The notes beneath the pieces were generated by a model. The model did no database searches. It was given only the letters and a program-made list of their open reading frames with translations, and was not told the DNA's origin. The position numbers and the translations under genes were made by a program. Positions 1 to 64,000 of a stretch of DNA of 64,000 nt are shown here, piece after piece (the stretch's first letter is position 1; the number at the start of each line of letters is the position of its first letter). The stretch lies in contig CM030845.1 of assembly GCA_018105865.1 (NCBI GenBank), positions 16,452,276 through 16,516,275 of the forward strand, read 5' to 3'. Origin of the DNA: Metaphire vulgaris (lineage: Eukaryota > Annelida > Clitellata > Crassiclitellata > Megascolecidae).

Positions 1-471
1 GTGAGTAGCAAGACACGGCTGCTGTCCCGTGTCCTGGGTTTGGTCTTGTTTCCCGGTTCCTGGTGGATCTCAGCCGTCAAACGAGGCTCACGTCCTCTCA
101 GGCACTCAACAACCCGGAGTTTCACGAGCCCCAATTGGACGTTGCCTGGATCTCGCCGCGAGGAGGCGGCCATCCAGAGACCAAAAATTGTCATTACCTA
201 CTGCCAATGTCACAGAACATATTGACCGTGACTATATTTAGCCCTATCCCTAATATTATACTTAATGTTGAGATCGCTCAGTCGTATCCCATGCAGGAGA
301 CATCAGAGCACATGCAAACAGTTTGTATTTTGTAATGAATATAGGCCCAAGTGTGGCTACAATCATTTTAAAAAAATCATATGGACGCTTCAAATACAAA
401 TAAATGAATTTAGATTTGTTATTCAGTCTGTTTAAACAATTACTATTTCAGTTCAGTTTATTGCATTTTAG
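1..471. other. Non-coding stretch upstream of receptor A V exon
   Basis: No exon, repeat or transposon end was recognised here. It is presumably intron of receptor A, because the first A exon begins with a 3' splice site and not with a start codon, so its signal-peptide exon must lie upstream, in or beyond this stretch. Confidence 0.4.
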
Positions 472-792
472 AAAACACAGAGCTACAATTAACGCCGAAA
501 TTTGCCGAAGTTCAAGAGGGAGACATCTTTCAATTGACCTGCAAAACCTATTATAAGGATGAAGCAATCAGATGGCAACGCATTCCAATGGAAAACACTT
601 TACCAGTTGATGTGTATCTAGATGACCAACTGGTCAATGACTATGATACTCGGTATGAGGTTAGAAAGGAAGTAGAAGCTGGGATCAATAAACTCATTAT
701 TAAAAGAGCGGAAATGAGAGACTCGGGGACATTCCGCTGCATCGACAGATCAGGTCATGGACAGCAGGTGGACTCTCTGCTAACAGCTGTCG
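472..792 (+). CDS. Receptor A exon: V-set-like immunoglobulin domain
   Basis: One internal exon encoding a complete Ig-fold domain of about 107 residues. The acceptor reads TTGCATTTTAG and the donor TCG|GTAAGT; both junctions are phase 1, as is usual for Ig-domain exons. The hallmark residues are visible: first cysteine in FQLTC, core tryptophan in IRWQRI, and the terminal DSGTFRC motif that places the second cysteine. The next exon, at 1152, is phase-compatible. The domain is extracellular and would serve in binding; the ligand is unknown. It resembles the V domain of receptor C in layout (IEW, then DTGTFRC). No signal peptide exon was found for A in the window. The assignment as an Ig exon is secure; the gene identity is not known. 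Confidence 0.85.
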
Positions 793-1151
793 GTAAGTAC
801 ACTTTTCTAGTATTTCGAATGGTTCTCACGTTTAAACTGAAAAATTGGATGAACTTTATACACGGATAAGTAATGAAGCAAATCCTTTAATAAAACTTAT
901 TTGTTAATAAAACATATTTGGCTTTCCATTAACAATGGCATTAACTACAACTATGGACGAAGTCTCAAATACTTCAATTGATTGAATTATAATAATTTTA
1001 CCATTCTCGCCTCTTTTTCAAAAAAGATTATTTACAAAGTTCCATTGGAAATCTCATATTTGCTGAGATTTAACGTCTCAATATGATATTTTGATTAATA
1101 TTGTGTCTCATTATGGAAGCTAATGAACTACAATTGTCTGGCTATTTATAG

Positions 1152-1436
1152 GGCCCCCTAAGTGTCATTCGTCCATTAACGCGTCATGTGATTTGGACGA
1201 CATGGAAAACGTTACCTTGACCTGTAATGTGAAATTTTCTGGAAAAATTAGTCCCACCATCGAGTGGAAACATGAAGGGGAAAAGATGTTGGGTGCAACC
1301 TCCACTTTTTCAGCCGATGTTCAGTCTTACCTGACAATCCAAATCGATCAAGGAAGTTCTTATTCGTCACCCTACAGTTGCTTGTCCTTAACATCCAATT
1401 CATCATGTACCATTAAAATTCAGCATGACTGTACAG
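1152..1436 (+). CDS. Receptor A exon: second immunoglobulin domain
   Basis: Splice-flanked exon (acceptor GGCTATTTATAG, donor ACAG|GTATGT), phase 1 at both ends, so it joins in frame to the exon at 472-792. It encodes about 95 residues with the Ig pattern: cysteine in VTLTC, tryptophan in TIEWKHEG, second cysteine in SPYSCLS. Four extra cysteines (PKC, ASC, SSC, HDC) sit near the edges and could form additional disulfides. The segment TIEWKH is also found in the V domain of receptor C, which supports common descent. It ends just before a 7 kb intron full of transposons. Ig fold is confident; C2 or I set cannot be decided by eye. Confidence 0.82.
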
Positions 1437-1534
1437 GTATGTAATGTAAGATTTGAAATGTTAAGATTTCTAATGCATGATTTCTAAGGTAAACAAATAA
1501 TAATATGAACTACCTGTTTCAATACTCCATTCAG

Positions 1535-1735
1535 TCTCGTTTAGATACTTTATCAAAAGCTTTATCAAAATCTAAGTATATTATATCGACTGCCTTGCCC
1601 TCATCTAGGTCATCATAAATCTCCTCCATACAGTCTAACATGTTGGTCAGGCATGACCGTCTCTTTGAAAATCCATGCTGACTGTCATTGACAATTTTTA
1701 ACCATTCTCACAATTATTGTCACAGCTCCCTTAAC
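1535..1735 (-). mobile_element. CR1-like LINE reverse-transcriptase fragment
   Basis: On the minus strand this encodes RT motif A context (SCLTNMLDCMEE, then DEGKAVDIIYLDFDKAFDKV). It is the same family as the plus-strand CR1-like element at 41300-44381, where the matching segment reads SCLTNLLDFLEE. Both ends are truncated. It lies in the large intron of receptor A. Confidence 0.75.
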
Positions 1736-2119
1736 TCTAACGCCTACAACGCAGGTCATTTGGCTCGTGACCTCATACCCCACTCCTTGCGTTAATTCGT
1801 TAGGAGTAAACGTGTGTGACTGTGTGTGGGTGAATAAAGTGTTGGAACGAAATACGTTTACACATTGCAGATAAAAATCAGTTTCCCAATAAACATTATG
1901 AGGAAACCTTAAAGTAAGTGTACGTTTTTGTCCTAAGTCTTAGAAGTCATGGAATGAAGACATCCTAAGAGAAATCTCGGATAGATTCACAGCAGTCCAC
2001 TTCCGATATCGCAGATTTATCATGCAATTAAATATGCTGAACAACTAGCGACAATTTTCATAGTCTCGCTCACACAGTCATAGAACTACACGGTGGATCT
2101 TCAAGAGGGTGCTGCGAAC
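1736..2119. other. Intronic stretch without recognised features
   Basis: Nothing coding was recognised. A short segment around 1740-1850 contains an imperfect GTGTGTGACTGTGTGTGG run only. Confidence 0.3.
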
Positions 2120-2415
2120 CAGAGGCGTAGCGAAGGGGGTAGGTGTGGGCATATGCCCCGGCGCCGAGGTGAGGGGGCGCCAAAATCGGGTTTTTGGGGT
2201 AAGCTAAACAATCAAATGCATAATATAATAAGAAAGAAGAAAGAAGCGCGGCGACCTTTTTGCTCGTCAGGAGTATAAGGAGAGAGGTGCCATAGAGAGT
2301 TGAGGGGAGGGGCAGCGAGAGAATGATGTGATTACCTTTTTTGCTCGTCAGCAGTGTTGGGGGCGCCAACGGTGCACTTTGCCCCCGGGTGCCGGATACC
2401 CTCGCTACGCCTCTG
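2120..2415. mobile_element. hAT-type MITE with 8-bp target duplication
   Basis: Terminal inverted repeats CAGAGGCGTAGCGAAGG and CCTCGCTACGCCTCTG bound a 296-bp element. Flanks are CTGCGAAC (2112-2119) and CTGCCAAC (2416-2423), an 8-bp duplication with one mismatch, the hAT signature. The interior carries GGCGACCTTTTTGCTCGTCAG, a motif that recurs in related MITEs at 45617 and 48001. No transposase. Confidence 0.8.
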
Positions 2416-2423
2416 CTGCCAAC

Positions 2424-3037
2424 CCGCACAAGTTGAAATAGTTCGACGTTGTGACAAGCCATTTCACAGATCAGTGGAGGCCCGAGCCATTTGCAAATCT
2501 TAGATCCCTCAGTATCCCAACTCTTAATATGAATCTAGAGCCTTAAGTGTGTGTGTTGTGTTTGTTTATAGACGCGTCCGTATAAAAGACGATGGACGTC
2601 TATGTGTGCTTGTAGGTGTGTTTAGCTCCTCCTTTCTCAACCAGGGCTTGCCACCGGCTATGGCGGAGTTAGCCTTAAGAGAATTACAAAGATTTACAAA
2701 GAAATTATTTACATGCCTATATGTCCATTATTTCGAGGCCCCATTTTAAGCAGAGCTGCGGGCCAAGTGGGTTTCCTGTCCCCTCGAGTAGCGCCTGCGT
2801 GGTCGAGTATTCAGCCAGCGGATGAATCTACAGCAATGAAATAGGAGAAATAGGCGAAGACAAACACAAACCTACTTCTCAAATGATAAAAACGAAGCAT
2901 TCATTTGCGATCGATAGGCCTAGTTGCGCTGCAGCGTGGCGATGTTCGAAGTTTCAATAAAGCAGAACCAAGGACTTCTTAGCATTAACAAGAGATACAT
3001 AATTAGAAAATACATCCAAGAACCAATGTGCTAGAAT
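2424..3037. other. Unassigned intronic DNA
   Basis: No convincing exon or repeat boundary. Short open frames here lack splice context and hallmark motifs. Confidence 0.3.
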
Positions 3038-3364
3038 CAGCGCCTGCACCAGAGTATTTGGCGCCTTAGGCGAACTTGTCGCACTGCACCCCCACCCCCG
3101 CCAATCAGTTTAAAATGTTCTCAAACAGTTATAAAGTTTTTAAAAATGTAGAAAAATGTACATGAAGGGCGTAAAAAAGTGATGATGACCTTTTTCTGCT
3201 TGTGCACCAAACGGACCTGAAAACCACTGATTCAATCCATTTATTACTAAAGGGAGGAATTTGTTAATATTTATTTTGTTGCATTTCTTTCGTTGCCGCC
3301 CCACAGAATTTTGCCGCTCTAGACGCCGCTTACTGTAGATCGCCCAGTGGTTAAACCGGCCCTG
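3038..3364. mobile_element. hAT-type MITE with TSD GCTAGAAT
   Basis: The left end starts CAGCGCCTGCACCAG and the right end, read inward, starts CAGGGCCGGTTTAACC, a widespread hAT terminus. GCTAGAAT is present exactly on both sides (3030-3037 and 3365-3372). Length is 327 bp, with no transposase. The inverted ends match only partly, so the left end has decayed. Confidence 0.8.
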
Positions 3365-3372
3365 GCTAGAAT

Positions 3373-4079
3373 ATCGTTCGATGGCATTCGAAATCGATCC
3401 CAGCAGGCAACGACGCGAAATTATGTGAATTTCTCAAGCGATTAAACTGATGAAATGGAGTAATTAATCATCCGCGGTTTTAAATAACAAAGCAAAGTAA
3501 TAGTTGGCATCAGGACAATGTCCGCAGCGTTAAGTTAACGTTGCTTCCGGCCAGAACATGTAGTTTTCTTTCACAGCAAAGATATCTGGCAAGGCTCCGA
3601 TAACACATTCTCGTGAATAAATTAATCCGCATCGAAGAAACGAGGACCAGGCATACACAAATGGACTTTGTAGCAGCAGCAGCAGCGATTCATCTGATAT
3701 TATTCTGTGCAATTCAAGAGCTGCCTTCCTCAGTCATAAACTGTTTGAACATTACTACATTGCCAAAATCATGAATAGGCCTGCTGACATTAATGATAGT
3801 TCTGTCCTCTGCCGCTGAAGATATCGTAACTACAGTAAGTCATGATAGGCCTGTGGACTTCCTACAAACATTTCGGTTCAATGCGATAACGCATAGAAGC
3901 ATAGAAAACGTATAACGTGGTCGCAGTGTCTTTCTGTTTTGAAATTATGACGAATCTGTCTCTTTAACTTCATTGGTAGAGTTGTAAATGAACTTGGAAT
4001 GACGTCCTCCATTGTGCGTGACTGTTCCGTAATCGAATATATTGTTCTTTTGTCTTTCTTCCTGATATTCTTTGTTTGG
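3373..4079. other. Unassigned intronic DNA
   Basis: No gene seen. A CAGCAGCAGCAG run at 3670-3690 is the only simple repeat. Confidence 0.3.
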
Positions 4080-4178
4080 GTTGGAGTATAGTTGAGATGT
4101 TAAAGCGCTTTTGTTGTGGGCCGCAGCCTTGTTACAGCGCTATAGAAATTGTCCACGAATGAATGAATGAATGAATTC
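4080..4178 (+). mobile_element. LINE 3' end with (GAAT)n tail
   Basis: The segment TTACAGCGCTATAGAAATTG followed by a GAATGAATGAATGAAT tail resembles the 3' ends of L2/CR1-type LINEs, where a microsatellite replaces poly(A). A near-identical motif (AGCGCTATATAAATTG) precedes the (AAT)n run at 8068. Only the tail is present. Confidence 0.5.
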
Positions 4179-4180
4179 TT

Positions 4181-6118
4181 CCCTCAATTACTGTTCTGAG
4201 TAATGATTCTCCTCTTAGTACATTTCCAATCCAGTTCCTGTATTTTTTCATGGTGCTGATTAGCGATCTTTGTTCGTCCACCATCTGTAGTAGCCTACTT
4301 CATCGTTTGTTTTCTTGTCCGTCCACGCGATAATTTTCATTCTTCTCCACATCCACATTTCGAATGTTTCCAGCTTTTATATGTCCTTCTTTTGGAGAGT
4401 CTATGCTTCTGAGGCATATAAAGTGACACTCCATATCAACGTCTTTATCAGTCTCTTCTTTAGTTTCCTGATTAGCCCTCCTCTTACCAGTTATCTTCTG
4501 TCCAAAAGGCTCGTTTTCCCATCGCTATTCTTCTCTTTATCTCCTCCTTGCATCTGCAGTTTTCTATTATTGGGTTCCCCAGGTAGCAAGCTTTTGATTC
4601 AGTCTGGCAAGATGGACTGTGGCAAGCAATGAGAAATTTCGGAATTGAAGAAAAATTAATAAACCTAATACGAACAGTGTATAGAAAAGCAGAAAACGCA
4701 GTGAGGGTGGAACATGAACTAACAGAATGGTTAAAGACAAAAGTAGGAACAAGACAGGGATGTATTCTTTCGCCAATGCTGTTTATCATAATTCTTGAGA
4801 CCATATACAAAATAGCAACCAAAGACTTAAACATTGGTGTAAAGTGTTATGGAGAAAATATTTCTAATTTAAAGTTTGCAGATGATGTCACCTTGCTTGC
4901 AGAATTCAGGAAAGATCTACAAAAACTGACAGACAAAGTCAATGTCACGAGCCAAAGATTCGGCCTTACGATAAACGCAGCAAAAACTAAAACTAGGGTG
5001 GTCAGCAAAACAGGAGAAAAGAAGATGCGATTAACTCTAGAAAGTACAGAAATTGAACAAGTCAAAAGCTTTACATATGTAGGAGGACAAATAACAGGCA
5101 ATGGAAGCCACCAAGAAGACATCAAACAGAGAGTAGCAAAAGTATTACAAACAATGGGAAGACTGAAACGCATCTGGAACTCTAAAGAAATTAAAATAAG
5201 CACCAAAGTCCAAATCTATAATACCGTTGTCATTCCACAAATACTATATGGATCTGAAACCTGGGTCATAAAAAGAGAAGATGAAAAAAGACAACTCTTT
5301 GCAGAAATGAGCTGCCTAAGAAGAAATCTTGGAGGGAGTTAACAGACTTCAAAAACTTAGAAATGAAAATATACGGCAGCGGATTGGATTAAAGAATACC
5401 ATCATGGACAAACTCAGAAAAAATAGGCTTAGGGCCTACATGGTATGGACATGTAAACAGGATGGAAGACTCGAGACTTCCCAAAAAAGCATTCTACACA
5501 TACAAGAAAGGTAAAAATGGAAGAGGCAGGCCAAGAACAAAATGGATAGACAACATAAAAGAAGATTTTAAAGAAAGACAACTGACAATTGCAGAAGGAG
5601 GATAATTAACATTTGACAAAAAGGCCTGGAAATGTTTTCTGACTAGCTATTGCCACTAATGAGTTGGCAGAGAGTAATTATGATGATGGTGATGATGAAG
5701 GTAGCAGAATTGTGTCACATGTTCCAGTTCTGTTCCATCAACCGTTATGGTGAATCTAGGTGGATTTTTACTTTTTGTTATTACCTTGATTTGTGCATGC
5801 TTTTAGGGTGTTTATTTTCATGCCATATTCTTTTGATGTTGTATTTAGCTTTCTTCATTCTTCTTTGCAGTTCTCTTTTACTTCCTGCTAGCATCGCTTG
5901 ATCGTCTGCAAAACGTATGGCTTGTATCAATTTTCCTCCAATGTTTATTTCCGCTCTTTCTTCCTATCTAGTGACTCTCTAATAAGTTCCTCAATGTAGA
6001 TGTTGAATAGCAGCGGTGATAGTGGGCAGCCTTGTCGTGATCTCCTTCCGATTTCTCCGGTCTTCGAGTTATCATTCCCAATCCGTATTTAGGTTCAATC
6101 TTTCCAATATTGCGTCAA
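4181..6118 (-). mobile_element. RTE-like LINE fragment (minus strand), split by a second RTE
   Basis: The minus strand carries reverse-transcriptase motifs in order from 6060 downward: RQGCPLSPLLFNIYIEELI, FADDQAML (the catalytic FADD box), then YLGNPIIENCRCKEEIKRR and RRIAMGKRAF, and at 4200-4450 a tail with WSVTLYA-, WRRM- and WTDK-type motifs. A plus-strand RTE insertion at 4589-5698 interrupts the frame between GTELEHVTQFC and YLGNPI; reading across the gap is continuous once one target copy is removed. The copy has many stops and is a fossil. Its 5' part is missing, apparently cut by the hAT fossil at 6129. Confidence 0.8.
4589..5698 (+). mobile_element. 5'-truncated RTE-like LINE with TSD AGGTAGCA
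   Basis: Reverse transcriptase from motif A onward: QAFDSVWQDGLWQAM, TRQGCILSPMLF, FADDVTLLAE (catalytic box), then SFTYVGGQITG and VIPQILYGSETW. After a frameshift near 5335 the C-terminal portion follows (MEDSRLPKKAFYTYKKGK, GRGRPRTKWIDNIKEDF). It ends in a (GAT)n-type tail, TATGATGATGGTGATGATGA. AGGTAGCA flanks both sides (4581-4588 and 5699-5706). Fragments of the same family occur at 29120-29384, and a related 3' end at 15740-16250. It is inactive through truncation and frameshift. Confidence 0.85.
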
Positions 6119-6128
6119 AGTATTATAT

Positions 6129-6790
6129 CAAAGGTGTCAATACTTTTTGGGCGGCGGGCCAAATGACGTGTCTCCCATGTCCTCGCGTGCCAAATGCAAA
6201 ATTGCTTGTCTATATTATTCCAAAATCTAAACTTTCTAAAAAATCTAAAGTAAAATTACGAAAACCTGAAAGGCCATTCAATCGTTACATCGATTAAAAC
6301 CTATTGTGGCAACTATGACAAACCGTATTCTAGTTTGGTCTAATAGAAAGAGTTAAATTTCAGAATGTTTTTACGGTGAATATAAAATTGAAAGCAAATA
6401 AAGTTAGATGACAGTCGATGTAGACATGGAAGCTGAGAAGACATGGCGTTGTTTATTTTTTCGCTAGTTTAGCAACATCTGACTTTAATTCCGCAGCCAA
6501 AGCCACTCTCAAATGTGCCTGTAAATTTCCTTTGGACAGACGTCATCTCAGTTTTGCCTTTAGTAGAGTGATTTTGGAAAACTCTTGCTCACATAAAGTG
6601 AGTGCTGGTCAAAATAGAACAGCAAAACACAGGATCTTCGATTCTACATCAAACCAATTTTTCAAACGAAAAAGATTCTACATCAAATCAATTCACGCAT
6701 AGACATGTAGCAACACATTTTGAAACGTAGATACTGTCGCGGGTCAACTAAATGCAGCCCGCGGGCCATATGATCCCAATTGTCAGGCAT
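6129..6790. mobile_element. hAT fossil with decayed transposase segment
   Basis: The ends resemble the common hAT pattern (left GGTGTCAATACTTTTTGGGC with GGCGGGCC; right GCAGCCCGCGGGCC followed by ATTGTCAGG). On the minus strand near 6445-6600 it encodes LCEQEFSKITLLKAKL, a stop, RLSKGNLQAHLRVALAAELK, which matches the C-terminal region of Buster/Charlie-type hAT transposases. Exact ends and a clean target duplication could not be fixed. Confidence 0.6.
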
Positions 6791-6838
6791 TCTATGGGCC
6801 TATCTATGGCTGCCTTGCATGCGTTTGTGCATGACACG

Positions 6839-7280
6839 CAAGCCTCGCAAGGTTGCCAGTGTGGGTTTTTTCTACCCAATCTGGTTTTTTGGGCCTCGTC
6901 TGGTTATTTGGTATTTTTTGGCGGAATCTGTTTTTTTTAAATCTGCGAAAATTAAAAAAATTGCCTAATTTATGCAGTGAAAGCGAGAAAATTAGGAGTT
7001 TTTAGTTTTCAGCATGTTGAAAAACTCGTTTTTGCTTGCTGAAAAAGTGTACAAGCTTAAAGTTTACCTCTTTACCTTGCTTGAAGATGACGAGACGACC
7101 TCTTTTTGTTTGTCAAGACTTTTTGGAGACGTCGTACTACGAAATTTTCCCAAGAATTTTCAGATTTGTCCAAAATTTTATGAATTTTATCATCGTTTCG
7201 ACCTTTTTGCGAACCTGGTTTTTTCTGGTTTTTTTAAAGGCACGATCTGGTTTTTTTCAAAATGTTCACTGGCAACACTG
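6839..7280. mobile_element. hAT-type MITE with TSD ATGACACG
   Basis: ATGACACG occurs exactly at 6831-6838 and 7281-7288. The right end read inward starts CAGTGTTGCCAGTGAAC; the left end has GGTTGCCAGTGTGGG after a short insertion. The interior is rich in CTGGTTTTTT blocks that also form inverted pairs. No transposase. Confidence 0.72.
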
Positions 7281-7288
7281 ATGACACG

Positions 7289-8180
<892 letters not shown>

Positions 8181-8447
8181 CTAGACCTACCTAGGGAAGA
8201 ATACACAACTTAGGTACAGTCGAGGCTAAATGAATGGATGTAACATTCGGCTTAAGTCTACGACGGTCGAATTTCTTTGGCGCATATTTTCTGAAAAATG
8301 TCCGTATTCCGTCGAAATATTTCTGACAGCCATAGGAGAATAGGTGTTGCGTACAGTCACCTAATATGCCATTATCTTTTAACTCGTGTTTTTAGTGTAT
8401 TGATCAGCTATTTCTGTTTTAGAATTTGGTTTCGTATTTAGTTTCAG

Positions 8448-8594
8448 GTGAATCAACCGTAGCACCGATGACTGGTCCTGCAACATCAGGTGGTCATGTA
8501 GGCTTAATCGTGGGCATATTGTCTGCTATCGTTTTCATCATCATCATCATCATCATCGCCGTCATCATCGCTTTCGTCGTCTGGCGCCGACGCA
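8448..8594 (+). CDS. Receptor A exon: stalk, transmembrane helix, RRR stop-transfer
   Basis: Acceptor TAGTTTCAG and donor CGCA|GTAAGG, phase 1 at both ends, so it can follow the Ig exon at 1152-1436. It encodes a short Thr/Pro/Gly stalk (ESTVAPMTGPATSGG), a hydrophobic helix of about 28 residues containing seven successive isoleucines, then the basic stop-transfer sequence WRRR. The poly-isoleucine is encoded by an uninterrupted (ATC)7 microsatellite. If the donor is not used, translation stops three codons later (SKE, stop). This makes receptor A a type I single-pass membrane protein. No charged residue lies within the membrane span. Confidence 0.8.
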
Positions 8595-8850
8595 GTAAGG
8601 AATGACAATATCTTTCATGCAATCTAATAGATAAAGACACCAATATGTTAGGGTCTCATTCTGTTTTTGTTCGGCTGGGTTGTCAGGATGGTATGATAAC
8701 GTGATCTTATTTCTGGCATTTACAAGCAGCACTGCGACTAACTGATTTCTAATGAAAATCTACTGCACAGTGTCACTAAGTAGGCCTACATGGACAGGCG
8801 CTAAACATTCAGCTGACACAATCATGTGAATTTTAAACTCATAATTTCAG

Positions 8851-8873
8851 CTGAAGCGACCTATAAGCAGTAA
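8851..8873 (+). CDS. Candidate short terminal exon of receptor A
   Basis: An acceptor (CTCATAATTTCAG) 256 bp after the transmembrane exon opens a phase-1 frame that reads EATYKQ and stops. Joined to the preceding exon this would give a very short cytoplasmic tail with one tyrosine. The exon is tiny, so it could be chance; other tail exons may exist further downstream. Confidence 0.3.
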
Positions 8874-9407
8874 TATTACCAAATGATAATTGTTTTAGCC
8901 ACCCGCAAATTTCATTTACCCTATATGTAGGAAACTGTTACGTCTATAATCCTATTATATTTTATGTGCTATTATATCGTATTTAGTCGGCATGACAAAT
9001 TCCTGTAACTTGGCAATTTAGGTTTTAAACTAGGAGTGTTCACTTTGCTTGTATACGTGAACCACAAATGGCATTTGCTTTTAAACACTTTTTTATTCGA
9101 AGGTCAGAGAGAAAGGGGACAAAACAATAACCAGATCCAGCTACAAGAATTGCTTCATTAAGGGATGACCAGCAACCGCTTCGGACATTCGCTCCAGTCG
9201 GATAGTGTGGTATTCGGCAATATCCGGATTCGCCAAATACTAATGTCACGAAATTACCGAACCCGATTTTGATCTTTGTTTTGGTCTTTAATTTCTTAGT
9301 TGAACGATTTAATTGTAAAAATTTCGTTTAACTGTCATTCTGAAATCGAAATAATGATTTAAGACTTATCCAGATACTTTATGCTTGTGGGGCGTGTGAT
9401 TGCTTAA

Positions 9408-9807
9408 GGGGCTGTCCATTAATTACGCCAATAATTTTTGGGTAATATTTGACCCCTCCCCTCTTGTCAACAACTGTCAACTTTCAGTGACCCCATATAA
9501 TTTTGTCAAAATTTTTTGACCTCCCTCTGAGATCAGTGACGGGTCCCTTATAAAGTTTAGAAGGTTATTTTTGCGGTGATTATCTTTCCCTCATTCTTTT
9601 GTTCACCAAGTGTCATAATGTAGTGATGATGACCTTTTTCCGTTGTAATAAATAGTTTTCCATGAAAAATTTCCTATTTTTATAATTTGTAGTAAAAAAT
9701 GAAATTGTTGACGTCAACTTCTCTTGACCCCCTCTCCCCTGTCAACAACTGTCAAATTTTTCTAACCCCTCCCCTCTGTTTTGTTGACATAATTAATGGA
9801 CAGCTCC
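9408..9807. mobile_element. PIF/Harbinger-like MITE, copy 1
   Basis: Inverted ends GGGGCTGTCCATTAATTA and GGAGCTGTCCATTAATTA, flanked by TAA on both sides. The interior repeats GTCAACAACTGTCAA and CCCCTCCCCTC. Length 400 bp, no transposase. A 3-bp TAA/TTA duplication and G-rich ends suggest PIF/Harbinger; the assignment rests on these features only. Confidence 0.65.
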
Positions 9808-9810
9808 TAA

Positions 9811-11752
9811 TGAGTCTCTTTTTTAGTTCTGAGGAAATGATTATCCAATTTACTTTCAACCCCTGGTAATCTACCTGCAAACTCAAAACTCGCAGTCATT
9901 CTAATCCAGTGCGGTAATATTCGTTTCGGATCCGGACTCAGCAAATAATGACCAAAAATAACCTGATCTGGTGTTCCGATGGAAAATACACATCCGGTCA
10001 TTCCCTAATGGTGACAGCCAAATGAATCGCCGGTCTAGCCTCTGTCAATTCTTTACAGCATCGAAGCAGAGGAGGACAATATTACCTTTTATAATCAGCC
10101 CACATGCAGAATATAGGCCTCTATGTCGGCGAGCAGTCAACTGCTACGCTCATGTGGCGGACCGACCATGATAGCGAGCGCTGTTGATCGAGGTCTTTCA
10201 TATTGACTTTCTTATGTAACCAAACTGCATTAATTTAGACTTAGGCTATATTTGAATAACTAACATCTTCACAATTGTTCATCTATTCCTGCATATATAT
10301 CATTAAAACAAACAGCATTGTTAAGACATCGAAGACTTATATTGATTGTCTTTAATTTTAGTTCCAAAGAAATACTATAGTGCATAATAATTATCATGCG
10401 ATACATTATTATGGTTATAATGAATTGATGTATTTATGTCCTTTACTTGCATTAATAATTATATTTATATCTGTTATAATTTGTTATATTGTTGACTTTG
10501 GTTATCACTGCATAAAATGGAATTAGTGCTCTACAGAAAATAGCAAATTCAATATCTAAGGCACTACTTTGAGTGTCAATTGAAATCTTAAAACTAAAAT
10601 GGAATCTCGGATACATGATCATGTGTCTATATAAGGACGCTTCCGTCAAAAGACAATGGGTTCCGCTTTCCTCTCATCCGGCTTGTCACCGACGGAGTTA
10701 ATTATGGATATAGACTATATTATACTTTTCAAATTCATACAAAAGAGGCAAAGCATGTAGCAGCCATTCAACAAAGCCAGATTATAACAAAACGCATCCA
10801 GTCTAACCATGTGATTCTTCATCATCACTTAGAATTCAGGGGTGTCAAAACCTTGAATGATGAATGATAGAATGATGGCCAATCAGCTTTACGAAAATTC
10901 CATCGCCGCTTCTGGATCCGGTAAATGTTTACTGAGCCCTGCATTAAAAATGAACATCAATGTTGTGATATCAAAGACGTACTTTGATTATCTCTGATCT
11001 GGCTCAGATGTTACACATAGAATCACATTCTAACATGAGTTGCTTATTGACAATAACAGAGAATTTTGGTTTCGTTTATTATGTGCTTTACGGTCGCTAT
11101 GTATTGTTATTATGGTTCCAACGAATTATTACAGATGCACATGATAGGGTGACGTCCATTATGTTGTATTGTTGCATAAATATCCATTATTCAATCGTTC
11201 AGATTTTGCTGTGTTTTTTGACAGCTGCTGCTGTGTGATCAATGGTGGTTTCTGATATATTATTTTCAAAGAGCAATTTCTATATAGTTTTGCTTGTTGT
11301 TAAGAGGAAATTATATGCATAATTTTTATTGCAAAATTCAGAAATAACTGCCCATTATTGTGAATAAGCATTTAGAATAGTCTTCCTACTCTTTTAAGTA
11401 ACATAATTAATCTAAACATCTTTAAAAGAAAATTAAAACAACATATTTTATTGGTTAAATTTAAATTACTTATTAGCTAAGTTCCTTGATTATTAAATTT
11501 AAACGATGTTTTTGTCTGCTATTGCACTTTCCTAACTTTTATATTTACTAATTAATTTTTTACCTATCATCCAAGGTACCTATTTGATGGAATCCTGCTC
11601 CCTTTTAGTATCTTTTATTTTTTTCTTTCTCTTGCAATTTGTGTCTAATTATGAGCAATTCACTGATTTGTTTCTATTATGCTTTATGCAAATAACTTTT
11701 AAACCTTGTAAACTTGTATGATACTATACATGTAGTTTGTCTTTTTTGGCTT
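9811..11752. other. Long unassigned interval
   Basis: About 1.9 kb, AT-rich, in which I see no exon with Ig, membrane or tyrosine-motif content and no clear transposon ends. A candidate phase-1 acceptor at 10361 would give PKKYYSA and a stop, too little to call. Confidence 0.3.
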
Positions 11753-12164
11753 GAAACCGTCCATAAATGACGTCACGCACTTAGGGGTTTCAAACACTTG
11801 TGACGATGTGTGACGACGGGAGAGGGGTTTCCAGAAATGTGACGTCACGTAATACTAAATATTGTTATTAATACCGCAATGATACACGTATGTTACCGCA
11901 ATGTTGAACGTATTTTACACTTATCAAAAGTTTCAGAATTTTGCTCCAACTATAATAATTATAATGAGTATTTTCAAACGAATTGATTGCGATACCCGCT
12001 TCATTCAAGAAATAAGTGCATTGAAACATTAATTTTGACATTAAAAAGACGGTTAGGGGGTTAACGCGTTGTGACGTCATTTTTAGAGGTCTGACTTTTG
12101 TGACGAGGGCAGGGGCGGGTCAAAAAACTGCCAAAATCGCGTGACGTCATTCATGGACGGCCCC
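11753..12164. mobile_element. PIF/Harbinger-like MITE, copy 2
   Basis: Ends CCGTCCATAAATGACGTCAC and, on the other strand, GGGGCCGTCCATGAATGACG. The interior carries several GTGACGTCA palindromes (CRE-like). The first bases of the left end have mutated (GAAACCGTCC), so the target duplication is not readable. Confidence 0.7.
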
Positions 12165-12409
12165 TTATATGTTCGTGTTATCAGAAATGCCTCTTGTAGT
12201 ATGCTTTTCACCAGTTTTTTTCTATATTAATTGGAGTTCCTGTTTTGTCTTTTTTCCTGTTTAATCTTTTACATATCAGTAGGCTGTAGTTTATTAGTTG
12301 GGCACTTTGCTTTTCTGTTATTTTAATTGGTCTATTGTGGTGTTGGGTTTGATTTGGATTTGGAAGATGAATGAAGCCAAATAAATAGTGAAGGCACTAA
12401 ACCCTAAAC

Positions 12410-13810
12410 CAGAGATGTCCATGGTTCGGTTTTCTGAAACAAGACCCAAATGAAATTGATGTCTGGTGACCCAGTCCGACGTAAACGTGAAAGTACAATT
12501 GTACTTTTTACAACCTACATATATGCTTACAAAAATGATCAAATCGATGTCTTAATAAACGATGGAATCTGGGCTAGCGTGGGTCTACATGTCGCCATGA
12601 GGTGCATGCAGTCTGCAATATATGCCACAATATAAGGATCTGTGGCTACGCTCAAAGCAGTATACAGAAAACGTACGGTATATTTATTTAACGTGGTTAA
12701 CAAGTATTTATTTATTTATTTATTTATTGAAAGTTAAGATTTTTGTGGTAAATCGTCCTAGAAGGACTACTCGAACACATTACATTGTACATGAATAATA
12801 GGCCTATAGGTCAGGATCTAACAGAATAGCTGATCTCGAACAGCCAAGTCTTCAGTCGCTTCTTAAATATGTCAAGAGAAGTTGATGTTTGGACAGAAAT
12901 GGGAAGACGATTCCAGGCTTTCGCTGCAGTAACCGGGAAGGCACGGTCGCCGGCAGTGGCAAGGCGTGTGCGCGGCACGAGGAGTGCTTCAGTGGAGCCA
13001 GATCGCAGACGCCTTCTACTGTCTGTGTCAGCCGATCTCTGGAGTTCGCACCGGAGATAGGAGGGACCGATGTCGTGCAGGCACCGATAGACGAGGGTTG
13101 CCAACTTATACGTTATTCGCTCGGGGACCGAGAGCCAGTGTAGGTCGATCAACAGTGGCGTGATGTGGTCATACTTCCTTGATTGATGGATCAGGCGTGC
13201 AGCCGCATGAAGTACGCTCTGGAGTCTGTCGAGGAGGTGTTTCGGGAGCCCTGCTAAGGTGGCATTGCCGTAGTCAAGTTTAGAGATTACTAAGGCACTG
13301 ATCAAAGTCTTCAGGGCATTCAGAGATACATATTTTCGTATGCTGCGAATTAACCGCAGTGCTGCAAAGCAGCTGGCGACAGTGCGTGTCACGTGTTGCC
13401 TCGTCGTGGCGGTATTATCGATATAGATGCCGAGATTTCTGACATAGGGGCTTGGATGGATATCGTGACCATTGATCCGGACCGAAGTGGATTGGAGCAG
13501 GTGCTGCTGTCTTCCGGTTGCCATCCATACGATTTCTGTCTTCGCAGTATTGAGCTGGAGACGATTTGAGCCTAGCCATTCTGTCATTTCTGCGACACAG
13601 TTCGTAATTCGTGATTGGAGTTGTTGGGTTAGAGCTGAGTGACAACTCCCATATACTTGGGTATCATCTGCATATAGGTGTGCCTGCAGATCATGCTTGT
13701 GAGCTATGTCGAGTTTTATGAGTATTGACTCATAAAACCCAACCCATTAATTTTTTCAAAATCTGGACCCAATCCAATCCATGAGTCAACCCAATATATG
13801 GACAAGTCTG
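12410..13810. mobile_element. hAT-type element (CAGAGATGTCC ends) hosting an L2-like LINE
   Basis: The left end CAGAGATGTCCATGG and right end, read inward, CAGACTTGTCCATATATTGG match the termini of the small element at 27596-27816. Flanks CCCTAAAC and ACCTAAGC agree at 6 of 8 bases, compatible with an old duplication. The interior near 13735-13800 has the ACCCAATCCAATCC repeats typical of this family. Most of its length is the LINE at 12700-13735. Confidence 0.5.
12700..13735 (-). mobile_element. L2-like LINE, 3' half of reverse transcriptase
   Basis: The minus strand reads HLYADDTQVYG (YADD catalytic box) at about 13690, then MTEWLGSNRLQLNTAKTEI, VRNLGIYIDN, ALVISKLDYGNATLAGLP, ITPLLIDLHWLSVPERITYK and the C-terminal LPISVQTSTSLDIFKKRLK. 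These are thumb and C-terminal motifs of L2-type LINEs. The main frame is open for about 258 codons, so the copy is relatively young, but it is 5' truncated just before the catalytic box. The 3' end is a (TTTA)n run at 12708-12727. The closest relative in the window is at 56790-58020. Confidence 0.85.
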
Positions 13811-14924
13811 ACCTAAGCATGTAAATAAACCTATTTTGTAAAATGTTTACATGTGAAATGAATTTTTTTGTAAGTTGTCATTAGTTAAGATTCTGAATCA
13901 TCGCTTAGATCAGCAAATGTGAAGAGTCAATTCAAATTCAAGCACTCCACTTCATCTTTATGATAAGCAATCAGTACACGTAATAACCATACTCACGTGA
14001 ATATAGACGAATATGAAATTATTTTGATGTTACGAACGCCTTTTATAAGCTTATGGTTGACTACAGTGACTATAATCCATAAAAAGAAAAATAAATGTAC
14101 ACAGCAATTCAGTCAATGTCATACAGGTCACAAGTGATAGAACCGATTGAAAGCCTACCAAGACTGATATCACTAATGCTAATATCTTACTTCATCCCTA
14201 GAAAAGTACGAAGACTTTTGCCCCTTGTTCTTCCGTCCCTTATTGACTTCCAAGGCTCAGCATAAAAATCAAGCTCTTCTCTTCCAGTGAATAATAAAAC
14301 GAGAAATCGGGTTTGTCATGTATAGATAACGTTATTCTAAATTATCATCACAGATTTATAGATTCGTTTTCCATACTGCCAGCATACAGTACTTTAAATA
14401 GAATTTTAATTCGAAACTTTACAATCACAATGCCTCATATGCGACTAGGCAAATGATATAAAGGTTTTCTAGACATATCTTTAGTTCATCTGTATGGAAT
14501 GAATCTATGAAAGTCCCGAGACACAAAATAGACTTTAAAATTTAAACACTTGATTACATTTGGCAATATTCTTCTCATTGCAACGAATCCTTAAAAGTCT
14601 AACAACCGTACGGCAGAATGGCTTTCTTGATAAGTGCTATGGTAGTCTCATGGCTCGTGTAGCCTATTTCCTTTGTTCCTCGCAACCAAAATAAGATTGA
14701 GTTAAAGGCTTCATTGTATCCGAGAGTAGCATTTTGGAATAACGGCGAATAGATAATGTCCATATTGTAAACTTAACTATCAATAAGCATTTGTCCTCAT
14801 GATACGATACATGGTCAATTTTAATTAAGCTGTGGCAAGAAGGCCAGCGGAAAATAAGTCACGTGTTAATAGCTTGAGTTTTCTTGACTAAAATGACGCC
14901 TGCGTGCCATTTTCTTCGACTCTT
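13811..14924. other. Non-coding region downstream of receptor B
   Basis: AT-rich, no exon or repeat recognised. It would contain the 3' UTR of receptor B on the minus strand. Confidence 0.3.
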
Positions 14925-15661
14925 TTACATCGTATCGCCTCCTAGTGTTACGTTTTCGTATGACTGTGGCTGTGTCATGTTCATTTCTTTTATTTTATCT
15001 TTGCTGTTTTCGTCTTCATTCAATTCTTCTGTTGAGTTGTCTTCTATTCCTATTTCTGTGTTTTCGTAGGATTGCTTTGTAGTATTTATTTTTACGTTAG
15101 TCATATTACCCAGTTGCATATCCTTTTCTTTTCTTTCATCGTGTTCTTCGTTTTCCAGTTCGACGTTTTCGTAAGACTGCGCTGTTAAATTATCATTCGA
15201 TGAAGCTGAGTTGAAGGTAACGTTACTTCGGCCAATAGCGACATTCGTATAAGCCGGACGTCTTGTCTGATGCTCTGCCTCGATGTCTTCCTGTCCGTCT
15301 GAATCGTGTATTGATACTTCGGCGTTAACCAGGCGATGTTCCAGAGATCCAATATCATCTGAATCCATTTCATTTCCCCGCTGTCTGATCCTAGTTTCGT
15401 CGTCAACATCGACATTGATGTAAGGAGGAGGACGCCTTAGTGATTGACCCTCAGATGAAGTACCGCCGACTGATTGTCCCTGTGCATCAGTCAGCCTCAG
15501 GTAGGTGGTCTGTGTTGAAGTCTGATTAATGTTCTGGCGTGCGATCATTTCTTCGTATCCTGGTCTCATGACTATCACTTCTTCCTCTTGAGCTCTTTCA
15601 CTCGAAGTGCTCTGACTAGAGTTCGCCATGTTGGTGTCTTGAAAGCCGCGTAGGTCGTAAT
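14925..15661 (-). CDS. Receptor B exon: long cytoplasmic tail with tyrosine motifs
   Basis: Terminal exon: acceptor CTTATTCTCAG, phase 1, matching the donor of the transmembrane exon at 16350. It encodes 244 residues and a stop. The sequence is acidic, low in hydrophobics and without predicted fold, as expected of a signalling tail. Eight tyrosines are spaced along it: YDLR, YEEM (a PI3-kinase SH2-type YxxM), TTYLRL (YxxL), PPPYINV, AYTNV, SYENV, SYENT and SYENV. Five of these are YxN, the consensus for Grb2-type SH2 domains, and PYINV, AYTNV and SYENV also fit a loose ITIM-like YxxV. A proline run (RRPPPY) precedes one site. Phosphorylation and partners are inferred from the motifs, not shown. 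Confidence 0.8.
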
Positions 15662-15739
15662 CTGAGAATAAGATTTCAAAATAGCGTTTTATATTGCTGA
15701 ACATGTACACAAATGAATAAAAGAGATTACGGCCTTGAG

Positions 15740-16214
15740 CTATGGCGTTACAGAAGGATTATGAGAATCAGCTGGATGGACAAGATAACAAACGACAGAG
15801 TCCTAGAAAAAGCAATACAATAGCAGCAACATGGACATTGGAAATAATACAAAGAAAAATGAGCTATGGCACTCTAAAAAGAGCGGCAGAAGTTAGAGAT
15901 AATTGAAGAAATATGACTATCAAGCCTCTGATAGATGATAGGGGAAGACACATAAAGAAGAACAATATAATCTTAAATCATTTCACCAAGACCTATATTC
16001 CTATAATGTACCTACAGTACTGTAAGTGCCTTGCGAGAGCCCTACAGGAAGTCATTAAAGGCCCCCCAAAATCGTGGAAAAGACCAGTTGGTCGCCCAAG
16101 AACTACCTGGACCAGAACAATTCGATCTGACTTGGCTCCGTGTAACGTTGGACTTTTCACTGCCTGGAAAACGGCTCAAAACAGAGATTCTTGGAAATGT
16201 TTAGTGAGCTTGCC

Positions 16215-16250
<36 letters not shown>
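15740..16250 (+). mobile_element. RTE-like LINE 3' fragments with (GAT)n tail
   Basis: 15770-15815 encodes MRISWMDKITNDRVLEKA, a LINE C-terminal motif. 16070-16210 encodes VGRPRTTWTRTIRSDL and WKTAQNRDSWKCLV, the terminal portion, followed by (GAT)n. Frameshifts and a gap between them show decay. It sits in the intron between the tail and transmembrane exons of receptor B. Confidence 0.6.
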
Positions 16251-16251
<1 letters not shown>

Positions 16252-16349
16252 TGCTACGCACAATTATAAGCAATTCGCAATAAATCTATTATAATCAGTT
16301 ATTCAGTAAATTAATTGTCTAAGCAACCATTTCTTTGCCAAACCAATAC

Positions 16350-16477
16350 CTTCACTCTTCTTTTTTCGAAACGCCAACACCACAAGAACAGTGATTTGCA
16401 CGAAAATGACAAATGAGATGGAGATAGAAACAATTCCACCAACTCCAATTCTGACCGCCGTATCTTCATCATCACCA
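16350..16477 (-). CDS. Receptor B exon: transmembrane helix
   Basis: Acceptor ACATTTATTTCAG and donor GAAG|GTATTG, phase 1 at both ends. It encodes an acidic juxtamembrane segment (GDDEDTAVRIG), a hydrophobic span (VGGIVSISISFVIFVQIT, continuing VLVVLAF) and the basic stop-transfer RKKKSE. It joins in frame upstream to the Ig exon at 16920 and downstream to the tyrosine-rich tail at 15661. The single-pass type I topology follows from this order. One glutamine lies in the membrane span; there is no acidic or basic residue there. Confidence 0.8.
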
Positions 16478-16919
16478 TCTGAAATAAATGTATATCAAGA
16501 TATAATTACTTCAACCTATTGACTTCTATGTTCCAATTTTCTTTATATCATATCACAACTTTTCCTTTTCCAACATTACTTCGACTGTGTTTGTCTGGTT
16601 TTCCTACTTCAACAACATTATCGCTGTTTAGATATTAATCAAATGGATTTTGGATCACGTTCTAACCGTTTACATGTAGCTGTTTGGCTAGCCATGGAAT
16701 GTGCCATCTATTTCTATTGTGGCCCTGTGTATTTACTGCATAGTAGAAGTTTATATGCGCAGAAAATGAATTGTCTTTAACGGACATTTATTTCATTTTG
16801 ATAATCATTTCATTTATTTGAATGAATTGCAAGAAGTTTTAGGATAATTTTTCGTTAGTAGAACTGAAATATTTTAGTATCAATGCATATATTTGCAAAT
16901 TTCATTTACCACTTCTTTC
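16478..16919. other. Receptor B intron
   Basis: AT-rich intron between the second Ig exon and the transmembrane exon. No repeat recognised. Confidence 0.5.
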
Positions 16920-17302
16920 TGTCGTGAGATAAGATTGATCCAGTTGAAAACTATACGAACTGGTGATAGGCGAACTGGTTAAGGAACCATGTTCGCAAGT
17001 TACATTGTCATAATAGATTGGAATGTTGTCTACAACTTGTAGACTTTTTTTGAAGCTATGCATTTTTTTAAAGTATACTTGGCATACAGAGACGGATGTG
17101 CTTGAGTACAAGAGATTGTCAGGAGTTGAAACCACAATTAATTTGTATCGAAACAATTCTCTGGAAGAACGGCCCTTTTCTGATGTTACACGTATTCCAG
17201 TGTCTACTCGAATAAGTTCCAAAACAGGATCCGAATTTCCATTATATATTATTTCACATGATAGGTCAGATGAATTTTTTCGTAAGATTCGAGGACTGTC
17301 AT
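16920..17302 (-). CDS. Receptor B exon: second Ig-like domain lacking the core tryptophan
   Basis: Acceptor AATTGTTTTTAG and donor AGTG|GTAAAT, phase 1 at both ends; encodes about 127 residues. The first cysteine is in SDLSCEIIYNG and the second in SVSVCQVYF. At the place of the usual core tryptophan the sequence is LELIRVD. A membrane-proximal segment (NIPIYYDNVTCEHGS) follows the fold. The matching exon of receptor D (56145-56519) has the same start (SP.I...NSS..SCE), the same lack of tryptophan (QLVLTES) and the same NIPIY.D.VT.E stretch, so the two are paralogous. Several NxS/T sites suggest glycosylation. Confidence 0.78.
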
Positions 17303-18614
17303 CTAAAAACAATTGATGCAAATTTTAAACGCATCAAGCCTTAGTCATTTATTCTATTTATTCAGATATGTGGCCATTCGTCAAAATTTTCGTTTTATAA
17401 GATTCGAGCTGTAATAAAAATTCTGAATCGTCTAAAAGACTAAAAGCATGCATGCAGACTGAAAGCTACGATGACGCTGTTATAGATCGAATATGACAGC
17501 CTTATTATCAAACTATTATCAATTTCCTTGGGTTTCAGCTGTCCGACCAATTACTGGAGGTCGAAGTAACTCGAATTCCAAAGTATTTTGGCAGATATGC
17601 AGTGACATAATGATGCATACATGACATTGTACACTGCAAGGTTTTGACGCTTTTGTAGAATCAAATACAAGAACACAGAGAAAATGAATACACGAATAAA
17701 CCTACTATAGAGGACAAGAGGGCAAAGATCTTTGTACACAGTAAGGCCATAATATGAATGAATGGATGTGAGGAACATAGTGGTTCTCACACTGGGCAGA
17801 TCCTACTGAACCACTCCAAACTCTGTTATCTAATATAATAATTCCCTACGTAGCCTATGTTTGTGCGTCACGCATCCCACTCACTTTCGTAAGACGCGCT
17901 TGGACTCTCTCGGGAGAGTCCATCTTCGCGTTCGCTTGGGCGATGCGCTGCTATAATAATTGCCATAGGCAACCAAAAGTTATAATGGGCGGAGCTTGAC
18001 GAAGCGTCCTAATTATTAGATGTGAACAGCGTCACGCTATGTTAGTGGACGGAGCTTCATGAAGCGGCGTGATTGTTACGTACATACAATACAAATGTAG
18101 GCATGAAACTGTTATTCGGCGCGCAGACGCAGCACAGTAAGTTCGGCGTTCAACATCTTTCCGACAAGTAAATGAGACATTGGAGAAGGCTGTTGTTCGG
18201 TGTGCACAAGCAGCACATCAAGTTAAGCGTTCAAGAGCTTTCCGACAGGCAAGTGAATCAGGGGGCCAAGTCCCAGCCAACCGTGGAAGACCAAGCCCCT
18301 TTGGAGCCGTGGCCCTAAAGGGGCCGTAGGCCCACTGGGGACAATTCACCGTGGGAGACCAAGCCCATTTTGGGCCCAAACCGGAGTCGTAGAGTTCGTT
18401 CTGGGGTGCAGCCCCTGTGGTGGGACAAGACCACCCATTAATTGGGGCCATGTAAAATTTTTAAAATAATAATCACTTATTTACTTTACATTTTCAGATT
18501 TAAAATATTGTTTATGTCATAATATGAACTTTTACAATAAATCGGGGTTGGAAATAGCCAATTTCCCCATCATTTTTGACGGGTTAACAGCTAATTGTGA
18601 TAATAGAACCTCAC
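17303..18614. other. Receptor B intron with palindromic and GC-rich repeat
   Basis: 17303-17830 shows nothing recognisable. 17840-18130 contains a palindrome GGACTCTCTCGGGAGAGTCC and the related pair GGGCGGAGCTTGACGAAGCG / GGACGGAGCTTCATGAAGCG, suggesting an unclassified repeat. 18260-18440 carries the CCGTGGGAGACCAAGCCC repeat listed separately. Confidence 0.4.
18255..18445. repeat. GC-rich minisatellite-like repeat (GTGGGAGACCAAGCCC)
   Basis: Diverged copies of a 30-50 bp unit centred on GTGGGAGACCAAGCCC and GGGGCGCAGCC-type blocks. The same motif recurs at 47740-48000, so it is a dispersed family. No coding potential is likely. Confidence 0.5.
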
Positions 18615-18932
18615 CGAATACAATCACTTCAGCTCTCTGTTTTATAAAGTTTTTGTCAGTGATAACCATGCAGCCATAAACTCCGGCGTCGCTCAATTGA
18701 ACAGAGTCAATCGTTAATACTGTGCAGAAATTGAAGAATTCAACCGAGGCTCTTTTCTTGTTCTGTGGATCCAATATTACACGATCTGAATTAACAAGAG
18801 TGTATTCTGTAGTGTTGTTCACTTCGAAGAAATGCCAACTGTGGAACCTTGATGACAGATTTAGCTGACACTGCTGAGTCAACTTCTGGCCTTTTCTAAG
18901 CGCAACGTTTTCCAGCGCCGAGATACAGGAAA
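18615..18932 (-). CDS. Receptor B exon: V-set-like immunoglobulin domain
   Basis: Acceptor TTACGTTTCAG, donor ATTCG|GTGAGG, phase 1 at both ends, about 106 residues. Hallmarks: cysteine in LTQQCQLN, tryptophan in HSWHFF, and DAGVYGC before the second cysteine. The opening ENVALRKGQKLTQQC closely matches HNVALRNGQQLRLQC of the receptor D exon at 58592-58915. The next exon in the minus direction (17302) is phase-compatible. The signal-peptide exon must lie further upstream on the minus strand and was not found. Confidence 0.84.
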
Positions 18933-20449
18933 CTGAAACGTAATTTTTCTAATGTTAAAATATTTGATAAAGTAGTGTAGTGTATGTCTTTATAAGTTTA
19001 CTCGCATAATTATCAGTGATCAGTCGTTGCATTGCCCTCATACAGTACGTCAGGGTTGCTTATAAGTGAAAAGCATTTCAGTCCATCAAATACGCTAGAG
19101 GTAATCAACTGTATATTATTTTTCTAAATGTTTGCGCACGAAGTTCTCTATTAGTGTCAGCCCTCGCAGAAGCCCATAAGGCCGCAAGACAGGCACATTA
19201 CATTTAGTTCTGTTAGGTGTTGAAATTTCAAACAGTATTAGAGTTAGACGGTGAACTCTGGTACATTCTTTAAAGCAGTGTTTATTCTAGGCCTTCTTTG
19301 AGGGAATCCCCCCAAAGTTTTAACCCCCACAATTTTTTTAATGTTGGCTGGGGGATTGGAAATAATGATGATTTATGACGGAGTGGCCAACATCTGCAAC
19401 AAAAACTATGTGTTTCGATTCTGCTGATAATCGCCGACCCGACATCTCCCCCAAAAATTATCAAACCGTTTTGTGCGAATCCAACGACTGATCTCAGCCT
19501 GATTAGGGGGTCGGTATAGTGAATTAAAATGAATCCCCTTAAAGATGAATCTCCGAAGTCATTTTTATGCGTGTAATAAAGACTTCCCATCTCTTTATTA
19601 TATGTAAAATATTAACTTTCTCTGAGTTTTATAGCTCCCCTATAATGATACAAAGTATAATTTATAAAATGATTTCATAAGATATTAAATTTTGCAAAAG
19701 TACAAAAGATGAAGCTTCGTAAGTGAAATACAGTTATTAAACATGCAATAAGAGTATAGCGTTCATGTAAGTGCACAAAAAGTATCACAATCAAAAACAT
19801 ACAATATAAGGATCTGTGTAATGTGGAAAAAGGTTGATGCTATTCCTCTTTTCAACATCATGGTGGTAGCGGTGTTATGTCTTGTGGTCGATGGTCTTTG
19901 CTTTCGCGCTCTTCGGGGGGCTCGCGATGGGTTTCTTTTATTTCACCGACAACATCGTCCAACTGGTTTTTTTAAAGGTTTAATATTAATGAATGAAACA
20001 GATCGTATATGAATATTCCAAACTAGGTGTTAACAAATCGTCTCTTCTCAAAAGGTTCAATCACAAACTTCACTTAGGCCTATCTTTCTGATATTAACGT
20101 TATTTCTTCGGTGACTCTGCTCCGCCGTTCGAAAATTTAGTTCTTGCTTACTGGCGTTCTAGAAGCTAGAGTGACGAATCACTCTCCTTCCTCACTTTAT
20201 CTATCTTAGCTATCTGTCAATCAGGCCCCGCCTCTTTTGCATCGGCTTCCTCTGATTCGCAGATAGCTTCAAACTCTACTTGTTCCCTTTCTATATTCAT
20301 CGTGTGTCTAACAAACAGCTATCATAATATATGTATTATGTAATGAAGTTTTGTGCAGTTATTATGTTATATATCTATTTATAAAGTTACATTTTATGTT
20401 AAACACCTATTATTTATCTTTTCCGGGAGAAATGCACTACAAAAGTATG
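18933..20449. other. Region upstream of receptor B, including a MITE fragment
   Basis: No minus-strand signal-peptide exon was identified. 19274-19360 (GTGTTTATTCTAGGCCTTCT with GGGGGATT blocks) matches one end of the MITE at 59153-59323. On the plus strand 19821-19896 reads like a signal peptide (NIMVVAVLCLVVDG) but has no good donor. Confidence 0.4.
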
Positions 20450-20645
20450 GTACGCGGACTATTGACCACAGGACGATTGACCATAGGACGATTGACCATA
20501 GGACGAATGACCACTGGACGATTGACCACAGCGGACTTTTGACCACTGGACGATTGACCACAGCCGTGAGTATCAGGCTTAGCACGCTGTCTGCTGCATG
20601 CATGCATGCACGCATACAAAAAAGGAAACCAAATGCTATTGTCTA

Positions 20646-20888
20646 TATATATATTTATATTCATATATGTATATATATACATATACAATAGCATTTGTAT
20701 ATATACAGTATATGTATATATATGTATATATGTATATATATATGTATATATGTATATATATGTATATATATGTATATATGTATATATATATGTATATATA
20801 TATATGTATATATATGTATATATATATGTATATATGTATGTATATATATGTATATATATGTATATATATGTATATATATGTATATATA
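20646..20888. repeat. (TATG/TATA)n left arm
   Basis: Degenerate TATGTATATATATG array, mirrored by 23043-23405 on the opposite side of the Tc1-like element. All long open frames here (runs of Tyr-Ile) are artefacts of the repeat. Confidence 0.9.
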
Positions 20889-23042
20889 TTAGGGTGGTTC
20901 TCAAATGTACACAAAATTTTAAAAGTAGATTTTATTGAAGTGCTTTTTGTTTAAACTGTTCATTTTCTAATAAAAATCATTGCTACCAAGTTTGGCATTC
21001 ATAGACCCTTATTAACCACTGTCACACTTACATTGAAAATTACAAACAGGGTCATTCCATGACAATGCAGCCAGTATTTAGACAATTGTTCACCACACCA
21101 TCTCAAATCTGCAAGAAATGTGCAGGGCTTGAAGTACAGCTCAAGTTGAGTAAATCTTGAAATTTTCAGCTAGTTTTGTCAAAAACTCTCAGAGATATGA
21201 TATTTTGAAGATACGAGGCTAATCACGAGTCGACGCTACGTGTTAAGTGTTACGATTTTTGAAGTTTAATATCTTGAGAAAAACAGCAGATATCAGGCTG
21301 AAATTTGCAGTGTGCATACACTTTTCCCAGCTGAGTTGACTGGTGTATTAATCTTTATCATAGGTGCTACACAGCATGCTCTACAAATGTCAAAACATCC
21401 CATAGCAGCCAGTTTTCACCGATATTTGACCCTTTATTACCATGAATCAGCAAAACATTAGACTATGTTTGTTGTGCTTTATGTAACTACATATATGTAC
21501 TCATCGACTGCAGACAGGATTTCTGTCAATGATGAGACCTTGTACCCACTATGTTCATACCAATATTTAGTTGCGACTCTAATACAGTAACAAATGTCCT
21601 TTAAAAGTAGTCCAATTATTTAGTACCAAAAAGGCATTTAACCAAAAACTGTTGAACTTTATGCCACTGTAATCAAGACTATTGCAAAGTAATCATAATA
21701 ATCAATGAGTTCTGTGACGTGTCACTGGCATACGAATCGGTGTCATCGACTAGATGCTGTGGCTCTTCTGAGCGTTGGGAAACTGCTTGAGATGGATGTC
21801 ACTCAACAACTTGTAGCAAGTATTGGTGTTGCCGTTGTTGAGGCAGTTTCTATCTAGTGAAGACCGAGTCCTTGTTGTGGTTCTGAGCGAAAAAGGTTAT
21901 TCCAGTCGAAACATTGCAGCAAAGATCGGCTGTAATCAAAGCATGGTTGTGCGCATTCTACTGAAGCACAAGGATACCAAAAGTACGACAGATCGACCCC
22001 GTTGCGGTCGGCCCAGGAAGTCAGCCACCAGAGGCAATAGAGTCCTGATCAGAACATCTCCTGCTAACGTTTCCTGAACTTCTTCTGAGAGAAAACTATA
22101 TAAGTCATTAGTAAGGCCTTGTCTAGAATACTGCACATGTGTTGTGTCAGTCATGAGAAAAAGTTTTCTTCAGTGATTAAAGCACATTTTGCAGTCTATG
22201 CAACCATGGCAAGATTTTTATAAGAAGGTTTCCACATGAAGAATAGAAGCCGGAGTGCCTAAACATGTCAGTGTTAATGAAAGTTATGGTGTGGGGATGC
22301 ATGGCAGCCAGTGGGGTTGGAAGACTTCATATTGTTGACTGGATGGTGATTGCAGATAAATACATTTGCATTCTAGATATTCTAGAGAAATGTATGCTGC
22401 CATCAGCTAAACAGCTGTTTCCTAGCAAGTATTTGTTTCAGGACTGCAATGCACCCTGTCTCAAAGCGAAAACTGTTGCCTGTTGGAAGAAGAATCATGG
22501 AGTTCAGTCCATTGATTTGCCGGCTCAGTCACCTGATCTTGACACTATTGAGAACTTGTAGTAGTAGTGTACATACTGTACAATGTACAGTAGTAGTGTC
22601 CACCGAGATTACCAAGAATCAGCCGCTAAAGTAGTTAGAACGCGCACCATATCATGCGAACTCCCGCGAGTGACCATTTTAGTAAAGATTCGAGAAATCA
22701 CACAGTGGCCATATTTCCTCATAAAAGTCTGGGAAAAGTGCATAATCAAGTGACATCACATACAGAAATGGAGGCAGAATTAAAATTGATACAAAACAAT
22801 ATATAATAACCACCAATTCTTCAAGAAAATCTGATAATAATATCAAAAATTTATTAAAATACTTCGGTTTCGCAGCCGATGCAAGACTTTTCACACACTG
22901 TAAATATAGGGGTCGTGTGACAGTACTAAATATGTTTAGAATCGATTGGAATTTTTCCCAATTTGTTTTTATCCCAAATGGAACAGGAAAATGCAAAAGC
23001 ACTTTGAAAAAGTATAACTTTGCTTTTGAGGACCACCCTAAT
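20889..23042 (+). mobile_element. Tc1/mariner-like element
   Basis: Inverted ends TTAGGGTGGTTCTCAAATG and TTAGGGTGGTCCTCAAAAG bound 2.15 kb inserted in TA-rich repeat, consistent with a TA target. The arms continue similarly for about 60 bp (both include AAGTGCTTTT). It contains a decayed Tc1-type transposase (21823-22561). Confidence 0.8.
21823..22561 (+). pseudogene. Tc1-type transposase, disrupted
   Basis: The N-terminal helix-turn-helix region (VVVLSEKGYSSRNIAAKIG, then RPRCGRPRKSATRGNRVLI) at 21865-22060 and the C-terminal catalytic region (VMVWGCMAASGVGRLHIVD, then LFQDCNAPCLKAKT and SIDLPAQSPDLDTIENL) at 22265-22561 are both recognisable Tc1 motifs. The catalytic stretch normally reads with QDNAPCH; here it has DCNAPCL, so a key residue context is lost. 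The middle is missing and replaced near 22093-22135 by a short CR1-like scrap. Non-functional. Confidence 0.8.
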
Positions 23043-23405
23043 ATATATGTATATATATATGTATATATATGTATATATATGTATATATATGTATATATGT
23101 ATATATATGTATGTATATATATGTATATATATGTATATATATGTATATATATGTATATATGTATATATATGTATATATGTATGTATATGTATATATATGT
23201 ATATATATGTATATATGTATGTATATGTATATATATGTATATATATGTGTGTATATGTATATGTATATATATGTATGTATATATATGTATATATATGTAT
23301 GTATATATATGTATATATATGTATATATGTATATATGTATATATGTGTGTATATATATATATGTATATATATATAAATTTTTATATATAATATATATATA
23401 TATAT
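23043..23405. repeat. (TATG/TATA)n right arm
   Basis: Mirror of the left arm at 20646-20888. Tyr-Ile-rich open frames are repeat artefacts. Confidence 0.9.
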
Positions 23406-23757
23406 CGACTCACTATTGTCCTTTTCATCATTTTCAGCATTTGGTTACCTTTTTTTGCATGCGTGCATGCATGCATGCAGCAGACAGCGTGCTAAGCCTG
23501 ATACTCACGGCTGTGGTCAATCGTCCAGTGGTCAAAAGTCCGCTGTGGTCAATCGTCCAGTGGTCAATCGTCCTATGGTCAATCGTCCTATGGTCAATCG
23601 TTCTGTGGTCAATAGTCCTAGAACCAAAAGTATGTGTCGCCTAATTGTCATAACAATCTGGAAACGCATAAATTTCGTATACAAATGTGCTGTTTTTAAA
23701 ATTATTGTTGGCAATAGAAATCCTATACAGGGATTCTTTATTATACGTGTAATAATG

Positions 23758-25426
23758 GAGTCGCCTGATAATGCAGGACTGGAAAATGTATGACTGGAAA
23801 ATGACGGACCAAATCGCAGGGGGTGAAAATGCAGGACTGGAAAATGACGGACCAAATCGCAGGGGGTGAAAATGCAGGACTGGAAAATGAAGGACCAAAT
23901 CGCAGGGGATGAAAATGCAGGACTGGAAAATGAAGGACCAAATCGCAGGGGGTGAAAATGCAGGACTGGAAAATGAAGGACCAAATCTCAGGGGTGAAAA
24001 TGCAGGACTGGAAAATGAAGGACCAAATCGCAGGGGATGAAAATGCAGGACTGGAAAATGAAGGACCAAATCGCAGGGGGTGAAAATGCAGGACTGGAAA
24101 ATGAAGGACCAAATCTCAGGGGATGAAAATGCAGGACTGGAAAATGAAGGACCAAATCGCAGGGGATGAAAATGCAGGACTGGAAAATGACGGACCAAAT
24201 CAGGGGGTGAAAATGCAGGACTGGAAAATGAAGGACCAAATCGCAGGGGATGAAAATGCAGGACTGGAAAATGAAGGACCAAATCGCAGGGGTGAAAATG
24301 CAGGACTGGAAAATGAAGGACCAAATCGCAGGGGGTGAAAATGCAGGACTGGAAAATGAAGGACCAAATCGCAGGGGGTGAAAATGCAGGACTGGAAAAT
24401 GAAGGACCAAATCTCAGAGGTGAAAATGAAGGACTGAAAAAACGAATGACTGGAAGTTGCAGGACTAGAAAATGCAGGACTGGAAACTGAGGGACAAAAT
24501 TATCAAATGATCGACAGCAAACAAGAAAACCAAATGAGTAGTCGCTCAGTAGTCGCCGTAAACAAATGTCTCCCTGACGGTTGGATTGATAACGCGCGTT
24601 TGATTGTCAACGGTCATGAGACCTGCCAGTTGAACCTCCTCAACGTATTATGGGTTGTTATGATGGTCTACTTCAAAGAAGTAATTTAAAATGTCGGACC
24701 CCAATTACAATGGTTATGCGTCTATATAATTAGTAGGTCCTTTTCAGACTTGTAGTTTAATTTGATCAACATTTTTTGCCTTGTTCATTGTCAACTTTAC
24801 ATTGAAAAACACTGTATGTCGATGCTTTACACTTTTTTCAAGACTTATACTGTTATTAGCTTTACTTGTTGTTTTTCAAGACATACTGTTATTAGCTTTA
24901 CTTGTTCTTTTTGCCCTTTTCATTGCTAACTTCAGATGTAAAACCACTTTTTGTAGACGCTTGATTAACGAATGCTTGTTTTTGCTAACTTGAGGAATTC
25001 AATAGTGACAACAAATACACAACTCATGTCTTATTTAGGCTACATTGATAGTGATAGTACAGTTAATAACAGGGACGGAGGGTCAAGATGAGAAGACGTC
25101 AACAATTTTTTTTTTATAGATCACTTATAAAGAAATTACGAAATACATTTTCCAGTCCTCAGTGTTGTAATAAATACTTGTCCTGAAGTATTTCACTACT
25201 TTCATAAATACTTGGTTCTCATGTAGTATTTAAATATTATTTAAATACCCAAATACCAGGGTAAGTATTGAAAGTATTTAAATACTTTACAACATTGGCA
25301 GTCCGTCATTTTCCTGTCCTGCATTTTCACCCCTGCGATTTGGTTCGTCATTTTCCAGTCCTGCATTTTCACCCCTTGCTTTTTTGATAGTCCTTCATTT
25401 TCCAGTCCTGCATTTTCAGCGCTCCC
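23758..25426. mobile_element. hAT-like element with minisatellite termini, TSD TAATAATG
   Basis: TAATAATG lies at 23750-23757 and 25427-25434. The left end GAGTCGCCTGATAATGCAGG and right end, read inward, GGGAGCGCTGAAAATGCAGG agree at most positions and are followed on both sides by the same minisatellite unit (GACTGGAAAATGAAGGACC). The left array has expanded to about 650 bp, the right has about three units. The interior (24430-25290) has no transposase; 24838-24905 is a short tandem duplication. Class is inferred from the 8-bp duplication. Confidence 0.7.
23775..24435. repeat. Minisatellite, about 42-bp unit
   Basis: About 15 copies of a unit that reads GAAAATGCAGGACTGG then AAAATGAAGGACCAAATCGC. 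Units differ by one or two bases and small length changes (GGGGATG versus GGGGGTG). The units abut with no unique spacers, so this is not a CRISPR array. Open frames on either strand are artefacts. Confidence 0.9.
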
Positions 25427-25434
25427 TAATAATG

Positions 25435-26207
25435 AGGTGGGATTCATTTTTTCAAGGGATTCATCTTAATTCACTACTCCGGTCCCGGGCCTCCTTCGTA
25501 GCTACATCAATGGCTTCAACCATATCTCAATTAATGCGCACCAGAGACAATGAGAGACATGCTATTGAGAAAAGCGATGGCACGTACTTACCCAGGAGTC
25601 CCAGCAGTAGAAAATAAAGAGAAGCCGGATACTTTGAAACCATACTTTCATTTGGTATAGAACATTTAAACATTAGATGACACTAAATGCTGGCAGAACA
25701 AAAAAGACGACACCAGCCGAAGCTCATCGTATTCATACTGAAGAGTCTCTGTTTACAGAAAAGTCTTATTATCTCCCCGCATCAGGGTAATAATATACTT
25801 GAATAATAGGCCTATTATTGCAACTGAATAAACTTAGTTTGCCGGACTTTTGTTATAAGCGTTATGTTAGCACAGCTCACTGTTCAACGGGAGAAAAGAA
25901 AACATAGGCTTAGAGGCAAAATGAAAGCATTTTCAGAAAACACATTGAAAAGAGTAAAAAAACCAATATTACCACAATTATTATCTACCGAGAATTGGCC
26001 TCGAATGATTCGGCTTTACCTTGTATCTCGTTTGTACTTTGAGTTGAGTTCGTGTTGAATATTAAATCTGTGAGAAAACAAGATCGAATTCTGATTTACC
26101 AAATGTGAGAGTGATTGAAGTGTGCACTTAGAGACAAGAAATACTGTAACAGTGTGAATTTTATTTAGCCATTTTGCTGATTTAGTTTAATATGATAAAA
26201 TTCTTGC
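25435..26207. other. Unassigned interval
   Basis: No exon or transposon end recognised. Confidence 0.3.
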
Positions 26208-26370
26208 TTAAACGTTGACTGCGACGCATTTTCTTTGCCAGGCGCGGCCTCTATACGACCTCCTTGGCTTACGATGCATTGAACAAAGGACGTCATATGA
26301 CGCCCCTAGCGCCCTGCAGTAACAAAATAAGCACGTCAATTGTCGTCCCCAACTCTCAACGTGTTGTTAA
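26208..26370. mobile_element. Small piggyBac-like MITE
   Basis: TTAA on both sides, with ends TTAAACGTTGACTGCG and, inverted, TTAACAACACGTTGAGAG. The interior contains GGACGTCATATGACGCC. Same family as 26430-27399 and 35829-36550. Confidence 0.65.
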
Positions 26371-26429
26371 AGCAGACGATTTGGAGGAAAGTTTGGATTT
26401 TGTGCCTTAAAGTTAAAGCTTGAGGTCAT

Positions 26430-27399
26430 TTAACACGTTGACTGCGGCCTATTAAATAACTGAGACGCGGATACTATTGACGAGAGTCTACGACCTCCGT
26501 GGCTTTCCAGTTCCTATACAAAATGCGTGCGATCATGCGTGAAGTGAGTGACAGCCGTTAGATTATTCCCAAGGCCCGATCACGTTAGACGCCTACAGAG
26601 GAAAATATCTTGAAACAGATGCAAATGTTTAGAGGCTATAGAGCCACCTGTTACTAGAATGACTTTCTCTTTCTCAGGTATGCACCAATTCATACGAAAA
26701 AGTGCAGGTGGTCTGTAATGTGCTCCATAACCGCGCTACGTAGACCTTGTCAGGAACTAGTAGTTATCTCAACAATGGCGATTGGATAAAACAATCAATG
26801 TCACGGGTCAAGAATGCAAAGCAATAAAAATGGCAATTATTGTGGCAAAGTGGACGCTATAGCCGATATAAATTCCAGGACCTTAGTAAGGACCTCAATT
26901 ATCTGGTCCAAAAACGCTGACGGCATTACGTCTATGGTGATACAAGTTATTTGGGGTATTTATATTGAAGCTGAGGCGTGGGGTTTAGAAGGTGGGCCTT
27001 TTAGAAGGCCAATCGACGTTCTTCAGTAGAATGTGGCGCTTCCGATTGGTCATTTAGTCCACCTGCAACAATAGACGGCGCATCTATCTCAAGTGAACCA
27101 AGACTGCTATTATAATTAGCATGGAGCGAATTGAGCTTCGTTATTGAGGCGGCGGAGCATGAGTATATTGTGGTTTTTGAACAGGTGTTTATAGGACAAA
27201 TATTCATACATTTTCTATAAAATTTGCTTGTCTTGATCGGTCACTCATTCTAGTAGCTAGAGGAAGCAGAAAAATGAATCCAAGATCCGTATAAGCTAAG
27301 ATATTTGGCATTGAACTAAGGACGTCATATGACGTCCCTAGCGCCCTGAGAAACCAAAATAAGGACGTCAGTTGACGTCCCTAGCGTTCAACGTGTTAA
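26430..27399. mobile_element. piggyBac-like non-autonomous element
   Basis: TTAA target sites at both ends; TTAACACGTTGACTGCGG and, inverted, TTAACACGTTGAACGCTAGG form the termini. Subterminal palindromes GGACGTCATATGACGTCC and a GGGACGTCAACTGACGTCC copy lie inside the right end. It is 970 bp with no transposase. The element at 35829-36550 is a rearranged relative in opposite orientation and shares the ATTCTAGTAGCTAGAGG-type interior. Confidence 0.75.
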
Positions 27400-27595
27400 G
27401 CGACTTCATGTATTGACTAATAAAGAGTTGGATACAGAAAAAAATATTTCTATGAGATATTTTGAAGGGTCAGTGGTGACTGCAGCTCTGAAGAACTTGC
27501 ACGAAGAAATCGCGTAGAAGTGGTTCATTCGCTGACTGAAAAATAGCACATGGCCTACGTATTTTTGAATCTTTCTCCGTTGGGAAGCAGCATAT

Positions 27596-27816
27596 CACCC
27601 ATATCCATGGGCTGGGTTGGATTGGGTTGGGTCAGACTTTTCCATGTTAATAGTTGGTTGGGTTGGGTCAGAAAATAAGTCATGGTTTAAGAAACTGTAA
27701 TGTATTACAGTGGGTTGGGTTGGGTCAAGTAAACCTATTATCGGCATGGGTTGGGTTGGAGATTTGAAGGGTTGGATTGGATTGGGTTCTAAAAAATGGA
27801 CCCACGGACATCTCTG
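27596..27816. mobile_element. hAT-type MITE with TSD CAGCATAT
   Basis: CAGCATAT flanks both sides (27588-27595, 27817-27824). The right end read inward is CAGAGATGTCCGTGGGTCC; the left has ATATCCATGGGC. The interior is made of GGGTTGGGTTGG repeats. Open frames rich in Pro-Thr-Gln are repeat artefacts. Same family as 12410-13810. Confidence 0.75.
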
Positions 27817-29071
27817 CAGCATATAAACCCGCTATAAAAATTTAACTTGGGAATAACGAAGTGAAAGCTATTTCTCCTTTGACGCTGATGCACTTAGGCT
27901 ATGTCTAATCTAATGTAATCTTAAACTTCTATAGCGCCACTTCTAGCATCGAGATGCGGCCGGTGAGGAATGATTTGAGCCAGCTTAGTGCGCATCCCTT
28001 GATACCGCATCTTTCCTCCAGGCGTTGCAGGAGGATCCCGTGATCGACGCAGTCAAAAGCCACGCGCTGGTCGAGGAGCCCTAGGAGCGATACCTGTCTT
28101 CGGTCTGTGGTTCTGAGAATGTCCGATAGTACCTTTAGGAGGGCCGTTTCAGTGCTATGACGACGTCTGTAGGCTCATTGTGGCCGTGGCAGTAGTTTCT
28201 CATCTTCGATAAATCTAACCACGCACTCCATGACAACCTTTTCCACTGTTTTCGAGATGAAGGTCAGGTTGCTGACCGGCCTATAATTTTTAGGATCGTC
28301 TGGGTTCAGCCCTGGCTTCCTTAGGATCGGAGTCACGATGGCATGCTTTTGAGACTCCGGAAGCCATCCTTCTTTGAGAGAGGCGTTTATCATGGCCGTG
28401 ATATACGGCAGTAGTCCATCCAGTATCTCTTTGAGGAGGAATGTCGGAATCGTGTCTAATGTGCACGATTTCGTCGGAGAGTCCATGATGAGGAGGCGAA
28501 CCTCTTCCTCAGTGGACGGCTTAAGAGTGGACAGCGTGCTCCTGGGTGGTGGTGCCGTCCGCAGCTCGGCCTTTGGTACGCCTTCCGTACATTAGCCACC
28601 TTCTCCTCGAAGTAGTGGAAGAAGTCTTCGGCCATGTTGCTTGCCGGAGCCTCGTTGTCCGCTAGCCTTCTGTCCTTCTTCAGTATGTTGGACAGCGATC
28701 GCCAGAGTCTCGCCGGCTCCAAACTTTCCATTTTGACCCGATTGGTCCAGCATGTTGTCTTCCTATGCGCTATGTTCTTTTGCTTTTACTTGCACGCAGC
28801 GATGTTCTTGTCGGCTGCCCCGTGTGTCCGACGATATCGGCGCTCGACCCTGCGGTAGTTTCGGCGGGCCGATCGGCACTCTGGGTCAAACCAGGGACAG
28901 AGCGGCCTGTGCTGCACAACATGTGTTGCGTGGCGCGAATCGGTCTGCTAAGTTTCACAAGGTGTTGTCAAAGACGGAGAAGAGCCGTTCCGCTGATCAA
29001 CGTTCCCTCTAAGCGAGAGGTAGCAATGCGCGCAGCTCTAGAGGCATTGTGCAAGGGTCATTGTGCGCAGT

Positions 29072-29800
29072 GCAAAATTTTTACAACATTAGGCATATAT
29101 ATATATAATCATGGATAATGTAAATAGACATGTAATAGACATGTAAATAGAATGAAAAGTAACAGACTCCCATATAAAGCACTCTACACATACAAAGAAG
29201 GAAAAAGAGGAAGAGGAAGACCCAGGAAAAAGTGGATGGATAACATCAAAGAAGACTTCGAAAGATATCAAATGACAATAATAGATGGAATGAGATTAAC
29301 AACGGAAAAAGATAAATGGAAAAGTTTTGTGTCTAGCTATTGCCGCTAATGAGCTGGCAGAAAGCAACTATGATGATGATGATGAATCATGGATAATTCA
29401 AATATTCTATTATTACCAGTCAAAATTAAATATGACGGTCAATCAGCTAGATACTTTTAATAATTTTAATATAATAATTTTTGCAAAATTTTTACAACAT
29501 TAGGCATATATATATAATCATGGATAATTCAAATATTCTATTATTACCAGTCAAAATTAAATATGACGGTCAATCAGCTAGATACTTTTAATAATTTTAA
29601 TATAATAATTTTTGCAAAATTTTTACAACATTAGGCATATATATATAATCATGGATAATTCAAATATTCTATTATTACCAGTCAAAATTAAATATGACGG
29701 TCAATCAGCTAGATACTTTTAATAATTTTAATATAATAATAATTTTATAATTAATAATTTTAATATAATAATAATTTTATAATTAATAATTTTAATATAA
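29072..29800. repeat. Tandem repeat, 131-bp unit
   Basis: Unit starts GCAAAATTTTTACAACATTA at 29072, 29483 and 29614; the first unit is interrupted by the RTE insertion at 29120-29384. Each unit contains ATTAAATATGACGGTCAATC. Partial copies of TTTTAATATAATAATAATTT follow to 29800. Confidence 0.85.
29120..29384 (+). mobile_element. RTE-like LINE 3' fragment with 13-bp TSD
   Basis: Encodes MKSNRLPYKALYTYKEGK, RGRGRPRKKWMDNIKEDF and a stop, followed by a (GAT)n tail. AATCATGGATAAT occurs at 29107-29119 and 29385-29397. Same family as 4589-5698 and better preserved in this terminal portion. Confidence 0.82.
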
Positions 29801-30839
29801 TAGATGCCAGCACGGTAGCACCGTTAAAGTTGTCTTTATGTGGTGCCTATGTGGCATCACTCGCCGTTTAGCATGGGATGTTCCTGGAGGCAACACATTT
29901 TTCATAATCAAAGTTTGCTTGATTCCGAATCGCCGTGTGTCAAAAGCTACTCATATCGACAACTGACAGTATTGATTGATATGACCAAGAAAGCTTTGTC
30001 TATGAGAATTTTCACTTGCTCACCTTTACTCATTTGGCGATCTTCACTTTGAATCATTTTTTCGCATATCCTTTGACTCCGTGAGCAGAAAATTTATCCA
30101 ATTTCCACCGATCACAGGCTTTACCAGTCGAGAACTCGCCATTTGCTTTTGCCCAGCACCAAATTAACATATAACAACACCGCCGTCGGAAACTTTAACC
30201 GTCTTAATTATTAAGTTCTTAGCCCGTAAGTCTCGTAAGACGTATGTTTATTTGTAACTGAGTTTTCCATAGAAAATGGTAATCAGTAAGTGTGGCCCTG
30301 AGTCCTGGGGTCTAACGTAGGAAGTCTAGTTGACTCATCAAAGCCTTCTTGGCTTCAAAGAGAGGTACCGCTAGAGTGGATCAAATCTGAGTGCTAGTTG
30401 TTGGGACAATTCACATACTGTATGGTAAAGGGATAAAGCGCACATCTCTAATAATATGATTCCAGCCACTTTGATTTTAACCTTTCTCGACCTTTGCTCC
30501 CGACCAAAGGTCGAGAAAGGTTCATCGCTTCATTCATCGCTTCTCGACCAAGGCGATGAATGCCATGAACCATCTCTAGTCAAGTTCCATTTTTGATCAC
30601 GATTTACAGAAGTTTGAACTTTAACGGATTATGCCACAGAGTCTCAAACTGCGTTATGCTAGGCTGATTATTTAGCTATTCTTCATTTGCTGCGCTGGGA
30701 AGAAAGTAGCTGCGCGGGGATGCTGGATCAGCTGCGCGCGCGCGCACGCGCGCAGCTTAGAGGGAACGTTGCCGCTGATGTGTCGTCGTTTGACACAACG
30801 CCGAGAGAGCCTGCATCGATAGGTAGGGGTTTGTTACAG

Positions 30840-31190
30840 AACACCAAGTGCTATGGAAGAAGCAGATAATGGAATGTTTGCTTTATTGAACAGGGTATCT
30901 AGAGAAAATGTTGTTATAATGGGTGACTTTAATTATCATGTAGACTGGGAAACGCTGGATACAGAGAGATCATGTGATAGGAAATTTCTGGACTGTGTCA
31001 ATGATAATTTTCTGTTTCAGCATGTGGCAAGGCCAACAAGAGGCAACAACATACTAGACCTGGTTCTAACAAGAGAGGAGAATATAGTTTCCAACGTGGA
31101 TGTTGGGCAGAATTTTGCAACAAGTGATCACCAAATGGTCAGTTTTACTATTAACTTTGGGATTGGTCAACAAAAGCAGTTTAGAAGAAG
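30840..31190 (+). mobile_element. CR1-like LINE endonuclease fragment
   Basis: Encodes part of an APE-type endonuclease: NVVIMGDFNYHVDWE (GDFN motif), CVNDNFLFQHVARPTRG, NILDLVLTREE and the catalytic SDH in TSDHQMVSFTI. It ends abruptly in an (AGA)n run. It belongs to the same family as the element at 41300-44381, which lacks this portion. Confidence 0.8.
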
Positions 31191-31238
31191 AAGAAGAAGA
31201 AGAAGAAGAAGAAGAAGAAGAAGAAGAAGAAGAAGAAT
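31176..31238. repeat. (AGA)n microsatellite
   Basis: About 63 bp of AGA repeats directly after the endonuclease fragment. The poly-arginine reading is an artefact. A (TA)n run follows at 31360-31388. Confidence 0.9.
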
Positions 31239-31239
31239 C

Positions 31240-31360
31240 ATTTATTTCTCAATGACATCAAAATAATAATACGAACACAATGAATTCAATGACATCAAAA
31301 GGTAATACTACTGTAACTCAACTAATAACTAATGACTATTAATTAATATTATCAGAGTCA

Positions 31361-31392
<32 letters not shown>

Positions 31393-31767
31393 TTAATAAT
31401 AAAACAACAACAAAACAATTATTATAAACCAATCAAAAAAATTGACTTAATCTAAATTGACTAAGTCTAAACAGACTCTATTGCATAGAGACTTTGATAG
31501 ATATAGATAGATGACATTTGGAGTGATGATAACAAATTAATCAATGTCACAGAACGTTAATAATATTATTGAGAAAAGGGTTGGCCTAAGGGAATAAATC
31601 CCGTATGATGGCCAACCTTTGGTATTTAAGTAATTGATATAAGGTAGTACATAAATAGGAGTTAATAATGAATGGAAATAAACCATATGAGGTGACTGCA
31701 GAAGATTTGATGCTTTTATATATTTATTTAGTACAATAGAATAAGGTTAGTAAAAATTAAGATAATT
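31240..31767. other. Unassigned AT-rich interval
   Basis: No gene or transposon end recognised beyond the (TA)n run. Confidence 0.3.
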
Positions 31768-32205
31768 TTATTTAGAGGGAAATAGGAATCTATAGTGTTT
31801 ATTTATTAAATGTTCTATGTTGAGAAAACTTAAGTTTGAAGTGTTATTATGTGGCGACCCCGGTTCGCGGTCTCGTAGCGCGGCCGGCGGTCGGGCGGCC
31901 CCCAACGCCCGCTCGGTCTCCCGATCGCCATCAGCCGCCGACTCTGCCTGATCGGCGGCGTCACGTTCCCTTTCCGGCTCTCCGACATCAGAGGAGGTGT
32001 CCGCGGCTGCCGGGCAGGCCGCACACTGAGGACGGCCGTTCCTCAACGTAGGGTTCTCATTTCCCTCCTCTGACTCTCTATCCGTTCCGGCCTCGTCCGA
32101 GAGACCCTTTAACTCATTCATCTTATCGCTGGCCACCGCTTGGTCTCGGCGCCTTAAGCGATTTCTATAAGTATTCCGGGTCTCCGGCTTCGACTTAGCC
32201 CCACG

Positions 32206-33422
32206 CAGTGATATTTCAGTTCGGGAAATAATTTCAGTTTCTATTCAGTTTCAGTTCTAGGGTTGCCAATTTCAGTTTCTATTCAGTTTCAGTTCGGGAA
32301 ATAATTTCAGTTTCTATTCAGTTTCAGTTCTAGGGTTGTCAATTTCAGTTTATATTCAGTTTCAGTTCGGGAAATAATTTCAGTTTCAGTTTCAGTTAAC
32401 AGCTGATAATCAGTTTCAACGTTCAATAAGTGGCAAGTAACAATTGTTCTGTTCAGTTAAGTAACTACAGTAAGTTAAGTATCTAAGTTAAATCCAATGT
32501 GCATTTAGTTTTAAGAAGACTTGCATTTCTAAATTTTTGGTGAGGCGACTCTTTCGGCCAGCTGTTAACAAGCCACACAGTGAGAAGATTCGCTCAACAT
32601 AGGGGCCTGTTAGGCAGGTGCAGTGATTAAATCTTCAGCCAGATCTGCTAATTGAGCGTAGGATGCACGACGCTTTTTCCAGAAAGTCAGTGCATCTTCA
32701 TCTTCAGAGTATTGCTGAAGTTCTGACAAGTAGTTGTCCAGCTGGCCTTGAATGGAAGACACTGTAGGATTAGCGGATATGCCGGTAGGTGTTTCAGATG
32801 CTATCATCAACTTATTATTATGTATGATTTTGCTGCCGCCAGTAGCTGTTCTGTTTGACGAGATGCCAGTAGTACTGATGCCACAGATATGGTCAAGTAG
32901 ACAAGCAGCAACAGGGATAGGATTAAATTGAAATGACTGGGGATCAAGAACTGAAGCAAAGCGACTTGTGAAATAAGAGAGCATTAGGCCTATGAGCTTT
33001 CTTGAACCGCTAAAATGGTGAAGGTGACACTCCAAATTTAGAAATGATGGCAGAATATATGACATTGGCTGTGAGTCAGTTTGAAGAATGTCAGAGTAAT
33101 TCGTGCACATTGCATAGTTTTGTGATAAAGTAAGTAGGTAAGTAAAATTTCTTTTACCGGACTGGCGCTTTCAAAATCAGGCTCAGCGGGTAAGTTGTGT
33201 ATTTAAATCCAAAAAGACCTTTAGAAAATTTTCAGTATTTACTAACAATTTCAGTTCGGGAAATAATTTCAGTTTCTATTCAGTTTCAGTTTTAGGGTTG
33301 CCAATTTCAGTTTATATTCAGTTTCAGTTCGGGAAATAATTTCAGTTTCAGTTTCAGTTTCAGTTAACTGATTTAAAATAATTTCAGTTTCTATTCAGTT
33401 TCAGTTCACTGAAATATCACTG
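32206..33422. mobile_element. hAT element with tandem TTTCAGTTTC ends, TSD GCCCCACG
   Basis: Perfect ends CAGTGATATTTCAGT and its complement; GCCCCACG is exact at 32198-32205 and 33423-33430. Behind each end lie several copies of TTTCAGTTTCTATTCAGT and TTTCAGTTCGGGAAATAAT, so the subterminal regions are minisatellites. It carries a hAT transposase C-terminus on the minus strand (32485-33110). Confidence 0.88.
32485..33110 (-). pseudogene. hAT transposase C-terminal (dimerisation) fragment
   Basis: About 170 open codons followed, after a frameshift near 32612, by YVERIFSLCGLLTAGRKSR and LTKNLEMQVFLKLN, the hAT dimerisation motif. The preceding stretch FWKKRRASYAQLADLAEDL matches the W-K-x-L-x-x-x-A segment of that domain. 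The N-terminal zinc finger and catalytic core are absent, so it is non-functional. Confidence 0.82.
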
Positions 33423-33430
33423 GCCCCACG

Positions 33431-34861
33431 TCTCTTCATTCTCGGTAATCTAACCGTCTTCCGCTCTCTTATAGACAGGCGGCGTTGTCTCTTGGCTTCC
33501 TCGGCGCTTTCACCAAACCCGAGGTTATCCGTGCCTGAATGGACGGCGGTCCACTCTTTTCCTGGCTGTCGATACACTCAAACTGTCTCCCCTCGCCTTT
33601 ACGACAGGCGGGCGTCTGTCTCCTCTCTTGGCTCAGAATTGACCTCCTGGGCACTAACGTGACCTCAGGTAGGCGATTTTCATCACAGCCAAGACTCACC
33701 TTCACTGACAGTGCGCTGAGCCTCCGGCGTCACAGCGACTTCCAAAGACACGAACACAACTTGCCTTTATTGGTTTATTTTTATTTATTAATAAACCAAA
33801 CAACAATGACAACAATTGCTACAGTGGCAACACTGGTAACACGGACAAAGACGCGTTGACTAGACGCAATCCGACAGCCACAATAACTAGCGCACAGGAA
33901 GTGCAATCGATAGCCTTTGATACGTCAGTATGAAACTATAAGGTTTAGCACTTTAAACGGGCTCCAAATACTCGCTTTCAATCGCTGTGCTTTCTTTACT
34001 CTATCGCCTCACGATATAAGCGGCCACACTGCGAAATCCTCATGTCTTGACGATAACTAAAATTTTCAGAGTTTTGAAACTTTTTGACGGACACTTAGGC
34101 GGATTTTTCGTCAGTAGTCTGTATTTTCGCGTAGTTGCCGTCACTAGGAAAAAGTTGGGACCTGTTTAAGAACGTTTTCCTTAGCGGTGATCAGGGGCCT
34201 CGTCTACGGCTAAGCGACGCGGCAATAGCTCCTGCCAGCTGGGCGCGCGTCTCAAGCGAACTTTAGTTACAACAGCCGCATGCGTCCGCCTATTGACGCG
34301 TGCTACATAAATTCCCATATTTCGGAGATTTTCGATTTTTAGAACCATCCCTTGAGGGCGCTCGCTCCCAAATGTCCCTATCTACGCTTTTTATCCGTCA
34401 GAAAGCTTAACTTCGGACCCACCCCCTTAGCGTCGTCGGCAGCGGCGAAAGGCGCCTCGCCGCCGGCGACGCGCATCGCCAACAGGTCCTGGTGGTCCGG
34501 GCGCCGGTCTTTATGCGGAATTTTTAACTGTTGGGCCACGTCCGCTTAGGTGCCGTGAAAGCAGTGAACCTAGGCGCGGCGTCGTCGTTATCGGTGGTAA
34601 GCGACCCCGTCTACGGCCCAACCCTTCGCTAATCACACCTGGTAACCGGGCGCCGGTGTTCAGGCGTACGCATCGACTACACAGCCGGCTGACCGCTGCC
34701 GCGTGCGTCGAACAGCCAGACGTACGGTTCCCAGCGGAGGCCTCGTTTCGCGCAGCCTCCGTCTTACATGCGATGATCTTTCAGCGGCCAAACTCTCTAG
34801 TCGCTGAAGACCGAAGGCTCTCCCGGGAACCTATAATTAATCGTTGCCGGTTTCTATAACC
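33431..34861. other. GC-rich block, unclassified
   Basis: Markedly GC-rich relative to its surroundings, with no long open frame after 33860. It continues past the SPIN-like MITE to about 35290. Probably an old repeat or retroelement; I see no diagnostic motif. Confidence 0.35.
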
Positions 34862-35204
34862 CAGCGGTTCTCAACCTGTGGGTCGCGACCCCCAAGGGGG
34901 TCGAATGACGATTTGCCAGGGGTCGCCCGAGACCTTCAGAAATATTAGGTTGTCTCTTGTCTTGTTATTGTACAAAATTTCCTCAGTGGTAGTTACGACG
35001 TACTAGTTGTTTTACTATAAATGTAATTCAAGGATAGACATGGAGACAATTAAATAATAACGATTTAGAACATTTTGATTCTCGTAGCATTATTATTTTT
35101 AGCAGTTTACATTATGAACAAAAGTGATTTTACGGTTGGGGGTCGCCACATAATGGGGAATTGAATTAAAGGGGTCGCGGCACTATAAAGGTTGAGAACC
35201 GCTG
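34862..35204. mobile_element. SPIN-like hAT MITE, TSD CTATAACC
   Basis: Ends CAGCGGTTCTCAACCTGTGG followed by GTCGCGACCCCCAAGGGGG, and inverted CAGCGGTTCTCAACCTTTAT. This is the terminus known from SPIN (Space Invader) hAT elements, a family noted for horizontal transfer among animals. CTATAACC is exact at 34854-34861 and 35205-35212. 343 bp, no transposase. Confidence 0.85.
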
Positions 35205-35412
35205 CTATAACCTATCTCTCCGTCTTTGGGCGGCCGTGGCGATTCTAAAATTTTTACCGAAGCGTCTTAGCCTAGCGCGTACTCTGCCCGTTTTACATGA
35301 ATTAAAACTTTATTAATTAATTAAAATTAGTACAAAAATAAAATACATTATTATAAACGCTAATTAATTAGATTAAATTATTAACTAACAAGTTTCTACA
35401 GTTAAGTAATCT

Positions 35413-35517
<105 letters not shown>

Positions 35518-35828
35518 CTATCTGTGGCACATGGTCATACAATTAGACAGTTTTTTTTAATATTGCTTAAAAGTGTTTAATTGATTCAAATTTTTTATTT
35601 CTAAAGGAAGACTGTTCCAGATTCTAGGTCCAGCAAATTTAATAGTGAATAATCTAGTATTAGTTGAAGCATATTGGAGATAGATATTTTCCTTGTTTCT
35701 AAGACTAAGATTACATTTGTTATTTATTATATCAAAAAATTTGCTTACATAGAAAATAGGAGGTAACAAATTGAGTCGATATCTGTAAATAAATACAGCT
35801 GATTGTTGTTTATGTATATTTTCGGCTT

Positions 35829-36550
35829 TTAACACGTTGAGCGCTAGGGACGTAAACTGACGTCCCTATTTTGGTTTCTCAGGGCGCTAGGGACGTCATA
35901 TGACGTCCCTAGTTCAATGCAAACTATTTTAGCTTATGCGGACCTTGGAATCATTCTTCTGCTTCCTTTAGCTACTAGAATGAGTGACCAATCAAGAAGG
36001 CGTATTCTATGGAAGATGTATGAATATTTGTCCTATAAACATTTGTTCAAAAAACCACAATATATTATACTCAACCACAGCCTCGTAATTATAATCCTCC
36101 CTGACGCGTCGTATAAACGTACACCTGGAGAATTCCTGCTACGATGTAATTAAGTGGCTTGCATTGTCAAGCCAGTGAAGCGGATAATTTTTGGCTCGGG
36201 GTGTGAGGGAGGCATTTGGACCAGACAATGAAGGTTGGAATTTAAATTGAAATTGTTTCCATTTTATGGCAGTAATTTCTCCAATCGCTATTGTTGAGCT
36301 AATTATTGTTCCGTCACCTTACAGGGCACCGGCATTCTCCCTATGAATTGGCGCATACCTGAGTAAAGAGAACATGATACTAGTAACAGATGGCTTCTAA
36401 ACGCATCTGCTTCAAAATATTTTCCTTTACAGGCGTCTAACGTGATTGTGTCTTGAAAATAATCTAGCGGTATTCACGTTGGTCACGCATGAACGCATTC
36501 GACACCAGCCGCGCCTCAGTAATCAATCGTATCGCAGTCAACGTGTGTAA
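35829..36550. mobile_element. piggyBac-like element inside the LINE
   Basis: Left end TTAACACGTTGAGCGCTAGG with TTAA target; right end GCAGTCAACGTGTGTAA, where the TTAA has decayed. Subterminal palindrome GGACGTCATATGACGTCC. Relative of 26430-27399 in opposite orientation. No transposase. Confidence 0.7.
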
Positions 36551-37216
36551 GATGTAAAATTTATTATAAAGGTTATTAGTACTAGTATAATTTAAATCTT
36601 TAAATATCAGTCTTATTGCTTTGTGTTGCAAAATTAGAACTCTGTTTATATTTGACTTGTATGTGTTTCCCCATATCACAGTACAATATGTTAAATAGGA
36701 GTGGATCAGGGAAAAATAAAGTTTGTGGAGGGCATTGGAGTCAAGCAAGTTTTAACATGTCTAATTATGTTTAAATTTTTTGCTATTTTGTTTGATAACA
36801 CAGGTCTGCGATGGAAAAATTGTTTCAAAACGAAATGTTGATTCTTATGTAAATTTGTTAGCTGAAATCAGGAAAAATAAGTAAAAAATTCCATCACCCA
36901 CCGGTTTCACCTAAAACCAATATTTGTTCTATTAAATGAAGAATTTCTTGCACCCGGCTTAATTGGTGAAGAAAGAAATTTTTATATATTTATTAGGTCA
37001 CATCGTACATTAAATGATGAATTTTTGATGCATATATTAGGTAACATAAGAGGACTGAGACAATTTATAGTAATTCTCACGGTTGATATTGCGCTTGCAG
37101 AGGGTGCGAGATTGCGCACACGATGTAATACGCGAGGTTGCGCAATACGGTTGATGACGCCATTTTGATGTTGCACAATTTTCTTGTGGGATGATGCAAT
37201 CATTATACTAAGTAGT

Positions 37217-37224
37217 TATAAAAG
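37217..37224 (+). promoter_or_regulatory. Candidate TATA box of the 37314 gene
   Basis: TATAAAAG about 97 bp before the presumed start codon at 37314. Confidence 0.4.
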
Positions 37225-37313
37225 GGGCTTGTAAGCGTGCTTCAGTTAGCGAAGTTTCAGAAGCGGTGTGAAGTACATCGTTAAATGCGACTTTCGGTAA
37301 AAGCTTAGTAGAA

Positions 37314-39031
37314 ATGGCTGCAAGAGGTTGTCATGTTTCACCTGATAGCTTCTGTAATATTTGTGGCAGCTTCGTAGTGAAAAACATCAGCGTAATATTA
37401 CTGAATTCGTGAAAAAGTCTATTTCGCCTATTTTGGGGTTAAGTTATGTGACCAAGACAAGTCATGGGCACCACACAAAGTGTGTTCCATTTGTGTTGAA
37501 GAACTTCGTCAGTGGTATCAGGGTAAGAAGAAATCTTTTCGCTTTGGGATTCCTATGATCTGGAGAGAAGCTAGAAATCATTCTGATGACTGCTATTTCT
37601 GTTCGTGCAATGTGGAAGGCTACAATTTGAAAAAACAGGAAAGAAATTTTCTATCCAAGCCTTCCGAGTGCGATTCGTCCTGTACCTCATGGTCCCGACG
37701 TTCCTATACCTTCTGTTCCTGAATCACTGGAAACTATTTCTATATCAGACACATCAGATGAAGACATTGACTTTTCAGATGAAGAGCTCACTGTTCCTTG
37801 CATTGAGCCTCAACAATTTTCACAACAAGAGTTGAATGATTTGGTCAGGGATTTAGACTTAACGAAAGAATCTGCTGAGTTGCTTGGTGCTAGACTGAGA
37901 CAGAAAAATCTTCTAGCTACAGGCACTTCGTTTTCTTGGTACAGGAACCGCGAAAATGATTTCATTCCATTTTTTACTCAAAACGAGGATTTGGTTTACT
38001 GTAACGATGTAGCAAAGTTGATGGGCATGTTTGACATTGAGTATGATTGCAACAACTGGCGGCTTTTCATTGACGCATCAAAAAGAAGTTTAAAGGCAGT
38101 TCTTCTGCATAATGGCAACAAGTATGCATCACTGCCGGTGGCCCACTCAGTCCACTTGAGGGAGCGTTACGAGAATTTGGAAATCATACTGTCGAAAATT
38201 AAGTACAATGAACATGAATGGATTGTTTGTGGAGACTTGAAAGTTATATCAATGTTATTGGGGCAGCAAGGAGGGTACACAAAGTATCCATGTTTTCTAT
38301 GTGAATGGGATAGCAGAGATAAAAAGCCAGTCTTGGCCAGTCCTTCAGAAAGGACTGGCCAAGAAGAGATGCTTTAGTGCCTGGTGTAAGAAATGTTTTA
38401 AAAGCAAATCTCATTGATCCGAAGACAGTTCTTGTGCCTCCACTACACATTAAACTTGGCATTATGAAGCAATTCGTCAAGGCGTTGCCAAAAGATGACC
38501 CCTGTTTTAAATACCTGGTAGAAAAGTTTCCTACATTGTCTGAAGCGAAATTGAAGGAAGGAGTTTTTGTAGGTCCGGATATTCGCAAGATGATGAAAGA
38601 TGATATGTTTGAGGCTCGAATGAATGTTGCAGAAAAAAGGCTTGGTTATCTTTTAAAGAAGTGGTAACGAAATTTCTTGGAAATCATAAGGATTCGAACT
38701 TCAGATATATCGTTGCAAACATGCTCACCAAACTAAAATCTTGGGTTGCTCGATGAGTTTGAAACTCCACTTTCTGAACTCCCATGTTGACTACTTCCCA
38801 GAAAACCTAGGAGCAGTAAGCGAAGAACAAGGTGAAAGATTTCACCAGGATGTCAAGAAAATGGAAAGGAGAAATCAAGGGTGTTGGAATGTTAACATGA
38901 TTGCTGACTGCTGTTGGATGCTACGAAGGGAGCTGCCAGAAAAGATCTACAAACGGAAGTGTCAAAAAGAAGCTTTGAAAGGAAAAGAACGAGGCATAAT
39001 GAAGAGGACTAAAGATCATATTGAACTTTAA
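37314..39031 (+). pseudogene. Decayed member of a metazoan family of unknown function (KYPCFLC)
   Basis: Begins MAARGCHVSPDSFCNICGSF, a possible zinc-binding start, and runs about 570 codons through at least five frameshifts: KHQRNITEFVKK, QDKSWAPHK-type, FGIPMIWREARNHSDDCYFC, NDLVRDLDLTKESAELLGAR, RLFIDASKRSLKAVLLHNG, GQQGGYTKYPCFLCEWDSR, VPPLHIKLGIMKQFVKAL, SEEQGERFHQDVKKMERR and MIADCCWMLRRELP. I recognise these motifs from uncharacterised, often intronless, proteins annotated in arthropods and cnidarians. Cys/His pairs in CNICG, DDCYFC and YPCFLC suggest metal binding. Frameshifts make it a pseudogene. A transposase-related origin is possible but not shown. Confidence 0.75.
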
Positions 39032-39531
39032 TATAGTGTTAATTGTTCATTTTACATTTAGTGACATTTGTATACTTTGAATGGAGTAAAAACCAGGATC
39101 AAGTACATACGCTTGTACTGCTATATATGCTAATGTTTTAGCTTATCGTATCAATTTCATTTCGTGTTTTGTTAAAAATTCTTACGTGGCGGAGGAAAAC
39201 GGTTTTCATTTATGAAATTATCACATATAACTACATACAATTCAGCCGTTGAAATTAAAACAATTTTCAAAAAGGTAAAAAATGCAGGCCTATAATTCAT
39301 CTATGTGCTTTTTCCAGTTTAAATGTTGGTCTACAATAATACCTAGGAATTTTATGGATCCTTTTTGAATTATGATAGTATCATTAATTTTATTGGATCT
39401 AATTGAGGATTGTTAGCCTTGCTTCTGATGTGAAAGTATATGAAATTTGTTTTATCTGGATTAAGTGCCAGTTTATTAATTTTAAACCAATTAGATACTT
39501 TTGTCAGTTCAGGATTTATTAGAGTGGTTAG

Positions 39532-40610
39532 TAGTGCTGTTACGGTTAACCGAACCGAACCGAAACCGCGGTTTTTCGGTCAAAACCGAACCGAACCGAA
39601 ACCGCGGTTTTGACCATGCAAATTGGACGGTTTTATTCCGTTTTAACCCTAGGTTAGGGTTAACGCTAACCCTAACCTGGGGTTAAAACCCTAGGTTAGG
39701 GTTAAGGTTAACACTAACCCTATGATCTCTTTTTTCAATGCATTAAATGCATTTAATGCATTTTGAATGCAGTTCAATCAATGCACAGCTTTTAAACGCT
39801 AAAATAACGAGTGTTGTTCTTCTGGCATGTCTATATTTCTATGATGAGTCAGAGTCTGACGTCATTATTGAAATCAGTAAAAACAATTTTAAAATGGCTG
39901 CATTAGTAGTGTCGTGCAGTGCCAGTTTAGTGTGGAATGCCAATTAGCTCCGGACACCTTCAAAATTGAGGTAGACACTCCCACCCCCAAATCCACAATC
40001 CTAGAAATATCCCTGAGGCTAACGGAGCGGGTTCAAGCCCGGTTAGTGCCCCTAGTGGCTTTCACACGTGCAGTAATGCCTCCTAAGCCACTTTAAATCA
40101 TGCCGAGTTTAAAATTAGGCCTATATTGGCAATTGCACCAACTGAAAAGAGAAGGTGACTTACATAAAGGGGCCGTCCATAAATGACGTCACGCGAATTT
40201 GTCACTTTTTTACCTCCCCTACGTCACGCAACATCACGCAACGTCGGACCCCTAAAATATGACGTCACAACGGGCCGACCCCCCATTTTCAAAAGTCGCG
40301 TAACGTTATTTTATTTTTTATTTCTTATTAAAGTCCTCAAAAAGGTCATCCTTGTATTTTTTCCTCTCGAAAAACCCTGACAAGCAAAAAGAGGTCATAA
40401 TTGTATCATTTTTCCTCTCCAAAATCCCTGAAAGCAAAAAGAGGTAATAGGGTTAGGGTTAACCTATTGCTAACCCTAGGGTTAGGGTTAGGGTTAACCC
40501 TAACCCTAACCTAGGGTTAAAAAACCGAACCGAACCGAAACCGCGGTTTTTCGGTCCAAACCGAACCGAAACCGACCGAGACTGCACGAGGTGAAACCGT
40601 AACAGCACTA
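39532..40610. mobile_element. hAT element with AACCGAACCG and telomere-like repeats, TSD GTGGTTAG
   Basis: Ends TAGTGCTGTTACGGTT and its complement; GTGGTTAG is exact at 39524-39531 and 40611-40618. Next to each end are AACCGAACCGAAACCGCGG arrays, then AACCCTAACC/GGTTAGGGTT tracts. The interior holds one end of a Harbinger-like MITE (40169) and a LINE tail scrap (40058-40100). No transposase. Removing it restores the LINE frame between NDLKELTT and INPELTK. Confidence 0.85.
40169..40440. mobile_element. PIF/Harbinger-like MITE, partial copy 3
   Basis: Starts GGGGCCGTCCATAAATGACG TCACGCG and contains AATATGACGTCACAACG. The right end is not present. It is nested within the hAT at 39532. Confidence 0.6.
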
Positions 40611-41299
40611 GTGGTTAGTTCCTTCAGGTCATTATGACATGCTATTAAATTAGTGTTGTCAGCAAATATTAAGAATTTGAATAAAGATGATATGTTGGGT
40701 AAGTCATTGATAAATATTAAGAATAATAGAGGGCCAAGGATTGAACCCTGGGGCACACCATATTTTATATTTTTTAGTTCAGATTTTTGAGAGTTTACCC
40801 ATGTAAATTGTTTACGATTTGATAAATAGTTAGCAAACCAGGTTTGTGAGAGACCTTTAAAACCACAGTAGGCAAGTTTTTTAAATAGAATATTGTGATC
40901 TATAACATCAAAAGCTTTTTTAGGTCTAGAAAATTTCCTATAGTATGATTGTGCAATTCAAAATTGTTAGTTACTATATCTACTAAATTCATTATAGGCA
41001 TGTATGTGGTGTTATTTGCCCTGAATCCAAACTGATAATCAGATAACATTTTGTATTTATCTAGATAGGTAATTGATCTGTTAAACATAGCTTTTTCCAT
41101 AATTTTAGAAAAGATCGGTAAATTTGAAATAGGTCTATAGTTAGATTCAATAGATTTGGACCCTGATTTATATATTGGAATGATCTTTGCTATTTTAGTT
41201 TCATCTGGAACTATACCTGTTGTAAAGGAAGAGTTTATTATATCAGAGAGAATTTCCGATATATATTCAGCACATTCAATAACAATGTTTTTAGAAATG

Positions 41300-42476
41300 G
41301 ATTTGGAGAGGGAGATAACAGGAAAAGACACAGAGGAAGGCTGGAGTATATTTACCAAATGTATGTCCAAAGTCATAGAATTGACCATACCCAAACAGAA
41401 GAAAATTAATAACAAATTTCCTTAGATAACAAGAGAAGTGCAACGAAAAAGAAGGGCGAAAAACAAAGCGTGGAGGAAACTAAGTAAACACAGATTGGCA
41501 AGTAAAGGAAATGAGCAGAATCAGCACAGACTCAAGATCTTGTAGGAGCAGTATACCAAGAAAAGAAAAGCGTCAGCAGTTACTAACAAAATGGCTATTG
41601 CAAATTTTGAATGCAGGTTGGCAAAAAATATAAAACAGCACAGTAAAAGTTTCTACAAATATTGTAATAGAAAGTTGGACAGCGCAGGATGTGCAATAAC
41701 AGACGATGTAGAAACTGCACAGATTCTAAATAACTATTTTGTTCAGTATTTACAGAGGAAAATACAAATACTATGCCAGAAGCCAAAATTGTGTTCGATG
41801 GAAACGAAGAAGAAATGCTAACAGATATAGTGTGTACAAAATAATGTGTTATCAAGGTTTTGACCAATTTAAAGACAGACAAGAGTCCAGTATTAGATGG
41901 CTTACATCCAAAGTTTCTTTACGAAGTTCGAAATGAAATAGGACATGCAATTGCTTTGATAATCAATGAATCACTCAGAACTGGAGTAGTACCGCAAGAC
42001 TGGAGAGACGCATTAGTCAGCCCACTGTTCAAGAAGGGAAAACGAAGTGAACCAAGCAATTACAGACCAGTGAGCCTAACTTCTGTAATTTGTAAAGTTA
42101 TGGAAAAAATACCGAAAGAGAGCATTTTGAAACATTTGACTAGGCATAAAATTGTTAAAGATAGTCAGCACAGATTTACAAAGGGGCGTTCATGCCTGAC
42201 CAACCTGTTGGACTTTCTGGAGGAGGTTTTTGATAAACTAGATGAGGGCAAGGCAGTAGATATAATATATTTAGATTTTGCCAAAGCTTTTGATAAAGTG
42301 CTCCACATAAGGCTGGCTGCCAAACTGAAGTCCTGTGGAATAAGGGGGAATATTCTCAGATGGATTGAAAATTGGTTGAAGGGAAGACGACAGAAGGTTG
42401 GCATTAGGGGAGGCCATTCGGAATGGACAAGAGTTATTAGTGGAGTGCCTCAGGGCTCAGTGCTTGGGCCATTGAT

Positions 42477-42523
<47 letters not shown>

Positions 42524-43643
42524 CACCGATGAAAGATTACTGTCCAAAATTTCAGAGTTTGCGGATGATACAAAGATATGCAGAAATATAGACTCGGAGG
42601 ATGATGCTAAAATGTTACAGAAGGATCTAAGAAAATTGCTTCAGTGGTCTGTGGACAGGCAGATGCTTTTCAATATCGCTAAATGTTCTGTAATGCTAAT
42701 TGGAAAATCTAATAATGGTAATGAATATTCATTAGAGGGAAGGTTCTAACCACAACAGAAAAAGGCTTGGGAGTAATCATCCATAAAAGTATGAATCCAT
42801 CTCACCAATGCATGGAGGCAGCAAAGCAGGGTAACCAAATGTTGGGAATGATGAAAAAGACAATATTGAATCGAGACAAAGATATAATCATAAAACTTTA
42901 TAAGTCATTAGTAAGGCCACATCTAGAACTGTGTTCAGGCATGAAATCCATTCTTGAAAAAAGATATAGAACTTTTAGAAAAAGTGCAAAGACGAGCAAC
43001 GAAGATGATCAATGGATGCCATAATTTAAGCTACGAAAAAGACTTCAATATTGTGGATTGACAACATTAGAAAGGAGAAGAGAGAGAGGGGATTTGATAG
43101 AAACATACAAAATAATGACGTGGAAAGTAGATTTTCCATACGATCGATTCTTTACATTGGCACACTATAGCAGCACAAGAGGCCACAAATGCAAATTGTT
43201 TAAGCAGAGGGTGGGTCCAAGAAAGAAATTTCTTTAGATGGACAAATGGACAGTGATGTTAACAAGGACCGACCCCCCAAGGACGAGGATAAGGACGAGG
43301 ACCGACTCCCCAAGGACGAGGATAAGGACAAGGACCGAACCCCCAAGGACGAGGATAAGGACGAGGACTGACCCTCCAAGGACGAGGACAAGGACGAGGA
43401 CTTACCTTTCAAGCACAAGGACCACAAGGACTGACCCCCAAGGACAAGGATCGAGGACAAGGACAAGGACCAATCTCTGTCGGACAAATAGGAAAAAACC
43501 AAACACAATTTCAATTCGAATCACAAAATTAGAAAAGCAATTTTTAAAAAAAACATAATGTAGTCAACAGCAATGCTGCATTTCAAATGCGCCTTTGACT
43601 TTAGCCAGCTAGCTATGTTACTGCGCTTAAGAAATCGTCAAGT

Positions 43644-43715
<72 letters not shown>

Positions 43716-44311
43716 GTAAATGAAAAAGTGTTTCCAGCAGCTGATCAGTCATGCACACACGGTGAGGTCTAATTATGAGACCACTTTGCGAAAACACTCG
43801 TTCAACTGGAGCCGACGTCGCAGGGAAACAAAGAATTCTGCTAAAGAATCAACTGGTATTATAAAGGAAACAATGACTAAACATTTAGAGTAACTCAACG
43901 CAAGTATGTAGCCAAAATATAAATCCACATACTACTCTTACCTTGGAACATAATTATCAGTACAATTGAAAATGGTATACAAGTAATTTGGTCCTTATAA
44001 GGACTTTTCAAGGACTAAGTTACAAGGACCAGGACAAGGACCGATCTGCAAGGACGAGGATAAGGACGAGGACCGAACCCCCAAGGACGAGGATAAGGAC
44101 GAGGACTGACTCCCCAAGGACGAGGACGAGGACAAGGACCAGGACAAGGATTAACATCACTGCAAATGGAACAGTTTGGACGAGGTGGGAGTGACAGTTG
44201 AAACAGTAAACGGATTCAAGAGCTATCTCGATAAACTAGGTTATTGAATGCAGATGGTTACATCAGTGGTTTTCACACAGGCTTACTTGGCCTCCTAAAC
44301 CACTAAAATCA

Positions 44312-44382
<71 letters not shown>

Positions 44383-44385
44383 GGA
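41300..44385 (+). mobile_element. CR1-like LINE, split by a hAT element
   Basis: Reads DLEREITGKDTEEGWSIF, ITREVQRKRRAKNKAWRK, then RT: SPVLDGLHPKFLYEVRNEI, NYRPVSLTSVICKVMEKI, DIIYLDFAKAFDKV (motif A), VPQGSVLGPLIFLIYI; a (TA)n expansion (42484-42521) disrupts the next part; FADDTKICR (catalytic box), NIAKCSVMLIGK, KLYKSLVRPHLELC and LFKQRVGPRKKF. After the hAT at 43251-44162 the C-terminus VTVETVNGFKSYLDKL and the 3' end (TTTTCACACAGGCTTACTTG) lead to an (ATT)n tail. The 5' endonuclease part is missing here but is present at 30840-31190. Confidence 0.87.
43251..44162. mobile_element. hAT element with tandem AAGGACGAGG ends, TSD CAAATGGA
   Basis: Ends CAGTGATGTTAACAAGGACC and, inverted, CAGTGATGTTAATCCTTGTC; CAAATGGA is exact at 43243-43250 and 44163-44170. 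Subterminal arrays of AAGGACGAGGATAAGGACG flank both sides. On the minus strand at 43727-43810 it encodes VFSQSGLIIRPHRVCMTDQL, a hAT transposase dimerisation motif. An (TAA)n run lies at 43648-43715. Arg-Thr-rich open frames are repeat artefacts. Confidence 0.87.
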
Positions 44386-44389
44386 ACAG

Positions 44390-44680
44390 CTCATTCCGGT
44401 CAACTGACTTCGAGCTCCATACCATTTTAGGCGCCGGTGCTGGGACGGCCCTTGTGTGTGAGATGGGGATCCTGCCTGTTATGAGGCTGTGGTCAGCGAA
44501 TATTCCTGAGGGGTCGATGTTCAAGTCGTCGACGCAGAAATCGCGATCGGTTATGTCATGGTTCAGCGTCCCGCCTGTCGTATATGTTGGGTCCCAATAC
44601 GATGAATGACTGAAAGAAACTTCAGAATTACCGATTTCTCTTGGACTCGGATATTTGAATATCTGATTTTCCAAAAGAAA
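44390..44680 (-). mobile_element. LINE endonuclease fragment (L2-like)
   Basis: Minus strand: VDDLNIDPSGIFADHSLITG and RIPISHTRAVPAP. The ADHSLIT stretch corresponds to the SDH-type terminal motif of APE endonucleases. Short and truncated on both sides, next to the (ATT)n tail of the CR1-like LINE. Confidence 0.6.
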
Positions 44681-44999
44681 ACGAAGACGCAGAATTAAAA
44701 TTTATGAGTTGCGATGGATTTCTCGACAGTAGAAATTTGGTTTGTGATGGATTAAGAAGTACGGTTATTTATTGTCAGACATTCAGAATTGAAGCACGCA
44801 AGACAATGATTAGAGGAAATTTGAAGTTGACGTTTGACCAAAATTGACGAAAATTTGACAATCATCTGCATAGAGGTGGTATTCAATAGGCCTACTGTGT
44901 TACACAAGCAGTAAGCCGAGAGATACAATGTAGATGATGTTTGAGGCTCGCAGCGCGATGTTGTATTAAAACAAGAAAATTCGTTGATTTTCATCAAAT

Positions 45000-45540
45000 T
45001 ATATTCTCGGATGTCCATTAGGTTAAAATATCAGAACGGAAGAGAAGGAATCAGCCAAAAACCCCAAATCTACGTAGACAAAATAAGTAAGAAAATCATA
45101 ACTCGGAGAGCCACTCATAAGATATACAACAATAGTAAAAAGGAGTGGGTGGACCCAGGACTGAGCACTGGGGCATATCGTATCTGAGGCGTGACGAGTC
45201 GGAAAGAAAGCCGTGCACAGACAGTCAGACACTGACTGAGCGCTGCAGTTGAGTTAGGACTTAAAGTTTTAAGCGGGTACGGTTTGTTTCACGGGTTAAA
45301 CCATTTTAGCACTATACCTCGGTAATGCCGAAATAATACTGTAGACGATGCAGGAATATAGTATTTTTGACGGTGTAGAAATCAGCTGAGAGATCGAGAA
45401 GTAGCAGGGCGGCGACCTTACCTTTGTGAGGCTATGTCCATGACAATAATATTACAATATTTGTTCGAAAAGTAAGTTGAGCAGTTTCAGTTGACTGAAA
45501 CTCGCTGTAGGCAGATTGAAAAGGGGGATCAAGAGAGTTA
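45000..45540 (-). mobile_element. Degenerate LINE reverse-transcriptase fragment
   Basis: Minus strand: VAALLLLDLSADFYTVKNT (motif A, normally DLSAAFDTV) near 45410 and YDMPQCSVLGP (normally VPQGSVLGP) near 45170. Heavily mutated L2-type RT. Confidence 0.55.
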
Positions 45541-45616
45541 AAGTATGTTTGTTCATTCGTCTAGTTCGAGAAGCATTGATATAGGCTTAAAGTTTAAGTT
45601 TGATACCGGCCTGTAG

Positions 45617-45880
45617 CAGAAGCGTAGCGTCCCAATGACTACTATGGCTTTAGCCATGGGCGGCACATATGATGGGGCGGCAAATATTGGAAGCGACCTT
45701 TTTTTGCTTGTCGGGTTGTCGAGGAGTTTTGTCGAAGGGGCGGCAACATTTTTAAGGGGCGGCAACTTTACAAACTTAGCGGCGACGAACTTTTTTTGCT
45801 TGTCAGGTGTAATAAGAGTGAATTTGGGGCAGCATTTTTGCCAGGAGCCATAGGCAGCTCGAGTGCATGCTACGCCACTG
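45617..45880. mobile_element. hAT-type MITE with TSD GCCTGTAG
   Basis: GCCTGTAG is exact at 45609-45616 and 45881-45888. Ends CAGAAGCGTAGCGTCCCAAT and, inverted, CAGTGGCGTAGCATGCACTC. The interior has GGGGCGGCAA blocks and TTTTTTTGCTTGTC. Related to 2120-2415 and 63890-64000. Confidence 0.8.
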
Positions 45881-46089
45881 GCCTGTAGTTACTTAGGCTA
45901 TCGGCGTCAAGAGAGGCATCGGCCTAACGACTATCGTTGCCTTAGAGTTAAACAATAAATATTTTCAAATCGATTTGCAAGACTAAGAAGACGATTTTTG
46001 CTTAAAGATTATAAAGTGAAGCTGTCACTGAGTTTAGTTTAGAGAAAGATCGTTCGTATTTTGCATTGAATGTTGTTCTATTGATAGCA

Positions 46090-46159
46090 ATGCTTCGTCA
46101 TCGCGTCCTATCATTTGCGCTATGGACAACGGCAGTCTGCATACTCTACTGCGCAGTTG
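46090..46159 (+). CDS. Receptor C exon 1: signal peptide
   Basis: ATG followed by 22 codons with the pattern of a signal peptide: MLRHRVLSFALWTTAVCILY, then CAV. The basic n-region and hydrophobic core are clear. It ends at donor GTTG|GTAATT in phase 1, exactly what the Ig exon at 47121 needs; the junction codon becomes GAT (Asp). Exon lengths of the four receptor C exons (70, 327, 147, 173) sum to 717, a multiple of three ending at a stop, which supports the model. The start is the first ATG of the frame. A second signal-like ATG at 46281 has a phase-0 donor and does not fit. Confidence 0.65.
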
Positions 46160-46679
46160 GTAATTAGAACTCTAATTATAGAATACTTTTCTGGGAGTTT
46201 TGTTGACAGACTCGCTATGCTGCTTCATTAGCGTATAGCGCAACTAAACTAATTCCGTGGTGCATTAAAGATTGTAATAGCATGAAGTATTTGCTTTGCG
46301 TGTGTATTATTTGGATCAACGTACGTCGTACAGTAATCTCGATATCTAACAAGATAGGCCTATTTAAAACTTCAGAATCATCCTAAATACCAAATAATAA
46401 TTATAGAGTACTGTGGCGAACCGGGCTACTAGTCAGTAACTTAGTAAGATTGTTCTCTTCCAAGATGTCGACGGCCCAGTCTACTTTAGGCGTTGACTCT
46501 TATCTTAGGCACGTGTACATCAATCCTATCTTTTTGGATAGGAATGAGACGACGACGATGATGATGAAGATAATGATGGTGATGATGACGACGACGATGA
46601 TGATGACGGTGACGATGATGATATCCTACGCTAATCACAGTGGTATTTATTGACTGACTAATCTTTCCTATTGTGCTAT
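46160..46679. other. Receptor C intron 1, first part
   Basis: Contains a (GAT)n-rich stretch at 46555-46625. The ATG at 46281 opens MKYLLCVCIIWI, discussed under rejected items. Confidence 0.4.
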
Positions 46680-47013
46680 AGCCCTATACCTAAGACTTTT
46701 AACTCCAGTTTATCATTTGACAAACACATTGATGTTATAAGCAAATCTGCGCACTGTCGTATTCGTGACCTCCGCAGAATCAGGCGCATTGGAATTAACT
46801 GCCAGCATTAATCCTCTCCGCTGAGTCTCTTGTGACATTTCGATCAAAGACTCAACACGTACATGTCTCTGTTGCCTCTATTACAGTTGTGCGCGGTATC
46901 CGTCATACCTGGCACCCGAAAATCAAACTGACTTTGACAATGGCGATTACGATTCTGCTTGGAACGACCGTAGACTGATGCCGTGTATTAATAAATGGCG
47001 CTACTGAAGCCAT

Positions 47014-47070
<57 letters not shown>

Positions 47071-47072
47071 TG
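46680..47072 (+). mobile_element. LINE reverse-transcriptase scrap with (AAT)n tail
   Basis: Encodes LSFDKHIDVISKSAHCRIR and DLRRIRRIGIN, an RT thumb motif, then degenerate sequence ending in (AAT)n at 47018-47070. It lies in intron 1 of receptor C. Confidence 0.6.
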
Positions 47073-47120
47073 TACAATAAGTAATTAGACTGAACCCCTA
47101 CTCTCTCTTTTGCTCTGTAG

Positions 47121-47447
47121 ATTTGAATGAATCAACGATTGTTGTTCGCCCCGAAAATCAGTGTGCAATTGTTGGAGAAACAATTCAATTTAACTGCTCA
47201 ACAGATAGAAGAGGCAGTGATACGATTGAATGGAAACACATGGCTCTAAATGGCTCGGAGTTTGAATTCGTCTACTCATTGGGTTTTGTAAGCAATAGTT
47301 TTAAGCGATTTAACGTAAACGTCACTGCTGAAACTGGATCCTACAACCTCATCATTAGCAAAGTTATGTCTGAGGATACAGGAACATTCCGATGCAAGGA
47401 AAAGGACTCTTCAACAGAATTCAAAGACGCTCTTCTCATAGTCAGGG
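47121..47447 (+). CDS. Receptor C exon 2: V-set-like immunoglobulin domain
   Basis: Acceptor TTTTGCTCTGTAG and donor AGGG|GTAAAG, phase 1 at both ends; 109 codons. Hallmarks: cysteine in IQFNC, tryptophan in DTIEWKHM, SYNLIISKVMSEDTGTFRC with the second cysteine. Three NxS/T sites (NESTI, NCSTD, NGSEF, NVTAE region) suggest N-glycosylation. It is the only Ig domain of receptor C; no second Ig exon is visible before the transmembrane exon at 48392. The strand order and the TFRC ending resemble receptor A. Confidence 0.85.
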
Positions 47448-47739
47448 GTAAAGCATCAATGAAATACCTTGAATTCATCTGAACCTAACTCTATTTGCTA
47501 ACTCATCATCACTAAGCAGTCAACCCAACCACCTTACCTCCGGTCCTTGCTTACTGTCCAGGCTCATAGACACTCAACCAAGACTTCATATGCATTAGCT
47601 CTTGAGATATCACACAATGTAATGTAATGTAAAAATGTATTTGCATAGCGCTCCCGCTGTAATTATTGGATATTGACAAAGAGATAAGTTTTAAGTCGTT
47701 TCAAAAAGAGGGCCATAGAATTAGGAGTTGCTAAGCCAC

Positions 47740-48000
47740 ACATAGGCCTAATGGCGTCAAGAGCATTCCAAAGGACGTGGAGCCGTAGGCCCTACTGCGG
47801 CGCAGCTTCCCGTCGGAGACCAAGCCCAAGTCCCCGAGGGAGGCCCCACTGAGGGGCGCAGCTCCAGGTGTGGAGCCGCAGGTCCTACTGTGGGGGGGCG
47901 CAGCCTCCCGTGGGAGACCTAGCCCCAGACCCCGTGGGGGTTGTATGCTCCACAGCCCCCCCGGAGAGAAAAGTCCCAGCCCTCCGTGGGAGACAAAGTA
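47740..48000. repeat. GC-rich minisatellite-like repeat (GTGGGAGACC)
   Basis: Three diverged units around CCCGTGGGAGACCTAGCCCC and GGAGCCGCAGGTCCTACTG. Same family as 18255-18445 in the receptor B intron. Confidence 0.55.
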
Positions 48001-48290
48001 GACGTAGCGTGGTCTCGTGCCGTCCATGGCTCTTGGAAAAAATGACGCCCCAACCTCCTCCTATTATAACTGACAAGCAAAAAAAGTCGTCGTCGCTCAA
48101 TTTGCCGGAAAAAAGGCCATCGCTGCTCAATTTCCGCCCCATTCAAATTTTGCCGCCCCTACACTAAAACTCTCCGACAACCTGACGAGCAAAAAAAATT
48201 TCATCGCCGCTCAATTTGCCGCCCTCTTCATGTGTGCCGCCTTTGGCTCGAGCCACAGTAGCCATTGGCACGCTACGCTACTGGCCCAGT
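48001..48290. mobile_element. MITE of the GTAGCGTGGC family, decayed
   Basis: Left GTAGACGTAGCGTGGTC and right, inverted, CAGTAGCGTAGCGTGCC resemble each other and the ends of 45617-45880. The interior has TGACAAGCAAAAAAAGTCG repeats. No target duplication could be read. Confidence 0.5.
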
Positions 48291-48391
48291 TACCCCGATT
48301 CTCAGCGGGTCAGCTCTGGCTGTCGCTATAGTGGTAAATGCTGGTGTTAAAATTCATTGTAATCTGAAGATAAAGTTATAGTGCTTTTCAG

Positions 48392-48538
48392 GTTCGGTTG
48401 ACTGCAATGGCAGAGAAATGGCAGTTAAGCAAGACTCAGAAAGATGCACGAACGAAAACTCAATTCTAGGAATTACCGCAACAATCCTTGCTATCAACGT
48501 CGTTTTCGTCTCCTTCCATTTCTGGAATTATTTTCAAG
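48392..48538 (+). CDS. Receptor C exon 3: stalk and transmembrane helix
   Basis: Acceptor GTGCTTTTCAG and donor CAAG|GTAAGT, phase 1 at both ends. Encodes a stalk with two cysteines (SVDCNGREMAVKQDSERC) and a hydrophobic span (ILGITATILAINVVFVSFHF, then WNYF). The span has an asparagine and a histidine but no charged lysine or arginine. The stop-transfer sequence is provided by the basic start of the next exon (GECKEKK). Two stalk cysteines could support dimers. Confidence 0.75.
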
Positions 48539-48589
48539 GTAAGTCAAATGCAGGCGCCTGATTAGCTACCGTCAATGCAACTGATATCG

Positions 48590-48985
48590 GTCTACTTGCA
48601 AGCGTTGTGCGATCGGTTCCCGTCAGAACACCGAAGTTAAGCAACGTCGAGCGCGGTTGGTACTTGGATGGGTGACCATCCTGGGATCTAGTCGTGGTGC
48701 CGGCGGCCAACCAAGCCGTTCATCGCTTAGGCGTCGATAAATTGGTAGCAGCGTTAATCTGCGAAGGTAAAACGCAGGTCTAAAGAAAGCAATGGCAAAC
48801 TGGCATTAGCCACCTGCGTCGCTCCTTGCCTAGTACACGGCGCCAGATCCTACGCTCGTTCGAGTACGGGATTACCTTTACATTTAATGTATCTGTAGAG
48901 TGTAGACGTACTCTACCACGTCTAGCCTTAAAGGCTAGTCTTAGCGAACTTGTGGGAATGGTTCCTAGACTTTTAAGTAAGTAAA
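48590..48985 (+). ncRNA. 5S rRNA-derived SINE
   Basis: The head (48590-48708) matches 5S rRNA: CACCGAAGTTAAGCAACGTC and TACTTGGATGGGTGACCATC, which include the A-block and C-block of the internal pol III promoter, then CCTGGGATCTAGTCGTGGTG. It is followed by about 270 bp of unrelated body, so it is a SINE3-type retroposon and not a functional 5S gene. It ends near a TAAGTAAGTAAATAAA run. It lies in intron 3 of receptor C, in sense orientation. Confidence 0.75.
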
Positions 48986-49677
48986 TAAAAAATCTCGTGA
49001 ATTTATATACAGTAGCCCTTCGGAAAGTAGTACAGTAGTAGCTGTTTATTCGTGTGCGCTTAATCTTAAGTATAGGGTCAAATCTACTAGTTTCATTACT
49101 TAAGCGGACCACAATGTTATAAAATTCTAAAATTTAGACACTAATGTAGAATAGATGATCATGATTGAGAAAAATCGATTTTGATACATAGGCAATCCAA
49201 TATGTTTATAAAATAATCTAAACTCTAGAATATTATGGATCGCATATTATTGCGACTTACTTTCGTTTAGTTATTATTATTTATTTATTCGAACGTAATT
49301 ACATCTTTAAATTATTCTTTAAAAATATATGTCGCCTATTGAGGAGGCTTCGTGTGTCAATTTATGAGAGCTGACGGGTCATAAGTTGCCTGCTGGCCGT
49401 GGTTTTGGAAGCCCTGGCTTATGGGTACGGCGCTTTTTAATAGGCACGGCGTCTTTACTTGATGGTTCAAGCTAAAAAGTGCATGCAAGAGCGCCGTTGA
49501 GATAATAAAAACTGCGAAAATGCAAATACGCGTCACCCTACCTTCTAATTTCGTAGGTTTGAACTCAACTCTTTCATGAAAATCCCTCTAAGAGTTAATC
49601 CACTTTTGGTAGAATTGTCAGTCCCAAGAACATTATTTATACATTTGCAGAGAAAATGTGTTGCTCTTAAATGCTAG
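48986..49677. other. Receptor C intron 3, remainder
   Basis: 48975-49030 resembles a minus-strand LINE 3' end (compare 60352). The rest is unassigned. Confidence 0.35.
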
Positions 49678-49850
49678 GAGAATGTAAGGAGAAGAAGACA
49701 CTGGAAGAGAAAAGCTCTAAATCAGAACAAGAAAAAGACACCGGAAGAGAAAAGATTGAATCAGAAGAAGAAGAAGACACCGGAAGAGAAAAGATTGGAT
49801 CAGTAGAAGAAGAAGAAAAAGGAAGCTTGAAATCAAACAACAGAAATTAA
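49678..49850 (+). CDS. Receptor C exon 4: acidic cytoplasmic tail
   Basis: Acceptor CTTAAATGCTAG opens a phase-1 frame that runs 57 codons to TAA at 49848. It begins basic (GECKEKK), then carries three units of a repeat: EQEKDTGREKIESEEEE, DTGREKIGSVEEEEKGS and a degenerate first unit (LEEKSSKS). No tyrosine is present, so it differs from the B and D tails. A second acceptor 32 bp upstream (ACATTTGCAG) would give EKMCCS and a stop, so the choice of acceptor decides the tail. Function of the Glu/Lys-rich tail is unknown. Confidence 0.55.
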
Positions 49851-50114
49851 TTAGCTAAAGGAAATGGTAAAGAGGCCATCCATAAATGTCGTCACGCGAT
49901 TTTGGCAGTTTTTTTACCCCACCCTCCCCCTCGTCACAAAAAGTCAGACCCCTCAAATATGACGTCAGAACGTGTTAACCCCCCCGTCATCTTGTCGTCT
50001 TTCCAATGTCAAAATTAATGTTTCGTTTGAAAATATTCATCCTACTTATTATAGTTGAAACAATATTCAGAAACTTTTCCAAATTCTTTTTTTTAAATTA
50101 AGTATAATACTTAT

Positions 50115-51151
50115 TAGGGTGATCAGTTTTCCGGTTTTTGCGCCCACGTGGCAGCCTGCACGTGCTTGTACGTGCCACGGTTTCGTCGTCATTTTCGGCA
50201 TTTACCGACGTTCTGCGCTTGGTTTTTGCGCCAACCGCTCTGACTTCTAACAGGAGGGAATTCCACGCTATGGGATTACCCCTAGAGAGGAATTTGTCCC
50301 CAAACTTTGCGGTCTTAGCTAGGGGGGGGCACGACGAGTCTTATTCCTTGGTCAGATCTAAGGTTCGATTGACCTGTCCTCGACCCTACCCTATGCACCA
50401 GCTTAGCTAAGTAGTCAGGGCACGGCAGGTCGTGCAAGGCCCTAAACGTCAGCCAGCAGCGTTTGTATAGTATCCGTTCCGGAACTTTCAGCCAGTGTAG
50501 ACGGTCACGAAGCAGTGGCGTGACATGTTCTCTCCACAAATGACAAACATGAGAAAACTAGTTGTCCAAAAGACAAGACTAGACAAGCACAATGACTGAA
50601 TTATATGCAGAAGCGCAAAGTACGTGATCTAAGCAATGCAAAATAATGTCAAAACATATATTCTTTGTTACTTCCTGTTAACGATTTGTGCTGATATTTT
50701 AATAAAACCGATTGTAGATCTGATAATAAAATCTGATTGTACAGTAGATCTGATTGTAAAAGATATGATTGTAAACTGATTGTAGATATAAAATACAGTT
50801 GATTTAACTGAAGTTAATAATATTAATAATTAGCATATGCATTTTAATAATTGTCAACCAAGTGAATAGAATTTACATAAATAAATTTACTTATATAGCG
50901 CCTGCATGCCAAATTTACTAAAGATGCAGTGGCGCTGTATATTTGTTGACTTTTATATTAAGTTCTGTTGGTTGTAAAATAAAATAGCAAAAATATAAGC
51001 CTAGGTATTTAATTATGGAAAAATCCATTCCGGGACGTCTCATTATCCCGGAAAGGACCTGTCCGGGACGCGGGACGCGGGACGCGGGACGCGGGACATT
51101 TTATTCCATTCCTGGACTGTCCCGGCCAATCCGGGACACCTGGTCACCCTA
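50115..51151. mobile_element. hAT element with TAGGGTGACCAGG-type ends, TSD ATACTTAT
   Basis: Ends TAGGGTGATCAGTTTTCCGG and, inverted, TAGGGTGACCAGGTGTCCCG; ATACTTAT is exact at 50107-50114 and 51152-51159. GGGACGCGGGACGCGG tandem units lie near the right end. The interior holds an L2-like scrap (50170-50545). No transposase. Confidence 0.82.
50170..50545 (-). mobile_element. L2-like LINE C-terminal scrap
   Basis: Minus strand: HVTPLLRDRLHWLKVPERIL, RALHDLPCPDYL and, after a frameshift, AKFGDKFLSRGNPIAWNSL. This is the L2 C-terminal region also seen at 12811-13200 and 56954-57200. Confidence 0.7.
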
Positions 51152-51526
51152 ATACTTATAAGTGTAAAGTACGTTCGATTTTGCGGTAAAATAACACTGC
51201 GGTATTAATAAAAATTAAAAAATATTTAGTATTATGCGACGTCACTTTTCTGGAACCCCTCGATCCCCGTCGTCACACATCGTCACAACTGTTTGAACCC
51301 CTCCCCTAAGTGCGTGACGTCATTTATGGATGGTCCCAAAGAACATAGAAGACTATAAAACAGTAAACACATACCTGTATCATATAGAAAATGTCCCTCT
51401 TGTATTTCCGTTAAGTTTTATTATGTACAAATTTTAGTGGCTACCAATTATTATTTATTTTATTCATATTATGGATGTTTAATGAAAGTTGTAGCCTATG
51501 TTCTGCATAAGTTTACATTTCCTTAC

Positions 51527-51664
51527 CAATTTCAAATCCGTTGTTAATTTTGCAACGTTCTAGCAGAAGTCTCCTATAGTGACGCATGTGTCTTTCTGGA
51601 ATCCTGAAGATTGTTGACCGCGCTTGTTCATAGGTCAAGGTTGAAGCATGATCAGGCATCTTTG
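51527..51664 (-). CDS. Candidate internal exon, phase 1 to phase 1, unknown product
   Basis: A strong acceptor (TACTCATTTTCAG) and donor (ATTG|GTAAGG) bound 138 bp with an uninterrupted frame of 45 codons in phase 1, the phase used by all receptor exons here. It encodes KMPDHASTLTYEQARSTIFR and then IPERHMRHYRRLLLERCKIN. It is basic and probably helical, with two tyrosines and no membrane span. It lies downstream of receptor D on the same strand and could be an alternative D tail exon or part of another gene. No similarity recognised. Confidence 0.45.
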
Positions 51665-52707
51665 CTGAAAATGAGTAATTGAATGAAAATGAGTAGGCCT
51701 AATATTAAAATTAAAATGAGTAATAATTAATATTATTAAAATGAGTAATATTAAGCTGTTGTTTAGTTTTGATACATTTCGTTAGACAGACTATTGTGCC
51801 AAGTTACTAAAACAGTAATAAATACGCGTTTTAGAGGCCCACAAAGTTATTTACCCGTAAGAGCCCTAGAAATTTCTCACGCCAACTGTATGACCAGTAC
51901 ACGGCTACTACACGCCACTGGTAACATTTCAATGTATATTTCACGAACTTGTCACTTAGAGTTGCTACTCCCTAAGATCATCTTTGAACTCAGATCAATC
52001 ACTGGTCCTGTTCTAGGTTATTATCAGCTTTTAGTGTACGTCTTTTCTGTTTCTTTAAAATTACCTGCAGATCCAAAACTGTGATATTTCTCATTTGAAA
52101 ACGCAATGATTGTGATATTTGTTAATTCGGACTGTGGCTCAATATGTAACACTGGTCGTCATGATTAGAGCACAACCAGATTTGTATCTGTGATTCCTAT
52201 TATCTGCATGTTAAATGTGATATAAGCTATTTTAAAGGCATTCTAAATGATTATCGTTGCCTTCATCTTCGTTAACTTTATTTTTTATTTTATACATTTG
52301 ATTTGCATTTTAACTTTTAATGATTGACTCAAATTTAGATTATTTAGCTTCGATTATAACGAAACGGATAATTATTAATCAGTCTCAGTTGTTCTTTTGT
52401 TTTTTCAACCTCTTTAATGTTACGTTTGGAAAAATATGTTCACACTCAGTCTTCATTCGACGCAATGAACATTAGAAAACGTCATTATGTCAAATAGTCT
52501 GTACCATACACCACAGGCACCGCCTTACGTTATTATTGAACTTTTTCACCGCCGCTTTCGACTACTTCACATAACTTGCTACGCTCTACTGATCGTATGT
52601 ATGTTCACGCTCCTATATCACGCACCTCTATCAACAACTGTTTATCTATCATTCAGTGTAACTGGACTCTCTCTCTCTTTCTCCCTCTCTCTCTCTTCCC
52701 CTCTCTC
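51665..52707. other. Unassigned interval
   Basis: AT-rich, no supported gene or repeat, apart from pyrimidine-rich CTCTCT runs that lead into the following microsatellite. Confidence 0.3.
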
Positions 52708-53040
<333 letters not shown>

Positions 53041-53964
53041 TCTGTGTGTCTCTCTTTCGTGGGTTATTTGAATCTACTCGAGCCTCACTCCTTGTTCTCG
53101 CACTCAATTCATTGCGAAGATTAATCTCTCATTTTTGTATCAATTCATTTTCTCTGAATATAAATATATAGGCCTAAGAGACACTATATAAGTCCCCTAT
53201 TACATTACACTGCAATAATTTTATTTATTCGAAACAACTTCTACAGCGCCGTGGATTAGCGAAGGCCAAAGTGAAAAGCACTGTCGACAAAATCACATTT
53301 CATTTAGGAACGGAAGATGTTGGTCGTCTTGGAAATCCGCTCAGATGGTTCGAAGGAAGGATGGCTCGCTGCCGTGACGCCATCCATCGGTGAATTCTTG
53401 AGAAAGTGGTCTTCTCCAAGAAAATCTTTCCGGCAAATTGACTCGTCAATGCAATGAAAGTTCTTGCTCACTTGTTCTCACTTTTATTACTCACAAAAGC
53501 ATAATGCATGATAAGCTGTCGTTGCTTGATCATTCCAGTGTGTTGATATCTTCTTCTTGATTTCCGATTTTTTTATCTGTCGCCAGACTCGCCACCATCT
53601 TTTAGAACTGCTCTGTAGACTAACTTCTTGAAGTTTCATTGCAAAGCTTAATGTGGTAATTAGTGTTAGCGCATTAAGTTGAAATCATCAAGGACTTAGA
53701 CGAGTAAAAGAAATTGATTCTAGGACTTTTCTTGGTAAAACAAATAAATTAAAGTCCTGCTCTTGGAAACAATAATAATGATAATGTTGACTATCTGCTA
53801 TGATTTTAGGCGTTAAGTATATTGTGTTCAATGTTTAATAATGTTCCATCGCCATAGAGCTCGACATATTGACATGGTCTAGATGTCTTTCCTTCTTCCG
53901 TCTTCTCTAGAGTCACACTTTCATACGAATGTCTGCTTGACCTTCTCCCTGGAATTGCCATTCT
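53041..53964. other. Unassigned interval
   Basis: No gene supported. 53240-53470 contains a TACAGCGCCGTGG segment that may be a LINE tail. Confidence 0.3.
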
Positions 53965-54077
53965 CTATATTCGGTCAATATTTTCTTCCATAGAATTATA
54001 GGAAGAAGGATTCCGCGAGACTGAATGTTGTCTCCCGTAGAGACGGCGTCCTGTTGCTGTCCGGGCGAAGCATTTGT
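53965..54077 (-). CDS. Candidate alternative terminal exon of receptor D
   Basis: Acceptor AATTACGTTCAG opens a phase-1 frame of 37 codons ending RNPSSYNSMEENIDRI and a stop. It contains RRLYGRQHSVS and SSYNSMEE, so two tyrosines in a serine-rich tail. A LINE (ATTGT)n tail abuts it upstream at 54090-54110. A different frame over the same DNA also stays open (NYVQTNASPGQQQ), so the call is uncertain. Confidence 0.3.
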
Positions 54078-54628
54078 CTGAACGTAATTTCCAGAGACAA
54101 TACAATACAATGCAAGATCGCTTTATTATTAAAGTAACCTTGGTAAAACAAAAGGTCAAAGCATGCACAATACATGATAATGCATAATACATACCTTACG
54201 TATCAAATGCAAATCAAAAGTTGTTGGAATTTAAAATTCTTTTTACATTTAGGCCCACGTCCTGAATATAATATGCTTATTATAAAGTTTTTAATTTTTA
54301 CCAATTAATTAATTATTCCGGTGAGGAATTTCCAGGTTGTGTCCTTGAGGTCTAAGGATGTAGTTCTGTTGAGAGGTTGCTTTAGGTGTAAGGAATTCCG
54401 AAGGATGTGCAGATGGCTCTCTTCTCTTCTATTGCCTTGAATAAATGGTGGTCTAGTTGATTTGCCATGTCTTCGAAGTTCGGAATGGAATTAGACCAAC
54501 GATTATTTTTTTACATTATAGAAAGAATGTTTTGATTCTCTGCTTATCACATTAAGCCTTTTCAAGCAGGAGAAGCATATATAAGTTTAGATCTCACTAT
54601 AGCATTAAATATACTTTGAAGGGATTCA

Positions 54629-54807
54629 CTACTTATTCCTTGTGTTCAAAGAGTTCTCAAAACATGCAAAGACTGGAGTTTCCACTTCACGTTCCCTGTC
54701 ATCGTAAGATTCGTATCGAGTTCTCAATTCTACCGTCTCAAAGGCCTTTCTGTTTCTGGCTGAACGCTGTTGAGTGATAACCAGATTGCGAGAAATACGA
54801 TCGGCCG
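54629..54807 (-). CDS. Receptor D exon: cytoplasmic tail
   Basis: Acceptor TGTGCTTTCAG, phase 1, compatible with the donor of the transmembrane exon at 55330. Encodes 58 residues and a stop: DRISRNLVITQQRSARNRKA, FETVELRTRYESYDDRERE, then a short end (FACFENSLNTRNK). Tyrosines are in RYESYDD; neither is a perfect ITIM or YxN. The tail is rich in Arg and Glu. An internal weak donor (GAAC|GTGAAG) in phase 1 could link to further exons such as 53965-54077 or 51527-51664. Confidence 0.6.
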
Positions 54808-55329
54808 CTGAAAGCACACAATGTATACATGCAGACATCGACAACATCTTCATAGCATTCCTAATTGAAATCGGACAATGCAATACTCAAATTGAAAGAT
54901 CTCTGACTTACATATTGAAGCGCATAAACATTAGAGTCACAGTAAGAAATAAATTATGTCTTTTATGTATAAGACATTTGGGTTTCGAACAATATGACAG
55001 TGATATCCAGGATGTATTTATGTTTGTCAAGACTGTCATTGCAACAGCATTTAACTGCTGTCAAAGCCCATAACTACTGCACTTTCCATGTCTCTTCAAC
55101 TGATCTTGTTTTAGAATCAATCTAAAGTGTCTATTTATACGAATACTGAATGTACATCTTAATATCATTGCTCCAACTTTGTGCAACCGACTCATGTTTC
55201 AGCAACTACAGTATGGCCTATATATATGCATATGCAATTACAATTCAACTAACGGCCAAGCAACATTGTCACTCAGTTAAAATGTACCTAATGATCGTGA
55301 AATCTAGATATATTCATAGATAACTTTAC

Positions 55330-55485
55330 CTTTCCGTTTTCTCTTGGAACAAAGTTTCCAAATGACAACAACTATTAAGAGCACAGCGGCGGCGGCGGTT
55401 GTAGGAACCGCAAGCTTTACAGCGAGGATAGAGTTGGTTGATTTCAATGCTTGCGTCTCACTTTCTGTTACTTTTATTGCAGTGG
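55330..55485 (-). CDS. Receptor D exon: stalk and transmembrane helix
   Basis: Acceptor CTGTATTTCAG and donor AAAG|GTAAAG, phase 1 at both ends. Encodes TAIKVTESETQALKSTNSIL (stalk), the hydrophobic span LAVPTTAAAAVLLIVVVIW and the basic stop-transfer KLCSKRKRK. A GCC run in the span gives four alanines. It joins in frame to the Ig exon at 56145-56519 and the tail exon at 54807. The span has no charged residue. Confidence 0.8.
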
Positions 55486-56144
55486 CTGAAATACAGAAGA
55501 TAAGAAACATTACTGTGATCAATCATTTAACATGTTCAGGTGTCTAACATAAACACACACGCCTGCTATTCTAAGCTTCGTGTATATAGTAGAAAAATGC
55601 ATAGTACAAAAACCTCTGGCGTCTAGCTGCAGCCCTAAGTAATTTTGACAACGCTAATCTCTTTCCCCAGAATAATCCAGCCGGATCCTGTATTCTTCAA
55701 TTTTAGATTAAGCGTCTGAACTGAGACAAACCTGCATCTAGGCCTATGATATTTTCGAGTACTGTAGATTAGACGCAATAAAAACTCAGTTGAGGTTATA
55801 ACGCGTCTATTATTATTACGCCAAATGCCGTCGCTAAAAGTGTCAGCCAAGAAATGTTCTCACAACAGTTCAGTTTTAAGCTTCTGCGTTAGTCAATTCA
55901 CCTCCGAAGATTTAAAAACAATTTGCTATACCATATATTTTTTATATCTAGAGGCCTACTCTCTTCCTAGTCCACTGATTAAAACTACGACAGTTCATGG
56001 AACTTTGGGCATTTCCGAGTCAACGCTTTTTTAATATTTGCTGCATTTTACGTTGATATAAGCTTATCTTTAATTACTACAGCGATTCGGCCTTCTTGTA
56101 CAGTAAATCATATTGAACCAATGAAGGCTGCCATCTTGTCTTAC
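55486..56144. other. Receptor D intron
   Basis: No repeat or exon recognised. Confidence 0.5.
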
Positions 56145-56519
56145 TAGAATTTTCGCTTGTCATTTCTGTCACGTTCTGTTGGTCCCAGGTGATGATGTTA
56201 GATACATTTGATTCCAAAGTAACGGAGTCTTCATATATGGGAATATTAGGCGCCATGTGTTCGTGTGAGAAGTTCCGACTTGTAAAACGCAGATGACATC
56301 TGTAAATCGCTTTGCTGAACTCAACTGAACTGATTTCCAAATGGACGGTGATTTTGCGACTGTCATTTGACAATACCCTGTAGCGTTGTTCGCTCTTCAC
56401 TGCGATGATTTCACCAAATTCTGATTCAGTCAGCACTAGCTGAGGTTCCCACGGTCCATTGAAACGAACTTCACAGGAGATGTGGGAAGAATTCCTATTG
56501 TATATTTTAGGACTTCCAT
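56145..56519 (-). CDS. Receptor D exon: second Ig-like domain lacking the core tryptophan
   Basis: Acceptor ACGTCACTTAG and donor TCTA|GTAAGA, phase 1 at both ends; about 125 residues. First cysteine in SSHISCEVRFNG, second in AIYRCHLRF. The expected tryptophan position reads PQLVLTESEFG. The segment NIPIYEDSVTLESN matches NIPIYYDNVTCEHG of the receptor B exon at 16920-17302, and both start D-(G/D)SP-I. If the donor is ignored the frame continues to a stop at 56077. Six NxS/T sites suggest heavy glycosylation. Confidence 0.8.
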
Positions 56520-56789
56520 CTAAGTGACGAATAGGCGAAAGCATAATTATATACAAGACAACATCAATTGATATGTTAAAATCAATGCTTACATCAGTCA
56601 ATGAATAGCAAGACAAACAGATTACAAGTTAATGCTTACAGCATCACAAACAATTAAATGGTATGGCTAAAGATAGAGTGATTGAACTTGTATGCCCTTC
56701 GAGTATTAATTAACTCATTAATGCATGACTTTTCAAAACTCGGAGAAACTCTCAGGGATTACTGACAATATGACATGATTCTGATATAA

Positions 56790-58020
56790 AGTAAGTAAGT
56801 AAAGTCAAGATTAATGTGGTGACTAGTCGACAGACTGCGCGAACACATTACATAACTAAGTAACTAAATACAGTAACTAGTTCTGAATAGCCAGGACTTG
56901 AGGCGCTTCTTGAATGTGTCGAGTGATGGAGACTCCTGGATGTCAGCAGGAAGCTAGTTCCAAGCGCGCGCAGCAGCTACCGGAAAAGTTCGATCACCGA
57001 CAGTGACGAGACGCGTCCTAGGGACAATCAGTTCAGCCGTGGTAGAGGATCTTAGTCTTCTTCTACGGCCTTCGAGATCCGAGACGCTGCGCAACTCGGT
57101 CGCCAGATAGTTCGGTCCTGTTCCGTGCAGGCAACGATAAACGAGACTTGATAGTTTAAACTTAATGCGCTCTGACACGGACAGCCAGTGTAGATCGATA
57201 AGTAGCGGAGTGACGTGCTCGCAACACGCAGACCGATGAATTAGGCGAGCAGCCCCATTCAGGACTGACTGCAGCCTGCAGAGTAGAGAGGCAGGCGATC
57301 CAGCGAGGACGGCATTTCTATAGTCTAGTCTGGTGAGGACTAGAGCTACGACCAGCGTCTTGAGGACGGCTTGAGAGACTGATCGACGTAGACTCTTGAT
57401 CAGCCGGAGAGAGGCGAAGCAGCTTGCAACGGTCTTAGCTGCATGCAGCTTCATCGTCGCTGCACTGTCGAGATAGATGCCCAAGTTCCGTACGGATGTG
57501 ACTGGACGTAGCTCGAGATCGTTAATCCTGATACAGGAACGCGGCAGCTGTTGTTGATTCCGGTCAGTGGCGAGCCAGAGGACCTCGGTCTTGGCGACAT
57601 TGAGCTGAAGCCTGTTAGACTTCAGCCAGTCTGCCATCTCATCCAGACACCGAGTAAGATGCTCAAGCAGTTGCTGCGTCTCCGAGGGCCAGCAGCCTCC
57701 ATATATCTGGGTGTCATCCGCATACAAGTGTCCTTGGAGCCCATGTTGACAGATGAGACGTAACAGGTCAGTCACGTATAGGGTAAACAGGATGGGTCCA
57801 AGAACAGATCCTTGCGGGACACCGCAGATAACGTGGGATGGGTGAGTGCTGGAGTTGGAACAACGCACGCATTGTGTACGGCGATCGAGATACGAATGGA
57901 ACCATTTAAGGGCCACATGACCAATGCCGTACGAGACATTAAGTCGACGCAGTAGTATCGAGTGATCCACCGTGTCGAAAGCGGCCGTAAGATCGAGAAG
58001 AACGAAAACAGCCAGCTTAC
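56790..58020 (-). mobile_element. L2-like LINE with near-intact reverse transcriptase
   Basis: Minus strand, from 58018: FVLLDLTAAFDTVDHSILLR (motif A), VICGVPQGSVLGPILFTLYV, HLYADDTQIYG (catalytic YADD), WLKSNRLQLNVAKTEV, VRNLGIYLDSAATMK, HVTPLLIDLHWLSVSERIK and the C-terminus LPADIQESPSLDTFKKRLK. One premature stop (ARAWN, stop, LPAD) at about 56956 separates the last block. The 5' end is truncated exactly at motif A. The 3' tail is (TTAC)n. It lies in the intron between the two Ig exons of receptor D, in the same orientation. Confidence 0.88.
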
Positions 58021-58141
58021 CTTACTCTGATATGTAAAGAGTGTTTAGAAAAATCTTGTATATTTTTCAAATAATGGATGTTTTTAAGTGCGTCCCATAT
58101 TAGGGACGCTATGAAGTATTGAGGTGTTACATCAACAGTTA

Positions 58142-58503
58142 AGGGCTATCTACAAATGACGTAACGCACTTAGGCGGGGGGTTCAAACATTTGTGACGAC
58201 GTGTGACGACGGGGAGTTGCGGAAATGTGACGTCACTTAATACTAATTTTTTAGGTGGCGACCTTTTTTGCCTGTCAAAATTTTTCCAAAGACGAGTCGA
58301 GGGGTAACGCGTTGTTACGTCATATTTGAGGGGATCTGACTTTTTGTGACCTCTCGTCTCGTCTTTTGAAAATCTTGACAAGCAAAAAAGAGGTCGCCAC
58401 CTAAAAAATTAGCATCATGTGACGTCACATTTCCGAAAATCCCCGTCGTCACAAATGTTTGAAATCCCACCCTAAGTGCGTCACGTCATTTGTGGATGGC
58501 CCC
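58142..58503. mobile_element. PIF/Harbinger-like MITE, copy 5
   Basis: Ends GGGCTATCTACAAATGACG and, inverted, GGGGCCATCCACAAATGACG, flanked by TTA on both sides. It is nearly a full palindrome: the GACGTCAC-rich halves pair with each other, including AGGTGGCGACCTTTTTTGC and its complement at the centre (58253-58405). It lies in the receptor D intron, 90 bp from the V exon. Confidence 0.75.
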
Positions 58504-58591
58504 TTAGGCAGGACAGGTGCAACAGCAACTGAAGGGTCCCTGGGTTAAAACCTTTCCAAAGCCCCATTTTGTAACCGAGTGCGCCACTCAC

Positions 58592-58915
58592 CCATTATTA
58601 TGACCTGCGCTCTTCTATGCATAATGCCTGAAATCCCCTTTGTCTTGCATCCGTACGTCCCAGCGTCATCCAGTCGTACATGATGAATGATCAGCGCATG
58701 TGACCCATTTGCCTGAATGACTTCGGCTCTTGAACTGAATTCAGGAGAGAGATTGCCCGATCCGCTGTAGATCAGCTGTTTCCTGTCGCTATCGACGCGG
58801 ATGTAAACCCACTCAACAAATGGAAATACAGACGCTGAATCTTCCGCTGGACACTGCAGTCTCAACTGCTGACCGTTGCGTAGGGCAACATTGTGTAACA
58901 GTGGGAGTGTTGAAC
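58592..58915 (-). CDS. Receptor D exon: V-set-like immunoglobulin domain
   Basis: Acceptor TCCTTTTTAAG and donor ATGG|GTGAGT, phase 1 at both ends; about 107 residues. Hallmarks: cysteine in LRLQCPAED, tryptophan in PFVEWVYI, and LDDAGTYGC before the second cysteine. HNVALRNGQQLRLQC parallels ENVALRKGQKLTQQC of receptor B, which shows they are duplicates. It would be followed by the exon at 56519. The signal peptide exon must lie at higher coordinates and was not identified. Confidence 0.85.
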
Positions 58916-59097
58916 CTTAAAAAGGACAACGAAATTAATAAATATCTTCATATGATCGAAGGTTCAGTCTTGGACGTCAACCGCCGCATAACGACAATGG
59001 TGTTTGACATGACGCGGCATAAATAATTATTAAGTGGATTCACATAAATGGATTCAACAGATAATTATCTAGGAGAACTAAGTTCCTAAATGCTTAG

Positions 59098-59099
<2 letters not shown>
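58916..59099. other. Upstream intron of receptor D
   Basis: No exon seen. Presumed to lead to the unseen signal peptide exon. Confidence 0.4.
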
Positions 59100-59152
<53 letters not shown>

Positions 59153-59155
<3 letters not shown>

Positions 59156-59320
59156 TGCTTATTCTGGTCACCTTGACATTGGGGATTTTGAAATGTTTGG
59201 GGGACAAGGTCTGAGTCTCCACACTTTTGAAGGAAATTTCCATCCCCCAGCCAACATATAAATTTTTTGGGAGAATTTTAAAACGTTGGGGGGAATCCTT
59301 CAGAGAAGGCCTAGAATAAA

Positions 59321-59323
<3 letters not shown>
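59153..59323. mobile_element. TA-inserted MITE within a (TA)n tract
   Basis: Ends AGTGCTTATTCTGGTCACC and, inverted, GTGTTTATTCTAGGCCTTCT, with (TA)n on both outer sides (59102-59152 and 59324-59359), as expected for insertion at TA. The interior has CCCCCAGCCAACAT and TTGGGGGG blocks. A partial relative lies at 19274-19360. Confidence 0.6.
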
Positions 59324-59361
<38 letters not shown>

Positions 59362-59533
59362 CAGGGTGCTAAGCCCATAGAAATTGCAAGTCGAAACTGA
59401 CAATTTTCAAAAAGCTTGGGAGCCGCATTGTCACAATCGGACACGAAAACGAGGTCGTGTGATCAAATTCTTTGCAAAATTTCATTAAATCTCTGCTTCT
59501 ATTTTATGGAACTATGAGACAATTGGCAAACAG

Positions 59534-60015
59534 CAGACATGGAACCGGGTCACTGGGTCAATGGGTCATCCGGGTCACCTTTTTCCAGCGGGTCACAGGG
59601 TCATCTTTATTAACCGGGTTATAGACCCGGTATTAATTAAAAGCCTCTTCAGATGCCAAGCATGCAGGTTCATCAATCCTAAAAGGCTGAAGAGACTGTC
59701 CGCTTGATATTAGTTAGGTCCACAGATACAAGTAATTGATTTTATCACTGAAGGATATTGGTATTATTACTCTAAGGAATGTTATAAAATGTAATGAAAA
59801 ATTCTATAGTGTGATGACAATCGTCAACTATTGCACCCTTACAACGTTTAAATTGAACACGGTAGGCCTATTAGTCCTATAGCATTGTCTCAGATCAAAA
59901 TTAGTTAGTACAGACAATTGGAGCCAATGACCAGGTCATCGGGTCACTGAGTCATCTCTATTTTGGGTCACTGGGTCACCGAGTCTCAAAATGTGACCCG
60001 GCGGTTCCATCTCTG
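59534..60015. mobile_element. hAT-type MITE with TSD GCAAACAG
   Basis: Ends CAGACATGGAACCGGGTCAC and, inverted, CAGAGATGGAACCGCCGGG; GCAAACAG is exact at 59526-59533 and 60016-60023. Near both ends are GGGTCACTGGGTCA-type repeats. No transposase. Confidence 0.8.
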
Positions 60016-60147
60016 GCAAACAGGCAAGATTATTGCTGCCATAATCACAACTTTCATCATTCGTATGCTTCTGTTGATCTGTTAATCTGATCAAAACATT
60101 TTAGAAACTGTTCGCGAGCCGCAGTTTGGCCACCGCTGCTACGTATA

Positions 60148-60218
60148 TAAAGTGGTTTTCACACGCGCTAACTTAGCCTCCTAAGCCCCTTAAAAGCATG
60201 GTATTATTATTATTATGG
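60148..60218 (+). mobile_element. CR1-like LINE 3' end
   Basis: AGTGGTTTTCACACGCGCTA then CTTAGCCTCCTAAGCCCCTT and a short (ATT)n. Same 3' end as the full element at 44255-44385. Confidence 0.6.
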
Positions 60219-60339
60219 AATGCAGGGCAGTCGAAAGAAATTCCGAGCCCCTGGGCAGAGCAATCACGCGCCACTAGAAAGTTTATATTTAAGCGGTGAT
60301 GACCATTTTTTGCTTGTCAGACTTTACTTCAGTAATTGG

Positions 60340-60440
60340 AAGTAGAAGTAAATAAGTAAGTGAAATCTCGTTAATTTCTATAGCGCTTTAAAAAGCACCA
60401 TCGAAGAAGCTTCTTATAACTAGGCGCTTAATCCTAATAC
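60340..60440 (-). mobile_element. L2-like LINE 3' end
   Basis: Minus strand reads toward AAAGCGCTATAGAAATTAAC and a (TTAC)n-like tail at 60347-60362. Similar tails occur at 48975 and 56790. Confidence 0.45.
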
Positions 60441-61057
60441 GAAGTAGCCATGGCCAAAGGTGGGGTCATTCATGCAGGGTCATTTAATGCAAAGGGTCAT
60501 TGTGTCTGGGACGTAATAGCTATGGAGGAAATGATTTTTGAAGAGAAATTATTCGAGTTTAGAAAAAAACTTGAAGAGATGTTGCAAGAAGTGAAGGAAC
60601 TTGTGACTCAGAATTTGCTATTTGACCATGGAGGCATGTAGTTATTTGACCATTATTTGACCAGCGGAGGGATGCTAGAATTGAGTCCCATATAGTCCTG
60701 GTGATGCATATGAAAAAGCACGGTTGCAAATTTTGAGAGATGATTGATTCAGGAGACGAAGGAGAGGAAGGTCGAGTAGATCGATGATGTTGTTGGATTA
60801 TCAGATTTCTTAGGTAGACTGGTTTTGATGTAAATTCTTCTTCTCTAAGAAGAAAAATGAGATTGGTTGACATCCACGAAGAGATTAACGTAAATGCTAA
60901 TTGAATTAGATTAAGTGTGAAATAAACTGACGATCGATGACCCTTTTTGCTTGTCAGTCTTTCTTCGTGATGATATATATATATATATATATAGTGCTTC
61001 ATGTGTCAAACTTTTACGACACACCTGGCCCCTATAGATCGCCGGACCCCTGGGCAT
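60441..61057. other. Unassigned interval
   Basis: A plus-strand open frame at 60450-60641 (EEKLFEFRKKLEEMLQEVKE) reads like a coiled coil but has no splice or promoter context. A (TA)n run lies at 60972-60993. Confidence 0.3.
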
Positions 61058-61143
<86 letters not shown>

Positions 61144-61230
61144 GTAATAATAATAATAATAATAATGTGATTTTAAGTGGTGTAGGAGGCTAAGTAGGCC
61201 TGTGTGAAAACCACTGATTTGCCCCTGTCC
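61058..61230 (-). mobile_element. CR1-like LINE 3' end with (ATT)n tail
   Basis: On the minus strand CAGTGGTTTTCACACAGGCC and TACTTAGCCTCCTACACCAC run into about 105 bp of (ATT)n at 61058-61165. Confidence 0.65.
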
Positions 61231-61736
61231 CCTTCTCAACTGCTCTCTGATGACATGACATTGGGTCTTTTGGTTTTGGTGTTGATGTTGAACACTTGGG
61301 AAAACTACTAAACACGGCCACGGTAAGTTACGAATTCAATACGTTACCTGCAGCAAAAGGGTTGTCATTAAACCATTGATTCATTTATAGTGGTTAGGGT
61401 TTGGGTGAGAGATGGGAAGCTGAGTCTAGGCTTTGTCATGATGGAAAGTTTTAAGTAAGATTAATCAGTTAAGTTAGTAATTATAAATAGGTTGAATATT
61501 AGGGTGGACTCTTTCTTCCGCCTCCACTTCATCTCCAGCCCTTCGCCCCCACCCAACGCTCGATATTTTTATATATTATATATATAATTGTAGTCTATAT
61601 ATAATTGTATTTATATATATATATATATATAATTATATACAGTATATATATTATATATATATATATATAATTGTAGCCTACACTTAAGTCATGATATTAT
61701 TATAAGATAGCTTTGATGTATGGCTAAGATATATAT

Positions 61737-61773
<37 letters not shown>

Positions 61774-62368
61774 TCATATAAGTTTGAACAGCGACTGATT
61801 ATTACAAAGGAATCGCAGTAATGGTGCGATTGTATTAATATTCTGATTGTGTGGTTTTGCATGTATAGGCCTATCGCTTGGTGGTGACGACAGTAACTGT
61901 TTAGAATTAACATTAAGATATATTGTTTTAGGGTGGCTTGGGGCAGAGGACGAGTGATGGTTGGATAGTTAATAGCGTTAAAGTTGACTATAGCCGTCTT
62001 AATAGTGCGATAGTTCTATCCAACATAGGCCTATATTCATACGTTTGTTCGTTCAGTTTACTTTTCCAGCATACAGTGGCAAGCAAAGTTGTAGGCTGAA
62101 TTTCTCACGAAATAAAAAATGGCAGCTTCTCAATTTGTAAATTAAGAAGTTCTCTCCAACACCAGCTGGACAGTTACTCCCATGCTACCATGCTAGTTGG
62201 AGTGGGGTGGGGTAGATACAACTCTCCCAAAAGCTATTTTGTTTCTTCCAACTCGGACATTTCTGGCAATGATCAGCTCCCTTGCTGATGAATTTGCAGT
62301 ATCATCTATTTATATCTCTATGTAGTTCTATTAGAACAAGTGCTGTAAGAGTGTAATAATAATAACAC

Positions 62369-62369
<1 letters not shown>
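61231..62369. other. Unassigned, with (TA)n tracts
   Basis: TA-rich runs at 61565-61675 and 61725-61773. No gene recognised. Confidence 0.35.

Positions 62370-62441
<72 letters not shown>
62370..62441. repeat. (ATT)n microsatellite
   Basis: About 72 bp. The neighbouring sequence does not match the CR1 tail, so its origin is unclear. Confidence 0.9.
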
Positions 62442-62444
<3 letters not shown>

Positions 62445-63012
62445 CAGTCACTGAGTCTCTAATATATTGAGGTTTACATACCACAGAAAGTCAGGACCAA
62501 ACAAATCAAAGTTAAAATTCTGTGATTGTACAAATTCGTTTTCATTTCACATATTTGTCGACGCTTGGCAGAAATATCTAAGAACAAACGCTTGTTATAT
62601 TAGTTTTATTATTTCAAGATGCTAAAGTGTAACTTATTTATTCGCCACTACAAACTGTCATAGCGGAATATTGTCGAAAGAATGTTGTGTTGATTAAGCC
62701 CTGTGGCTGATTGTGAAAGTTTCCGACAATCCTCCCGCGGAAAGCAAAAGCAAAACTGTTCATGCGAACAAAGAAAATACGGGCTTAAATGAAATTGAAG
62801 CGCATCCAGTTGACTGCTATCAATAAGACTGCTGCTTTTTCATGATGGCAAACTTCTTTAAGTGAGAAACCATATTCGACTGAAATGGTTTACTTCGAGC
62901 AAACAGAACTGAAAATGGCTCTGACTGATGGAGGAGGCGGTTTCACAATATTATTGACATTGCGTGTTGATATAACATGTTGACACAAATACGGGAAATA
63001 TCCAGGTCTACG
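62442..63012. other. Unassigned interval
   Basis: No gene or repeat end recognised. Confidence 0.3.
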
Positions 63013-63198
63013 CAGTGGCGGCTCTAGGATTTGGCAAGTGGGGGGCGTTGGGGTGGCAATTTCTAATCATGGGGGGCACCAAATGTTGTTTAATGTATGT
63101 AGCATTAAGTATAGGGTCCCAACTGGGGGGCCACTGGGGGGACCAGGCACTCAATAGGGGGCACGGGCCCCCCTGCCCCCCCGGTGGAGCCGCCACTG
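63013..63198. mobile_element. hAT-type MITE with TSD GGTCTACG
   Basis: Ends CAGTGGCGGCTCTAGGATTT and, inverted, CAGTGGCGGCTCCACCGGG; GGTCTACG is exact at 63005-63012 and 63199-63206. Only 186 bp, G-rich on one strand. Short Gly-rich open frames are artefacts. Confidence 0.85.
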
Positions 63199-63442
63199 GG
63201 TCTACGTGCCTGACTAGTCAGATTGTCAAAAGACGATGGGCATCTGAAAAAGACAACAAAAGCACCATGTACAGTAGAACTACAGTACACCATACACTGC
63301 ATAGAACTGCAACTATGCTTTTACAAGTAGCGTTTACTGTAGCGCAGTATATTGTTGTGTTTACTGTTTGCGTAGCCTATAACTGTTTTTTTCATGATAG
63401 TGTACAGATAAGCTGATATACAATCCGTCTCACCAAAAGACC

Positions 63443-63513
63443 TGTTTTCGTCAATCCGCCATATTCGTTAATCCGCCAAAGTTTAAGAAAACGAATTATG
63501 GCGGATTAACGAG
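63443..63513. repeat. Inverted repeat (hairpin)
   Basis: CGTCAATCCGCCATATTCGTT is mirrored by AACGAATTATGGCGGATTAACG about 24 bp away, with an extra AATCCGCC copy in the loop. It could be the core of a small palindromic MITE. Confidence 0.6.
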
Positions 63514-63889
63514 AGTGGACCTGCATAGTTAATTCGCGATGTCACAAAGCCAAGAGAAGGTCTATTTGTAAAGTTGGTATATAGATATGTACAAAATTCA
63601 GCGAATTAAAGAAATTCTCCAACAGAAACCATATTTTTGTTTGTCCCATCTTAACTGCATCAAATCGGTAAGACTAATCAATATTGGCCCACTCAATTTC
63701 GATCTACAGCGCTCGAAATAGGTCTCTAAAATCACCTTCCAGCCATTTCATACTGCACAGTGCACACTAAGCTTAGGCTACTCTGTGAGAACGAGGACAT
63801 CAACAAAATGAAAGTCCTGACGAATATCTTGTGATCGAGATGGTTAGTATCTCGATCGAAGGATCGCCAGCGTCTTAGGATATCTGATC

Positions 63890-64000
63890 CAGAGGCGGAT
63901 CTAGGGGGTGCATGGATGGTGCACAGATGTCCCCCGGCGGCGGGCGCCGAGGTGGGAGGGGCGCCAAAATTGGTTTAAGGTAGATTGTTCCGCTACGGAT
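63890..64000. mobile_element. hAT-type MITE, cut by the window edge
   Basis: Begins CAGAGGCGGATCTAGGGGG and contains GGCGCCGAGGTGGGAGGGGC and GCGCCAAAATTGG, closely matching the interior of the MITE at 2120-2415 (GGCGCCGAGGTGAGGGGGCG). The right end is outside the window. Confidence 0.6.

Follow-up and report, generated by a model that had tools for sequence, protein, structure and literature searches.

The window analysed here, a stretch of 64,000 nucleotides (C14:16452276-16516275) from a 728-Mb genome, contains four immunoglobulin (Ig)-receptor genes, A, B, C and D, which on balance, and with moderate confidence, we regard as part of an animal immune-receptor locus that is clustered, polymorphic and of the paired type. 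It belongs to a known kind of system, that of clustered, shuffled, paired-type Ig receptors, probably with an immune role. All four genes belong to a larger cluster which, in the C14 sequence covered (from 16426000 rightward, together with 16337000-16346999), extends over ~200 kb and contains four genes of the A type as well as E, a further B/D-type gene that brings their number to three. The earlier note on this DNA had described clustered Ig receptors that diverge in sequence and have signalling tails, arranged as repeated convergent A/B-like pairs, and this description is supported, with three such pairs in the extended locus. At least 144 V exons of this type occur across the genome; among viral contigs, none of the seven pattern matches was confirmed as a relative. 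A search for COX1 gave a single short match (E 1.3e-6), interpreted as a nuclear fragment.

The exon positions first assigned to A (472 to 8594), B (18932-14925), C (46090-~49850) and D (58915-54629) hold, and all exon joins are phase 1, as had been stated. AG and GT flank all 11 internal exons of those models, AG precedes the terminal exons B4, C3 and D4, and GT follows the signal exons of C and D. The models were extended by a signal exon in C and in D, a tentative one in B, and a further tail-like exon in D. Pfam Ig models above their cut-offs place A, C and D in the immunoglobulin superfamily, the C protein having been run in an early-stop version in which the Ig domain is unaffected. V-set class was assigned from a V-set or I-set profile above its curated cut-off together with the C-W-C core and D.G.[YF].C. 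The V-set score of B (23.0 against a Pfam cut-off of 26) lies below threshold; the aligned C-W-C and DAGVYGC are nonetheless present. Structure modelling likewise predicted a V-type Ig fold, while the second Ig domain, with a pLDDT of 42.5, was not predicted as a confident fold.

Genes A and C lie on the forward strand. In A, a V-type Ig exon (472..792), probably the inner of two V exons in the complete gene, and a second Ig exon (1152..1436; Ig_3) were defined by Pfam and splice sites, and a transmembrane exon consisting mostly of ATC/GTC triplets (8448..8594) by splice sites. The gene starts left of the window, probably with an extra V domain; a signal exon there, 91% like that of C, and a further V exon probably belong to it. 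A-type genes would probably comprise two V domains and one Ig. C has one Ig domain, encoded by a V-type exon (47121..47447; Pfam, splice sites) between a signal-peptide exon (46090..46159; GT donor) and a transmembrane exon (48392..48538; splice sites), and the queries used found no second Ig exon. The tail exon of C (49678..49850) is charged and tyrosine-free; a short tail with an early stop was rejected in favour of the better acceptor at 49678. For A, repeated searches found no tail exon.

B and D lie on the reverse strand. The V-type Ig exon of B (18615..18932) was identified by its aligned motifs, the second Ig-like exon (16910..17302) by alignment and splice sites, the transmembrane exon (16350..16478) by splice sites, and the exon for a 244-residue cytoplasmic tail (14925..15661) by its AG acceptor and comparison. 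Its tentative signal-peptide exon (25592..25673) is the sole site upstream of B that the two copies of the locus share; the sequence there could also be read in a second, overlapping frame (to 25588), and a candidate near 19860 was discarded for its wrong phase. D has a newly placed signal-peptide exon (62482..62545; GT donor, comparison), a V-type Ig exon (58592..58915; Pfam, predicted fold), a second Ig-like exon (56145..56519; splice sites, copy comparison) and a transmembrane exon (55330..55485; splice sites), whose span, examined for the charge expected of ITAM-adaptor partners, carries a Lys at its edge only. A short tail exon with a stop (54629..54807; AG acceptor) follows, and a further tail-like exon containing SYESVTLE (53806..53948; comparison) is an alternative end or a relic.

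The kinship of B and D, proposed from a V-exon opening common to both (NVALR.GQ.L...C), is firm: the two V exons align with z=26.4 and form a clade with that of E (support 99/97). That of A and C proved weaker. In the V-exon tree both lie on one side (94/92), and the C-like signal exon is probably that of A, but their V exons align no better (z=15.5) than those of C and D (z=15.4), and C has one Ig domain against a likely three in A. Although the motifs listed in the earlier note (NVALR.GQ.L...C, NIPIY.D.VT.E, SGTFRC/TGTFRC and IEWKH) are all present, A carries IEWKH in its second Ig exon and C in its V exon, so that this is not a segment common to both. The second domain, described as tryptophan-less in B and D, lacks Trp in B, but that of D has two, neither aligned with a Trp in B. 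Furthermore, a recent block duplication was rejected as the origin of A/B and C/D, since the two halves of the window match in DNA only in repeat-like segments. Recent copying is clear between A/B and the upstream pair formed by an A-type gene and E.

Gene E, which adjoins the window on the left, combines an ectodomain of D type with a transmembrane segment and tail of B type. On C14, D and E are 60% identical in the V domain and 80% in the second Ig domain in protein, the latter reaching 91% in DNA. Because E carries this D-type ectodomain on a B-type tail, D and E resemble paired receptors; linkage, similar ectodomains and different signalling tails were found for this pair at the level of gene structure only. 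Ectodomains and tails look as if recombined among the genes.

The tail common to B and E contains YEEM, TTYLRL and five YxN sites of the Grb2-docking type (YINV, YTNV, YENV, YENT and YENV), the latter kept in all four copies found, the motif test having been made post hoc on a tail already seen. A canonical ITIM requires I/V/L/S at position -2 from the tyrosine; no tyrosine in this tail has one, and the tail has no canonical ITIM. Several YxN sites are also found in the T-cell adaptor LAT. B and E each encode a V-set domain, a second domain of Ig-like type, a transmembrane span and the long tail. Binding of ligand by the outer domains may lead to phosphorylation of the tail tyrosines, whereupon the five phosphorylated YxN sites would recruit a Grb2-like SH2 adaptor, and YEEM and TTYLRL may serve as additional docking sites. 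Since D has an E-type ectodomain without that tail, the two receptors would recognise similar ligands and give different outputs. The A-type genes and C, as convergent partners, may act as co-receptors, ligands or decoys. Diversity would arise by duplication, by exchange of cassettes for ectodomain and tail and, in all likelihood, by gene conversion.

A separate 200-kb contig, C95, is collinear with the locus (87-98%) and most likely represents the other haplotype, although it could instead be a duplication or an assembly artefact. Between the two copies, exons differ by 4.65% (4.25% once the triplet-built transmembrane exon of A is left out) and flanks by 3.74%, with 11 of 22 exons exceeding their own flanks; V exons are 87-98% identical in protein. 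Differences between chromosome copies are frequent among genes for immunity or self-recognition. Pooled over 10 ectodomain exons, pN/pS is 0.67, with values under 1 for most single exons (E1 0.20, C1 0.38, B2 0.43, E2 0.45, D2 0.57, B1 0.62 and A2 0.86) and 2.1 for G1. Moreover, the second Ig exon of D carries an E-like tract on C95, which suggests gene conversion, although the C14 copy of D could be the altered one. The pooled pN/pS and the count of only 11 of 22 exons above their flanks fit weak constraint as well as diversification, and would agree with ordinary, lineage-specific adhesion or neural Ig receptors, duplicated in tandem and without immune or recognition role; consistent with this, the best solved-structure matches of A by sequence are Robo (no single stretch passing alone), NCAM and DSCAM. 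We nevertheless consider such an origin rather unlikely, as cassette swapping, the E-like tract in D, the conserved YxN array and a large clustered V-set family argue against it.

Some of the features point to decay. Both tail exons of D contain in-frame stops on C95, that in the short exon preceding the C14 one; an in-frame stop precedes SYESVTLE; the V exon of E has a GC donor instead of GT on both contigs; two distant tail relatives on C14 (7.64-7.65 Mb) contain stops; and A has yielded no tail. A partly decaying array, with D, E or some tails as pseudogenising relics, C95 as an assembly artefact and few working genes, is nonetheless unlikely, since on either contig the compared Ig, transmembrane and signal exons of A, B, C and D keep an open frame, with AG/GT at the sites checked.

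The Hydractinia Alr complex (PMC11999971) is likened to this locus by description: here too several genes with V-set domains are clustered, and the two copies differ. An Alr-like allorecognition locus, in which polymorphic receptors are recognised by receptors of similar type on neighbouring or other cells, would agree with exon differences about equal to or above those of non-coding DNA, with probable gene conversion and with clustered genes for a V and a second Ig domain, membrane span and tail; we hold it to be quite improbable, the comparison comprising two copies only and the V exons differing moderately. Alr proteins were absent from the Foldseek and VIA lists, which was not counted against kinship. 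Also improbable is that each convergent pair forms a receptor-ligand unit, an A/C-type polymorphic surface ligand with its B/D/E-type receptor in matched haplotypes re-sorted by gene conversion, which, if true, would make this a new self-recognition system signalling via a Grb2-docking array.

Vertebrates provide the best-known examples of paired, shuffled Ig receptors. As a candidate paired-type immune-receptor locus, the cluster, with its large V-set family, ectodomain/tail joins, probable gene conversion and Grb2-type docking tail, offers a concrete test case for the repeated origin of systems of this kind. CD22/Siglec receptors are likewise V-set-led. Compared with vertebrate FcR/KIR-like paired receptors, especially Xenopus XFL as excerpted from PMC2413239, the locus differs in its V-set outer domains, convergent gene pairs and Grb2-type YxN array without canonical ITIM. 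CD22, likened by description only, is similarly an Ig receptor with a YENV Grb2 site in its tail, but the excerpted source names one YENV motif (PMC6286995), against five YxN and no canonical ITIM here. The oyster receptor CgIgIT2, also likened by description only, is a membrane receptor of an invertebrate and likewise combines Ig domains with a tyrosine-based tail; it has five Ig domains and an ITAM and is expressed in haemolymph, and the excerpted account mentions no cassette swapping or gene pairs, unlike here (PMC11999971). In the open-licence literature, the titles and opening lines of abstracts found with narrow search terms pointed to no YxN array in an Ig receptor of an invertebrate. 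As for the V-set of pIgR/CD300, whose gene structure and tail differ from those of the locus genes, pIgR appears among the matches to the predicted fold of the D V domain and is the best solved-structure match of D by sequence (3.3e-9, an E-value for a multi-domain chain). It is also the best such match of the G1 V exon (7.9e-9 for a multi-domain chain, no single stretch passing alone).

The exon positions proposed in the earlier note for the four Ig-superfamily receptor genes of the window were confirmed on splicing, and every spliced join of A, B, C and D is in phase 1, as it had claimed. On the forward strand, A comprises exons at 472-792, 1152-1436 and 8448-8594, and C exons at 46090-46159, 47121-47447 and 48392-48538; on the reverse strand, B comprises 18932-18615, 17302-16910, 16478-16350 and 15661-14925, and D 58915-58592, 56519-56145, 55485-55330 and 54807-54629. 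Pfam V-set, I-set or Ig_3 models pass the cut-off in A, C and D, but the V-set match in B falls under it. Repeats within the window overlap none of the 17 exons compared.

A scan for phase-1 signal-like exons gave a sole candidate in the stretches searched for C (46090-46159, +) and for D (62545-62482, -). Because 12 such donors occur across the whole window on both strands (6 in simple repeats by position), the scan is weak on its own; both candidates are supported, however, by a signal exon left of the window that is 91% like that of C (contig C14, about 16437688, +), and by the D-like signal exon, 73% identical and with the same donor, of E, a third B/D-type gene just left of the window. 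For B, the ∼8 kb preceding its V exon hold one place (25673-25592, -) that yields a candidate on C14 and on C95, a contig holding a second copy of the locus; this signal exon is tentative, since the place can be read in either of two overlapping frames. The C tail, best read from the acceptor at 49678, would be a charged stretch with no tyrosine. A further tail-like exon 3' of the stop of D (53948-53806, -) reads SYESVTLE. In six-frame translation the window contains three SYE[NS]V matches, this one and two in the B tail, where 30 block shuffles led to an expectation of 0.03. As an in-frame stop precedes SYESVTLE if read from acceptor 54077, acceptor 53948 is weak and both D tail exons bear stops on C95, this predicted exon is an alternative end or else a relic.

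Searches of the genome (728303522 bases, 246 contigs; window at C14:16452276-16516275) extended the locus to the left. E has its V exon at C14:16434190-16434504 (-), its tail at C14:16427385-16428116 (-) and, from exon matches, an Ig2 exon on the same strand left of the window. A V exon, G1, lies at C14 16444029 (+). G1 and A1, the V exon of A, are both in phase 1, the only match to exon queries in the interval separating them is a poly-isoleucine repeat, and further G1/A1 pairs lie at C14 16301167/16310054 and 16341946/16347416; for these reasons A is likeliest to be one gene, read as signal, V (G1), V (A1), Ig (A2) and transmembrane (TM) exons. A further A1-like exon at C14 16402999 has no G1 match. 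On these predicted gene models the locus holds three convergent pairs, A-type/E, A/B and C/D.

Kinship within the window was assessed by local alignment, with z scores against 500 shuffles, and by a phylogeny of 25 V exons, 17 of them from the cluster as represented on C14 and C95 and 8 from other parts of the genome. The relatedness of B and D is firm on sequence comparison, with z of 26.4 for B1-D1 and 14.7 for B2-D2 and a clade of B, D and E (99/97), in agreement with the earlier note. Its pairing of A with C stands in part: A, G1 and C lie across a 94/92 branch, but the exact placing of C on that side is provisional, long branches were flagged by the tool, and A1-C1 (15.5) is not favoured over C1-D1 (15.4). 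The other V-exon scores were 6.3 for A1-D1, 5.1 for A1-B1 and 0.8 for B1-C1. IEWKH, proposed as a segment common to A and C, lies in the second Ig exon of A and in the V exon of C, and so is not a shared segment.

E resembles D in its ectodomain (protein identity on C14: V exon 60%, Ig2 80%; dS 0.66 and 0.16, respectively) and B in its membrane and tail regions (TM 76% and tail 91% on C95; tail 93% on C14). The dS between B and E tails, 0.058-0.095, is as small as that between two copies of one gene (0.073-0.097), with dN/dS of 0.32-0.67 in all six tail comparisons. These divergences indicate, as read from sequence, different histories for the ectodomain cassettes and the tail cassettes. One finding speaks against a straightforwardly functional E: the donor of its V exon is GC in place of GT, on C14 (about 16434189) and C95 alike; GC-donor introns are real but rare.

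The 244-residue B tail has five of its eight tyrosines in YxN (3 of 20000 shuffles), with four YxN[VI] (0 of 20000) and six Yxx[VILM] (11 of 20000), the motif having been picked after viewing the tail, so that these counts are post hoc. Its three QSYEN repeats differ at silent positions only. All seven tail motifs are kept in B and E of C95 and, from alignment, in E of C14. A genome search with the tail (15 of 15 candidates scored) gave six matches: the tails of B and E on both C14 and C95, plus two distant relatives, interrupted by stops, at 7.64 and 7.65 Mb on C14. These relatives lie with two V-set exons in C14:7626034-7650602, which may be another locus of this type.

C95 (200000 bases, including 2500 N), when reversed, is collinear with C14 16430000-16525999, with chain blocks of at least 400 bases 87-98% identical, and keeps the order and strand E, G1/A, B, C, D, with extra A-type copies upstream. 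For some 18 kb of the window (26-44.5 kb) these chain blocks include no C95 counterpart. We take C95 as the other haplotype, a recent duplication being the possible alternative. Mismatch is 4.65% over 5307 aligned exon bases (4.25% without the A TM exon) and 2.90% over 47326 non-coding bases, in a comparison covering 53385 of 96000 bases that favours conserved non-coding stretches. The 500-base exon flanks differ by 3.74%, and the rate of an exon is above that of its flanks in 11 of 22 cases; the flank, 11/22 and 4.25% figures come from rounded rates, and certain flanks extend into adjacent exons.

The TM exons of A (20.5%, at 132 aligned of 147 bases) and C (10.6%) are the most variable, and those of B (1.6%) and D (1.3%) differ little. 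The A membrane span (8448-8594 and its C95 counterparts) consists largely of ATC/GTC triplet runs varying in length and make-up between copies, as if built through repeat slippage. Pooled ectodomain pN/pS is 0.67 (10 exons); G1 has a dN/dS of 2.1, A1 and D1 show five and six amino-acid changes with zero silent, and the remaining seven exons are below 1 (0.20-0.86). These rates fit weak constraint or diversification and are no proof of the latter.

Informative positions were those with one base in both E copies and another in C14 D. Within the Ig2 exon, C95 D has the E state at 21 of them and the D state at 5, against 2 and 61 in its flanks; four other sites fit neither. Since D and E flanks hardly align, the flank count mainly shows that the C95 copy is the D gene. 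On C95 the Ig2 exons of D and E share 96.1% identity, compared with only 92.5% between the D Ig2 exons of C95 and C14. Conversion from E on C95 is probable and fits best; alternatively, the C14 D exon was altered from another source, or the alleles are old. An in-frame duplication of about 21-23 codons lies inside the C95 E Ig2 exon (106432-106854, reversed coordinates) and is missing from the C14 copy.

The locus would most likely be a set of paired-type receptors (B/E, D and A/C-type partners) with a presumed immune role, an explanation to which we give somewhat better than even standing, lowered slightly by the GC donor of E and by only half of the exons exceeding their flanks, with two rival explanations gaining a little. 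In the account of CD22 in PMC6286995, the YENV tyrosine binds Grb2; the B/E tail, if phosphorylated once the outer domains bind a presumed ligand, would likewise dock this adaptor. D would carry an ectodomain of E's kind on a different tail, and the A/C-type genes would be convergent partners of the B/D/E-type receptors. A role in allorecognition (self/non-self) is a possible but less likely reading.

With G1 as query, at least 144 V exons were found at E ≤0.001 on 32 contigs (150 of 302 candidates scored, C95 counted), 74 of them in 15 clusters of at least three (0.37 under random placement); the Pfam V-set model gave at least 145 (150 of 811 scored). At C37:11526412-11646877, five G1-like V exons, 38-40% identical to G1, lie on one strand ∼26-41 kb apart.

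Retroelement reverse-transcriptase/endonuclease fragments (Pfam) lie at 4587-5342, 12811-13746 (under the cut-off), 30823-31266, 41845-42591 and 56954-58021, two of the five in introns of A and D. A C intron holds a 5S rRNA-like sequence (48586-48705; Rfam, 40.3 bits against 38), which may belong to a small mobile repeat. Ten copies of a short motif similar to ACCTTTTTTGCTTGTCA occur in the window at ≤3 mismatches on both strands, for example at 2334, 45789, 58261 and 60940 (+) and 48087 and 58392 (-), compared with 0 in one shuffled window.
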